NCBI RefSeq assembly: GCF_000231055.2
Contig: NZ_CM001466.1
Coordinates: 3,838,615 to 3,886,811 of the forward strand
Source of the DNA: Saccharomonospora azurea NA-128
GTDB lineage: Bacteria; Actinomycetota; Actinomycetes; Mycobacteriales; Pseudonocardiaceae
Length of the DNA stretch: 48,197 bases
Direction: 5' to 3'
Translations under genes and position numbers: made by a program
Part shown: in pieces, positions 1 through 48,197 of the stretch
How positions within the stretch are numbered: position 1 is the stretch's first letter
How the letters are laid out: each line of letters starts with the position of its first letter
Notes under the pieces: model-generated
Seen by the model: the letters and a program-made list of their open reading frames with translations, nothing else
The model's database searches: none
Told to the model about the DNA's origin: nothing

Positions 1-321
1 GAGCGCGAGCCCCGCCGCCGCCTCGGCCACCACGAGCCGCAGCCCCGCTCGCCTGCCCAGCCGCGCGGCGGCCGAGGAGAGTCGTGACCGCTCGGGATGC
101 CGCGCGTCGCTGTCGAGGTCGGCCACGGTGTTGAGCACCAGACCGGCTTCCACGAGCAACACCGCGGCGGCGACGGCCGCCGGCACGGGCCAGGTGCTCA
201 GCTCCACCGGTGCCGCCGCGGCGAAGCACGCTCCCCACAGTGCCTGGCACAGCGTGTTCAGCCAGAAGGGGAACTCCAGCCGGTGGACGGCCGCGAGTTC
301 CCTCGCCGTCAGTCGCGGCAT
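1..321 (-). CDS. UbiA-superfamily prenyltransferase or terpene cyclase (partial, cut by window edge)
   Basis: Only the first 107 codons are present; the gene continues beyond base 1. The reading frame from ATG at 321 gives a hydrophobic protein. Around residues 63-71 it has the pattern N-T-V-A-D-L-D-S-D, the NxxxDxxxD metal/diphosphate-binding motif of UbiA intramembrane prenyltransferases, followed by HPERSR, also typical of the family. The start overlaps the end of the upstream P450 gene by 13 bp, so the two are very probably co-translated. UbiA proteins normally attach prenyl chains to aromatic or polar acceptors, but some bacterial members are type I terpene cyclases. Next to a class II diterpene cyclase, that second role is plausible (inference). 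The family call is fairly secure; the reaction is unknown. Confidence 0.8.
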   Translation of the reverse strand, partial: MPRLTARELAAVHRLEFPFWLNTLCQALWGACFAAAAPVELSTWPVPAAVAAAVLLVEAGLVLNTVADLDSDARHPERSRLSSAAARLGRRAGLRLVVAEAAAGLAL

Positions 322-1565
322 GCGGTCACCCGCATGCGGAGCCGGGAGGAGGGCGCCATCGCGTGGCCGCGCAGTTGCAGTGTCCCCGCGGACGGGTTGA
401 GGCAGCGCCACTCGCGTCGCCGCAACACGGCCGCGGTGATGAGGCGCAGTTCCAGCATGGCGAGTTGGCTGCCCAGGCACCGTCTGGCCCCGCCGCCGAA
501 CGGGAGGTAGGTCGACGGCGGGTGCTTGCGGCCGAGGAACCGCGTGGCATCGAACCGCAGCGGTCGAGGGAAGGCGTCGTCCTGCCGGTGCGCGAGGTAG
601 ATGCTGGTGGTGAGGGTCGTTCCCGCCCGCAGCGAGCGGCCGAGGAGCCGGGCGGGGCAGCGCAGCCGCCGGTTCTCGGCCACGGTCACCGGAGGAGCCA
701 GCCGCAGCGACTCCGAGATGACCGCGGTGAGCAATGGTGCCGCCGACGCGGTCGGTACGTCGTCGGCGGTGGCGTCGAGTTCGTCGAGCACGTCGTGTCG
801 CAACGACTCGTCGATCGCCAGCCGGTACAGCGTCCAGGCCGCGGCCGACGCGGTGGTCTCGTGCCCGGCGAACAGCAACGACACGAGCTGGTCACGCAGG
901 TCGGGATCGTGGTCGCGGAGGTCCTCCAGCGGGCCGCCGGCCTGCAACAGCAACGACGCGAGCGTCGCGGGTTCGCGGGTGCGTCCGGACTTCGCCCAGG
1001 CCACGAGTCGCGCGTCGAGGTCGGCACCCGACCGAGGTAGACCGCCACGCAGGAAGCGGTGGGCCAGCGTGCGGGGCCGGGAGCCGAGGGCGTCGTCGAT
1101 CCAGGTGGTGAAGTCGTCGAGCACCGCCGCGGTGCGGTGGTCGACCTCGCCCAGCACGAGCCGGGCGACGATCCGCAGGGCGACCCGGCGCGTCCAGTCG
1201 GCCAGCGCGACGGTCCGCCCCACGGCCAGGTCGTCCACCGCCTCGTGGACGGTCTCGGCGATCAACGGTGCGTAGGTCGTGAGGCGCCGTCCGCGCAGCG
1301 GCGGGCCGAGCACCTTGCGGTACGCGGTGTGGCGGGCGCCGTCGACCCAGAGCAGCGAGTGCTCGCCGAACAACGGCCGGAGACTGCGGCTGCCCGGATG
1401 GTCGAGCTCGGTGTCCGAGGCGAACAGCCATTCGATCGCCTCGGGATCCCACAGCAGCAACTTCGGCGGATCGTCCGCGAGGCGGACGTGCCGGTCCGGG
1501 ACGGTGCGATGGGCGTCCAGGAACGGCAGCGTCCGCAACGCCATCCGGAACTCGGTGCGGTTCAT
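309..1565 (-). CDS. Cytochrome P450 of the terpenoid operon
   Basis: A 418-residue bacterial class I P450. Visible landmarks are the I-helix AGHETT (about residues 230-235), the K-helix ESLR (about 285) and the heme-binding loop FGGGARRCLG with its axial cysteine near residue 360. ATG at 1565 is chosen because it forms an ATGA overlap with the stop of the upstream cyclase gene and the protein begins at a normal P450 N-terminus. The longer open frame upstream lies inside the cyclase gene. It needs external ferredoxin and reductase partners, and none are encoded nearby. Its position between a diterpene cyclase and a UbiA gene suggests that it oxidises the diterpene hydrocarbon or alcohol made by them. 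The family is certain; the substrate is inferred. Confidence 0.93.
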   Translation of the reverse strand: MNRTEFRMALRTLPFLDAHRTVPDRHVRLADDPPKLLLWDPEAIEWLFASDTELDHPGSRSLRPLFGEHSLLWVDGARHTAYRKVLGPPLRGRRLTTYAPLIAETVHEAVDDLAVGRTVALADWTRRVALRIVARLVLGEVDHRTAAVLDDFTTWIDDALGSRPRTLAHRFLRGGLPRSGADLDARLVAWAKSGRTREPATLASLLLQAGGPLEDLRDHDPDLRDQLVSLLFAGHETTASAAAWTLYRLAIDESLRHDVLDELDATADDVPTASAAPLLTAVISESLRLAPPVTVAENRRLRCPARLLGRSLRAGTTLTTSIYLAHRQDDAFPRPLRFDATRFLGRKHPPSTYLPFGGGARRCLGSQLAMLELRLITAAVLRRREWRCLNPSAGTLQLRGHAMAPSSRLRMRVTACRD

Positions 1566-3184
1566 CCCACTCCGGTTCCCACCGAGGTGGTGGAGAGGTC
1601 GGACAGGCCGGCCAGCAGCGGCGCGGTGCGCGGATCGGTGTGCGCCGCGTACAGCGCCGCCAGCATCTCCACCTGGATGATCCGGGTCGGGGTGTAGACG
1701 TCCTTGTCGTGCCACAGCGGCGGGTGTGGCCGCTCGTCCGACCAGTGGCGCAGCAGGGAGCGTGCGCCGCGGGCGGCCACGGGCGCGACGCGCTCGTCGG
1801 TGTCGTCGCTCGCGAGCAGGAGCAGCCGCACCGCGTACGCCGTCTCCTCCCGCGTCGGTTCCCAGCGACCCCAGACGCCCCCGTCCTGTTCGCCGGCGAG
1901 CACCCAGTCCACGGCTCGGCGCACGGCGTCGTTCGCCGCGGGCCCGCCGTGCCGGGACAGCGCGACGGCGCAGCAGACGGTGGCGTAGTACGGCGAAGCG
2001 TGCCACTTGTCGGTCCAGCTCCCGTCGGGGTGCTGGTTCGCGACGAGCCAGCGCACCACGGTGTCCAGCCGTTCACTGCACCACGCTCGCTGGGTTTCGT
2101 CGAGCACGGGCGTGTTCGACGGGAGCGCGAGCGTCGTGCCCAACGCCTGTACGACGTGGGCGTTCGCGCTGGTCGACGGGGTGCGCTCCTCCGGGAAGCA
2201 GAAGAAGTGGTCGCCGCGGTCGAAACCGCGCAGGACGTCGGGCGAGCGCGGACTGCCCAGCAGCGCCAGGGCGTGCAGCCCGGTCGCCGTGTCGTCCACG
2301 TCGACGGGCAGACCGGCACCACCGGCAGCGCCGTCGTCGGTGAACGCGCCGTGCAGACTGTCGACGAGTCGGTCGAGTACCGGACGCGGCGCCGTGATCG
2401 GCACTCCGGTGTCGAGCAGTGTGGACAGTACCCACGCCCGTTCGAACAGCGTCAGCGGCGCGGCCACGGGGACGCCGCCGTTCTCGTGCTGCACCGACAG
2501 CAGGTAGGCGACACCGGGATGCTGCCCCTCGCCGAGCACGTCGTCGCCCAGCCACGCCGCCGTGGCGGCGGGAGAGCAGCCGACGAGCCGGTTGTCGACG
2601 GGCTGCACGGAGGTGGCGCCGCGCACGGAGGGGCCGAACAGTTCCAGCGAGTGCCAGAGCTTCTCCGGCACGGCATGGCCCTGGGCGAGCGCGTCCCGGA
2701 TCGCGTCGAGCAGGTCCGCCCGGGTGCCGGCGGGCTCCGGTAGGGGCGTCCGTCCCAGCCGGGCGAGGTGCGCGTTCACCTCGGACAGCAGCGCGGGCAC
2801 CATGATCTCGACCGCGACGGTGTCGGGCAGCGCGTCGAGCTCGGCGAGCCGCCGCGACAGGGCCTCCACGCCGCGGTCGGCCGCGGAGGTGACGGCCGGG
2901 TCCGTGCCCTCGCGATGTCGTTCGGTCAGCAGCGCCTCGGTGGCGCTCAGCGTGGTGACGAGGTCGTACTCGGCCGGGCCGCCCCAGGCGCCGTCGCTGC
3001 GCTGCTCCCTCAGCAGGAACGCCACCCGTTGTCGGTGGTGTGGCAGCGACGGCGCCAGGGCGACGAGCCGCGCGGTCTCGTAGACGCACGGCTCGAACTG
3101 CCCGTTCGGGTCGGCGGCCATGTCGGTGAGCAGGGTTCGTACTGTCTCGGCCGTACGGTCCAGCCAGGACACTCGCGGTGTCAT
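1562..3184 (-). CDS. Class II (DxDD-type) diterpene cyclase
   Basis: A 540-residue soluble protein of the squalene-hopene/prenyltransferase alpha-barrel fold. It carries QW-like repeats (REQRSDGAWG near residue 70; NQHPDGSW in the last third). The decisive motif DVDD lies at about residues 295-298. It is the general-acid DxDD motif of class II diterpene cyclases, which protonate geranylgeranyl diphosphate to give a bicyclic (copalyl-type) diphosphate. No class I DDxxD domain is visible, so a second enzyme should remove the diphosphate. ATG at 3184 is preferred over GTG at 3193 because GAGGAG (3193-3198) sits 8 bases ahead of it. It is the first gene of the operon and its stop overlaps the P450 start. 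The product stereochemistry cannot be read from sequence. Confidence 0.9.
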   Translation of the reverse strand: MTPRVSWLDRTAETVRTLLTDMAADPNGQFEPCVYETARLVALAPSLPHHRQRVAFLLREQRSDGAWGGPAEYDLVTTLSATEALLTERHREGTDPAVTSAADRGVEALSRRLAELDALPDTVAVEIMVPALLSEVNAHLARLGRTPLPEPAGTRADLLDAIRDALAQGHAVPEKLWHSLELFGPSVRGATSVQPVDNRLVGCSPAATAAWLGDDVLGEGQHPGVAYLLSVQHENGGVPVAAPLTLFERAWVLSTLLDTGVPITAPRPVLDRLVDSLHGAFTDDGAAGGAGLPVDVDDTATGLHALALLGSPRSPDVLRGFDRGDHFFCFPEERTPSTSANAHVVQALGTTLALPSNTPVLDETQRAWCSERLDTVVRWLVANQHPDGSWTDKWHASPYYATVCCAVALSRHGGPAANDAVRRAVDWVLAGEQDGGVWGRWEPTREETAYAVRLLLLASDDTDERVAPVAARGARSLLRHWSDERPHPPLWHDKDVYTPTRIIQVEMLAALYAAHTDPRTAPLLAGLSDLSTTSVGTGVG

Positions 3185-3227
3185 GTGCGGCACTCCTCGG
3201 CAGCCACGTCGGTGCAGTTGTTTTCAT

Positions 3228-3243
3228 GATCGAGTAGTCGATC
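3228..3243. promoter_or_regulatory. Palindrome upstream of the terpenoid operon
   Basis: GATCGA and TCGATC flank the four bases GTAG, giving a perfect 6+4+6 inverted repeat 44 bp upstream of the cyclase start, within the 126-bp gap to the ceramidase gene. It could be an operator. No regulator is encoded next to it, and short palindromes of this size can arise by chance. Confidence 0.3.
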
Positions 3244-3310
3244 GGCCACCGAACGTAGCACCGTTGCGCGCTCCGCGACATGATCTTGAGCCGAACGGAG
3301 CAGCGATCCG

Positions 3311-5419
3311 TCAGTGTCCGAGATGTCCGGACGTGGCGACGCGGAACTGCGCGCTGGTGCCCGTGAACGCCCGCACCGTTCCCGACAGCTCCTTCGCATC
3401 CCCGTGGTAGCGGATCCGGTAGGTGCCGTCGGGGGCGTCGGCCGGGACGTCCCACGACACGGTCACCGTCGAGGCGGAGATTCCGCGCCGTGCCCACTCC
3501 AGCGTGGTGGACCAGTCGCCGTCGTCGGCGACGCGCTGCCACTCACCGTCGTGCCACCGCTGCACCTCCACGTACGTGCTCCCGCGATGCAGGTCGTTGC
3601 CGGGGTGTGCTCCCGAGAAGACGGCGGTCGCGCGTTCGCCGGGCAGGTACAGCGACCTCGGTTGCGTGAGCACGTCCCCGAACCCCGTGCCGAGGACGGG
3701 GGTGTCGAGGATGACGCCGGGCTGCAGGGTGAGCTGCCGGTCCGAGAGGTCGGGCGGCGCGGTGCCGACGGGCACCTCCGTACCGTCGCGCAGGGCCGTG
3801 GCCAGCTCGTGTGCCGTCTGCCGGAGGGCGTCGAGTTCCCAGCGGCCGAACAACGTCGACCCGCCCTCGTAGTGTTGGGCGTCGTACTCCTCGGGTGTGG
3901 TGACGTAGTGGGCGTAGCCGTTGCTGTACCCGGCCACGAGGACGTCGCGCACATCGGCGCCCGTGGCCTCCGCGACCGTCTGCCGCAGCCGCAGCCCGGC
4001 CGAGATCGTCACCTCGCCGGGGATCGCGATCAGGTGCAGCGACCCGATGCGCACGAGCTGCACCGGGACCCGCTCCGTCACCCACGGGTAGAGGTCGTTC
4101 ATCGCCCCGATGGGCACGGCCACGGCCTTCGGCGCCTGGCAGTCCCGCAGTGCGGGCGAGACCTCGTAGAGGATCGTGTCGGACACCGCGTCGAGCAGCG
4201 GGTTGTCGCCCTCGGCGAACAGCGGGAACGCGGGCCCGTCCTCGGTGCTGCCCGCCGCCATCGCCGCGCCCACGGCCGGATCGCACGTGCGGTGTTCGCG
4301 GCCGTCGGAGGTGAACTCCGGCCGCACCGTGACGTCGGAGAGGTCGATGTAGACGGTCGCGGCGTCGAGGCCGCCGCGCAGCGGCGTACCGGGGCGGTCG
4401 AGTTGGCCCGCCGCCGCCCGGTACTGCCGCAGGCCGATCTCGGCGGTGCGGTGGCGGTCCTCGGGTGTGGGCGACGGCGTGAGGTCCAGGTTGGGCGACA
4501 TGTCACCCGCGTTGGTCTGCGCGAACGCGGCCACGAAGTCCGGCGTGGCGTCGTCGAGGTAGTCCACGCCCTCGACCCGGCGTTCCCAGTGGTAGGCCGC
4601 GTAGCCCTTGTTGTCGGCGCTGATCAGCCGGTTGTCTCCCGACATGCTCGTGTTGTGAGTCGGGAACCAGTTGATCGCGCCGACGGGCTCGCCCTGGCGC
4701 TCGACACGCAGCAGTGTCGTCTGAGGATCGATCGCGTCCGGGAAGAACGCGCGCTCGTCCTCGGGATTGCGGCCGAACGCCTCGTGCGAGCGGTTGGCGC
4801 TCGCGTCGGTGAGCTCGGCGTGGGTGAGCCGCAACGTCGACGGCGCGAGGTCGTCGTGCGCGCGGCGCACCGAGTCGAGGATGCCGTCGGCGATCGCGTC
4901 GAACGTCTTGGAGTGGAAGCCGAGCGTGGTGATGTTGTAGAGCAGGTGGTGTGCGTAGCCGCCGGGTCCCGAGTGCGTGTGGGTGGCGGTGAGCAGCACG
5001 TTCTGTTCGTCGTAGAGGTCGCCGTACTCGTCGGCGAGCCGGTCGAGCACCTCCTGGTGCACGCTGGAGAAGATCATCGGCGAGTCGACGACCACCAGCA
5101 GGACACGGGCGTCCGTCGCCTGGTCGACGATGACGAACGAGCGGGCTCGCAGCCGCGTGTGCAGGCCCTCGGCCTGCTGGTCGAGGCGGCCGTAGCCCAT
5201 CATGCCGACCTCGGCGATCTCGCCGGTGGCGTCGGCGACGCCCCGCCCGACGAGGTAGCCCTGCCCGGACGACGCCGACGTTTGCACTCCGGTGACCGGG
5301 TCGGACTGAGGCCCGGCGTGTCCCGGCGTGGTGCCGGCCAGCGTCGCGACGAGCGCCGTCGCGGTGGCGAGTGCGCCGAGCCGGGCGGCGCGTCGTCCGC
5401 CGGCGTTGCCGCGCATCAC
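3311..5419 (-). CDS. Secreted neutral/alkaline ceramidase
   Basis: Hydrolyses the N-acyl bond of ceramide to sphingosine and fatty acid, outside the cell. A Sec-type signal peptide occupies about the first 36 residues (positively charged start, Ala/Leu-rich core, cleavage near GHA). Family signatures are clear: ATHTHSGPGG near residue 150 with zinc-ligand histidines, NWFPTHNTSMSGDN near 250, SADNKGYAAY just after it, GDMSPN near 305 (the known nucleophile-serine hexapeptide GDVSPN), and GYSNGYAHYVTTPEEYDAQ near 500. The length of about 700 aa matches bacterial neutral ceramidases. The start is GTG 5419 or ATG 5416; both overlap the stop of the upstream beta-propeller gene, so translation is coupled. 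Actinomycetes generally lack sphingolipids, so the substrate is probably host- or soil-derived (inference). Confidence 0.93.
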   Translation of the reverse strand: MMRGNAGGRRAARLGALATATALVATLAGTTPGHAGPQSDPVTGVQTSASSGQGYLVGRGVADATGEIAEVGMMGYGRLDQQAEGLHTRLRARSFVIVDQATDARVLLVVVDSPMIFSSVHQEVLDRLADEYGDLYDEQNVLLTATHTHSGPGGYAHHLLYNITTLGFHSKTFDAIADGILDSVRRAHDDLAPSTLRLTHAELTDASANRSHEAFGRNPEDERAFFPDAIDPQTTLLRVERQGEPVGAINWFPTHNTSMSGDNRLISADNKGYAAYHWERRVEGVDYLDDATPDFVAAFAQTNAGDMSPNLDLTPSPTPEDRHRTAEIGLRQYRAAAGQLDRPGTPLRGGLDAATVYIDLSDVTVRPEFTSDGREHRTCDPAVGAAMAAGSTEDGPAFPLFAEGDNPLLDAVSDTILYEVSPALRDCQAPKAVAVPIGAMNDLYPWVTERVPVQLVRIGSLHLIAIPGEVTISAGLRLRQTVAEATGADVRDVLVAGYSNGYAHYVTTPEEYDAQHYEGGSTLFGRWELDALRQTAHELATALRDGTEVPVGTAPPDLSDRQLTLQPGVILDTPVLGTGFGDVLTQPRSLYLPGERATAVFSGAHPGNDLHRGSTYVEVQRWHDGEWQRVADDGDWSTTLEWARRGISASTVTVSWDVPADAPDGTYRIRYHGDAKELSGTVRAFTGTSAQFRVATSGHLGH

Positions 5420-6594
5420 CGCAGCACCTCCGTCGGCACGGTGTAGCCGCGGACCCGCTGCGGGTGGTCACCGACGGGGATGCGGGCGATCTCGCGGGGA
5501 TCGTCGTAGGACACGACCGAGATGTCGTCACTGTCGCTGTTGGACAGGAAGCAGTAGCGGCCGTCCGGGGAGGTGGCGGCCCAGTAGGGCTTGTCGCCGG
5601 TCGGCACGATGGCGTCCACCGTGAGTGCCGGAGCCGACAGGATCGCCGCGTAGTCGGAGATCGTCCCGGCGTCGCAGATCTTGGTTTGGTCGTTGTTCAC
5701 GGCGAGCCCGTGGTGGGCCGAGTCGAGCGGGTAGTCCCGCCGCTTCAGCTTCTTCGCCTCGTCCGACAGCGGCAGGTGCACGGTCCGCGTCCGCCGTTCC
5801 TCCTCCAGGTCGTACTCGACGAATCCGTTGTGGAACGACAGCTGTGCGTACATCGTGCGATTGTCGGGGAGCACCACGAACGGGCGGATGCCCACACCGA
5901 AGTCGATGACCTTCTCGACCTCCAGCGTCTCCGCGTCGATGATCGTCAGCTCGCGGTTGCCCTTGAGTCCGTCGAGCAGTGCGGCGTCGGGGGCGATGAC
6001 GTTGCCGATCGAGGCGTTGTAGATCGTGCTGCCGTCGGCGGAGAAGCGGTTCTCGTGCGGGAAGTCGCCGGTGGGGACGTCGGCGACGACCTCGCCGGTG
6101 GCCGTGTCCACGACGTCGACGACGTCGGCGGTGGTGGCGGACACGAGCAGCCTGCCGCCGTCCGGGGAGAGCGCCATGTGGTCGGACCGGTAGCCGTGGA
6201 CCCGCCGGTGCCAGAGCTGCTCGCCGGAGGCGATGTCGTACGCGGCGACGTCGCCGAGGCTGGGGCGCGACACGTACATGGTGCGGCCGTCCGGCGACAC
6301 CATGATGTCGTCGACGAGCTGGTCGTGCCCCTCGCCCGCGGACGCGCGGACGATGCGCATCGCGATGCGCTGGTCGATCCGCATCTCGGAGACCCGCTCG
6401 TCGAAGTCCTCGACGACGTCGATGCGCTGGTACTTCTCGAACGTGCGGGCGTCGACGAGGTCGACGGTGCCGTCCCAGTTGTTGCCGACGAACATCACGT
6501 CGGTGCGGGGCTCGGCCAGTGCCGTGGGGGAGAGGGTGAACGCCAGAGCCGTCGCGGCGGACAGTACGCCCAGCCGCCGGAGTCGCTTCCGCAT
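5416..6594 (-). CDS. Secreted YVTN/YncE-like beta-propeller protein
   Basis: A 392-residue protein with an N-terminal signal peptide (MRKRLRRLGVLSAATALAFT, cleavage near ALA-EP). It then has repeated blades of the type VGNNWDGTVDLVDARTFE, MVSPDGRTMYVSRPSLGDVA, LSPDGGRLLVSATTADVVDVV and TSPDGRYCFLSNSDSDDISV. These are the PDG..YV and D..TG..V patterns of seven-bladed YVTN/YncE propellers, so the protein is extracytoplasmic. The exact function is unknown; relatives bind DNA, metals or partner proteins, or act as lactonase-like folds. Its stop overlaps the ceramidase start, so the two secreted proteins are made together, and the propeller may chaperone, anchor or sense for the ceramidase (inference). 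Confidence 0.85.
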   Translation of the reverse strand: MRKRLRRLGVLSAATALAFTLSPTALAEPRTDVMFVGNNWDGTVDLVDARTFEKYQRIDVVEDFDERVSEMRIDQRIAMRIVRASAGEGHDQLVDDIMVSPDGRTMYVSRPSLGDVAAYDIASGEQLWHRRVHGYRSDHMALSPDGGRLLVSATTADVVDVVDTATGEVVADVPTGDFPHENRFSADGSTIYNASIGNVIAPDAALLDGLKGNRELTIIDAETLEVEKVIDFGVGIRPFVVLPDNRTMYAQLSFHNGFVEYDLEEERRTRTVHLPLSDEAKKLKRRDYPLDSAHHGLAVNNDQTKICDAGTISDYAAILSAPALTVDAIVPTGDKPYWAATSPDGRYCFLSNSDSDDISVVSYDDPREIARIPVGDHPQRVRGYTVPTEVLR

Positions 6595-6703
6595 CGCGCC
6601 TACCTACTTCGTCGTAGATATGAATGGAATTCACGATTGTGGCGAGCGGCGATCAACGGCGCAAGAGGTCAGGCGAGCGAAGGTCGGGGAAGGTTGAGCG
6701 GAT

Positions 6704-8044
6704 TCAGACGCCCCAGTCGGGACGCAACGGCATCGACGCCGCACCCGAGGGCGACGGCCTCACGCCCAGCACCTGGTGCAGCTCGATGCGGCGACGCTCG
6801 AAGCCCAGGCGGGAGGCGGCCATGTAGAGCGCCCACACGCGCGCTCGGCGCAGGCCCGCCTCCCGCACGGCGTCGTCCCAGTGCGCGTCGAGGTTGGCGC
6901 ACCACGCCGCGAGGGTCCTCGCGTAGTGCTCGCGCAGGTTCTCCTCGTGGCGTACCTCGAAGCCGTTGTCCTGCATGGCCGAGACGAGCGTGCCCACGCC
7001 CTCCAGCTCGCCGTCGGGGAAGACGTAGCGGTCGATGAACGGGCCGGTGCGGTGGGCTTCACGGGTGGTCGGCCGGGTGATGCAGTGGTTGAGCAGTCGG
7101 CCTCCGGGACGCAGGCGGGCCGCGAGGAAGCGGAAGTAGCCGGGCAGGTTGCGAGCGCCGACGTGCTCGGTGAGGCCGATGGACGACACGGCGTCGAACC
7201 CGCTCTCGGTGACGTCGCGGTAGTCGCCGTGCCGGATCTCCGCCCGGTCGTCGAGACCACGGCGCCGCAGCTGCTCCTGCGCCCAGGACGCCTGCGCGCG
7301 CGACAACGTGACGCCCACGGCGTGCACCCCGTAGTGCTCCACGGCGTGGGCCACCATGCCGCCCCAGCCGCAGCCGACGTCGAGCAGCCGCATGCCCGGC
7401 CGCAACCCCAGCTTGCGGCACACGAGGTCGAACTTGTGGAACTGCGCCTGTTCGAGGGTGGCATCGGGCTCCGGGTAGCACGCGCACGTGTACGCCATCG
7501 ACGGCCCGAGCACGAGCTCGTAGAACCGGTTGGACACGTCGTAGTGCTGCGCGATCGCCCTGCTGTCGCGGCCCTTCGAGCGCCGGATCCCGTTGAGTGC
7601 CCGGCGGATCCGGCCCGGTGCCTCCTCGGGCGGCGGCGGAATCAGTCGCAGGTACCGGGGGCCGAGATCGCGCAGGATCGTCCACTTGTCCGCCGCGTCG
7701 AGCCCGTCCAGGATGCCGCTCGTCGTGCGCAGGACCGCGTACAGGTCGCCCACGACGTCGAGCGCACCCGTGACGTACGCCCGGGCGAGGCCGAGTTCGC
7801 CGGGTGCCGACAGCAGGTACGACAGCGCCGCGGGCGAGCGGACCTCGATGCGCAGCGCCGCGTCCGGGGCGCCGGCGCGGCTGCCGTCGTACGCGGTGAT
7901 GGTGACGGGCGCGTCGGCCTGCAGGAAGCGCGCGAGGGTGGTGCAGACGCCCAGGGCGGGCGCGCTCGTCGACTCCCGTGCGAGGTGCGGCCCGTCCACG
8001 TCCGGCCGTCGGCCCGAGGTGGTGTCGGGCGCTGCGTTACCCAT
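6704..8044 (-). CDS. tmsB: SAM-dependent fatty-acyl phospholipid methyltransferase (10-methylene fatty acid synthase, TmsB/BfaB-like)
   Basis: A cyclopropane-fatty-acid-synthase family methyltransferase of about 446 residues. The SAM-binding motif LLDVGCGWGGMVAHAVEHYG lies near residues 220-240. Family signatures AIAQHYDVSNRFYELVLGPSMAYTCACY and SIGLTEHVGARN (in pieces along the middle) are clear. In mycobacteria and Thermomonospora the homologous enzyme (BfaB/TmsB/UfaA1) methylates oleoyl phospholipid to a 10-methylene intermediate. The FAD enzyme encoded just upstream then reduces it to 10-methylstearate (tuberculostearic acid). ATG 8044 is preferred over GTG 8053 because AAGGGAG (8055-8061) is 10 bases ahead of the ATG but almost touches the GTG. 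The pairing with tmsA makes this assignment stronger than for a generic CFA synthase. Confidence 0.85.
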   Translation of the reverse strand: MGNAAPDTTSGRRPDVDGPHLARESTSAPALGVCTTLARFLQADAPVTITAYDGSRAGAPDAALRIEVRSPAALSYLLSAPGELGLARAYVTGALDVVGDLYAVLRTTSGILDGLDAADKWTILRDLGPRYLRLIPPPPEEAPGRIRRALNGIRRSKGRDSRAIAQHYDVSNRFYELVLGPSMAYTCACYPEPDATLEQAQFHKFDLVCRKLGLRPGMRLLDVGCGWGGMVAHAVEHYGVHAVGVTLSRAQASWAQEQLRRRGLDDRAEIRHGDYRDVTESGFDAVSSIGLTEHVGARNLPGYFRFLAARLRPGGRLLNHCITRPTTREAHRTGPFIDRYVFPDGELEGVGTLVSAMQDNGFEVRHEENLREHYARTLAAWCANLDAHWDDAVREAGLRRARVWALYMAASRLGFERRRIELHQVLGVRPSPSGAASMPLRPDWGV

Positions 8045-8078
8045 CCGGCTCACGCTCCCTTCGACACGCGCCGGCGTG

Positions 8079-9488
8079 TCACTCGGCTCTGACGCACTTG
8101 TCGTACAGGTTCAGCAGTCGGCTCTCGGGGTCGTAGCGGCGCTTGACGCGCTCGTACGCCGTGCCGTTGTAGAGCCGCCAGAACGTGTCCTCGTCGTAGA
8201 ACGCCTCGGAGTACAGCGACTTGCGCCCGCCGAGTTCGGTGACCGTGTCCTCGACCGCTCTGTTGTGCGCGTCGGGTCCGTCGGGCCGCCTCGGCACCGT
8301 GCCCCAGAACCCGAAGTTGACGTACAGCGTGTGCGGGTCCAGTTCGTACAGCGGCCACTGCCGGTCGGGATGGCGCTGGCGCACGGGGCAGATCCACACC
8401 GGACGCAGCGGTACCTCGCGGTGGAGGAAGTCGAGGAACTCCGCCGCCGCGTCCACTGGCACCTCGACGTCCTGGATCACCGCCTCGCGCCGCGGCTTGC
8501 CCAGCAGCCGGTACACCCGGTCGGACACCCCGTACCGGCGGTCGAGCGACACGAGTTTCCAGTACCGGTCCGAGCGCAGCCGCTGTGGCCCGAGCAGCAG
8601 GCGTACCGCGCGGTTCTGCACCCCGAAGGCGCGCGAGCACCAGAACCAGTCGGTGTCCCAACGCCACAGGTAGTCCCGCACGGGCAGGTAGTCGATGTCG
8701 TGCTCGCGGATCGAGCGGTAGTAGATGTCGAGCCACGTGTAGTCGCTGACCCGCGGTGCCTCGTCGGTGAAGGTGCCCAGCGTCAGGTAGAGCTCGTCCT
8801 CGCCGAACACGGTGCCGTCGACGAAGTCGGCCCGGTTCTCGGCGCAGACCCTCGCCAGCTCGGCGAAGTAGGCGTGGGGATCGGTGTACCGGAGGTGGCG
8901 CAGCCGCACGTACGGCCTGACCGGTTCCAGTTCGAGCCGCACGCGCAGCGCGTAGCCGAGCGTGCCGTACGAGTTCGGGAACGCGAAGAACAACTCGGCG
9001 TGCTCGTTGTCCGGACGGGCGAGCACCACCTCGCCGTCACCGGTGAGGATGTCGAGCTCCAGCACCGACTCGTGCGGCATGCCGTTGCGGAAGGACGACG
9101 CCTCGATGCCGAGTCCGGTGACGGCGCCGCCGACGGTGATCGTCTTCAGCTGTGGCACCACCATCGGCATCAGGCCGTGCGGCAGGGTCGCGTCGACGAG
9201 CTGCTCGTAGGTGACCATGCCCTCCACGTCCGCGGTACGCGAGACGGGGTCGACGCGCAGTACGTGCGTCAGGTCGGAGACGTCGAGCCCCGGCAGGTCG
9301 CGGCGGCGGCGCGGCCGGAAGAGGTTCGACGTCGGCTTGGCGAGGCGGACGGGAGTGTCCGACGGCTGAGCGAGGAACGCCGCTCGCAACGCCTCCACAC
9401 GTTCCGCGTAGCCGGGTGCGAGCGAGGACGAGGCGCCCGCGGGCGGGCCCGGCTCCCGAGACGACGCAGACCGGTTGTCCAGCACCAT
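8079..9488 (-). CDS. tmsA: FAD-dependent 10-methylene fatty acid reductase (TmsA/BfaA-like)
   Basis: A 469-residue FAD-binding oxidoreductase of the PCMH/DHCR24 (seladin) type. The FAD domain is in the first half, with TRTADVEGMVTYEQLVDA and QLKTITVGGAVTGLGIEASS, followed by a long substrate domain with many aromatic residues. This is the same family as mycobacterial Rv0449c/BfaA, which reduces the methylene group introduced by the partner methyltransferase to give 10-methyl branched chains. ATG 9488 was chosen because the longer open frame reads through the neighbouring MerR gene in another phase. It lies 34 bp upstream of tmsB (measured to ATG 8044) on the same strand. The DUF1365-type gene that sits between the pair in mycobacteria is absent here. 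Confidence 0.85.
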   Translation of the reverse strand: MVLDNRSASSREPGPPAGASSSLAPGYAERVEALRAAFLAQPSDTPVRLAKPTSNLFRPRRRRDLPGLDVSDLTHVLRVDPVSRTADVEGMVTYEQLVDATLPHGLMPMVVPQLKTITVGGAVTGLGIEASSFRNGMPHESVLELDILTGDGEVVLARPDNEHAELFFAFPNSYGTLGYALRVRLELEPVRPYVRLRHLRYTDPHAYFAELARVCAENRADFVDGTVFGEDELYLTLGTFTDEAPRVSDYTWLDIYYRSIREHDIDYLPVRDYLWRWDTDWFWCSRAFGVQNRAVRLLLGPQRLRSDRYWKLVSLDRRYGVSDRVYRLLGKPRREAVIQDVEVPVDAAAEFLDFLHREVPLRPVWICPVRQRHPDRQWPLYELDPHTLYVNFGFWGTVPRRPDGPDAHNRAVEDTVTELGGRKSLYSEAFYDEDTFWRLYNGTAYERVKRRYDPESRLLNLYDKCVRAE

Positions 9489-9540
9489 GCATTCCAGGAT
9501 CGCCCCTGGTGGCAGGTGGTGCACGACGAGCGGCGCGCTG

Positions 9541-9891
9541 TCACTCGGTGCTGCCGCCGGTTGGCCCGACCGGGCGGTCGCCCTCGACTTCGGCCAGCCG
9601 GTGGCGCAGTCGGGCGAGCTCGGCGTTCGCCTCGGCCAGCTCGCGCTCCAGTTGCAGGATGCGTTGCGCCGACACGAGGGTGTGCCCCTCGTCGAACAAC
9701 TCCCGCAACCGGCCGGCCAGGCCGAGTTGGTGGCGGGAGTAACGGCGGTGGCCACCGCTCGACCGCTTCGGCGTGACGACGCCCGCGTTGTCGAGGCTGC
9801 GCAGGAAAGGTTGCTCCACTCCGAGCAGCTCGGCGGCCTGGCCCGTGCTGAAGGCGGGGTAGTGCTCGTCGTCGAGCTTCCGCAGGTCCAT
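9541..9891 (-). CDS. MerR-family transcriptional regulator
   Basis: A 116-residue small MerR protein. The N-terminal winged helix-turn-helix reads FSTGQAAELLGVEQPFLRSL then SGGHRRYSRHQL (about residues 14-55). It is followed by a coiled coil rich in Leu, Glu and Arg (about 65-105) that would form the dimer. No cysteine or ligand domain is visible, as in the HspR-like or short MerR class. ATG 9891 is supported by GGGAG (9901-9905) 9 bases upstream; the frame also opens at TTG 9912. It is the first gene before tmsA and tmsB (52 bp gap), so it may control that fatty-acid operon, or the divergent gene at 10029, whose promoter lies in the shared upstream region. Confidence 0.85.
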   Translation of the reverse strand: MDLRKLDDEHYPAFSTGQAAELLGVEQPFLRSLDNAGVVTPKRSSGGHRRYSRHQLGLAGRLRELFDEGHTLVSAQRILQLERELAEANAELARLRHRLAEVEGDRPVGPTGGSTE

Positions 9892-9955
9892 CGCGGCTCT
9901 CTCCCGGTGCAACGTGGTTCGACACCAGCCCGACCAGCTTACCTTCCGCGGCTGG

Positions 9956-9984
9956 TTGACCCAATCTGCATCGATCGCTATACA
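9956..9984 (+). promoter_or_regulatory. Near-consensus housekeeping sigma promoter
   Basis: TTGACC (9956-9961), a 17-base spacer and TATACA (9979-9984) give an almost textbook -35/-10 pair on the plus strand. They lie in a locally AT-rich stretch between divergent genes, about 45 bp before the first start codon of the downstream gene. The spacer contains GATCGATGC-like inverted sequence on the other strand, a possible MerR-protein site (dyad DNA in a promoter spacer is the MerR mode of action; inference). Confidence 0.7.
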
Positions 9985-10028
9985 TTTTATGTGATCAGTA
10001 GGCAGGTAACCGGCAACACTCGATAGAA

Positions 10029-10448
10029 GTGGGTGACACTGTCGTGACTGTTCTGGACTCTCCGACCACCACCGAGCTCGACGACGCGGGCAACGCCGTG
10101 GAGCGGGCCGGGCAGAGCGTGCACCGGGCGTGCACGGCGCTCACTCGCCGCGGCGACGACGTGCGAGCTCTGCGTGCGGCCGTGCGCAGCGCGGCGCGGC
10201 TCACCCGCGCGCTCGCCGCGGCCGTGGACGGCATCGCCGAGCACGCGCCCCGCGCGGCCGGTGGCGGAGCGGCGACCGACGAGCTCGTGGCCGATCTGGC
10301 GGCCCTGCGCAACTGCCTCGCCGCGGGCGCGGCGGTGGTGGACCCGGCACTCGACGACCTCCGCGAGTGGGCCGTCCTCGACACCGACCGCGAGTTCGCG
10401 CGGCGCTACCAGGAGTGGGCCGCCGCGAGCACCCCCGCCGGGTCGTAA
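10029..10448 (+). CDS. Small helical protein of unknown function
   Basis: 139 residues (134 if GTG 10044 is used), with no family I recognise. The sequence is Ala/Arg/Asp-rich, predicted mostly alpha-helical, without signal peptide, membrane segment or cysteine cluster (two isolated Cys). Heptad-like patterns run from about residues 20 to 100 (DDAGNAVERAGQSVHRACTAL; LRAAVRSAARLTRALAAAV in pieces), so a small helical bundle is likely. It is expressed from the strong promoter at 9956-9984. Its last 43 bp overlap the 3' end of the convergent flavoprotein gene. GC-rich third codon positions and typical actinobacterial codon use support it as a real gene. Confidence 0.7.
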   Translation: MGDTVVTVLDSPTTTELDDAGNAVERAGQSVHRACTALTRRGDDVRALRAAVRSAARLTRALAAAVDGIAEHAPRAAGGGAATDELVADLAALRNCLAAGAAVVDPALDDLREWAVLDTDREFARRYQEWAAASTPAGS

Positions 10449-11767
10449 CGACGGCGCGCGGCCTCCCACGCCGACCCGGCGTCCCCGACGTGACGCGTCC
10501 AGTCCACGCAGCCTCGCGGCAGCGCGCTACCGGGGTACCCGGTGCCGCCCGCGGCGGTGACGAGCTCGTGGAGCGTCGCGTTGCGCTCCAGGCGGCGGGC
10601 CAGGTCGATCGGGTCGTGCGGGTCGGCGACGGTCAGCAAGCCGAACAACCACACGGGTTCCTCCGCCGTGGCCGGCGTCGGCAGGCGCAACAGCGGCGTG
10701 GTGATCCGGTCCGCTCGCAGCGGGTAGAGCAGCACCGTGTCCGAATCGCCGACGTCCACGGTGTCCAGCGCCTGCCCGACGACGTCGGCGACCTCGGCGT
10801 CGGGCAGGAACACCGTGAGCCACGGATGCGGGCGGTACCACTCGCCGTTGTCCCGCAGGAGCCGTTCGCCGTCGGCCATCCGGTCGCAGAAGTCACCGTA
10901 GGAGTACTCGGCGGTCTCGGTGAGGGAGGCCTCGAACGACAGATCCGCCAGCAGCGCATCCTCGTCCACATCAGACGGTAGGAGGTAGTACGAGGTGGCG
11001 TCGAGGCGGTAGAGCCACGCCCCCTCCTCGCGCAGCACCCGGCCCTCGACGTGGTCGAACCGCTCCTCGTCGACCACGGTGCGCTGGTCGGCCAGGAACG
11101 CGGTCACGTCGCGGTAGTACAGCTTGCGCCGCCGCGCGCTGCGGGCAGCGGTGACGAGACCCACCGTGGCGCGGGTGATCACCCCGCACTGCCCCGAACC
11201 CGCCCGCACCGCGTCGAAGAGGTCGCGGTCCCGCTCGGGCGAGCACCGCACGATCTCACCCCGGCCGGTCACCACCTCCAGCTCGACGACGGCGTCGGTC
11301 TGGGCTCCGTGCCGATGGCTCGCTCCACCGAGACCGCCGACCGACAGGGTGCCGCCCACCGAGAGGCCGAGATAGTCGGGCAGCACCGCGGGCGTGAGCC
11401 CCCGCGCGAGCGCCGACTCCGTGACCCGACGCCACGAGGCGCCCGCGTCGGCCACCACCTCGCGACCGGTACCGGGATGGACCCGCGCCAGGCCCCCGAG
11501 GTCGACGACCACACCGCCCTCGGTCAGGCTCTGGCCGAAGCACGAATGTCCCGTGCCACGCAGCGCCACCGGAGTCCCGGTGTCGGAGGCGAAGGCGAGC
11601 ACGGCCGCGACGTCGGCCGCACAGGACGGTCGCACCACCGCGCCGGGACGCGCGTGCACGAGCCCGCCCCAGTCGCGCGAGAACCGGGCGAGAGTCGCCT
11701 CGTCGTCGCTGACGTGAAGAGGACCGGGACCGGGGGCGGAGCGAGACAGACGAGCGGCGAGCGACAC
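10406..11767 (-). CDS. Cytokinin dehydrogenase-like FAD-linked oxidase
   Basis: About 453 residues. The FAD-binding PCMH domain shows PVALRGTGHSCFGQSLTEGG, where the histidine of GHS is the usual covalent 8-alpha-FAD site of cytokinin oxidases, then DYLGLSVGGTLSVGGLGGAS and GSGQCGVITRATVGL. A C-terminal cytokinin-binding-like domain follows, ending in RRRYDPAGVL. Plant and actinobacterial members remove the side chain of isopentenyladenine-type cytokinins; here the substrate is unproven. Start choice: the frame is open to GTG 11875, but the first 36 codons have atypical AT-rich third positions. TACAGT (11774-11779) lies 6 bases before GTG 11767, suggesting a leaderless transcript from there. 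The 3' end overlaps the convergent gene by 43 bp. Confidence 0.8.
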   Translation of the reverse strand: MSLAARLSRSAPGPGPLHVSDDEATLARFSRDWGGLVHARPGAVVRPSCAADVAAVLAFASDTGTPVALRGTGHSCFGQSLTEGGVVVDLGGLARVHPGTGREVVADAGASWRRVTESALARGLTPAVLPDYLGLSVGGTLSVGGLGGASHRHGAQTDAVVELEVVTGRGEIVRCSPERDRDLFDAVRAGSGQCGVITRATVGLVTAARSARRRKLYYRDVTAFLADQRTVVDEERFDHVEGRVLREEGAWLYRLDATSYYLLPSDVDEDALLADLSFEASLTETAEYSYGDFCDRMADGERLLRDNGEWYRPHPWLTVFLPDAEVADVVGQALDTVDVGDSDTVLLYPLRADRITTPLLRLPTPATAEEPVWLFGLLTVADPHDPIDLARRLERNATLHELVTAAGGTGYPGSALPRGCVDWTRHVGDAGSAWEAARRRYDPAGVLAAAHSW

Positions 11768-11931
11768 GGCGTGACTGTAGCGGCCCCCGCGGTAGTGCTC
11801 CGGAGGTGTTCGGGCGAGCAGTGACCAACGCTGTCCGTCCGCTGTTCCCCTGGCGTCGCGGCGGGTCGTAATCACTCGGATGCAGGCTGCACGCCCGCGC
11901 TTCTGGACCGATTTTCACCAGATCAGGAAGG

Positions 11932-11950
11932 CGGAAAAGTGTGTTTTCCG
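11932..11950. repeat. Perfect inverted repeat overlapping a promoter -35
   Basis: CGGAAAA and TTTTCCG flank GTGTG, a 7+5+7 perfect dyad in the region between the divergent flavoprotein and 41-aa genes. It covers the GTTT of the putative stress promoter at 11943-11967, so a repressor site or a short hairpin are both possible. Confidence 0.45.
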
Positions 11951-11967
11951 TCTCTCTGGCCGGGTAT
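11943..11967 (+). promoter_or_regulatory. Putative SigB/SigF-type stress promoter
   Basis: GTTT (11943-11946), 15 bases, GGGTAT (11962-11967). This fits the GTTT-N14-16-GGGTAT consensus of actinobacterial general-stress sigma factors exactly. It lies 38 bp before the start codon of the 41-residue gene. The assignment is by consensus only. Confidence 0.55.
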
Positions 11968-12005
11968 GTCCTGCAAGATCATTCGTGTGCGAGAAGGAGC
12001 GAGCG

Positions 12006-12131
12006 ATGCGTGACCTCGACATCGACCCCTACCGGACCGACACCTCCGAACCGGCCGACGGCCGGCCTCGCGGCGGTGCGTTGGACGACGACGAGGAGTT
12101 GGAACCCACCATCGTGCGAGGCCGCGAATAG
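12006..12131 (+). CDS. 41-residue acidic small protein
   Basis: A short gene with a good ribosome-binding site: AAGGAG at 11994-11999, 6 bases before ATG 12006. The product is very acidic (runs of Asp/Glu such as LDDDEELEP), has no hydrophobic segment and is probably unstructured. It ends with a TAG immediately before a strong terminator hairpin, and a consensus-like stress promoter lies upstream, which together argue for a genuine transcription unit. I do not recognise a family. Too small to be sure without conservation or expression evidence. Confidence 0.6.
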   Translation: MRDLDIDPYRTDTSEPADGRPRGGALDDDEELEPTIVRGRE

Positions 12132-12189
12132 GACGACGGCCCACCACGCGGCGCCCGCCCTGGGGCGGCCACGTGGTGGGCCGGTCGTC
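12132..12189. terminator. Bidirectional terminator hairpin between convergent small genes
   Basis: GACGAC-GGCCCACCACG (12132-12148) pairs with CGTGGTGGGCC-G-GTCGTC (12172-12189) with a single bulge. An inner CCGCCC/GGGCGG stem closes the loop. It sits exactly between the stops of the convergent 41-aa and 56-aa genes, so it can serve both strands. Confidence 0.75.
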
Positions 12190-12214
12190 GATGTCGTCCG
12201 TTTCCCGGGTCCGG

Positions 12215-12385
12215 TCAGGACTCGGGCGCCTCGAAGGGCGGAGCCGTGTGATCGTCGTCGGCGGGCGGCTCCGGGTCTCTCCACTCCTCGGCGCGGTTGG
12301 GACCGTTTCCCTTGAGCATGCCCTGCATCTCGGCCTTCAGCTCCTCGTCCTCGCGAGGACTGTGGGTATCGCTCTCACGGTGCAT
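12215..12385 (-). CDS. 56-residue acidic small protein
   Basis: ATG 12385 is preceded by an excellent Shine-Dalgarno (AAGGGAGG, 5-6 bases upstream). The protein is strongly charged (MHRESDTHSPREDEELKAEM then EEWRDPEPPADDDH), without membrane or signal segments. It resembles short actinobacterial hypothetical proteins with an EEWRDPE core, but I cannot name a family. The longer open frames through the upstream intergenic DNA are rejected because the SD fixes the start. A GTTT-N16-GGGAAG sequence at 12411-12436 could be its stress-type promoter. Confidence 0.7.
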   Translation of the reverse strand: MHRESDTHSPREDEELKAEMQGMLKGNGPNRAEEWRDPEPPADDDHTAPPFEAPES

Positions 12386-12410
12386 GTGCGCCTCCCTTCT
12401 CGGCAGCGGG

Positions 12411-12436
12411 CTTCCCGTGTCTCGCCGACGCGAAAC
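12411..12436 (-). promoter_or_regulatory. Possible stress-sigma promoter of the 56-aa gene
   Basis: On the minus strand GTTT (12433-12436), 16 bases, GGGAAG (12411-12416), ending 25 bp before the start codon. It approaches the GTTT-N14-16-GGGWAW pattern of SigB/SigF-type factors, with an imperfect last base. Confidence 0.4.
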
Positions 12437-12440
12437 GCCG

Positions 12441-12465
12441 GGTTGACCTCCGCCCGCCCGGGTAT
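12441..12465 (+). promoter_or_regulatory. Possible stress-sigma promoter of the DUF6480-like gene
   Basis: GGTT (12441-12444), 15 bases, GGGTAT (12460-12465), 58 bp before the start codon of the 77-aa gene. The -10-like element is perfect; the -35-like element has one mismatch to GTTT. It is back to back with the minus-strand element at 12411-12436. Confidence 0.45.
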
Positions 12466-12523
12466 CCGGGGGCGGTCCGTCGAGTTCGCGGACGACGACG
12501 ATCCGCGAGGAGGGAGCGGGGAC

Positions 12524-12757
12524 ATGAGCGCAGAGAATCCCGACCCCGATCCGCGCACCACGCCCGGGCTCGAACCCGGAGGAGGCGTGAGCCCCGGTGA
12601 CACACCGCCGGACTCCGGTCAGACGTTCGGCGTGTCCCACCCGCAGCCACGGCCGAGCCGGAAGATGTCCATCGCGTGGCTCGTCACCACCGTCGTGGTC
12701 GTGGCGCTCATCGCCGGGTTCTTCCTCACGTACCTGATCGTCTACCTGATGCGGTAA
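12524..12757 (+). CDS. DUF6480-like small membrane protein
   Basis: 77 residues. The N-terminal half has the Pro/Gly-rich NPDPDPRTTPGLEPGGGVSP then GDTPPDSGQ, matching the conserved core of short actinobacterial proteins grouped as DUF6480. The C-terminal half is one transmembrane helix (SIAWLVTTVVVVALIAGFFL and on to LIVYLMR). Function unknown; probably N-in or N-out single-pass in the cytoplasmic membrane. AGGAGGGAG about 10 bases before ATG 12524 supports the start. It lies 34 bp upstream of ndh on the same strand and may be co-transcribed with it. Family naming is from memory of the motif, so moderate confidence. Confidence 0.7.
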   Translation: MSAENPDPDPRTTPGLEPGGGVSPGDTPPDSGQTFGVSHPQPRPSRKMSIAWLVTTVVVVALIAGFFLTYLIVYLMR

Positions 12758-12791
12758 CTGATTCATGGCCCCACGTGGCGAGGAGGTCCGT

Positions 12792-14087
12792 GTGCCCAAA
12801 CGCATTCTGATCATCGGGGGCGGCTATGTCGGCCTCTACACCGCGCTCAAGCTGCAACGAGGTCTGCGTCCCGGCGAGGCCGAGGTGACGGTGGTCAACC
12901 CCGAGAACTACATGGTGTACCGGCCGCTGCTGCCCGAGGTCGCGTCCGGCACGCTCGAACCGCGGCACGCGGTGGTGCCGCTGCGGGCGGTGTTGCGCAA
13001 GGCCAGGTTCCTCTCCGGTGCCCTGACCGCACTGGACACCTCGACCTCGACCGCCACCGTGCGGCCCATCGCGGGCCCGGAGCTGACGCTCGACTACGAC
13101 GAACTCGTGCTCGCCCTGGGGGCGACGTCGAAACTGCTGCCGGTGCCCGGGCTCGTGGAGAACGGCGTCGGCTTCAACTCGCTCGCGGAGGCCGCACACC
13201 TGCGCGACCACGTGCTGCGGCAGCTGGAGATCGCGTCGGCGACCACCGATCCGAAGCTACGGCGACGGGCGTTGACGTTCGTGTTCGTCGGCGGCGGCTA
13301 CACCGGTGTGGAGGCCATCGCCGAACTGCAGGACATGGCCATCGACGTGCTCGAGGGCTACCCGGACGTCGACCGTTCGGAGATGCGCTGGATCCTCGTC
13401 GAGGCGATGGACCGCATCCTCGGCACCGTGAGCGCCGACCTCGCGGAGCTCGCGACCACCGAGCTCACCGCACGCGGCATCGACATCCGCACCGGGACGC
13501 TGCTGGAGTCGGCGGAGGACGGCGTGCTGCAGCTGTCCGACGGCGCGAAACTGGCGTCCGACACGCTCGTGTGGGTCGCGGGCACGCGCCCCCAGCCGAT
13601 CCTCGGCGAGCTCGGCCTGCCGGTGGACGACCGGGGCAGGCTCGTCGTCGACGACACCATGCGCGTCAACGGGCACCCGAACATCTGGTCCGCGGGCGAC
13701 TGCGCCGCGGTGCCCGACCCGGAACAGGGCGGAACCTGCCCGCCCACTGCGCAACACGCAGTGCGGCAGGCGCAGCAGCTCGGTGACAACCTGCTGCTGA
13801 CGTTGCGGGGACACGCTGTGAAGCCGTTCCGGTACAACAGCCGGGGCGAATTCGTGACACTGGGGAAGAACAAGGCCGTGGGCGAGGTGCTCGGCCACAA
13901 GGTCGACGGGTCGTTGGCCTGGGCGCTGCGCCGGGGCTACTACGCCACGCAGATCCCGACGTGGAACCGCACGGCCCGCGTGCTCTGCGACTGGCTCGTC
14001 GGCATGCCGTTCGGCCACGACGTCGTGAACTTCGGCTCCCGCGAGGAACCCCGAGGCGCCTTCAAGGAAGCCGCCCCGAAGAAGTAA
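12792..14087 (+). CDS. ndh: Type II NADH dehydrogenase (NDH-2)
   Basis: A single-subunit, non-proton-pumping FAD enzyme that oxidises NADH and reduces menaquinone at the inner face of the membrane. Two dinucleotide folds are visible: RILIIGGGYVGLYTALKL at the N-terminus (FAD) and LTFVFVGGGYTGVEAIAEL at about residues 160-180 (NADH). The FAD-closing motif IWSAGDCAAVPD lies near 300, followed by the TAQHAVRQAQQL quinone-region segment and a C-terminal amphipathic anchor. GTG 12792 (431 aa) is preferred over ATG 12765 because AGGAGG (12781-12786) is 5 bases upstream of it. A 21-bp repeat array begins 3 bp after its stop. Confidence 0.92.
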   Translation: MPKRILIIGGGYVGLYTALKLQRGLRPGEAEVTVVNPENYMVYRPLLPEVASGTLEPRHAVVPLRAVLRKARFLSGALTALDTSTSTATVRPIAGPELTLDYDELVLALGATSKLLPVPGLVENGVGFNSLAEAAHLRDHVLRQLEIASATTDPKLRRRALTFVFVGGGYTGVEAIAELQDMAIDVLEGYPDVDRSEMRWILVEAMDRILGTVSADLAELATTELTARGIDIRTGTLLESAEDGVLQLSDGAKLASDTLVWVAGTRPQPILGELGLPVDDRGRLVVDDTMRVNGHPNIWSAGDCAAVPDPEQGGTCPPTAQHAVRQAQQLGDNLLLTLRGHAVKPFRYNSRGEFVTLGKNKAVGEVLGHKVDGSLAWALRRGYYATQIPTWNRTARVLCDWLVGMPFGHDVVNFGSREEPRGAFKEAAPKK

Positions 14088-14089
14088 CC

Positions 14090-14173
14090 GTGTCCGCGAG
14101 TTGCGCACGCGTGTCCGCAGTTGTCGTACGCGTGTCCGCGAGTTGCGCACGCGTGTCCGCGTCTCCCGTACGC
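14090..14173 (+). repeat. 21-bp tandem repeat array 1 (four units, forward)
   Basis: Four adjoining 21-bp units at 14090, 14111, 14132 and 14153, plus a decayed fifth. The pattern is GTGTCCGC, five variable bases, then (G/C)CGTACGC with C/A changes (for example GCGCACGC). Units 1 and 3 are identical. The last unit is of the subtype ending CCCGTACGC. The array starts 3 bp after the ndh stop codon. The frames through it are open by chance (7-codon period), not genes. Confidence 0.9.
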
Positions 14174-14224
14174 GGGTTCGCTTTTTCGCGTCCTGAGCGG
14201 GTGCGGCGTGCTTGACTGATCACC

Positions 14225-14731
14225 ATGTCGATCAACCGGCCCGCCGTGCCCCTGCGCGGTGACGAGCGGGAGACCCTGCGCGCGTTCCTCGACTACCATC
14301 GCGCGACGCTGGCGTGGAAGTGCGAACGCTTGTCCGACGAGGAGCTACGCCGCCGGTCCATGCCGCCGTCGACGTTGTCGCTGCTGGGGCTCGTCCGGCA
14401 CCTGGCCGAGGTGGAACGCGCCTGGTTCCGGCGGGTGATCGACGGGGAGGACGTGCCGTTGGTGTGGTCGGCGGACGGCGACTACCAGGTGGCCTACGAC
14501 GCCCGCACGGCGACGCGAGCGGAGGCGTTCGCGGCGTGGGAGGCGGAGGTCGAGCACTCTCGGCGCATCGAGCGCGAGGCGGAGTCGCTCGACGTCACCG
14601 GGCACGACCCGCGTTCGGGTGAGCAGGTGTCGCTGCGGCTCGTGATGTTGCACCTGATCCACGAGTACGCGCGACACAACGGGCACGCGGACTTCCTCCG
14701 GGAGGGCGTCGACGGCACCGTCGGTGCCTGA
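14225..14731 (+). CDS. DinB/DUF664-family putative metal-dependent protein
   Basis: 168 residues, a four-helix-bundle DinB-like protein. The three expected metal-ligand histidines are visible: VRHLAEVERAWF (about residue 60) and HLIHEYARHNGHADFLRE near residues 141-158. Actinobacterial members of this superfamily include mycothiol-dependent transferases and maleylpyruvate isomerases, so a thiol-transfer or detoxification role is possible but unproven. The gene lies between two 21-bp repeat arrays in opposite orientation (14090-14173 and 14789-14872), an unusual setting not shared by its neighbours. No operon partner overlaps it. Confidence 0.8.
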   Translation: MSINRPAVPLRGDERETLRAFLDYHRATLAWKCERLSDEELRRRSMPPSTLSLLGLVRHLAEVERAWFRRVIDGEDVPLVWSADGDYQVAYDARTATRAEAFAAWEAEVEHSRRIEREAESLDVTGHDPRSGEQVSLRLVMLHLIHEYARHNGHADFLREGVDGTVGA

Positions 14732-14788
14732 CGCCGTCGTGTGGTCCGCACCGCATCGACAGGTTCCGACCACGAATGCAGCGATCCT

Positions 14789-14872
14789 GCGTACCGGAAG
14801 CGCGGACACGCGTACGCAGCTCGCGGACACGAGTGCGGGAAGCGCGGACTCGCGTACGCAGCTCGCGGACAC
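14789..14872 (-). repeat. 21-bp tandem repeat array 2 (four units, reverse)
   Basis: Four adjoining 21-bp units at 14789, 14810, 14831 and 14852, each ending in GCGGACAC or GCGGACTC. This is the reverse complement of the array-1 unit. The two subtypes alternate: CGGGAAG or CCGGAAG types at positions 1 and 3, and the GCGTACGCAGCTC type identical at 2 and 4. It ends 45 bp before the ATP-grasp gene. Confidence 0.9.
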
Positions 14873-14917
14873 GGCGTGGGCGTTTACTCCGGACGGTGCC
14901 AGGAAACCCCCGTCTGC

Positions 14918-16189
14918 GTGAAGAACATCTTTGTGTTGGCACTGGACGACGAGAACACCCGCACGCTTTACACGGTTCCCGGGGCGGAGAACTACCGGTT
15001 CCACTCGCTGCTCACCGTGGACGAGACCCAGGTCGGCGAGATCGACGTGGATGCGCTGTTCGACAAGGCAGTGTCCGAACTGGACGCTTTCGACGGGTCC
15101 GTCGACGCCATCGTGTCGTACTGGGACTTCCCTTCCTCGACGCTGCGGGCGATGCTCTGCGAGCGCTACGGGCTGCCCGGGCCGTCGGTGGAGTCGGTGG
15201 TGAAGTGCGAGCACAAGTACTGGTCCCGCCTCGAACAGCAGAAGTCGATCGACGAGTATCCCCACTTCGGCATCGTCGACCTCGACGAGCGCAGACCCCG
15301 TCCTCCCGAGGGCGTGCGCTATCCGATGTGGTTGAAGCCGGTCAAGTCGTACTCGTCGGAGCTCGCCTTCCTGGCGCGCGACGACGCCGAGTTCGACGAC
15401 GCCGTCGCCAGGATCCGCGAGGGGATCGGCCGCATCGGCAAGGCGTTCGACAGCGTCCTCGACCGGCTGGACCTCCCTTCGGAGATCCGCGAGGTGGGTG
15501 GGCAGGCGTGCCTGGCCGAGGAAGCGCTGTCGGGTGTGCAGTGCGCCACCGAGGGCTACGTCCACAACGGCGAGGTCGTCGTGTACGGCGTGCTCGACTC
15601 GATCGACTACCCGGGCCATTCGTCGTTCCTGCGCCACCAGTACCCGTCGCAGCTTCCCGCGGAGTCGCAGCGCCGACTGCGCGACGTCTCCCAGCGCGTG
15701 ATCAGCCAGATCGGCATGGACAACTCGACCTTCAGCATCGAGTTCTTCTGCGATCCGTCCTGCCACGACGTGGCCCTGCTGGAGATCAACCCGCGGCACT
15801 CGCAGTCGCACGCCGAGATGTTCGAGTGCGTCGACGGCATCGCGAACCACCACGCGATGGTGCAGCTCGGGCTCGGTCGTGACCCCGAACTGCCGTCGGG
15901 CGAGGGGCCGTACAACATCGCCGCGAAGTGGTATCACCGGCGTTTCGTCGACGGTGTGGTGTCGTCGGTGCCGAGCGCGGAGGACATCGAACGGGTCCGC
16001 GGCGAGCTGGGCGGTGTCGAAGTGGACATCGTGCCCAAGGCGGGTCAGCGGTTGTCGGATCTGTCGGGCCAGGACAGCTACAGCTACGAACTCGCCCACA
16101 TCTTCGTCGGTGCTCGCGACGAGACCGACCTGGTGCGGAAGTACGAGCGCTGCGTCGACGCGTTGCCGTTCGGTTTCGAGGACCACTGA
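14918..16189 (+). CDS. ATP-grasp ligase of unknown substrate
   Basis: 423 residues. ATP-grasp features include the nucleotide-binding lysine region KCEHKYWSRL (about 105), YPMWLKPVKSYSSELAF (about 140-155), LAEEALSGVQCATEGY (about 200) and the metal/phosphate site FSIEFFCDPS followed by LLEINPRHSQSH (about 275-298). The C-terminal extension (EVDIVPKAGQRLSDLSGQDS, then AHIFVGARDE) resembles the tail of amino-acid ligases of the carnosine synthase/BL00235 type. It probably couples a carboxylate to an amine through an acyl phosphate. GTG 14918 is chosen because upstream sequence is repeat array; only a weak AGGA precedes it. The CocE-type hydrolase follows after 26 bp, likely in the same operon. 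The substrate is unknown. Confidence 0.8.
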   Translation: MKNIFVLALDDENTRTLYTVPGAENYRFHSLLTVDETQVGEIDVDALFDKAVSELDAFDGSVDAIVSYWDFPSSTLRAMLCERYGLPGPSVESVVKCEHKYWSRLEQQKSIDEYPHFGIVDLDERRPRPPEGVRYPMWLKPVKSYSSELAFLARDDAEFDDAVARIREGIGRIGKAFDSVLDRLDLPSEIREVGGQACLAEEALSGVQCATEGYVHNGEVVVYGVLDSIDYPGHSSFLRHQYPSQLPAESQRRLRDVSQRVISQIGMDNSTFSIEFFCDPSCHDVALLEINPRHSQSHAEMFECVDGIANHHAMVQLGLGRDPELPSGEGPYNIAAKWYHRRFVDGVVSSVPSAEDIERVRGELGGVEVDIVPKAGQRLSDLSGQDSYSYELAHIFVGARDETDLVRKYERCVDALPFGFEDH

Positions 16190-16215
16190 CGAACTTCGAC
16201 TAGGAGGCTGCCGGC

Positions 16216-18240
16216 GTGCTGCGCGAGGTCGACTCGCTGCCCGAGGACATCGTCGTCGACGAACACGTGTGGATCACCGTCTCGGACGGGACGCGACTGG
16301 CCGCGAAGATCTGGCGGCCCGTGGTATCGGACCGCGAACCGGTGCCCGGGCTGCTGGAGTACATCCCGTACCGCAAGCGGGATCTCACGGCCATCCGCGA
16401 CTCGATCCACCACCCGTACCTGGCCGGACACGGTTACGCCTGCGTGCGCGTGGACATGCGGGGGACCGGGGAGTCCGAGGGCGTGCTCACCGACGAGTAC
16501 CTGGAACAGGAACAGCGGGACGCCGAGGACGTGCTGGACTGGCTCGCGCGGCAACCGTGGTGCACCGGTGAGCTGGGCATGTTCGGCATCTCGTGGGGCG
16601 CGTTCGCGGCGTTGCAGGTGGCCGCACGCAAGCCGCCGAACCTCAAGGCGATCGCCATCTCGTCGTTCACCGACGACCGCTACGCCGACGACTTCCACTA
16701 CATGGGCGGCTGCATGCTGTCGGACAACCTCGCCGAGTCCGGCACCATGTTCGCCTACAGCACGCTACCGCCCGACCCCGCGCTGGTGGGGGAGCGGTGG
16801 AAGGACATGTGGCGCGAGCGGGTCGACGCCGCGGGGCCGTGGGTCGACACGTGGTTGCACCACCAGCGCCGCGACGCCTACTGGACGCACGCGTCGGTCA
16901 ACGAGAACTACGCCGACGTGCGCTGTCCGGTGCTGGCGACCAGCGGGTGGGCCGACGGGTACTCGAACGCCGTGGCCCGGTTGCTCGCCCACGTCGACGT
17001 CCCGCGCAAGGGGTTGATCGGCCCGTGGTCGCACAAGTACCCGCACCTCGGGGAGCCGGGCCCCGCCATCGGTTACCTGCAGGAACTCGTGCGGTGGTGG
17101 GACCACTGGCTCAAGGGTGTGGACAACGGTGTGATGGACGGCCCGATGCTGGTGACGTGGATGCAGGACAGCGTCCCTCCGTCGACGTCCTACCACCGGC
17201 GGCCGGGCCGCTGGGTGGGCGAGCCGGAGTGGCCGTCACCGAACGTCCGGCCCGTCGCGCTGCCGCTCGCCCGGCACCGGCTGGCCGAGCCCGGCGAGAC
17301 GGTGCCCGGCGAAGACCTCACCGTGCAGTCACCGTTGTCGGTCGGCCAGTTCGCGGGGAAGTGGGCGTCGTACAACGCGCCGCCCGACCTGCCGTACGAC
17401 CAGCGTGAGGAGGACGGCGGCTCGCTCGTGTTCGAGACGGAGCCGTTGACCGAGGACGTGGAGGTGCTGGGCGCGCCGCGCGTGACGCTCGACATCGCCG
17501 CCGACCGGCCGGTGGCGATGGTGGCGGTGCGGCTCTCCGACGTGCTGCCCGACGGCCGGGCCACCCGGGTGACCTACGGTCTGCTCAACCTGACCCACCG
17601 GGACGGCCACGAGCACCCGCAGCCCGTCGTCCCCGGTGAACGGTGTCGCGTCGATGTGGATTTCAACGTCGTGGCCCAGCGGTTCGCGGCCGGGCACCGG
17701 ATCCGGTTGTCCGTGTCGTCGTCCTACTGGCCGCTGGCGTGGCCGCCGCCGGAACCCACGACGTTGTCCGTGCGGACCTCGTCCAGTGAACTGGTGCTGC
17801 CGGTGCGTGAGGTGGCCGGCGAGGAACCGGTGATCGAGTTCGGGCAGCCGGAGGGTGCGAAGCCGATCAGCACCACCCAGCTGCGGCCGAGCAGACACTC
17901 CTGGACGGTCTCCCGTGATCTCGTGCAGTACGAGTCGGCGCTCGACATCGTGAAGGACGCCGGGACCATCGCGTTCCCCGACCACGACGAGCTCGAAGTC
18001 AGCCGGTGCGCGCACGAGCGGTACAGCTGGGTGGCCGACGACTTCGAGACGGTGCGTGGCGTCACCGAGTGGACCATGGCCTTCGCCCGTGGTGACTGGG
18101 AGGCGACCACGGTCACGCGGCAGGAGCTCACGTGCACGCGCACGGAGTTCCACCTGCACGCCCGGCTCGACGCCTACGAGGGCACCAAACGGGTGATGTC
18201 CCGGAACTGGGAGAGCACCATCCCCCGCGACTGTGTCTGA
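16216..18240 (+). CDS. CocE/NonD-family hydrolase (X-Pro dipeptidyl-peptidase-like)
   Basis: A 674-residue serine hydrolase. The alpha/beta-hydrolase domain contains YIPYRKRD, DMRGTGESEG and the nucleophile elbow GISWG (Ser near 126). It then has SGWADGYSN (Asp near 247) and GPWSHKYPH (His near 273), a complete Ser-Asp-His triad in CocE order. The C-terminal jelly-roll domain has LVFETEPLTEDVEVLG and HRIRLSVSSSYWP. There is an extra tail of about 110 residues (after residue 560) beyond the usual 560-600 aa. There is no signal peptide, so it acts in the cytoplasm. AGGAGG near 16202 precedes GTG 16216. Family members cleave acyl or X-Pro bonds. Next to an ATP-grasp ligase it could release or recycle an amide product (inference). 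Confidence 0.88.
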   Translation: MLREVDSLPEDIVVDEHVWITVSDGTRLAAKIWRPVVSDREPVPGLLEYIPYRKRDLTAIRDSIHHPYLAGHGYACVRVDMRGTGESEGVLTDEYLEQEQRDAEDVLDWLARQPWCTGELGMFGISWGAFAALQVAARKPPNLKAIAISSFTDDRYADDFHYMGGCMLSDNLAESGTMFAYSTLPPDPALVGERWKDMWRERVDAAGPWVDTWLHHQRRDAYWTHASVNENYADVRCPVLATSGWADGYSNAVARLLAHVDVPRKGLIGPWSHKYPHLGEPGPAIGYLQELVRWWDHWLKGVDNGVMDGPMLVTWMQDSVPPSTSYHRRPGRWVGEPEWPSPNVRPVALPLARHRLAEPGETVPGEDLTVQSPLSVGQFAGKWASYNAPPDLPYDQREEDGGSLVFETEPLTEDVEVLGAPRVTLDIAADRPVAMVAVRLSDVLPDGRATRVTYGLLNLTHRDGHEHPQPVVPGERCRVDVDFNVVAQRFAAGHRIRLSVSSSYWPLAWPPPEPTTLSVRTSSSELVLPVREVAGEEPVIEFGQPEGAKPISTTQLRPSRHSWTVSRDLVQYESALDIVKDAGTIAFPDHDELEVSRCAHERYSWVADDFETVRGVTEWTMAFARGDWEATTVTRQELTCTRTEFHLHARLDAYEGTKRVMSRNWESTIPRDCV

Positions 18241-18251
18241 CGAGGTGCTCC

Positions 18252-18331
18252 GACATCGTGTCCGCGCCCTGCGTACGTGTGTTCGCGTCGCAGGGCGCGA
18301 ACACACGTACGGGAAGCGCGGACACGATGTC
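18252..18331. repeat. 80-bp near-perfect hairpin built from two 21-bp repeat units
   Basis: The left arm starts GACATCGTGTCCGCGC and the right arm ends GCGCGGACACGATGTC. Pairing runs 16 bp, then a 4-base mismatch, then 18 bp (17 Watson-Crick plus one G-T) to a loop of about 4 bases (18252 pairs with 18331). Each arm contains one 21-bp repeat unit (18258-18278 forward, 18305-18325 reverse). It fills the whole gap between two convergent genes and even covers two bases of the greA-like stop codon, so it can act as a bidirectional terminator. Confidence 0.9.
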
Positions 18332-18794
18332 AGTCGGGCAGGGTCAGCTTCACGATCTGGGCGGTGGCCTCGCCCCGGGGAGTGCGGTAGGTGACCGTGT
18401 CGCCTTCCGACCGGCCCACGAGCGCGTGGCCCAGCGGGCTGTCCGCCGTCAACGACGACGTGTCGTCGTCGTCCGCCTCGTCGGCGAAGCCGACCACCAC
18501 CATGTCCTCGGTGCTGCCGTCGTCGAAACGCAACGTGACCCGCGTACCGGAGGGCAGCCCGCGCTCCTGCTCGGCGGTCGGCCCCCCGTACAGCAGGTCG
18601 GTGACCTCGGCGATGCGCCGGTCGACCCGCGACACCACTTCGGCACGCTCCAGCAGGTCCGCCTGGTCGGCGCTGTCGCCGAGCGGATCCTCACCGAGCT
18701 TGGGTGCCAGGGCCTCTCGTTGCCTGCGCAGCGAGTCGAGCTCGCGTTCCAGACGCGCGCGGGTGGCCGGGCTCAAACCTGGGGTCGACGTCAT
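18330..18794 (-). CDS. greA: GreA/GreB-family transcription factor
   Basis: A 154-residue protein with an N-terminal coiled coil (RARLERELDSLRRQREALAP, then DQADLLERAEVVSRVDRRIAEV) and a C-terminal FKBP-like domain (DSPLGHALVGRSEGDTVTYR). Canonical GreA rescues backtracked RNA polymerase using acidic residues at the coiled-coil tip. The tip here reads EDPLGDSADQADLL, so acidic residues are present but the sequence differs from classic GreA. Mycobacterial divergent Gre homologues (Rv3788 type) can inhibit rather than rescue transcription. ATG 18794 was chosen over upstream options because MTSTPGL is the usual family N-terminus. It lies just downstream of tex on the same strand, 45 bp away, so two transcription accessory factors are grouped. 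Confidence 0.85.
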   Translation of the reverse strand: MTSTPGLSPATRARLERELDSLRRQREALAPKLGEDPLGDSADQADLLERAEVVSRVDRRIAEVTDLLYGGPTAEQERGLPSGTRVTLRFDDGSTEDMVVVGFADEADDDDTSSLTADSPLGHALVGRSEGDTVTYRTPRGEATAQIVKLTLPD

Positions 18795-18839
18795 GGACCC
18801 ATTGTCCGGCCAGGCCGCCCGGCTCGCCACGCGCCCTGA

Positions 18840-21215
18840 TCAGACCCGGTAACCCGCCTTCCGCAGTGCGTCGGCCATCGCACCGCCGCCGGACCGGCGG
18901 TCGCCCCGCTTGCGGTTCTGCTTGCCCTGACCGCCCTGGCCACCGCCCTGGCCGCCCTGCCGCTGCGTGTTCTTCGGATCCTGCGACTTCGCCGACCCCT
19001 GGCCCTTGCGGCCGCCTCGGCGCCCGTCCTGCCCCGCCGTGGGTTCGTCGTCGAGCCGCAGCGTGAGCGAGATGCGCTTGCGCGGCACGTCCACGTCGAG
19101 GACCTTGACCGTCACGACATCGCCCGATTTGACGACGTCGTGCGGGTCGGAGACGTACTGGTGCGACATGGCGGACACGTGCACGAGACCGTCCTGGTGG
19201 ACGCCGATGTCGACGAACGCGCCGAACGCCGCCACGTTGGTGACCACGCCCTCCAGGCGCATGCCGGGCTTGAGGTCGGCCAGCGTGTCGACGCCGTCGG
19301 CGAACGTCGCCGTCTTGAACTCCGGACGCGGGTCGCGGCCGGGCTTCTCCAGCTCGGCGAGGATGTCGGTGACCGTCGGCACGCCGAACTTCTCGTCGGC
19401 GAACGTCTCGGGCTTCAGCGAGCGCAGGGTGCGGGAGGCGCCGATGAGCTCCCGGATGCCGACGCCCGCGTGGTCGAGGATGCGCCGCACGACGGGGTAG
19501 GACTCGGGGTGCACGGCGGAGGCGTCGAGCGGGTCGTCGCCGTCGGGGATGCGGAGGAAGCCCGCGCACTGCTCGAACGCCTTCGGGCCGAGGCGAGCGA
19601 CGTCCTTGAGCGCCGTCCGGGTACGGAAGGGTCCGTTGGCGTCGCGGTGGGCGACGATGTTCTCCGCCAGCCCGGTGCCGATGCCGGACACGCGGGCCAG
19701 CAGGGGAGCGGACGCGGTGTTGAGGTCGACGCCCACCGCGTTCACGCAGTCCTCCACGACGGCGTCGAGCGAGCGCGACAGTTTCGTCTCGGCCACGTCG
19801 TGCTGGTACTGGCCGACGCCGATCGACTTCGGGTCGATCTTGACGAGTTCGGCCAGCGGGTCCTGGAGCCTGCGGGCGATGGACACGGCCCCGCGCAGCG
19901 ACACGTCGAGGTCGGGCAGCTCCTGCGACGCGTAGGCCGACGCCGAGTACACCGACGCGCCCGCCTCCGACACGACGACCTTGGTGATGCCGAGGTCGGG
20001 GTGCTTCTTGGCGAGGTCGCCGGCGAGCTTGTCGGTCTCGCGCGACGCGGTGCCGTTGCCGATGGCGACGAGTTCGACACCGTGCGCGCGGACGAGACGT
20101 TCCAGCGTGGCCAGTGCGTCGTCCCACCGGGACTGCGGTTTGTGCGGGTAGATCGTGTCGGTGGCGACGACCTTGCCGGTGCCGTCCACGACCGCCACCT
20201 TCACACCGGTGCGGTAGCCGGGGTCGAGCCCCATGGTCGGGCGGGTTCCGGCGGGCGCGGCGAGCAGCAGGTCGCGCAGGTTGGCCGCGAAGATGCGCAC
20301 GGCCTCGTCCTCGGCGGCCTGCCGCAGGCGCATGCGCAGGTCGATGCCGAGGTGCAGCAGGATCTTCGTGCGCCACGCCCAGCGCACCGTGTCGCGCAGC
20401 CAGCGGTCGGCGGGCCGGCCCGCGTCGGAGATGCCGTGGCGTTCGGCGATGCGGGTCTCGTAGTGGTCGGCCTCGGCGCCCGGTTCGACGGGCTCGGTGG
20501 TGAGGTCGAGGATTTCCTCCTTCTCACCGCGGAAGAGCGCCAGGATGCGGTGCGACGGCAGCTTCGCGAGCGGTTCGGCGAAGTCGAAGTAGTCGGCGAA
20601 CTTGGCGCCGTCGGTCTCCTTGCCTTCGCGGACCTTCGAGGTCAGCCAGCCTCGGGTCCACATGGTCTCGCGGAGTTCGCCGATGAGGTCGGCGTCCTCG
20701 GCGAAGCGTTCCACGAGGATGGCGCGTGCCCCCGCGAGCGCGGCGGCGGCGTCGGCGACACCCGCGTCGGCGTTGACGAACGCCTCGGCCGCGGTGGTCG
20801 GGTCCTGCGTGGGGTCGGACAGCAGGCCGTCCGCCAGCGGTTCGAGGCCGGCCTCCCTCGCGATCTGGGCCTTGGTGCGGCGCTTGGGCTTGTAGGGGAG
20901 GTAGATGTCCTCGAGACGGGCCTTCTCCTCGGCGGCCATGATCCGGGCTTCGAGCTCTTCGGTGAGCTTGCCCTGGGAGCGGATGGATTCGAGGATCACC
21001 GTGCGCCGGTCTTCGAGCTCCCGCAGGTAGCGCAGGCGTTCCTCGAGGGTGCGCAGCTGGGTGTCGTCGAGGCCGCCCGTCACCTCCTTGCGGTAACGCG
21101 CGATGAACGGCACCGTCGAGCCGTCGTCCAGCAGGGCCACGGCGGAGTGGACCTGCTCGGAGCGGACACCGAGTTCGCCGGCGATCTTGTCATGAAGGGA
21201 CGTCCTGTCAGCCAC
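18840..21215 (-). CDS. tex: Tex-family S1 RNA-binding transcription accessory protein
   Basis: 791 residues, close to full-length Tex. Domains in order are an N-terminal helical region with [17 protein letters not shown], a YqgF/RuvX-like fold ([20 protein letters not shown] near 325), a helix-hairpin-helix segment ([20 protein letters not shown] near 510) and the S1 RNA-binding domain (about 648-717, [20 protein letters not shown]). A disordered tail rich in Gly, Gln, Lys and Arg follows, ending [12 protein letters not shown], longer and more basic than in E. coli-type Tex. It binds nucleic acid and influences transcription elongation. GTG 21215 lacks a clear SD, and CACAAT lies 8 bases upstream, so the mRNA may be leaderless. 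It is divergent from ilvD with only 44 bp between starts. Confidence 0.93.
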
Positions 21216-21224
21216 GACACCGAA

Positions 21225-21253
21225 TTGTGCCTGCTGCGCTCGGCGCTCATGAT
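21225..21253 (+). promoter_or_regulatory. Probable leaderless promoter of ilvD
   Basis: TTGTGC (21225-21230), a 17-base spacer and CATGAT (21248-21253) end six bases before the ilvD ATG at 21260, where no Shine-Dalgarno is present. The distance is right for transcription starting at or next to the start codon. Confidence 0.45.
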
Positions 21254-21259
21254 GGCCCC

Positions 21260-22948
21260 ATGACCGAAACCGGCACTGTCGGCCCGGTCGACCCGAGGCC
21301 GCGCAGCCGCGACGTCACCGACGGCGTCGAACGCACGGCCGCGCGAGCGATGTTGCGCGCCGTGGGCATGGGCGACGCCGACTTCGCGAAGCCGCAGGTG
21401 GGCATCGCCTCGTCGTGGAACGAGATCACCCCGTGCAATCTGTCACTGCGCAGGCTCGCGGACGCCGGCAAGCAGGGCGTGCACGCGGGTGGTGGCTACC
21501 CGCTGGAGTTCGGCACGGTGTCGGTGTCGGACGGCATCAGCATGGGACACCGGGGCATGCACTTCTCGCTCGTGTCGCGGGAGGTCATCGCCGACTCGGT
21601 GGAGACGGTGCTGGAGGCCGAGCGCCTCGACGGAGCCGTGCTGCTGGCCGGGTGCGACAAGAGCCTGCCGGGGATGCTGATGGCCGCGGCGCGCATCGAC
21701 GTGGCGGCCGTGTTCGTGTACGCGGGGTCCACGCTGCCCGGTCGGCTCGACGGCCGTGAGGTCACCATCATCGACGCCTTCGAGGCGGTCGGTGCGTGTG
21801 CGCGCGGATTGATCGGCTCGGACGAGGTCGACCGGGTCGAGCGCGCCGTGTGTCCCGGCGAGGGCGCGTGCGGGGGCATGTACACGGCCAACACGATGGC
21901 GTGCGCCGCCGAGGCGCTGGGCATGTCGTTGCCCGGGTCGGCGAGCCCGCCGTCCGTCGACCGCAGGCGCGACGGCTACGCGCGCGCCAGCGGTGAGGCG
22001 GTCGTCGAGATGCTGCGCCGCGGGATCAGCGCGCGCGACATCCTCACCCGGGAGGCGTTCGAGAACGCCGTCGCGGTGGTGATGGCGCTGGGCGGCTCGA
22101 CCAACGCGGTGCTGCATCTGCTCGCCATCGCGCACGAGGCCGGGGTGCCGCTGACGCTGGACGACTTCTCGCGCGTCGGCGACCGTGTGCCGCACCTGGC
22201 CGACGTCAAGCCGTTCGGCAAGTACGTGATGACCGCCGTGGACCGGGTCGGCGGTGTTCCCGTGGTGATGCGGGCGCTGCTCGACGCGGGCCTGCTGCAC
22301 GGCGACTGCCTGACGGTCACCGGGCGGACGGTGGCGGAGAACCTCGACGAGGCCGGGCCGGGCGAACTCGACGGCACGGTGCTGCGCACGCTGTCGAACC
22401 CGATCCACGCCTCGGGCGGCATCACGATCCTGCACGGCAGCCTCGCGCCGGAGGGCGCGGTGGTGAAGAGCGCGGGTTTCGACCGGTCCCGGTTCGAGGG
22501 CCGGGCGCGGGTGTTCGACGGCGAGCAGGCGGCGATGGCCGCGCTGCCGGAACTGGTGGCGGGCGACGTCGTGGTGATCCGTTACGAGGGGCCGCGCGGC
22601 GGGCCGGGGATGCGCGAGATGCTGGCCGTCACCGGGGCCATCAAGGGCGCCGGGCTGGGCCGGGACGTGCTGTTACTGACCGACGGCCGGTTCTCGGGCG
22701 GCACCACCGGGTTGTGCATCGGCCACGTGGCGCCGGAGGCCGCGCACGGCGGTCCGATCGCGTTCGTGCGCGACGGGGACCGCATCGTCGTCGACCTGGA
22801 GAACCGGACGCTCGACCTGCTCGTCGACGACGCCGAGCTCGCGCGGCGGCGCGAGGGGTGGCGGGCGCCGGAGGTCGAGCACCGGGGCGTGCTGGGCAAG
22901 TACGCGCGGCTCGTGGGCTCGGCGTCCGTGGGAGCTGTGTGCTCGTAA
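21260..22948 (+). CDS. ilvD: Dihydroxy-acid dehydratase
   Basis: 562 residues. Converts 2,3-dihydroxy-3-methylbutanoate/pentanoate to the 2-keto acids in valine and isoleucine synthesis. The iron-sulfur cysteines are visible in [10 protein letters not shown] (near 60), [13 protein letters not shown] (near 130) and [20 protein letters not shown] (near 200). Family motifs [37 protein letters not shown] and [20 protein letters not shown] follow. Length and order match the short (ILVD) group. ATG 21260 is the family start ([20 protein letters not shown] close behind); no SD precedes it. It stands alone here, away from other ilv genes, and its 3' end is 7 bp from the convergent acetyltransferase gene. 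Confidence 0.95.
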
Positions 22949-22954
22949 CGGCGT

Positions 22955-23803
22955 TCAGCCGCCGAGTTTCTCCTCGATCCACCTGACCCCGAAGTCGACC
23001 ACGTCGGCGGCCTCGAACAGGTGGCTGCGGGCGGCACCGACCTGCCCCGTGCGCCCGAAGCCCGCCGCCAGCAACTCCTCGCCGATCACGCCGAACGCGT
23101 CCTCGTCCGCGCCCACGACGGGCGAGTAGTCGAAGGCGCCGTTCTCCGAGTCGATGTCGGAGAACCGCCGCCACATCCGCTCGCCGTCCACGTCGATGGG
23201 CATCTCGTAGGAGACGAAGATCTTGTTCGGGGCGTCGGCGAGGGCCTCCGCGTGGTGCAGCAGGGTGAGCGTGTCGAGCGGAGCCCCGAGCATGAGCACC
23301 CGACCGCCGACCTCCGCCAGCCGGGCGAGCGGACTGTCCGGGCCGTGTGGGCCGTCCCACGGATGGTCGGACATCAGCTCCTCCGCGCGCAGGCCCACGG
23401 CGGCGAAGCTCGCGTCGGGATGCCTGCTGCGCACGGCACCGGGCCAGCGGCGCAGGGCCTCAGGTAACCGACCGTTCGCGTGGTCGGCTTCGCTGAGATC
23501 GGGGTGGAAGGCGGGATGCTCCGCCCGGATCCGCTCCTGCCACTGCCGGGGCCACGTGAGGAATTCGTACGGTGGTGCGTCGTTCCAGCCACACGTGACC
23601 ATCAACGTCCCTCGTGGACCGACCACGTCCAGCAGCGCGTGGATGACCGTGGTGGGCCCGCCCGCGACGTAGCCGATGGCCGACAGCCGGGTGTGGAACA
23701 TGACCGTGTCGCCGCTCCGCAGACCGAGCGCGTCGAGGTCGCGCGCGAGTCGGCTGCGCGTCACGGGACCGTTCGAGCGCCCTAGCAGGGCGGAGGTGTC
23801 CAT
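22955..23803 (-). CDS. AAC(3)-family aminoglycoside N3-acetyltransferase-like protein
   Basis: A 282-residue antibiotic acetyltransferase fold. It begins TRSRLARDLDALGLRSGDTV, then VMFHTRLSAIGYVAGGPTTV and VGPRGTLMVTC in the acetyl-CoA region, HPWDGPHGPDSPLARLAEVG with the GxDSP-type loop, and MLGAPLDTLTLLHHAEALAD carrying the expected catalytic-region histidine. Family enzymes move an acetyl group from acetyl-CoA to the 3-amino group of deoxystreptamine aminoglycosides. Chromosomal actinomycete members are often intrinsic, and many act poorly on clinical drugs. ATG 23803 is chosen from homologous N-terminal length; the open frame upstream crosses a promoter region. It is flanked by unrelated housekeeping genes, with no mobile-element traces. 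Confidence 0.88.
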   Translation of the reverse strand: MDTSALLGRSNGPVTRSRLARDLDALGLRSGDTVMFHTRLSAIGYVAGGPTTVIHALLDVVGPRGTLMVTCGWNDAPPYEFLTWPRQWQERIRAEHPAFHPDLSEADHANGRLPEALRRWPGAVRSRHPDASFAAVGLRAEELMSDHPWDGPHGPDSPLARLAEVGGRVLMLGAPLDTLTLLHHAEALADAPNKIFVSYEMPIDVDGERMWRRFSDIDSENGAFDYSPVVGADEDAFGVIGEELLAAGFGRTGQVGAARSHLFEAADVVDFGVRWIEEKLGG

Positions 23804-23941
23804 GTCGCGAAGTGTAGGTCGAGAGACCCGACCGGATGATTCCGAAATCTCGGTTCCGGACACGCCCTCGGGCAGCCCGATTCTGTCGGCCCCCACTGAT
23901 ACTCAATGAGCACCACAGCACCACACGCGGGGAGGCGACAC

Positions 23942-24328
23942 ATGGTGAAGGCACTTGTGGCCACGGCGGCGACCCAGGGGTTCCGCGACAGCGACTACCA
24001 CTGGTGCGTCGAGGGCGAACTGGTGTGGATCGCACCGACGTGTGCGAAGGACCGCGACGACCCCGACGGCGGGTGTGGTTGCGGTCGGGGGTTCGCCGGG
24101 CTGTCGTCGCACCGCGCCACCACCACGGCGATGGTGCGGACCCTGCACGGCATCAGCCGTGAGGACTACATCATGGTGCTGCGGTCCAGTGTGGAGGAAC
24201 AGGGTTACGACATCGCCGACGTGGCGGCTCTGGCCGACTCGCTGCTCGACCTGGTCGCCGACCTACCGGACGGCGCGGTGCTGGAACACCGGCTCAACTA
24301 CGTGCAGGTGAGGCAGGGGGTTCCGTGA
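23942..24328 (+). CDS. Conserved-type protein with a GCGCG cysteine motif, function unknown
   Basis: 128 residues, with ATG 23942 preceded by GGGGAGG about 7 bases upstream. The central stretch holds four cysteines: CVEGELVWIAPTC, then DPDGGCGCGRGFAGLSSHRA. The pattern C-x12-C-x10-C-G-C-G could bind zinc or another metal. The remainder is helical (MVRTLHGISREDYIMVLRSS). There is no signal or membrane segment. It looks like a widespread actinobacterial single-domain family, but I cannot name a function. Its last 35 bp overlap the end of the convergent PPOX gene, so antisense interference between the two messages is possible. Confidence 0.75.
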   Translation: MVKALVATAATQGFRDSDYHWCVEGELVWIAPTCAKDRDDPDGGCGCGRGFAGLSSHRATTTAMVRTLHGISREDYIMVLRSSVEEQGYDIADVAALADSLLDLVADLPDGAVLEHRLNYVQVRQGVP

Positions 24329-24893
24329 CCCCCGGCCCCGGTGGGGCGGGGAGCGCGGGCAGTCCGTCGATGCTGTGGGAGTTCCGCCGACGCTGGTAGT
24401 CGAGCAGGTTCTCCGGCGTTCTGCGACCGTTGTGCCGCGTGAGCAGGTCGCGGTCGTGCTGGTAGGCCATGACCGGCACGGAGAAGCCGCACGAGTCACT
24501 GACCCGCTCCACCGTGACGTCGATGATGGCCCGCAGAGCAGGACCGGGTTCGGTGTCGAACCGCGCGAGCAGGTCGGCGAAGCCGGGGGAGTCGGGGAAC
24601 ACGGCTTCACCGCGCCCGTGCAGCCGCACGATGTTCGGCGGGCCCTCGAACGCGCAGAACATGATCACGATGCGTCCGTTCTCCCGCAGGTGCGCGATCG
24701 TTTCGACCCCGCTGGCCGTGTAGTCGAGATAGGCCACCCGGTGGTCGTCGAGGACGGCGAAGCTGCCCATGAGCCCCTTCGGGGACACGTTGACGTGTCC
24801 GTCCACGGACGTCGGGGCCGTGCCGACGAAGAACACCGGCTGCGCCAGCAGGAAGTCACGCAAGCGGTCGTCGATCCGATCGTGCAGTTTCAC
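24294..24893 (-). CDS. Pyridoxamine 5'-phosphate oxidase-fold flavin/F420-type protein
   Basis: 199 residues of the PPOX split-barrel family. Motifs are FLLAQPVFFVGTAPTSVDGH, VNVSPKGLMGSFAVLDDHRV, YLDYTASGVETIAHLRENGR and IVIMFCAFEGPPNIVRLHGR. The VSPKG and ENGRIVIMFCAFEGPP pattern is that of the subgroup annotated as pyridoxamine 5'-phosphate oxidase-like in many actinomycetes, which bind FMN, heme or F420 and usually do not make PLP. GTG 24893 is chosen because GGGAGG lies 6-8 bases upstream, while the far longer open frame is a shadow of cobB. The substrate is unknown. It is divergent from cobB. Confidence 0.85.
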   Translation of the reverse strand: MKLHDRIDDRLRDFLLAQPVFFVGTAPTSVDGHVNVSPKGLMGSFAVLDDHRVAYLDYTASGVETIAHLRENGRIVIMFCAFEGPPNIVRLHGRGEAVFPDSPGFADLLARFDTEPGPALRAIIDVTVERVSDSCGFSVPVMAYQHDRDLLTRHNGRRTPENLLDYQRRRNSHSIDGLPALPAPPGPGVTEPPASPARS

Positions 24894-25013
24894 GCGGGAC
24901 CTCCCGGGCGAGTCGGCGCTCGTCACACGGCAACCTACCCGAGTTCGATCATTCCCGGCATGCGTCGCCCTGGGCCGTGGTGAGCTACGGTCGGCCGCGA
25001 GGAGGTGCCCGGC

Positions 25014-26369
25014 ATGGTCGCCAGAGTGGTCGTCGCGGCCCCCGGCACGGGGCAGGGCAAGACGAGCGTCGCCACCGGGCTGATGGCCGCTCTCCGGGCA
25101 CGCGGGCTCGCGGTGTCCGGGCACAAGATCGGCCCCGACTTCATCGACCCCGGCTACCACGCGTTGGCGACCGGGCGGCCGCCGCGCAACCTCGACCCGA
25201 TCCTGCAGGGAGAGGACACCGTCGCGCCGCTGCTCGCCCACGGTGCTCGGGCCGCCGACGTGGCCGTGCTCGAAGGCGTCATGGGGCTGTTCGACGGCGC
25301 ACTCGGCACGAGTGGCAGGGCCTCCACCGCGCACGTCGCCGAGCTGGTGTCGGCGCCGGTGGTGCTCGTGGTCGACGCGTGGACGGCGAGTCGCAGCATC
25401 GCCGCGACGGTGTGGGGTTTCGCGAACTACAGCCCCGCGGTGACGGTCGCGGGAGTGATCCTCAACCGGGTCAACGCGCGGGCACTCGACGAGGAGATCC
25501 GCGAGGCACTCGCGCCCACCGGGGTCCCCGTCCTCGGCGTCCTGCCGTACGACGAGACCGTCCAAGTACCCGACCGGCACCTGGGTCTCGTCCCGGCCGG
25601 TGAGCAGGGCGTGGCCGGTGCGAGGCTCGTGGAGCGCCTCGGCGAGTGGGTGGCGTCCGGAGTGGACCTCGACGCCGTCGTGCGGGTGGCGCGCTCGACC
25701 CCACCGCTGTCGGCGGTGGCGTGGGATCCGGCCCGGCACGTGTCCGCCGGGCAGCGTCGGCGTGTGGTGGCGGCGGCGTCGGGCGCGGCGTTCACGTTCC
25801 GCTACACCGAGACGACGGAGCTGCTCGCCGCCGCGGGTCTCGACGTGGTGGACGTCGACCCCCTGCGCGACGAGACGTTGCCGGAGGGAACCGCGGGACT
25901 GTACTTCGGAGGCGGATTCCCCGAGGTCCACGCTGAACGACTCGCGGACAACACGCGTCTGCGGCACGACGTCGCGCGCCAGGTCGGGGACGGGATGCCG
26001 GTGGTGGCCGAGTGCGCGGGCCTGCTGTACCTCTGCCGCGAGCTCGACGGTGTGCCCATGGTCGGGGCGATCGACGCGGTGGGGCGGATGACCACCGGCG
26101 GCGAACTCGGCTATCGCGAGGCGGTCTCACCCGGCGAGTCGCTGCTGACGGACCGCGGTGACCGGGTCGCCGGGCACGAGTTCCACCGGACGGCGGTGCA
26201 GCCCCGCCAGGGCACCACCCCGGCGTGGGAATGGGAGGGCCGTCGGGAGGGCTTCGCGTCGGCCACGCTGCACGCGTCGTACCTTCACGTCCACTGGGCG
26301 GGCCACCCGGCTCTGGCCCGCCGCTTCGCGACGGCCGTGCATGCCCGAGCCACCCACCCGAAGGAGTGA
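25014..26369 (+). CDS. cobB: Cobyrinate / hydrogenobyrinate a,c-diamide synthase
   Basis: 451 residues. ATP- and glutamine-dependent amidation of corrin-ring carboxylates a and c in cobalamin synthesis. The P-loop-like N-terminus is VVVAAPGTGQGKTSVATGLM, followed by GHKIGPDFIDPGYHALATGR and LEGVMGLFDGALGTSGRAST. The C-terminal class I glutaminase domain shows FGGGFPEVHAERLADN, the cysteine nucleophile in VVAECAGLLYL, and the histidine region HASYLHVHWAGHP. ATG 25014 is preferred to GTG 25005 because GAGGAGG (24999-25005) is 8 bases ahead of it. It is about 3 kb from the cobS-cobT-cobU operon and on the opposite strand. I see no cobalamin riboswitch in the 120 bp upstream. Confidence 0.93.
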   Translation: MVARVVVAAPGTGQGKTSVATGLMAALRARGLAVSGHKIGPDFIDPGYHALATGRPPRNLDPILQGEDTVAPLLAHGARAADVAVLEGVMGLFDGALGTSGRASTAHVAELVSAPVVLVVDAWTASRSIAATVWGFANYSPAVTVAGVILNRVNARALDEEIREALAPTGVPVLGVLPYDETVQVPDRHLGLVPAGEQGVAGARLVERLGEWVASGVDLDAVVRVARSTPPLSAVAWDPARHVSAGQRRRVVAAASGAAFTFRYTETTELLAAAGLDVVDVDPLRDETLPEGTAGLYFGGGFPEVHAERLADNTRLRHDVARQVGDGMPVVAECAGLLYLCRELDGVPMVGAIDAVGRMTTGGELGYREAVSPGESLLTDRGDRVAGHEFHRTAVQPRQGTTPAWEWEGRREGFASATLHASYLHVHWAGHPALARRFATAVHARATHPKE

Positions 26370-26378
26370 TTCAGCATC

Positions 26379-26549
26379 GTGTCCGCAGTCTGCGTACGTG
26401 TGTTGGTACGTCGCGTACGCGGGGGTGGGGCTCGGCATCGTGTCCGCGGCCTGCGTGCGTGTGTTGGCGTCGCACGGCGCGGACACGCGTGCATGAGGCG
26501 CGGACACGGGTACGGGAAGTGCGGACACGCGTGCGGGAGGCGCGGACAC
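26379..26549. repeat. Composite 21-bp repeat array 4 (three forward, three reverse units)
   Basis: Forward units are at 26379, 26400 (degenerate) and 26440. A 26-bp junction at 26461-26486 starts GTGTTGG and ends GCGGACAC, then reverse units lie at 26487, 26508 and 26529. Forward units 1 and 3 are both preceded by GCATC, and the last reverse unit is followed by GATG, the same outer boundary as in the 18252-18331 hairpin. The array fills the gap between the convergent cobB and arabinosyltransferase genes. Confidence 0.88.
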
Positions 26550-26562
26550 GATGTTGGGTGGG

Positions 26563-29500
26563 TCACGGGGTGGGGCCCGGGCCCGGGGTCCACCAGCCCG
26601 GGCGGATGTTCCGCTCGCGGTGGATGGTCGGGGGAGCGCCCGCTTCGTACGGCTCGACCGTGTACAGCGCACCCCACGGCTGGTCGGGCTCACCCGCCAG
26701 GTAGCTCGGCACCTCGGGTTTGGCCGCGACCTCGTCGAGGTTGCCGAGCACACCGCCCGCGGCGGCGCTCGCCCAGCCCGCCTCGTCGGCCAGGGAACCG
26801 GCCGTGAGGTGGTAACCGGGGACCTCCAGGACGCCGTCCCGCACCGTCGTCGGGGTCAGGCACGGATAGACGAACGACGCGGGCCAGTCGACGTAGACGG
26901 GGGTGTCGCCGACCGCCTCGGTGAGGGTCGTGAACGTCGGCGCGCGCGGGGCGGTCGCGGCGACCCAGCCGTCGGCGGTGAGGTCGTCGTCGGTGACGAC
27001 GAGTCGCACCGCGTCGGCCGTGGGCGGAATGTCCGAGGGCGACAGTCTCGCGTCCTCCCACTCTCCGGTGCCCGCCCCGGGAGCGAGCGCGGGGAGGCTG
27101 GCGAGCGCCCGCACGCCGTCGGGGGTCTGCCGGCCGAACTCGACGTCCACGCTGGTGGCGGTGCCGGACGGCGCGGCGACCGCGACGACGACGCGGGGGG
27201 CGGTGCCGTGCTCGTGTGGCTCGGGTGGCAGCCGGTGCCACGGCGTGTCGAGGCGACCGGTGGTCGGGGTCTTGGGGTCGTGGCTGCTCCACATCGGCGT
27301 GGTGGCGGCGTCGAACCCGTGCGGCGGCCCGTCGAGCGGGTCCGTGGCGGAGGTCGGGCTGGTGTGGAAACCGCTGCCGCCGTCGGCACTGCCCGCGCTG
27401 CCGGGGATCGGTGCGAGCACGTCGTCCGCGGGGTCGCGTTCGACCATGACGTGGTCGCCGAGCCCGCAGTGGCTGCTGGTGAGGTGGGCGAGGTTGCTGG
27501 TGCCGAGGCTGTAGGTGCCGCGCTGTTCGACCATGGCCTTGACCATGCTGCCGACGGTGGACAGCACCACGAGCCCGCACACGACGACGATCGCCACCGA
27601 GCCCCGCCACAGCGCGACCCGGTGGCGTTCCGGTGGTTCCGGCGGCCCGGGCCGGTGCGCGCGGACGTTCTCGACGAACGCCACCACGCCCGCGACGACG
27701 GCGGCGAGTGTCAGCAGCGTCGACAGCGCGACTCCGCCGATCTCCGGGGGCCTGTCGAACCACGGAACGCCGACCTGCGACACGAACCAGTACGCGTTGG
27801 GCGCGGTCACCGAGACGGCCGCGACGAGCAGCAGACCCGCGACGAAGGCGGCGTGGTTGCGTCGTGACCGGAGCACGGACGCGCTGGTGGCGAGCGCGGT
27901 CAGGGCGGCCATGGCGGCGCCCACGGCGGCGAACGCGCCGAAGTGGTGGGTCCACTTGGTCGGTGTCAGCGCCAGCAGGACGAAGAACAGCGCCACGGTG
28001 CCGATGAGGCGCCGGCTCGGCCCCAGGGCCGCGCCGGGTATGCGGTTGCGCCGCAGCAGCACGGCGAGGCACGCCGCCGTGCACAGGACGAGCAGCAGCA
28101 CGGGGAACCGCCGCGTCAGTGCCCCGTCGGGGGCTTGGCTGAACAGCAGTTCGTAGCGGGCCGGCTCCTCGAACCACGACATGCTGGGGCCGACGGCGTC
28201 GCGCAGGCGGATGGCCTCGGCCACGCTCGCGGCGGTCTGGTCGGCGAACACCGCGAACAGCACGAGGCAGCCGGAGGCGAGCACGGGGGTGAGTGCCGCG
28301 GCCCAGCCGTTCCGGGCGTGGTCGCGCAGCAGGCGGAAGAGGGGACGGGCCGCCACCAGGAACGGCGCGACGGCGATCAGGCCGGTGGGGGTGGCGGCGA
28401 ACGTGAACGCGGCCGCGCCGACACCGAGGCACACGGGCAGCAGGCGACGTGTGGCGAGTGCGCGCTCCACTGCCCACAGGGCCACCGACGACCCCAGCAC
28501 GGCCACCGGTTCGGGGCGCACGCCGTTGTCGTAGGGCAGCCACCACACGCAGAAGACGGTCGCGGCGGCCCACCCGGCCGCGCGACTGCGGCGGACGGCC
28601 GCTCCGAGCCGGGGCAGCACCCGGCGGCTGAGCACCAGCCAGCCGGTCACCCCGAGCAGGAACGACGGCAGGCGGATCCACGGCGGCGTCGCGCTGACGT
28701 CCGCGAGCAGCGCGTACACGTGGTGGAACCAGCCGAACGGCGCCTCGGCCACGCCGAACCAGCGGTGGTGGTTGGTGAGGTAGCCGGCGTCGTCGGCGAC
28801 CCGGGCCATGGTGAGGATGTAGCCGTCGTCCGAGGTGACGGGTCCGATGAAGACCCACGCGGCGAGCACACCCACCACGGCGGCGTCTCGACCCGTGGGC
28901 CGCAGGCGGCAGCGGAACGGTCCGGGTGGTGCGCGACGGCCCACGACGTCGTCTCGCCGGGCGACGGCGACGAGGCAGCCGAGCGCGGCGCCGACGCCGA
29001 GGGCGGCCACGGCGAGTTTCGCCGCGGTGGGGGAGGACTGGTAGCGCGTGTCGGGCGTGATCGACACGGCGAGGTCGGCGACGGGGTCGCGGGTGCCGTC
29101 GAGGTCGGAGTAGATACCCACGATGCGGGGTCGGACGTCGCCGTCGGCGTGGTGGATCGGGGCGCCGCCGACCGTCAGGGTGGTGCTCGCGGGCGTGGAA
29201 CGCACGCTCACGGCGCAGTCCGGCGCGGACAACGCGGCGCGGGCGACCTGTTCACCCCGGAGGACGGCGACGAGCTCGCCGTCCTGCACGGTCAGCCGCA
29301 GTCCGACACCGCTGTCGTCGCGGGCCGGGGGAACCGTGGCCAGCAACAACGCCGGTCCGGACGTCCGGGCGTCGAGGGAGCGCACCGCCGCGCAGGGCAG
29401 CTCGGCGGAGGTGTCCAACGCCCAGTACGACGCCAGTGGCGCGTTGACCGCCGTGGTGTCGCCGCCCACCGGCCAGCTGATGCGGGCGGATTCCTGCACC

Positions 29501-29652
29501 ACCGGCAGGAACGGGAAGGCGACCGCGCACAACACCGTCACCAGGCCCAGCACCGCGGCCGAGCGCCGCGGGACGCGGGACGCCGACCGGCGCGCCGAGC
29601 GTCGCGGAACGTCCTCCGGCGGGTCGGAGCGCGTCGAGGTGACGGAGTCCAT
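26563..29652 (-). CDS. EmbA/B/C-type arabinosyltransferase
   Basis: 1029 residues, an integral membrane GT-C glycosyltransferase that transfers arabinofuranose from decaprenyl-phosphoryl-arabinose into arabinogalactan or lipoarabinomannan. A first membrane helix (AAVLGLVTVLCAVAFPFLPV) is followed by an external domain, then about a dozen further helices. The catalytic-loop motif TSDDGYILTMARVADDAGYL is near 272-290, with the Asp-Asp pair of the family, and NHHRWFGVAEAPFGWF follows. A long C-terminal carbohydrate-binding region ends RERNIRPGWWTPGPGP. ATG 29652 is chosen over the adjacent TTG 29655. Only one emb gene is present, inserted among cobalamin genes rather than in an emb cluster, so which Emb paralogue it is cannot be settled. 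Confidence 0.92.
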   Translation of the reverse strand: MDSVTSTRSDPPEDVPRRSARRSASRVPRRSAAVLGLVTVLCAVAFPFLPVVQESARISWPVGGDTTAVNAPLASYWALDTSAELPCAAVRSLDARTSGPALLLATVPPARDDSGVGLRLTVQDGELVAVLRGEQVARAALSAPDCAVSVRSTPASTTLTVGGAPIHHADGDVRPRIVGIYSDLDGTRDPVADLAVSITPDTRYQSSPTAAKLAVAALGVGAALGCLVAVARRDDVVGRRAPPGPFRCRLRPTGRDAAVVGVLAAWVFIGPVTSDDGYILTMARVADDAGYLTNHHRWFGVAEAPFGWFHHVYALLADVSATPPWIRLPSFLLGVTGWLVLSRRVLPRLGAAVRRSRAAGWAAATVFCVWWLPYDNGVRPEPVAVLGSSVALWAVERALATRRLLPVCLGVGAAAFTFAATPTGLIAVAPFLVAARPLFRLLRDHARNGWAAALTPVLASGCLVLFAVFADQTAASVAEAIRLRDAVGPSMSWFEEPARYELLFSQAPDGALTRRFPVLLLVLCTAACLAVLLRRNRIPGAALGPSRRLIGTVALFFVLLALTPTKWTHHFGAFAAVGAAMAALTALATSASVLRSRRNHAAFVAGLLLVAAVSVTAPNAYWFVSQVGVPWFDRPPEIGGVALSTLLTLAAVVAGVVAFVENVRAHRPGPPEPPERHRVALWRGSVAIVVVCGLVVLSTVGSMVKAMVEQRGTYSLGTSNLAHLTSSHCGLGDHVMVERDPADDVLAPIPGSAGSADGGSGFHTSPTSATDPLDGPPHGFDAATTPMWSSHDPKTPTTGRLDTPWHRLPPEPHEHGTAPRVVVAVAAPSGTATSVDVEFGRQTPDGVRALASLPALAPGAGTGEWEDARLSPSDIPPTADAVRLVVTDDDLTADGWVAATAPRAPTFTTLTEAVGDTPVYVDWPASFVYPCLTPTTVRDGVLEVPGYHLTAGSLADEAGWASAAAGGVLGNLDEVAAKPEVPSYLAGEPDQPWGALYTVEPYEAGAPPTIHRERNIRPGWWTPGPGPTP

Positions 29653-29713
29653 CAAGGCTCACGCTAACGGCAGACGACGCGCCCGCCCGGCCACTGCGTC
29701 ACTCACTCGTGGC

Positions 29714-30487
29714 TCAGGCGGCGGACAACACCACCAGCGTCACGGTGGTGGCGACTTCGGTGCCCGCGCCGAGCACGTCGCCGGTGATGCCGCCGAACCG
29801 CCGCACGGTGCGGGCCAGCAGGGCCAGCGCGCCCGCCCACCCGAGAGCCACCGCGAGGACGCCGTGCCACCAGGCGTAGCCCGGCACCGCCGCGCTCGCG
29901 AGCAGCGCCACCGAGGCGAGGGAGGCCACGACCCAGGGCGGGACGGTGCCCGAGACGGCGGCGCCGAGTCCGTCCGGACGCGCCGAGGGCACGCCGCGCA
30001 CACAGAACAGGGGCAGCGCCACGCGCCCCGCGAGCACGGCCGTCGCCACCGCCGAGGCGCCCACGCCCGCTGCCACGGCGCCCGCGAGGGCCGCCACCTG
30101 GGCGAGCAGGAGCAGGACCAGGGTCGCGACACCGCTCGGTCCGACGTCGCCGCGTCGCATGACGGCCAGCGCGCGGTCGCGGTCGTACGAGGCGGCGAGG
30201 CCGTCGGCGACGTCGGCGAGACCGTCGAGGTGCAGACCGCGGTTGCCCAGCGCCACGGCGGCCAGCGCCGCGACGGCCGTGACCGGGGCGGGCAGCCCGA
30301 GCCACGGTCCGCCGACGACGACCACGCACGCCAGCGCCGCCAGCGGGAGCGCGGCCACCGGTGCGACGGTCATCGCCACGGCTGCCACGCGGCGGTCCAC
30401 CACCGACGGCGGGGCCACGGGGAGCACGGTGAGCGTGCCCACCGACATCCGCAGGCCGTCCCGCAGCACGGTTGCGGCTCGGCTCAC
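29714..30487 (-). CDS. cobS: Adenosylcobinamide-GDP ribazoletransferase (cobalamin synthase)
   Basis: 257 residues, a polytopic membrane enzyme that joins AdoCbi-GDP and alpha-ribazole (5'-phosphate) in the last step of the nucleotide loop. The family signature is HLDGLADVADGLAASYDRDR (near residues 85-105), with RRGDVGPSGVATLVLLLLAQ after it. Five to seven hydrophobic helices fill the rest. GTG 30487 overlaps the cobT stop by 4 bp (GTGA), so it is translated with cobT. The window has cobU-cobT-cobS in that order, the complete lower-loop assembly set apart from the alpha-ribazole phosphatase. Confidence 0.93.
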   Translation of the reverse strand: MSRAATVLRDGLRMSVGTLTVLPVAPPSVVDRRVAAVAMTVAPVAALPLAALACVVVVGGPWLGLPAPVTAVAALAAVALGNRGLHLDGLADVADGLAASYDRDRALAVMRRGDVGPSGVATLVLLLLAQVAALAGAVAAGVGASAVATAVLAGRVALPLFCVRGVPSARPDGLGAAVSGTVPPWVVASLASVALLASAAVPGYAWWHGVLAVALGWAGALALLARTVRRFGGITGDVLGAGTEVATTVTLVVLSAA

Positions 30488-31539
30488 GTCAGATCGGCCA
30501 GACTGCCCATGTCGGCGAGCACCGCGCGGGCCGCGCGCAACACGGGCACCGCCTGCACCGCGCCACTGCCCTCACCGAGTCGCAGCCCCAGGTCGAGGAT
30601 GGGTTCCAGCCCCAACGCGGTGAGCGCGACACTCTGGGCGGGTTCGGTCGAACGGTGGCCCGCCAGCCACCACCGCGCGGCGTCCGGAGCGATGTCGCGG
30701 GCCACGAGTGCCGCCGCGAGGGAGAAGACGCCGTCGAGCACGACCGGCGTCGAGCGTACGGCCGCCTGCACCAGGAATCCGGCGGTCGCCGCGGCACACG
30801 CGCTGCCGAGGGCCGTGAGCCGGTCGAACGGATCGGCCACCCGGCCCTCGACGCGGTGCAGTGCGCGCTCGACCACCGCGACCTTGTGGGCGTGCCCGGT
30901 CTCGTCGACACCGGTGCCGGTGCCGACCACCCGGTGCGCGGGCAGGCCCAGGGACGCGCCGACCAGCGCGGCGGCCACGGTGCTGTTGCCGATGCCCATG
31001 TCACCGGGGATCAGCAGGTCGGCGCCCGCGTCGACCTCCTCGTCGGCCACGGCCCGCCCCACCGAGAAGGCCTGCTCGGCCTCGCCCGGAGTGAGGGCGT
31101 CCTCCACGTCGATCGCCCCGGAGCCGCGGCGCACCTTGCGGGCCACGACGTCGCGCGCGACGTCGTCGAGCTCGGCGTCCACGGCGATGTCGAGCACGCG
31201 GACCCGTGCGCCGACCTCCCGGGCGAGGACCGTCACCCCGCTCGTGCCCGCCTGGAACACCCGCACCATCGCCGCGGTGAGCTCCCTCGGGTACGCCGAC
31301 ACTCCCGGCGCACCCGGCGGAGCGGCGGACACCCCGTGGTCGCCCGCGAACACCGCGACGCGCACGTCGTCCAGCGGACGCGGGGGCACCGTGCCGTGGG
31401 CACCGCACAGCCACGCGGCGAGCTCCTCAAGCCTGCCGAGTGAACCGACAGGTTTGACCAGCTCGTCGAGTCGCCGTCGGGCCTGACACGTCGCCGTCGT
31501 GTCGGGCAGCGGGACGACGAGGGACCGCGTCGTGGTCAC
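30484..31539 (-). CDS. cobT: Nicotinate-nucleotide:dimethylbenzimidazole phosphoribosyltransferase
   Basis: 351 residues, full length for the family. Makes alpha-ribazole 5'-phosphate by moving phosphoribosyl from nicotinate mononucleotide to the lower-ligand base. Visible motifs are LDELVKPVGSLGRLEELAAW, VAVFAGDHGVSAAPPGAPGV, DLLIPGDMGIGNSTVAAALV, VGTGTGVDETGHAHKVAVVE and LDLGLRLGEGSGAVQAVPVL, where the glutamate of LGEGSGA is the catalytic base known from Salmonella CobT. The GTG start overlaps the cobU stop (GTGA) and its own stop overlaps the cobS start, giving a tightly coupled three-gene unit. Confidence 0.95.
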   Translation of the reverse strand: MTTTRSLVVPLPDTTATCQARRRLDELVKPVGSLGRLEELAAWLCGAHGTVPPRPLDDVRVAVFAGDHGVSAAPPGAPGVSAYPRELTAAMVRVFQAGTSGVTVLAREVGARVRVLDIAVDAELDDVARDVVARKVRRGSGAIDVEDALTPGEAEQAFSVGRAVADEEVDAGADLLIPGDMGIGNSTVAAALVGASLGLPAHRVVGTGTGVDETGHAHKVAVVERALHRVEGRVADPFDRLTALGSACAAATAGFLVQAAVRSTPVVLDGVFSLAAALVARDIAPDAARWWLAGHRSTEPAQSVALTALGLEPILDLGLRLGEGSGAVQAVPVLRAARAVLADMGSLADLT

Positions 31540-32162
31540 AGGTGCATCACCCGGCCCGCCACGACGAGGCGCACCGAGTGGGAGCCCGCCGCGACCGCCG
31601 TGTTGAACGCGCCCAGCACGTCACGGAACACCCGCCCGGCGTGCGTGCCGGGCACGACGCCCGAGCCGACTTCGTTGCTCACGGCCACCGCGGGCACGGT
31701 GAGGCCGTGCCAGGCGTCCACGAAGTCCTGCAGCCGCTCGTCCACGGTGTGCTGCCAGCCGGGCTGCTGTTCCCACGCGCCCGCCTCGTCGAGCACCCGG
31801 GTCAGCCAGGTGCCGAGGCAGTCCACGAGCAGTGGGGCCGTGGTGGTGCGGAGGACACCCGGGATGTCCATGGTCTCGACCGTGCGCCAGTGCGCGGGTC
31901 GGCGGTCGCGGTGCGCCGCGACGCGCGCGGCCCACTCGGCGTCGTCGTCACCCGGCGGGGCGCTGCCCGCCACGTAGACGACATAGCGGTAGGGCGCCAT
32001 GAGCTGCTCGGCGTGCCGCGACTTGCCGGACCGGACCCCGCCCAGGACGAGTGTGCGCTGCCCGCCACGGGCGCGGCGGCCGTAGTTGCGCAGGAGCGTG
32101 GCTCCCACCTCCAGCCGCTCGGCCACGAACTCGGTGACCCGCCGTCTCGGATCAGTCATCAT
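31536..32162 (-). CDS. cobU: Adenosylcobinamide kinase / adenosylcobinamide-phosphate guanylyltransferase
   Basis: 208 residues. Phosphorylates adenosylcobinamide and then transfers GMP to it. The P-loop is TLVLGGVRSGKSRHAEQL at about residues 37-54. HRDRRPAHWRTVET contains the histidine that carries GMP in the family, and VAVSNEVGSGVVPGTHAGRV is the conserved C-terminal loop. The N-terminus has about 35 residues (MTDPRRRVTEFVAERLEVGA and on) ahead of the P-loop that typical CobU proteins of about 180 residues lack. Tandem ATGs (32162 and 32159) make the exact start ambiguous by one codon. It opens the cobUTS operon, 42 bp after gltD. Confidence 0.92.
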   Translation of the reverse strand: MMTDPRRRVTEFVAERLEVGATLLRNYGRRARGGQRTLVLGGVRSGKSRHAEQLMAPYRYVVYVAGSAPPGDDDAEWAARVAAHRDRRPAHWRTVETMDIPGVLRTTTAPLLVDCLGTWLTRVLDEAGAWEQQPGWQHTVDERLQDFVDAWHGLTVPAVAVSNEVGSGVVPGTHAGRVFRDVLGAFNTAVAAGSHSVRLVVAGRVMHL

Positions 32163-32188
32163 GGTCGGTCATTCTTGCCCACAAGGGG

Positions 32189-32214
32189 GCCTTCGCGCGA
32201 AGCCTCACGTGAGG
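32189..32214. terminator. Possible weak terminator or hairpins between gltD and cobU
   Basis: Two adjoining dyads lie across the gltD 3' end: CTTCGCGCGAAG (32191-32202) and CCTCACGTGAGG (32203-32214), the second overlapping the gltD stop codon. They could attenuate read-through into cobU; no U-tract follows, so read-through is also possible. Confidence 0.35.
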
Positions 32215-33656
32215 GGACGGTCGGTGGGGGCGATCGGCGCCGGCAGCACGTCGCGTCCCGTGAGGTAGGCGTCGACCCCGGCCGCGGCCGAACGGCCCTC
32301 CGCGATCGCCCACACGATGAGCGACTGACCACGACCCATGTCACCGGCGACGAACACCTTGTCCACGCTCGTGGCGAACGACGCGTCGCGCGCCACGTTG
32401 CCGCGCGCGTCGAGTTCGACGCCGAGCTGTCCCAGCAGGCCCTCCCGCTGCGGGCCGACGAAGCCCATCGCGAGCAGCACCAGCTGGGCGGGCAGCTCCC
32501 GCTCGGTGCCCTCGACGGGCACGAACCCGCCGGCCTCACGCCGTACCTCGACGAGCTTCAGCGCCCGCAGATTGCCCTCGTCGTCGGCGAGGAACTCCTG
32601 CGTGTTCACCGAATAGAGGCGCTCGCCGCCCTCCTCGTGCGCCGACGACACCCGGTAGATCATCGGGTAGGTCGGCCACGGGTGCGCCTCCGAACGCGAC
32701 AGCGGCGGCTTCGGCATGATCTCCAGCTGCGTCACCGAGCGCGCGCCCTGACGGTGGGCGGTGCCGACGCAGTCGGCGCCCGTGTCACCACCGCCGATGA
32801 CGACGACGTCCTTGCCCGCCGCGTCGATCGGCGAACTCGCCAGCGCCCCGCTCGCGACCCGGTTGGCGAACGGCAGGTACTCCATCGCCTGGTGCACACC
32901 GGGCAGGTCCCGGCCCGGCACCGGAAGGTCCCGCGCCGCCGTCGCCCCACCGGCGAGCACCACGGCGTCGTGGCCCTCGACCAGCTCGTCGACCGTGACG
33001 TCCACCCCGACGTTCACCCCGGTGCGGAACTCGGTGCCCTCGGCCCGCATCTGCTCCAGCCGACGGTCCAGCCGGAACTTCTCCATCTTGAACTCGGGGA
33101 TGCCGTACCGCAGCAGGCCACCGATCGCGTCCGCCCGCTCGTACACCACGACGTCGTGGCCCGCGCGCGTCAACTGCTGCGCCGCCGCCAGACCCGACGG
33201 ACCGGACCCCACCACGGCGACCCGCTTGCCCGTCTTCGTGGCCGGTGGCTGCGGCGTGACCCAACCCTCGTCCCACGCCCGGTCGATGATCGAGACCTCG
33301 ACCCGCTTGATGGTCACGGGATCGTCGTTGATCCCCAGCACACAGGCCGACTCGCACGGAGCCGGGCACAACGTCCCCGTGAACTCCGGGAAGTTGTTCG
33401 TCGCGTGCAGGCGCTCGATCGCGTCGCGCCAGTCGTCACGCCACGTCAGCGTGTTCCACTCCGGAATGAGGTTGCCCAGCGGGCAACCCTGGTGGCAGAA
33501 CGGGATACCGCAGTCCATGCAGCGCCCGGCCTGCTTGGCGAGCTTCGAGTTCTCGAACTCCTCGTAGACCTCGCGCCAGTCACGCAGCCGCAGGTCGACG
33601 GGACGGGACTTCGGAACCTCCCGCTCGGTGGTGAGAAAACCCTTGGGGTCAGCCAT
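32205..33656 (-). CDS. gltD: Glutamate synthase small (beta) subunit
   Basis: 483 residues. Takes electrons from NADPH and passes them through FAD and [4Fe-4S] clusters to GltB for the conversion of glutamine and 2-oxoglutarate to two glutamates. N-terminal cysteine motifs are [20 protein letters not shown] and [20 protein letters not shown]. The FAD fold is [20 protein letters not shown] (about 145-165), the NADPH fold is [18 protein letters not shown], and the C-terminal motif is [23 protein letters not shown] 33656 overlaps the gltB stop by 8 bp, so it is coupled to gltB. Everything expected of a functional beta subunit is present. Confidence 0.96.
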
Positions 33657-36600
33657 TGGCCACCTCCATGATCGCGGCGTTGACGTCCCTTCCCTCGCGC
33701 TCCGCCTCCGCGCGCGCACGCAGGACGCGCTTGTAGTCCTTCGGCATCACCTTCGTGAACCGGCCCAGACCGGACTCCCAGTCGGTGAGCAGCGCGTGCG
33801 CCACCGTCGAGTCCGTCTCCACGTAGTGGCGCTCGATCGCGTCGCGGAGGAACTCCTCGTCCTCGTCGTCCAGCGGATCGAGGTCCACCATGTCGGCGTT
33901 GACGCGCGCGGGCTTGAGGTCGAGCACGTAGGCGACGCCGCCCGACATGCCCGCCGCGAAGTTGCGGCCCGTCCGTCCGAGCACGACGACGTGCCCGCCG
34001 GTCATGTACTCGCAGCCGTGGTCGCCGACACCCTCGACGACGGCCAGCGCGCCCGAGTTGCGCACGCAGAACCGCTCACCCACCCGGCCACGGAGGAAGA
34101 TCTCCCCGCCGGTGGCGCCGTAGCCGATGACGTTGCCGGCGATGACGTGGTCCTCAGCGGTCAACCCGGACTCGCGCGGTGGACGCACGATGATGCGTCC
34201 ACCGGAGAGCCCCTTGCCGACGTAGTCGTTGCCGTCACCGAACAATCGCAGCGTGATGCCCTTCGGCACGAACGCGCCGAAGGACTGACCGGCGGTGCCC
34301 GTGAACGTGACGTCGATCGTGTCGTCCGGCAGGCCCGTGCCGCCCCAGCGCCGCGTGACCTCGGAGCCGAGCATCGTGCCGACCGTGCGGTTGACGTTGC
34401 GCACCGGCAGTTCCAGCTTCACCGGCTCGCCGGAGGCCAATGCCCCTTCGGCGAGCTGGATCAACGTGTTGTCCAGCGCCGCGTCGAGGCCGTGGTCCTG
34501 TGCCACGACCTGGTGCCGCGCCGCGCCCGGCTCCAGCTCGGGCACGTGGAAGATCGGCGAGAGGTCCAGCCCGGACGCCTTCCAGTGGTCGACGGCCTGG
34601 CGCGTGTCGAGCAGCTCGGCGTGTCCCACGGCCTCGGCGATCGAGCGGAAACCCAGCTTCGCGAGGTACTCCCGCACCTCCTGGGCGATGAACTCGAAAA
34701 AGTTCACCACGTACTCGGCCTTGCCGCTGAACTTCGCCCGCAAGCGCGGGTTCTGCGTCGCCACGCCCACGGGGCAGGTGTCGAGGTGGCAGACGCGCAT
34801 CATGATGCAGCCCGACACGACGAGGGGAGCGGTGGCGAACCCGAACTCCTCCGCGCCGAGCAGCGCGGCGACGACGACGTCGCGGCCCGTTTTGAGCTGC
34901 CCGTCGGTCTGCACCACGATCCGGTCGCGCAGCCGGTTGGCCAGCAGGGTCTGCTGGGTCTCGGCCAGGCCGAGCTCCCACGGCCCGCCCGCGTGCTTGA
35001 TCGACGACAGCGGCGACGCGCCCGTGCCGCCGTCGTGGCCGGAGATCAGCACCACGTCGGCGTGGGCCTTCGACACCCCGGCGGCGACCGTGCCGACACC
35101 GACCTCGGACACGAGCTTCACGTGGATGCGTGCGGCCGGGTTGGCGTTCTTGAGGTCGTGGACGAGCTGGGCGAGGTCCTCGATCGAGTAGATGTCGTGG
35201 TGCGGAGGCGGCGAGATGAGCCCCACGCCCGGCGTCGAGTGCCGGGTCTTCGCGATCCACGGGTAGACCTTCCCGCCGGGCAGCTGCCCGCCCTCGCCGG
35301 GCTTGGCGCCCTGCGCCATCTTGATCTGGATGTCGTCGGCGTTCACGAGGTACTCGCTCGTGACCCCGAACCGACCACTGGCGACCTGCTTGACGGCGCT
35401 GCGCCGCTCGGGGTCGTAGAGCCGCTCCGGGTCCTCGCCGCCCTCACCGGTGTTGGACTTCCCGCCGAGCCGGTTCATGGCGATGGCCAGCGTCTCGTGC
35501 ATCTCCTGCGAGATCGAGCCGTAGGAGATCGCGCCGGTCGCGAACCGCTTGACGATCTCGGAGACCGGCTCGACCTCCTCGATCGGCACCGGCGGGCGCA
35601 CGCCCTCCTTCAGCTCGAACAGGCCGCGCAGCGTCATGAGCTGCTTCGACTGGTCGTCGACCGCGCGCGTGTACTCCTTGAAGATCTCGTACTTGCCGCT
35701 GCGCGTGGAGTGCTGGAGCTTGAACACCGTGTGCGGGTTGAACAGGTGCGGCTCGCCCTCGCGCCGCCACTGGTAGTCGCCACCGGTCTCCAGCTCGCGG
35801 TGCGACGCGCGCACGCCGTCGGCGGGGAAGGCGCGACGGTGCCGTTCGATCACCTCGCGGGCCAGCAGGTCGAAGCCCACACCGCCGAGCCGGGACGTCG
35901 TCCCGGTGAAGCACGTGTCGACGACCTCGGCACCCAGTCCGATGGCCTCGAAGATCTGCGCACCCGTGTAGGAGGCGACCGTCGAGACACCCATCTTGGA
36001 CATCGTCTTGCGCACGCCCTTGCCGAGCGCGGCGATGAGGTTGCGGGTCGCCCGCTTGGGCGTGACGTCGCCCAGCCGTCCCTGCGAGGCCAGCTCCTCG
36101 ACGGTGGCCATCGCCAGGTACGGGTTGACGGCCGCGGCGCCGTAGCCGATGAGCAGCGCGATGTGGTGCACTTCCCGTGCGTCGCCCGACTCGACGACGA
36201 GACCCACCTGCGTGCGGGTCTTCTCGCGTACCAGGTGGTGGTGCACCGCGCCCGTGAGCAGCAGCGAGGGGATCGGCGCGTGCTCGGCGTCCACCTCACG
36301 GTCGGACAGCACGATCAGCCGCGCGCCGCTCGCGATGGCCTCGCTGACCTCGGCGCGGATCTCGTCCAGCCGGCGCACCAGCGCCTCGCCGCCGCCCGCG
36401 GCCTCGAACGTGCCGCGCACGGTGTACGAGGTGAACTCGGGAAGCTCGCCGTCGTCGTTGGCGTGCACGAGCTTCGCGAGGTCGTCGTTGTCGAGCACCG
36501 GGAACGGGAGCACGATCTTGCGGCAGTGTTCCGGCCCTCCGTGCAGCAGGTTCGGCTCCGACCCGAGCTGCGTGCCCAGCGCGGTCACCAGCTCCTCGCG

Positions 36601-38181
36601 GATCGCGTCCAGCGGCGGGTTCGTCACCTGCGCGAACAGCTGGGTGAAGTAGTCGAAGAGCTGCCGCGGCCTGCTGGTCAACGGCGCGAGTGGGGAGTCG
36701 TTGCCCATCGACCCGATCGGCTCCGCACCCTGGCGCGCCATCGGGTCGAGCAGCACCTCCAGCTCCTCGGACGTGTACCCGAACGCCTGCTGGCTGCGCA
36801 CCAGCGACGCGTGCGAGGGCACGTCCCGCTCGCGATCGGGCAGTTCACCCAGCCGCAGCAGCCCCGCGTCGAGCCATTCCGCGTACGGGTGCTCGGCGGC
36901 CAGCTCGTCCTTGATCTCGGCGTCGTCGACGATGCGGCCCTCGGCGGTGTCCACAAGGAACATCCGGCCGGGTTCGAGCCGTCCTTTCCGGACGATGGAG
37001 GACTGGTCCAGCTCCAGGACCCCGACCTCGCTCGCGAGCACCACGAGCCCGTCCTCGGTCACCCAGTACCGCGCGGGTCGCAGGCCGTTGCGGTCGAGCA
37101 CCGCGCCGATCTGCGTGCCGTCGGTGAACGACACCAGCGCGGGGCCGTCCCACGGCTCCATCAACGTGGAGTGGTACTCGTAGAACGCCCGGCGCGCGGG
37201 GTCCATCTCCTGATGGTTCTCCCACGCCTCCGGGATCATCATGAGCACGGCGTGCGGCAGCGAACGGCCGCCGAGGTGCAGCAGCTCCAGCACCTCGTCG
37301 AACGACGCCGAGTCGCTCGCCCCGCGCGTGATCACCGGAAACAGCCGGGAGAGGTCACCGGAGAACAGCTCGGACGACAGCTGCGACTCGCGCGCGTCCA
37401 TCCAGTTGCGGTTGCCCCGGAGCGTGTTGATCTCGCCGTTGTGGGCGATGTAGCGGTACGGGTGCGCGAGCGGCCACGACGGGAACGTGTTGGTGGAGAA
37501 CCGCGAGTGCACCAGGCCGATGGCGCTGACGACCCGCTCGTCGGTGAGGTCGAGGAAGAACCTCTCGACCTGCGGCTCGGTGAGCATTCCCTTGTAGACG
37601 ATCGTGCGCGACGACAGGCTCGGGAAGTAGACGTCCTGCTCGGCCAGTTCGCGCTCGGCGCGTTTGCGGACGCAGAACGCCGCTCGTTCGAGGTCGAGAC
37701 CGGTCACCTCGTCGCGTTGCGGAGCGAGGAAGACCTGCGCGAAGTGCGGCATGGTCGTCGCGGCCGTCGCGCCCACGTGGTCGGTGTCCACGGGCAGCTC
37801 CCGCCACCCGAGCACACGCATGCCCTCTTCGGCGGCGATGCGCTCGATGGTGGAGGCTGCCCGGCCACGAACGACGGGGTCGTGGGGCAGGAACACGATC
37901 CCCGCGGCGTAGTGGCCGGGATCGGGCAGGTCGAAGTCGGTGACCTCGCGGAAGAACGCGTGGGGGAGCTGGATCAGGATGCCCGCGCCGTCGCCCGTGT
38001 CGGGCTCGGCGCCACGAGCGCCGCGATGCTCCAGATTGCGCAGCGCCACCAGGGCTTTGGCGACGATGTCGTGGTTCGCGCGGCCGGCGAGATCGGCGAC
38101 GAAGGCCACGCCACAGGCGTCGTGCTCGTACTCTCGGTCATACAAGCCCGCTGAGGGTTCACGTGGTGCGGGGCGGCTCAC
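33649..38181 (-). CDS. gltB: Glutamate synthase large (alpha) subunit
   Basis: 1510 residues. An N-terminal glutaminase releases ammonia, which is channelled to an FMN synthase site. The catalytic cysteine follows a 22-residue propeptide ([22 protein letters not shown], then [11 protein letters not shown]), so the mature chain starts at Cys23. Further landmarks are [40 protein letters not shown] in the synthase domain, the 3Fe-4S cysteines in [20 protein letters not shown], and the C-terminal GXGXG beta-helix. GTG 38181 is preferred to the 23-codon-longer frame because GAGGAGG lies about 10 bases upstream. A 19-bp perfect palindrome is found 51 bp before the start. Confidence 0.96.
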
Positions 38182-38231
38182 AGTTGGCGGCCCTCCTCTT
38201 GTCCGGCACCACCGGGCACGAGAAGCCACCG

Positions 38232-38250
38232 GTGCCACGTGACGTGGCAC
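38232..38250. promoter_or_regulatory. Perfect 19-bp palindrome upstream of gltB
   Basis: GTGCCACGT, G, ACGTGGCAC: nine bases on each side of a single central base. It lies 50-70 bp upstream of the gltB start codon, where an operator for a nitrogen or carbon regulator would sit. I do not recognise it as a GlnR box, which has a different pattern. Confidence 0.5.
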
Positions 38251-38618
38251 ACGGCCAGCTAACGGTTCGGCCCGACGTTGCGATGAATCAGGTCAGGGAA
38301 GTCGATGTCGCCACTCGGTGCTTCGTCGCGGAGGGCGGGGACACATCGACACATCGGTGACCACACGGCGCTGTGCGGCGGGCAGAGCATTGCGCGGTTC
38401 GAGGATCCGCCCACGAAGCCGTCGGCAGATCCGGCGCACGAATGGTTCTCCGGGATCGCCGGTCTTATGACAGTAATGTGAACTGCCGGTACGCCAAATA
38501 CTTCCGCTGTGTTAAGTGGACAACAGCACACAGGCATTGACGATCGTGGTCTTCGTGTGCTTTCTCGCGCGTGTGACGCTCTGACCTGCGGTGACGTCGG
38601 AGGCGGTAGGGTCCGTGC
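38251..38618. other. Divergent intergenic region between gltB and the acyl-CoA dehydrogenase gene
   Basis: This 368-bp stretch contains no convincing gene; open frames in it are short with ordinary composition. A possible plus-strand -35 TTGACG lies at 38537-38542 with only a poor -10 17 bases later. The part around 38460-38550 is distinctly AT-richer than its surroundings, consistent with promoter DNA. Confidence 0.5.
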
Positions 38619-39797
38619 ATGACCGGTTCGGATCCTGGTGACTTCCTCGGCGTCGACGCCGAACTGACGGTGGACGAACGCGACATCCGTGATGCGGTGC
38701 GGCAGTTCGCGGAGGTGGAACTGACTCCGCACGTGGCGGAATGGTACGAGAATGCGACACTTCCGGCGCGAGATCTGGCGAAGGCTTTCGGCAGATTGGG
38801 CGTGCTCGGAATGCATCTTTCCGGCTACGGCTGTGCCGGGTCGTCGGCCGTCGCATACGGCATCGCGTGCCGGGAACTCGAGGCCGTCGATTCGGGACTA
38901 CGCAGCTTCGTGTCGGTGCAGGGGTCGCTCGCCATGTACGCCATTCACCGCTACGGCAGCGAGGAGCAGAAGCAGCGGTGGTTGCCGCCGCTCGCGTCCG
39001 GCGAGGCGATCGGGTGCTTCGGGCTCACCGAACCCGACGCGGGAAGCGACCCGGCGTCCATGCGCACGCGGGCCCGCCGCGACGGCACCGACTGGGTGCT
39101 CGACGGCACCAAGATGTGGATCACCAACGGCACGGTGGCCGACGTCGCCGTGGTGTGGGCGCAGACCGACGAGGGGGTCCGCGGCTTCGTCGTGCCCACC
39201 GACGCGCCCGGATTCTCGGCCCACGAGATCACGCGCAAGCTCTCGTTGCGGGCGTCGTTGACGGCGGAGCTCGTGTTCGACGGCGTCCGGTTGCCGTCGG
39301 ACGCCGTCCTGCCCGGCGTGACGGGGTTGCGGGGTCCGCTGTCGTGCTTGAACGAGGCGCGGTTCGGCATCGTGTTCGGAGCGGTGGGCGCCGCGCGCAC
39401 GTGTTACGAGACGGCGTTGGAGTACACCACCACGCGCACCCAGTTCGGGGCGCCGCTGGCGGCGTACCAGCTGACGCAGCGCAAGCTGGCCGATCTCGTC
39501 GTGGAGGTGAACCGCGCCGGGCTCGTGGCGTTGCGGCTCGGACGCCTCAAGGACGCCGGTGAGCTTCACCACAGCCAGGTGAGCTTCGGCAAACTGGCGA
39601 ACGTGCGCGCCGCGCTGGACGTCGCCCGCACGGCGCGGTCGATGCTGGGCGCCAACGGCATCTCGCTGGAGTACCCGGTGATGCGCCACGCGGCGAACCT
39701 GGAGACCGTGCTCACCTACGAGGGCACGGAGGAAATGCACGCCCTGTCGGTGGGCCAAGCGGTGACGGGAATCCCGGCCTTCAGGGTGAACACCTGA
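38619..39797 (+). CDS. gcdH: Glutaryl-CoA dehydrogenase-type acyl-CoA dehydrogenase
   Basis: 392 residues. FAD enzyme that oxidises and decarboxylates glutaryl-CoA to crotonyl-CoA in lysine and tryptophan breakdown. The match to the GCDH subgroup rather than generic acyl-CoA dehydrogenases is clear: LEAVDSGLRSFVSVQGSLAM with the arginine that binds the glutaryl carboxylate, IGCFGLTEPDAGSDPASMRT, TKMWITNG, SLRASLTAELVFDGVRLPSD, LNEARFGIVFGAVGAARTCY and the catalytic glutamate in NLETVLTYEGTEEMHALSVG. It stands alone, without a downstream enzyme of the pathway. A 21-bp repeat array begins 12 bp after its stop. Confidence 0.88.
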   Translation: MTGSDPGDFLGVDAELTVDERDIRDAVRQFAEVELTPHVAEWYENATLPARDLAKAFGRLGVLGMHLSGYGCAGSSAVAYGIACRELEAVDSGLRSFVSVQGSLAMYAIHRYGSEEQKQRWLPPLASGEAIGCFGLTEPDAGSDPASMRTRARRDGTDWVLDGTKMWITNGTVADVAVVWAQTDEGVRGFVVPTDAPGFSAHEITRKLSLRASLTAELVFDGVRLPSDAVLPGVTGLRGPLSCLNEARFGIVFGAVGAARTCYETALEYTTTRTQFGAPLAAYQLTQRKLADLVVEVNRAGLVALRLGRLKDAGELHHSQVSFGKLANVRAALDVARTARSMLGANGISLEYPVMRHAANLETVLTYEGTEEMHALSVGQAVTGIPAFRVNT

Positions 39798-39809
39798 CCG
39801 ATGAACACC

Positions 39810-39893
39810 GTGTCCGCAGCCTGCGCACACGTGTCCGCACCTCGCGTACGCGTGTCCGTAGGCTGCGCGCGGGTGTTGGCACTTCCCGTACGG
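39810..39893 (+). repeat. 21-bp tandem repeat array 5 (four units, forward)
   Basis: Units at 39810, 39831, 39852 and 39873, each starting GTGTCCG or GTGTTGG. The last unit is the CCCGTACG subtype, as in array 1. The array lies between the convergent gcdH and lipoprotein genes and ends 2 bp before the lipoprotein stop codon. Confidence 0.9.
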
Positions 39894-39895
39894 CG

Positions 39896-40474
39896 TCAGG
39901 CCTTCGGCAACCGTGGCTCGACAAGGTACGCGACCTCCCGAGCGACTTCGCAGGCGGCGTTGACGTCGTCCATGGCGGTGACCAAGACGTCGATCCGTGA
40001 ATCCGCGTCGAGTTCGATGGCGAGAGTGCAGTCGTGGAACTGAGGATTCGGAGCTTCGGCAGCGGTTCGGCCGTTGATCTCCCCGTCTGTGACTCCGCCG
40101 CCGACGTCGTTCACCGTGCCGACACTCTGGTTGGCACGGACGATCAGACCGACGATGAGGCTCTCGTCAAGAGGGTCCTCTCTCTCCTTCTGCCAGGAGC
40201 AGCTCGTTTCCCCTGGTGCCTCATCGTTTGAGGCGGGCCCGGTCGAGAAGCGGCCGTACTCCGTCAGGTCCTCGGCCGGCGTGATGAGCGCACAGGGGTC
40301 GATCGATGCGCTGATTCCGCCGGGCTGGTTCGGGCTCCCGTTGGTTGATGTTGATGACGCTGCCGAGCTGCTTGTTTGAGGATCAGCTATGCCGGGCTCC
40401 TCAGTGGCGCACCCGGCCACCGTAAGGAGGGTCGCCGCGGCGAGGACCGGCAGTACTGGAACAGACCGTTTCAT
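39896..40474 (-). CDS. DUF3558-family lipoprotein
   Basis: 192 residues. A classic lipoprotein signal has a charged start, a hydrophobic core and the lipobox VAGC with the lipid-modified cysteine at residue 22. A Ser/Thr-rich linker follows (QTSSSAASSTSTNGSPNQPG), then a domain with DPCALITPAEDLTEYG and TSCSWQKE, the cysteine pattern of DUF3558 lipoproteins of actinomycetes, and a final HDCTLAIELDADSRIDVLVT. It is anchored on the outer face of the membrane; function unknown. It lies 18 bp after the helical ESX-like gene on the same strand. Codons are visibly less GC-biased at third positions than in neighbouring genes. Confidence 0.85.
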   Translation of the reverse strand: MKRSVPVLPVLAAATLLTVAGCATEEPGIADPQTSSSAASSTSTNGSPNQPGGISASIDPCALITPAEDLTEYGRFSTGPASNDEAPGETSCSWQKEREDPLDESLIVGLIVRANQSVGTVNDVGGGVTDGEINGRTAAEAPNPQFHDCTLAIELDADSRIDVLVTAMDDVNAACEVAREVAYLVEPRLPKA

Positions 40475-40492
40475 GACTTCCTTCAGCTCTCG

Positions 40493-40999
40493 TTAGATGG
40501 TGTTGCCGGTTCGGTTCACGGCGTCGACAACGTTCGCTTCGGTCTCCTCGTACTGCCCGGACGCCCGTTGGAGCGCCTCGATGCTCAGCTTCAGTACTTC
40601 CTTGAGCTGCTTCACCACCATGCGAGCTGAGTTCGGGTCGTTGGCGGCATCATGCATGTGTTGAGCGACCAGCTGCCCGTACTGGTGGCCACCGAGGGAA
40701 GGGCGTTGGTCGAAGGCCGCCAGCTGGAAGTCCATCGCGTCGATCTCGTCCACGAACTTCGACATCGTGTCGATCAGCTCGTTCGCGCTGTCCTTGCTGA
40801 CGGTGAAGCCGCCGTTCTTCGCGGAGTCGACCAGGTTGCCTGCCGCCGTTCTGGCCGAGGCCATGTTCGCGGCGTTGGTGGCCGCGCCGAACACGGCGGC
40901 AGCGGCGTTCATGAAGCCCCCGCCGGCTTTCGACCCGTCGTAGGCCGCCCCCTGCTCACTGAATTCCTGTGCCAATCCAAGCCCCCAGTTGGCTGTCAC
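40493..40999 (-). CDS. Alpha-helical ESX/WXG-like secreted-type protein
   Basis: 168 residues with no signal peptide. The N-terminus is small-residue rich (EQGAAYDGSKAGGGFMNAAA, AVFGAATNAANMASARTAAG) and the C-terminal half is two long helices with EVLKLSIEALQRASGQYEET, ending VVDAVNRTGNTI. This composition and the terminal helix resemble WXG100/ESX-associated substrates, and in actinomycetes such genes often pair with DUF3558 lipoproteins as here. A true WXG motif is not evident (ANWG near residue 5 is the closest), so the family call is tentative. GTG 40999 has no good SD; TACACT at 41018-41023 may be its -10. It is transcribed with the lipoprotein gene. Confidence 0.65.
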   Translation of the reverse strand: MTANWGLGLAQEFSEQGAAYDGSKAGGGFMNAAAAVFGAATNAANMASARTAAGNLVDSAKNGGFTVSKDSANELIDTMSKFVDEIDAMDFQLAAFDQRPSLGGHQYGQLVAQHMHDAANDPNSARMVVKQLKEVLKLSIEALQRASGQYEETEANVVDAVNRTGNTI

Positions 41000-41081
41000 G
41001 GAACCGTTCGACTTCGGAGTGTAACGACCACCGGGGTTCGCCGAGGGTGAGATGGTCCACGCCTCCCGCGGTGCGACGGAA

Positions 41082-41133
41082 AGACGTCCGCCCCTCACGG
41101 ACGCCTGTGGGCGCCTGTGAGGGGCGGACGTTT
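41082..41133. terminator. Strong hairpin terminator
   Basis: ACGTCCGCCCCTCAC (41084-41098) pairs perfectly with GTGAGGGGCGGACGT (41117-41131). An inner CGCC/GGCG stem closes the loop, and a T-run follows on the plus strand. It lies just after the stop of the 91-aa minus-strand gene and isolates it from the ESX-like/lipoprotein pair. Confidence 0.8.
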
Positions 41134-41138
41134 CGGGA

Positions 41139-41414
41139 TCAGCGACCGGCCAGGGCGGGAGTGTGGGAGAGTGCGCGCTCGCCGGCGTCGGTGAGGACTG
41201 CCGGGACGCGCTGGCCGGGTTCGCCGGGGCGGGCGGGGGTGATGAAGCCAGCTCGGACGAGCCGGTGTGCCGTGGCTTGGTCGGAGTAGGCGAGTCCGTC
41301 GATGAAGAGGTTCGTTCCACAGCCGGTGGCGATTTCCACAACACCCTGCGCCACGGCCTGCAGGGTCGCGCGTTCGCGATGGTTCAGATCCGTGTCATAA
41401 CCGTCCTGAGGCAC
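41139..41414 (-). CDS. Small winged-helix-like protein, function unknown
   Basis: 91 residues. The arrangement RERATLQAVAQGVVEIATGC, YSDQATAHRLVRAGFITPAR and VPAVLTDAGERALSHTP looks like a compact winged helix, with a recognition-like helix followed by a PARPGEPGQRVPAVLT wing and TDAGERAL, a common end of MarR/PadR-type folds. It could be a DNA-binding regulator of the adjacent ESX-like genes, or a small ESX accessory protein. GTG 41414 is preceded by AGGGGG 6-7 bases upstream. A TTGAAT-N17-TAAAGG element and an inverted repeat lie upstream. There is no firm family match. Confidence 0.65.
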   Translation of the reverse strand: MPQDGYDTDLNHRERATLQAVAQGVVEIATGCGTNLFIDGLAYSDQATAHRLVRAGFITPARPGEPGQRVPAVLTDAGERALSHTPALAGR

Positions 41415-41434
41415 CTCTGCCCCCTTGCATCCAC

Positions 41435-41455
41435 GACCGGTGTCCTTTACCGGTC
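41435..41455. promoter_or_regulatory. Inverted repeat in the promoter of the winged-helix gene
   Basis: GACCGGT and ACCGGTC flank GTCCTTT, a perfect 7+7+7 arrangement 20 bp before the start codon. It overlaps the putative -10 of the gene, as an autoregulatory operator would. Confidence 0.45.
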
Positions 41456-41587
41456 CCTTGGGCTCGATTCAACCCCGAGACACCCACTTGTCGCAAAGCT
41501 GTGAGGCTTATCTCATGCTTTTGGTGGGCGTCGAACGTCGTTTTCTCCCAAGGATTGGACAACTCGGACATATTCAGACCCGCTGAG

Positions 41588-44416
41588 TCACCGTGTCGGT
41601 CGGGCTCGGTCGAGCACCTGCGCCAGATGCAGCGAGCGGCGGCCGGTGAGCTCAGTGATCTGGGTGCGGCAGCTGAACCCGTCGGCCAGCACGAGCTCGT
41701 CGGGGTCCGCGGCCTCGACCTCGGGGACGAGCACGCGGTTCGCGGCCGCCACGGAGATGTCGTAGTGCCCGCGCTCGACCCCGAAGTTGCCCGCCAGCCC
41801 GCAGCATCCGGAGTCGAGTGTGCGGTTGTCGACACCGGCTTTGCGCAGCAGGCGTTCGTCGGCGGCGTGCCCGAGCACCGCGTGCTGGTGACAGTGCTGC
41901 TGGGTCAGCGCGCGGACGTCGAGCGAGTCGAACTCCACATCGGGCGCGTGGCGTTCGAGGAACTCGGCGAGTGTCGATGCGGGCACGGGCGGTGTGTCGA
42001 GGAGCTCGTGCACGTCGTGGCGCAGCACGGCCAGGCAGCTCGGTTCGAGACCGACGATCGGCGTGCCCGCCTCGATGTCGTCGCGCAGCACGTCCAGGCT
42101 GTGGCGCAGGACGCGCCGGGCGATGCCGAGCTGGCCTGTGGAGATCCACGTCAGGCCACAACAGACCGAGGAGCGGGGGAGGACGACGTCGAACCCGGCG
42201 TGTTCCAGCACCCGCGTGGCCGCCGCGCCGATCTCCGGTGCGAAGTGGTCGGTGAACGTGTCCGGCCACAGCACCACCCGAGGGCGGTCTCCACCACGAC
42301 GGGGTTTGCGCCGCCACGCCCTGCGCAGCGTGGTGGGGGCGAACGTCGGGAGTTCGCGCTCGTCCGCGATGCCGCCGAGGCGCTTCGCCAACGCGGCGAC
42401 GGTGCGGGACCGCAGTGCCGCGTTGGCGAGGCCGGGAAGCCGGGAGGCCAGCCGGGCCCACAGCGGCAGGAAACCCAGGGAGTAGTGGCTCGCGGGGCGC
42501 ACCTTGCCCGCGTAATGGTGGTGCAGGAACTCCGCCTTGTAGGAGGCCATGTCGACGTCGACGGGGCAGTCGGAGAGACACCCCTTGCACGCCAGGCACA
42601 GGTCGAGGGCGTCGCGGACCTCGGTGGAGTCCCAACCGTCGGTGATCGTCTCGCCGCGCAACATCTCGAACAGCAGCCGCGCGCGACCGCGCGTGGAGTG
42701 CTCCTCGCGCTTGGTCACCATGTAGCTCGGGCACATCACCCCGGTGCTCGTGTCGACGCACTTGCCGACGCCGACGCAGCGCCGGGCCGCGGTGGCGAGG
42801 CTGCCGCCGTCGTGCGGGTAGCGCAGGGTCAGCGGCAGCTGTTTCGTGGGCCCGGAGAAGCGCAGGTCGGCGTCGAGGGGGCGGGGGCGGACGAGGTTGC
42901 CGGGGTTCAGCAGGTCGTCCGGGTCCCAGATCGCCTTGAACGCTTCGAACAGGCGCAGCATCTCGGGCGAGTACATGCGCGGCAGCAACTCCGCGCGGGC
43001 CTGCCCGTCGCCGTGTTCGCCCGACAGCGACCCGCCGTGGGCCACCACGAGATCGGCGGCGTCGGTGAGGAAGCGCCGGAACGTCGCGACGCCGTCGTCG
43101 GTGAGCAGGTCGAAGTCGATGCGCACGTGCACGCAGCCCTCGCCGAAGTGCCCGTACGGGATGCCGCGCAGCCCGTACGACGCGAGGAGCGCGCGGAACG
43201 AGCGCAGGTAGGAACCGAGCCGTTCCGGAGGGACGGCGGCGTCCTCCCAGCCCGGCCAGGCCTCCGAACCGTCGGCCATGCGCGTGGCGGTGCCGGCGGC
43301 GGATTCGCGGATGCCCCAGAGCTGCCGTTGCCTCGCCGGGTCGGTGGTGACGGACGTCGTGGCGCCGGTCTCGCGCGCCAACGCCGCCGCCAGCGCTTCG
43401 GCGTTGTGGCGGGCCTCGTCGGGGTCGTCGCCGCCGACCTCGACGAACAGCCAGCCGCGGCCGGCGGGCAGCGAGTCGAGCGCCGCGGGACGTCGGCCGC
43501 GCGCGAGGAGGATGTCGACGAGGTCGGCGCCCATGCCCTCCACGGTGAGGGGACGGTGGGACAGCACCTGGGGCGCGGCGTCGGCGGCGGCGATGTCGTC
43601 GGCGAACCCGGCCACCACGAGGGCCCGCGCGGGCGGTGAGGGGACCAGCCGCACGGTGGCCTCGGTGATCAGCACGCACGTGCCCTCCGTGCCCACGAGG
43701 GCCCGGGCGAGGTCGGTGCCGTTCTCGGGGAGGAGGTTGTCGAGCGCGTAGCCGGACACCCGTCGCGGCAGGGCGGGAAAGCCGGTGCGCAACACGGCCA
43801 GGTGGCGCTGCGCGAGGTCGTGCAGCGCGTCGCGGATCTCGTTCGCGCGGTGGGCAGGGTCCCCGACGATCCGGTCGCCCGGGCCGACGGTCAGCCGTGC
43901 GCCGTCGCCGGTGACGACGTCGAGCGACACGACGTTGTCGGCGGTACGTCCCCACGCCACGGAGTGCGAGCCGCACGCGTCGTTGCCGAGCATCCCGCCG
44001 AGCGTGCAGCGGCTGTGGGTGGAGGGATCGGGCCCGAACGTGAGCCCGTGCCGGGCGGCGGCGGCGCGGAGCGTGTCGAGGACGACACCGGGCTGCACGC
44101 GCGCGACGCGGCGTTCGGGGTCGATCTCCAGGACACGGTTCAGGTGGCGGCTGTAGTCGAGGACGATGCCCTGGCCGAGCGCCTGCCCGCCGATGCCGGT
44201 GCCCGCACCGCGCGCCGTCACCGGGACACCGTGCGCGCGGGCGACGCGCAGGGTGGCCGCGACGTCCTCGGCGCTGCGCGGGAACACGACGACCTTCGGG
44301 ACGTGCCGGTAGTTCGACGCGTCCATGCTGAACATCGCCCGGGCGGCGGCACCGTCGTCCACCTCGCCCGACACGGCGCGGGTCAGGTCTTCGGCGAGGG
44401 CGGGCACGGTGGTCAC
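41588..44416 (-). CDS. FAD/iron-sulfur D-2-hydroxyglutarate (or D-lactate-type) dehydrogenase
   Basis: 942 residues fusing a flavin dehydrogenase to a GlpC-like iron-sulfur module. Order: FAD-binding PCMH domain (VTARGAGTGIGGQALGQGIV, TLGGMLGNDACGSHSVAWGR, about 60-165), FAD-oxidase C-terminal domain (YGHFGEGCVHVRIDFDLLTD, GSLSGEHGDGQARAELLPRM, about 400-480), two 4Fe-4S motifs (RRCVGVGKCVDTSTGVMCPS and CLACKGCLSDCPVDVDMASY, about 545-620) and CCG cysteine domains (SVCCGLTW and SGCCGLAGNFG). This YdiJ-like architecture oxidises D-2-hydroxy acids to 2-keto acids and passes electrons to the respiratory chain. It overlaps the upstream transhydrogenase gene by 4 bp. That enzyme makes D-2-hydroxyglutarate, so D-2-hydroxyglutarate is the best substrate guess. 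Confidence 0.88.
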   Translation of the reverse strand: MTTVPALAEDLTRAVSGEVDDGAAARAMFSMDASNYRHVPKVVVFPRSAEDVAATLRVARAHGVPVTARGAGTGIGGQALGQGIVLDYSRHLNRVLEIDPERRVARVQPGVVLDTLRAAAARHGLTFGPDPSTHSRCTLGGMLGNDACGSHSVAWGRTADNVVSLDVVTGDGARLTVGPGDRIVGDPAHRANEIRDALHDLAQRHLAVLRTGFPALPRRVSGYALDNLLPENGTDLARALVGTEGTCVLITEATVRLVPSPPARALVVAGFADDIAAADAAPQVLSHRPLTVEGMGADLVDILLARGRRPAALDSLPAGRGWLFVEVGGDDPDEARHNAEALAAALARETGATTSVTTDPARQRQLWGIRESAAGTATRMADGSEAWPGWEDAAVPPERLGSYLRSFRALLASYGLRGIPYGHFGEGCVHVRIDFDLLTDDGVATFRRFLTDAADLVVAHGGSLSGEHGDGQARAELLPRMYSPEMLRLFEAFKAIWDPDDLLNPGNLVRPRPLDADLRFSGPTKQLPLTLRYPHDGGSLATAARRCVGVGKCVDTSTGVMCPSYMVTKREEHSTRGRARLLFEMLRGETITDGWDSTEVRDALDLCLACKGCLSDCPVDVDMASYKAEFLHHHYAGKVRPASHYSLGFLPLWARLASRLPGLANAALRSRTVAALAKRLGGIADERELPTFAPTTLRRAWRRKPRRGGDRPRVVLWPDTFTDHFAPEIGAAATRVLEHAGFDVVLPRSSVCCGLTWISTGQLGIARRVLRHSLDVLRDDIEAGTPIVGLEPSCLAVLRHDVHELLDTPPVPASTLAEFLERHAPDVEFDSLDVRALTQQHCHQHAVLGHAADERLLRKAGVDNRTLDSGCCGLAGNFGVERGHYDISVAAANRVLVPEVEAADPDELVLADGFSCRTQITELTGRRSLHLAQVLDRARPTR

Positions 44417-45690
44417 CAGTTCTGGAGGGACTCGGTCAGCACGGTGTCGAGATCGGTGTTCCGCACCTCGCGCGGCGACACCGCCAGCAGGCGTTGCTGT
44501 TTCAGCGCACCTTCCACGAGCGCGGGGACGTCGGAGACGTCGTAGCCCACGCCCGACAGGCCGTTGGGGACGCCGATGTCGCGCATGAGCGCCGTCAACG
44601 CCGCGGGCAGCTGCTCCCGCGGGTCGCGCTGGGCGGGCGCGGTCGGGTCGAGGATGCGCGCGGCGTGCAGGTGCCGCTCCGGGTCGGTGGGGAAGGTGAA
44701 GCGGAACGCGGCCGGGGCGGTGAGGGCGACCGACTCGCCGTGGGGCACGAGCGGTTCGTCCTGCGGGTAGTCGGCGGGCCGGTATTCGCGCACGCGCCCG
44801 GCGATCGGGTAGGCGCACGCGTGCGGGACGTGCACGCCGGCGTTGCCGAAACCCATGCCCGCGTACGTGGCGGCGAGCATCATGTCCGTGCGCGCGTCGA
44901 GGTCGCCGCCGTTGAGCACCGCCCTGCGGAACGACCGCGCGAGCAGGTGCAGGGCCTTCTCCGTCCACGTGTCGGAGATGGGGTTGGCGCCGTTGTAGGC
45001 GACGCGGGTCTCGGGCGTGTGCCGCGGGAAGGAGTGGAACGGCCGTGCGGTGTAGGACTCCAGGGCGTGACACAGCACGTCCAGGCCGCTGGCGGCGGTC
45101 ACGCGCGGTGGCATGGACAGCGTGAGCAGCGGGTCGACGACCGCCGTGGTCGGCCGCAGGTACGGGTGGCTGATGCCCGACTTCACCTTGAGGTCGACGA
45201 AGTCCATGATGCAGACCGGCGTGGTCTCCGATCCGGTGCCCGCCGTCGTCGGCACGGCGACCAGCGGCTTGAGGCGCCCGGGCGGGGCCTTGGCGGCGCC
45301 GATCGGCTTGTTGACGTAGTCGAACAGGTCCGCGGGGTGGGTGGTGAGCAGGTTGACGGCCTTCGCGGTGTCGATGGCCGACCCGCCGCCGACGGCCACG
45401 AAGCCGTCCCACGTCGACTGCCGGGCGAACTCGACCGCCTCCAGCACGCTGACGTCGGTCGGTTCGACGCGCACGCCGTCGAAGACCTCGGCGTCCAGCC
45501 CGCCCGCGCGAGCCGCCTCGGTGACCCGGTGCGCGACACCGGTGGCCGCGACTCCGGGGTCGGTGACGATCAGGACGCGCCGGGCGCCCTGCTGCGCGAG
45601 GTCGTGGCCGATCTCGTCGACCGCGCCGGCGCCGAACTTCAGCGGCGTCGCGCCCCACGTGAACACGGTTTCGTGCAGGTAGTCGACCAT
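44413..45690 (-). CDS. Hydroxyacid-oxoacid transhydrogenase (iron-containing alcohol dehydrogenase family)
   Basis: 425 residues. The sequence closely follows ADHFE1/HOT, not ordinary class III alcohol dehydrogenases: VAVGGGSAIDTAKAVNLLTT, VPTTAGTGSETTPVCIMDFV, SGLDVLCHALESYTARPF, YNGANPISDTWTEKALHLLA, GMGFGNAGVHVPHACAYPIA and PLVPHGESVALTAPAAFRFT. HOT oxidises 4-hydroxybutyrate to succinic semialdehyde with tightly bound nicotinamide and reduces 2-oxoglutarate to D-2-hydroxyglutarate. ATG 45690 is fixed by GGGAGG just upstream. The longer frame to 45750 would run through a palindromic operator. Its stop overlaps the start of the dehydrogenase that can recycle D-2-hydroxyglutarate. A GntR regulator precedes it. 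Confidence 0.88.
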   Translation of the reverse strand: MVDYLHETVFTWGATPLKFGAGAVDEIGHDLAQQGARRVLIVTDPGVAATGVAHRVTEAARAGGLDAEVFDGVRVEPTDVSVLEAVEFARQSTWDGFVAVGGGSAIDTAKAVNLLTTHPADLFDYVNKPIGAAKAPPGRLKPLVAVPTTAGTGSETTPVCIMDFVDLKVKSGISHPYLRPTTAVVDPLLTLSMPPRVTAASGLDVLCHALESYTARPFHSFPRHTPETRVAYNGANPISDTWTEKALHLLARSFRRAVLNGGDLDARTDMMLAATYAGMGFGNAGVHVPHACAYPIAGRVREYRPADYPQDEPLVPHGESVALTAPAAFRFTFPTDPERHLHAARILDPTAPAQRDPREQLPAALTALMRDIGVPNGLSGVGYDVSDVPALVEGALKQQRLLAVSPREVRNTDLDTVLTESLQNW

Positions 45691-45722
45691 GGCCCCTCCC
45701 CGGTGAGCGACTGGGAACCCGA

Positions 45723-45745
45723 GAGTGGCATGTAGCATGCCACTC
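45723..45745. promoter_or_regulatory. Perfect 23-bp palindrome, probable operator
   Basis: GAGTGGCATG, TAG, CATGCCACTC: ten bases on each side of a 3-base centre. It lies in the 101-bp gap between the GntR gene and the transhydrogenase, 33 bp before the latter's start. GntR/FCD regulators bind dyads of this size, so it is the natural binding site of the neighbouring regulator (inference). Confidence 0.7.
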
Positions 45746-45791
45746 GTCAAGAGCGCTGGTCGTCAGCGTTCTCGACAAGGGGAGTACCCGC

Positions 45792-46496
45792 TCAGTCGGT
45801 CAGCCGCGTCCAGTCGTAGGAGACGTGCACGGACTCGCCGGACTCGGCCGACTCCTGGGCGATGATGAGCTGCGCCGTGGTGAGCAGGTGCCGCCGCATG
45901 GCCTCCGCGGCGTCGGTGGGCTTGCCCGCCTCGACGAGCTCGGCGATCGCCTCGTGCTCGGCCAGGATGTCGGCCAGTCCCCGACTGCGGTCCACAGTGG
46001 AGGAGCCGCGGAGGAACACCATGTCGCGCAACGAGTCGACGTAGCGGGCGAGCCGCAGGTTGCCGGACGCGACGTTGATGGCCTCGTGGAACTTCCGGTC
46101 GGCGGTCATGAACGCCGCCTCGTCGCGCTCCTCGGCGGCGTGGCGCATGGCGTCGAGGTGGGTGGACAGCTGCTCCGACAGACCGGGCGTGCGCTGGCTC
46201 GTGGCGCGGAACGTGGCGGGCACCTCCAGCAGCAGCCGGATGGCGAAGACCTCCTCCAGGTCGTGCAGCGAGGTCTGCAACACGCGGATGCCCCGGTTGC
46301 GCTCGAACCGCACCATGCCCCGCTCGGCGAGCTGGATCAACGCCTCCCGCACGGGGGTGCGGGACACGCCGAGCCGGGCTGCGAGATCGTGCACCGAGTA
46401 CAGCGTTCCGGGCACGAGCTCACCACTGACGATGGCCCCGCGCAGCTCGTCGAGGATCGTCCTGGCGAGGTTCCGGTCGGTGTCGATCTGCCGCAT
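45792..46496 (-). CDS. GntR-family regulator with FCD domain
   Basis: 234 residues. The N-terminal winged helix (about 8-75) contains LRGAIVSGELVPGTLYSVHD and LAARLGVSRTPVREALIQLA, the canonical GntR recognition helix, then GMVRFERNRGIRVLQ. The C-terminal all-helical FCD domain has the metal/ligand-site residues in DRKFHEAINVASGN, EHEAIAELVEAGK and AMRRHLL. FCD regulators typically sense organic acids, which fits a hydroxy-acid catabolic operon downstream. It is on the same strand immediately upstream of the transhydrogenase and dehydrogenase genes. A 23-bp palindrome lies between them. Confidence 0.92.
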   Translation of the reverse strand: MRQIDTDRNLARTILDELRGAIVSGELVPGTLYSVHDLAARLGVSRTPVREALIQLAERGMVRFERNRGIRVLQTSLHDLEEVFAIRLLLEVPATFRATSQRTPGLSEQLSTHLDAMRHAAEERDEAAFMTADRKFHEAINVASGNLRLARYVDSLRDMVFLRGSSTVDRSRGLADILAEHEAIAELVEAGKPTDAAEAMRRHLLTTAQLIIAQESAESGESVHVSYDWTRLTD

Positions 46497-46549
46497 TCGC
46501 CCATCGTCCCACGGGCGGCGGGGTTCGAGGTCGGCTTCGGCGGGTCGGC

Positions 46550-47419
46550 TCACGTCACGTCGGCGCCGAACCACAGGCGGGCGAGCTCGTCGAGGGAGGG
46601 CTTGCCGGGCACGGGCAGCCACGTCAGGTACCGGCGCAGGGTCGAGTACCGGTGCAGGAGCGTGTACGCCAGGCACCGGCGCGCGAAGTCGACGTCCGGT
46701 TCGAGCCCGTAGCCGTGCAGGAAGGCGTGCCAGCACGCCCGATCGCCACCCGCCAGGTACACCGACGCGGCCACGAACTCGTACTCCGCCGCGCCCACCA
46801 TCGCGGGTTCGAAGTCGACGAGTCCCGAGACCGTCCACCGCGTCCCGTCGTGGCGCACGAAGACGTGCTCGCGCAGCAGTTCGGTGTGCAGGAAGACGGG
46901 ATGTGCGGTGGAGAGGTCCACGCCGTCGACGAAGTCCGGCACGAGTTCCAGCCACTCCGGGGCGAGGTCCTGCTGTCGGTGATGTTCCACGACGACGTCG
47001 CGGCGAGCGCGCACGAACTCCGTCCAGTCCGTCACGAGCGGAGCCGGATGCTCGGTGACGGCGTGCAGTTCGGCCGTCACGGCCCCCACCTCGCCGCACA
47101 GCGCTCGTCGTTCGTCAACGGTCAGCGTGTCCCACACCGAGTCGAGCCCGACTCCGGGAACCCGGGTCATCAGCACGTAGTGCCAGCCCTCGCGCGTGCC
47201 GGTGGCGCGCGGGCGCGGGGTCTGTACGGACAGGCGCCCCTCCAGGGCGGTCAGCGCGGCGGCCTCGATACGGAACTCCTCCGCGTCGTCTGAGGGATAG
47301 AACTTCAGCACCAGGTCGTCGCCGACGGCGTGGACGGGCAGCGATCCGCTCACGAAGCGCGTCGTCGGGAGGTCGAGCGACAGCTCGGCGAGCACGGCGG
47401 CCAGGGGAGGGGGCGTCAC
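46550..47419 (-). CDS. APH-fold phosphotransferase with altered catalytic motif
   Basis: 289 residues of the aminoglycoside-phosphotransferase/choline-kinase fold. The N-lobe lysine is in DDLVLKFYPSDDAEEFRIEA, followed by YVLMTRVPGVGLDSVWDTLT as hinge and HAVTEHPAP. The catalytic loop reads FLHTELLREHVFVRHDGTRW, where the usual HGDxxxxN would be expected: Asp is replaced by Glu and the Asn by His. The metal-binding GLVDFEPAMVGAAEYEF keeps the DFx aspartate. This variant may be a conserved actinobacterial subgroup with a different or weak activity, or a pseudokinase. GTG 47419 lacks an SD and may be leaderless. It is 53 bp upstream of the GntR gene on the same strand; a link with that operon is uncertain. 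Confidence 0.8.
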   Translation of the reverse strand: MTPPPLAAVLAELSLDLPTTRFVSGSLPVHAVGDDLVLKFYPSDDAEEFRIEAAALTALEGRLSVQTPRPRATGTREGWHYVLMTRVPGVGLDSVWDTLTVDERRALCGEVGAVTAELHAVTEHPAPLVTDWTEFVRARRDVVVEHHRQQDLAPEWLELVPDFVDGVDLSTAHPVFLHTELLREHVFVRHDGTRWTVSGLVDFEPAMVGAAEYEFVAASVYLAGGDRACWHAFLHGYGLEPDVDFARRCLAYTLLHRYSTLRRYLTWLPVPGKPSLDELARLWFGADVT

Positions 47420-47545
47420 GCTCGCGCACGCTACTCGGTGACGGTGGCGGGGTCAGCCGGTTTTCGGCGGGCAGCTATCTCGCGCCAACGTCTGCGTCAC
47501 ATTCCTCTGGAGGTCGACCTGACTGGAGGTTGCAGGCTTCCGGGC

Positions 47546-48197
47546 ATGACACGGACCGAACCGCGGCGGCGGGGAGTGCTCTGGACTCCCGAGAACCGGT
47601 GGACGACGGCCGGGTTGCTGTTGGTGGTCACCCTGCTCGCGTTCGAGAACATGGGCGTGGCCACGGCGATGCCCACCATGGTCGCCGATCTCGACGGCGG
47701 CGAGCTGTATTCCTGGCCGTTCACCGCCCACCTCGTCGCGAGCGTCGCGGCCACGGTGCTGTCCGGCCGGGTCTGCGACCGCCGTGGGCCGACGCTCTCG
47801 TTGCTGGTCGGCCCGTGGATCTTCCTCGCGGGTCTCGTGGCGGCCGGGGCCGCGCCGACCATGGAGGTGCTGCTGGTCGGGCGGGCTCTGCAGGGCTTCG
47901 GTTCGGGTGTGCTCATGGTCGCGACGTCGCTGCTCGTCGCACTCACCTACGACGATCGGGAGCGGCCGGTGATGTACGCGGCGTTCGCGGCGGCGTGGGT
48001 GTTGCCCGCCGTCGTGGGGCCGTCGATCGCCGGGCTCGTGACGGAGACCGCCGGATGGCGCTGGGTGTTCCTCGGGCTGGTGCCGCTGATGCCTTTGGGC
48101 ATGGGCCTGCTCGTGCCGGTGGTGCGGCGGCTGCCCGCCCACGTCCCCGATCCTGCGGCGCGGCGAGCGGGGATCGTCGCGGCGGTGACCGTGGCGC
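47546..48197 (+). CDS. MFS transporter (partial, cut by window edge)
   Basis: The first 217 residues of a major facilitator. Membrane helices are visible from WTTAGLLLVVTLLAFENMGV onward, with the loop 2-3 signature GRVCDRRGPTLSLLVG (GxxxDRRG type) and the motif-C-like region AFAAAWVLPAVVGPSIAGLV of the drug:H+ antiporter branch (14-helix or 12-helix cannot be told). It therefore probably exports a small molecule. ATG 47546 is used; GGAGGT lies 15 bases upstream, farther than ideal, so a nearby alternative start is possible. It is divergent from the APH-like gene. The substrate is unknown. Confidence 0.85.
   Translation, partial: MTRTEPRRRGVLWTPENRWTTAGLLLVVTLLAFENMGVATAMPTMVADLDGGELYSWPFTAHLVASVAATVLSGRVCDRRGPTLSLLVGPWIFLAGLVAAGAAPTMEVLLVGRALQGFGSGVLMVATSLLVALTYDDRERPVMYAAFAAAWVLPAVVGPSIAGLVTETAGWRWVFLGLVPLMPLGMGLLVPVVRRLPAHVPDPAARRAGIVAAVTVA

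Follow-up and report, generated by a model that had tools for sequence, protein, structure and literature searches.

Rows of a 21-bp repeat behind stop codons in Saccharomonospora azurea: candidate boundary elements of transcription units

Five repeat loci in the window

The window (the whole stretch of Saccharomonospora azurea DNA that was analysed, 48,197 nucleotides) carries five intergenic loci built from a 21-bp unit, all of them at the coordinates given in an earlier note on this DNA. The first is a direct array of four units on the plus strand (14090-14173), sense to the upstream Pyr_redox_2 family gene and starting 3 bases after the stop codon that ends at 14087; its last unit and the T run after it look like a classical terminator. 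Arrays stand right behind the stop of the same gene in G001, G003, G004, G008, G009 and G010. The second locus (14789-14872, minus strand) consists of four reverse units in a direct array, flanked on both sides by plus-strand genes. Lying 57 bp after the stop in this plus-plus pair and running antisense to the gene before it, the array departs from the rule set out below; in G009 and G010 the locus holds an array that is arranged differently.

The remaining three loci lie between convergent genes, as had been claimed. A 68-bp mirrored core (18258-18325, assigned to neither strand) separates genes of the Peptidase_S15 and GreA/GreB families and consists of a forward unit (18258-18278), an apex (18279-18304) and a reverse unit (18305-18325). 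It starts 18 bases past the stop codon ending at 18240 and matches an RNA model of mirrored cores with E 2.3e-16, being itself one of the 40 sequences from which that model was made. A mirrored array (26379-26549, likewise unstranded), between GATase_3/CbiA family and arabinosyltransferase family genes, starts 10 bases past the stop codon ending at 26369 and has forward units at 26379, 26400 and 26440, an apex at 26461-26486 and reverse units at 26487, 26508 and 26529. The last locus is a plus-strand direct array of four forward units, the third degenerate (39810-39893), which lies between acyl-CoA dehydrogenase and DUF3558 genes and starts 13 bases past the stop codon ending at 39797. Its minus-strand neighbour, the DUF3558 gene (39896-40474), is among the genes missed by our gene finder, which starts from preset codon priors. 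Behind the same gene an array is found in G001, G003 and G009.

Four of the loci had been placed 3-18 bp after a plus-strand stop, and the measured distances are 3, 18, 10 and 13 bases. The separation of two subtypes, forward units being of the first type and reverse units of the second, holds at both mixed loci; the unit phase, described as exact, is not so throughout, since at 26379 the forward units jump 40 bases (26400 to 26440). A pattern search allowing up to 2 mismatches returned 16 matches in the window, 15 of them inside the five arrays, whereas 100 shuffles averaged 0.49 and never exceeded 5.

Spacing, placement and orientation across the genome

We confirmed that the repeats are real and genome-wide. 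Searching with the 21-bp unit gave 386 matches genome-wide versus 9 for a reversed control and, mapped against stop codons, the copies are not random relative to genes. Units of an array abut head to tail, so that spacing equals unit length. Neighbouring units are 21 bp apart in 286 cases and 20 or 22 bp apart in none, with 14 further distances between 12 and 30 bp; this count, like the alignment of 40 mirrored cores below, includes G031 stretches, picked because units are present there. In the same unit set 1561 of 3718 variable positions differ (42%). Spacing this rigid despite such substitution supports the earlier proposal that all units face one side of the helix, which the 22-bp period of an Amycolatopsis taiwanensis array, not being two turns of 10.5 bp, fits less well. 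A fixed period is also passed on when units get copied.

One half of the unit, which we call the recognition half, is fixed: GTGTCCGC here and roughly G[AT]GTYY more widely. The unit is pseudo-dyadic, with 58% complementarity about its own centre, the best of all offsets; covariation within this pseudo-dyad is absent (0.579 versus 0.588 expected from column make-up).

At a matrix score threshold of 20, we found 42 arrays in 1.38 Mb of this genome, none of them within a called gene. They occupy 17 convergent gaps, 21 tandem pairs and 3 divergent gaps, and one lies at the edge of a stretch; of the 41 arrays that could be placed in the 1.38 Mb, 38 stand behind the 3' end of one gene or more. Divergent gaps account for 39% of the intergenic sequence, yet they hold only 3 of 41 arrays, and the reading frames flanking these three look real. 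Arrays in tandem pairs lie a median of 9 bp after the stop codon versus 73 bp before the next start. A lower threshold (score 14) applied to a smaller stretch also gave 42 clusters, 8 of which are single matches inside genes.

Of the 72 array-bearing ends in a block of four species, 60 have a first unit no more than 20 nt from the stop, an estimated two of these overlapping it, and at 59 the first unit points the same way as the gene before it. Together the 1.38 Mb and the four-species block strongly support the claim that arrays sit at gene 3' ends. The sense bias is weaker in G009 (14/22) and is limited to the first unit: counting all units of tandem-pair arrays, 50 are sense and 40 antisense. 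Both orientations occur in 24 of the 42 arrays, mostly as runs rather than in strict alternation.

A CRISPR array was rejected since the units abut with no unique spacers between them, and a coding heptapeptide repeat (21 bp being 7 codons) since arrays lie past stops, take both orientations and have a 22-bp form. Likewise, we discarded the idea that arrays supply the stop codon, as most of the orthologs shown have similar C-termini whether or not an array follows.

Conservation of the loci and folding of the arrays

In three sister species, arrays recur behind the corresponding genes (Fisher 6e-8 to 4e-16). Among orthologous 3' ends compared with G001, 10 have an array in both genomes, 7 in G000 only, 3 in G001 only and 147 in neither; the corresponding counts are 9, 7, 4 and 135 for G004, and 16, 3, 5 and 162 for G009. 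At a fixed locus, unit copy number and orientation change between genomes, and one array (L074) consists of eight identical units.

Prauserella and Amycolatopsis have differently spelled 21/22-bp arrays close behind stop codons. A survey of named loci covered the 76 of 80 that are at least 10 kb long, 16 loci being labelled, from their genus names, as presumably Pseudonocardiaceae. By eye, the G[AT]GT (or GACT) end faces the stop codon in 6 of 7 arrays of named relatives, these being 7 of the 8 period-21/22 arrays of the survey. Its three Saccharomonospora loci gave no array because the identity threshold misses diverged arrays. A degenerate dimer occurs in 14 of 46 genera of Pseudonocardiaceae; spellings are genus-specific and presence is patchy. 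G075 and G102 at first seemed rich in the repeat; in G075, the matches listed are scattered single ones and form no array.

We considered that the arrays might be a repeat family without a job, copying itself or spreading passively, tolerated behind stops and homogenised within species by copying between loci. Genus-specific spelling, patchy presence, changes at a fixed locus and the identical units of L074 would fit this. Likewise, G004 units are more alike across their own loci (0.488) than at the same locus across species (0.377 against G000 at 6 loci, 0.462 against G001 at 5 and 0.401 against G009 at 4). Among G000, G001 and G009, however, same-locus likeness (0.504, 0.536 and 0.569) is about that between different loci within a species (0.533, 0.532 and 0.514), and therefore within-species uniformity is seen only for G004. 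The conserved place of the arrays also speaks against such a family, a sense first unit is not predicted by random spread, and under neutral drift spacings of 20 and 22 bp would be expected. Furthermore, a transposase link is lacking: mobilisation by Y1/RAYT was rejected, since the genome has one Y1 transposase gene (PF01797) and no unit closer to it than 1.5 kb scores above 7 on the matrix. Carriage by phages or plasmids was rejected as well, with no match to a 29-base pattern in viral contigs or to a 96-base query in plasmids and phages. We regard a jobless family as unlikely; if the repeat is selfish, the precision of its spacing and target is unusual and would itself need a mechanism.

Alternatively, the arrays may act in RNA like E. 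coli REP elements, by loading Rho on an open C-rich stretch or by forming hairpins that block exonucleases or delay the last ribosome. Their tight placement at the stop and sense first unit would suit such action, and E. coli REPs less than 16 nt from a stop lower translation, according to the available part of PMC12306157. Mirrored arrays all fold far better than shuffles, 24 of 24 lying below z -2 with a median z of -6.1 (mean of both strands). In contrast, direct-only arrays show no folding beyond that of shuffles (median z -0.84, with 3 of 17 below z -2, mean of both strands), and the one single array is not below z -2 (0/1). The structured 3' RNA tail proposed earlier is tenable for mirrored arrays and, among the direct-only ones, for 3 of 17. 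In tandem pairs, better folding of the sense strand is limited to 12 of 21 cases, and the first 60 nt past the stop are hardly more structured with arrays (G000 median z -0.86 versus -0.64 for convergent ends).

T-tracts are not enriched (3 of 55 array ends, or 5.5%, the 14090 array being one of the three, versus 3.9% of random intergenic 25-mers), and a classical terminator of hairpin plus U-tract was rejected on this ground. A Rho RNA-binding domain is encoded in a 745-aa open frame, and C is raised over G on the sense strand in the 84 nt past the stop: C/G is 0.387/0.323 at 53 array ends versus 0.346/0.343 at 505 others (p 1.7e-4). By eye, this excess is missing from two arrays, that of A. 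palatopharyngis at 3677 and the convergent one of A. taiwanensis. Nor does action in RNA readily explain why unstructured arrays keep an exact 21-nt spacing, and we think such action possible but rather doubtful.

This genome has 18 mirrored 68-bp cores. Oriented by their directional apex, 15 have a left arm of CTG/TTG type and 11 a right arm of TTCC/CTCC/TTCT type; this rule follows the apex rather than the genome strand, since 10 of the 18 lie in reverse. Two false 68-bp cores in L068 were left out of the alignment of 40 sequences. Some covariation is present in mirrored cores, with a score of 0.171 versus 0.144 and 0 of 500 shuffles reaching the observed score. A pure DNA-site model does not need this covariation, which counts against it. 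The variable middle of the arms (positions 9-15) is less alike than shuffled (0.443 versus 0.512), so that selection for a hairpin over the whole unit is unsupported. Across genomes the RNA model scored 17 candidates per genome, and its counts are lower bounds.

Candidate boundary elements and known systems

We tentatively favour the reading, at a probability somewhat below even, that the arrays are direction-aware elements marking the boundaries of transcription units, and that they most probably consist of protein sites lined up along a single face of the DNA. The 21-bp sites, each with a fixed recognition half, would form a row close behind the stop that mostly starts in the direction of the gene. 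We infer a sequence-specific protein that would bind them side by side, in DNA rather than RNA, and the bound row would halt RNA polymerase or insulate the neighbour. Mirrored arrays would act from both sides, and their very stable hairpins could protect the transcript end. In G004, G008 and G002 the recognition half is constant and the other half differs, as expected if the binding factor changes too. The 3 arrays in divergent gaps, the near-even orientation of all units, the 22-bp period, the lack of pseudo-dyad covariation and the inheritable period count against a boundary role, as does an even 400-kb sample of G009, in which a low threshold yielded no more than about seven intergenic clusters close to the ends of genes. 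Overall, the earlier interpretation is partly supported.

Sites for a topoisomerase or nucleoid protein relieving positive supercoils ahead of transcription would also lie where arrays do. Positive supercoils collect at 3' and convergent gene ends, and BIMEs together with gyrase have been proposed to relieve them in E. coli; helical phasing would suit this too. The factor is only putative, however, the first-unit sense bias is not predicted, and gyrase is to our knowledge near-universal in bacteria whereas the arrays are patchy. We consider supercoil relief improbable.

As boundary elements, the arrays would bear on how transcripts end in GC-rich actinobacteria: in the available part of one Streptomyces study (PMC8269248), hairpin-plus-U terminators are the minority of structured 3' ends, with 353 uridine-poor versus 182 U-rich hairpin ends in Streptomyces clavuligerus, a proportion that would also suit action in RNA. 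Being fixed in spacing, oriented in their first unit and conserved in their place at gene ends, the repeats form a directly testable candidate class, and the arrays may perhaps be useful as bidirectional insulators in antibiotic-producing genera.

The earlier note knew of no functional description of the repeat; likewise, we found neither a description of the 21-bp class nor a match to a known repeat class in the literature searched, and Rfam 15 gave no match at the gathering score in the window. The arrays resemble REP/BIME elements, which are short, high-copy and extragenic, lie behind genes, in some cases no further than 15 nt from the stop, and form groups with both orientations; at 21 bp our unit falls within 20-40 bp and shares the high copy number and extragenic location. 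REP/BIME units of the GTAG and CGTC super-families are stem-loops with a GTAG or CGTC tag, whereas our unit is not such a stem-loop, its pseudo-dyad being only 58% complementary and direct arrays mostly lacking excess folding; the unit matrix has no tag, the arrays are head-to-tail runs at exactly 21 bp with a mostly sense first unit, and no RAYT lies beside the units. The missing RAYT is not decisive, because CGTC REPs also lack a dedicated transposase, as stated in the available part of PMC3733652. The main text of that paper has no mention of Actinobacteria, Saccharomonospora, Saccharopolyspora or Amycolatopsis; the RepRanger table, in the part of PMC12306157 available, lists three other Actinomycetota.

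U-less (I-shaped) or clustered-hairpin terminators of GC-rich bacteria likewise lie just downstream of stops without a U-tract, as strong hairpins in the available parts of PMC8355165 and PMC8269248. Unlike these, the sequence itself is fixed and periodic here, and 14 of 17 direct-only arrays have no strong folding excess. The position just past the last codon and the moderately C-rich sense strand recall Rho rut sites. Rut sites are C-rich, G-poor, open RNA, whereas the arrays have a rigid 21-bp period and a fixed recognition half, and their C-richness is not found in all genera. Eukaryotic RNA polymerase I is stopped behind rDNA genes by protein sites in tandem and in a set orientation, the Sal-box and Reb1 road-block terminators. 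Our arrays share the tandem, oriented candidate protein sites behind genes; the Sal-box and Reb1 systems differ in being eukaryotic, tied to rDNA and equipped with a known protein. It is possible, and we put it forward with considerable reserve, that in Pseudonocardiaceae dedicated, helically phased and direction-aware rows of putative protein sites behind stops mark the end of many transcription units, as a bacterial counterpart of road-block termination whose factor would shift in specificity by genus and rewrite many sites in step.

A rigidly spaced unit behind stop codons

The earlier note described phased 21-bp units at gene 3' ends in the window, and our search confirms the unit: a pattern allowing up to 2 mismatches matches 16 times against 0.49 expected, and none of 100 shuffles gives more than 5. 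The whole genome, a single contig of 4,763,852 bases, holds 386 matches versus 9 for the reversed control. Likewise, a trained unit matrix at score 13 detects 147 units in a first 1.25-Mb sample and 3 on the reversed sequence. The constant part of the unit in this matrix is GTGTCCGC, and positions 9-15, 17 and 21 vary most. One 318-bp array (L074, 18394-18711) holds 12 scored units, eight of them identical reverse units, which suggests a very recent tandem expansion.

We examined the spacing using the recognition half alone (the fixed part of the unit) as anchor, so that the intervening length was free to vary. Among same-strand neighbours in Saccharomonospora stretches and in loci of the relative G031, anchors lie 21 bp apart 286 times and 20 or 22 bp apart never; 14 further neighbours fall at 12-30 bp, with at most 3 at any single distance. 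Across mirror points, GTGT most often lies 18, 39 or 60 from the facing half (28, 11 and 5 times), again in steps of 21, with 37 found four times and a tail of other distances. Copying of units passes on a fixed period. Neighbours 21 bp apart nevertheless carry substitutions at 1561 of 3718 compared positions (unit positions 9-21), and so many substitutions without change of length indicate selection on the spacing despite such inheritance. Two turns of B-DNA would be the obvious reading of the period.

Placement was examined in long stretches totalling 1.38 Mb of this genome (the window, evenly spaced pieces and the block around the window), with genes called by a home-made gene finder and one or more units of score 20 required for an array. 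The 42 arrays in this sample comprise 181 units. Convergent gaps hold 17 of the arrays, tandem gaps 21 and divergent gaps 3; one lies at a stretch edge, and none falls inside a called gene. Gaps longer than 20 bp comprise 28 kb of convergent, 92 kb of tandem and 78 kb of divergent sequence. Between tandem genes, arrays start 9 bp (median; range 0-57) after the upstream stop, and 73 bp (median; range 12-182) separate them from the next start. The three arrays in divergent gaps, which are promoter regions (L045 16177-16239; L068 16767-16865, 8 bp from a called gene start; L082 7879-7967), are flanked by reading frames that look genuine on inspection, so the 3'-end rule is strong and not absolute. 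Long reading frames at about 17000-19600 of L068 contain masked runs (N, read as X).

Conservation, orientation and spread

Arrays were compared across a syntenic block of 240-255 kb in four species (G000, the genome of the window, and its relatives G001, G004 and G009), counting as an array at least 2 recognition halves within 300 nt downstream of a gene end. In this order, arrays stand at 21/206, 15/215, 14/209 and 22/218 gene ends, in 6/26, 5/22, 4/29 and 7/25 convergent gaps and in 1/39, 0/38, 1/33 and 0/40 divergent gaps. Their coincidence at orthologous gene ends is far above chance, both between G000 and the other three (Fisher p 1.4e-9, 6.1e-8 and 3.6e-16) and in pairs among those three (1.3e-6, 3.9e-9 and 2.0e-7). 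The first unit is sense at 20/21, 13/15, 12/14 and 14/22 ends, a total of 59/72 in which orthologous ends are non-independent, and in a wider G000 sample 40 first units are sense versus 13 antisense. All units of tandem-pair arrays divide almost evenly (50 sense, 40 antisense), indicating that the bias belongs to the first unit. An even 400-kb sample of G009 at low threshold gave ten clusters: 2 in genes, 1 more than 1.6 kb from the nearest called gene and 7 others intergenic, three each in convergent and tandem gaps and one in a divergent gap.

At the same locus, the number and orientation pattern of units vary between species, and the C-terminal ends are alike in most orthologs shown. Beyond GTGTCCGC the other half of the unit depends on the species, periodic units of the relatives G004, G008 and G002 leaning to TAGCC/TCGCC rather than TACGC. 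Within G004, similarity between units of different loci (0.488) is higher than similarity of a locus to its counterpart in the three other species (0.377, 0.462 and 0.401), a pattern not seen among G000, G001 and G009.

A covariance model of the core matches 22 of 297 genomes of Pseudonocardiaceae, in 10 of 46 genera and including 8 of 12 Saccharomonospora genomes; with at most 17 candidates scored per genome, twelve genomes have at least 8 matches and ten have 1 to 3. A degenerate pattern of two tandem units occurs in 32 of 160 genomes and 14 of 46 genera, its reversed control giving one match among the matches listed. Spelling is specific to the genus: g15, for instance, has GAGTCCCCCGCTCCGGCGCGC and g4 has GTGTCCCCCGTTCCCGACGTC. 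In 16 named Pseudonocardiaceae loci a period-21/22 repeat is present in 8 of 155 intergenic regions (at least 63 bp), all eight in convergent or tandem gaps; loci of other families show one in 3 of 598. Seven of these eight arrays were inspected by eye, and six (two each in Prauserella cavernicola and Amycolatopsis palatopharyngis, one each in A. arida and A. taiwanensis) turn a G[AT]GT or GACT end toward the stop codon, about 20 nt away or less. In A. taiwanensis the 22-bp array runs antisense. A convergent gap of P. cavernicola (L097, 5077-5359) holds many C-rich, strongly diverged units in 21-bp phase. A selfish repeat would account for this patchy presence and for the uniform spelling in G004, but it leaves the orientation, conserved place and spacing unexplained.

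Folding of mirrored and direct arrays

Both orientations occur in 24 of the 42 arrays. Forward and reverse unit starts are most commonly 47 bp apart (10/14), with a 26-nt apex resembling GTGTYCGCGTCGCACGGCGCGAACAC between the units; this 68-bp mirrored core is also found in genus g21 (G031, in stretches selected for holding units), some copies being near-perfect palindromes (e.g. L243, L244). In a second mirror class reverse units precede forward ones around a separate palindromic apex close to GCCGGTGTGGGGTGAACCCCACCGGC (L043 10931-11061, L053 18775-18905, L057 289-471, L063 10163-10292, L068 11208-11343, L084 12166-12295). This apex looks like a plain terminator hairpin.

Across 40 mirrored cores the covariation score is 0.171 versus 0.144 shuffled, a value reached by 0/500 shuffles, and pairs changed on both sides number 12 versus 9.9, which is not unusual (86/500). 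Unit positions 16-21 agree with the mirror partner above shuffled (0.871 versus 0.811), and the variable middle, positions 9-15, below it (0.443 versus 0.512). Mirrored arrays fold far more strongly than shuffles (median z -6.1; 24/24 below -2), whereas direct arrays mostly do not (median z -0.84; 3/17 below -2). The first 60 nt behind stops are barely more structured with arrays than without, and a T-tract after arrays is not enriched (3/55 ends, random 3.9%). Thus hairpins are real in one form of array and are not the common denominator. At 14155-14187 of the window, the 14090 array's last unit together with the CTTTTTC that follows it forms a terminator-like match, one of five such matches in 12700-27000 versus 3.1 expected; by eye its T run has no equal in G001, G003, G008 and G009 and is short in G010.

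A possible mode of action and known repeat kinds

Across genera the arrays share a half-site resembling G[AT]GTYY, a 21-22 bp period, a beginning shortly after the stop codon and an initial unit whose orientation follows the upstream gene. Judged from sequence, these features suit sites that a protein would recognise and that would be linked to transcription ending. We favour binding to DNA, given the spacing rule and the general lack of structure in direct arrays. Action in RNA, through Rho loading, REP-like protection or effects on ribosomes, is a possible alternative; in its favour, sense-strand C modestly exceeds G at array ends (0.387/0.323, versus 0.346/0.343 at ends without), but this excess fails by eye in two arrays of named relatives.

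Rfam gave no match in the window, and within the literature covered we found no description of such 21-bp repeats. The closest kind is the REP/BIME elements, which are likewise short, high in copy number and located behind stop codons. One report on E. coli states that REPs less than 16 nt from the stop reduce translation, and places 446 of 4,072 within 15 nt of it (PMC12306157). We do not class the arrays as REP, since the unit matrix lacks the REP tag, the single unit does not form the stem-loop of REPs and this genome offers no RAYT link; its sole Y1 (IS200-type) transposase, at G000:C1:336339-336692, is short, with an open frame of 136 aa. Hairpin 3' ends without U-tracts, as reports on GC-rich bacteria describe them (PMC8355165, PMC8269248), could cover the mirrored arrays but not the direct ones.
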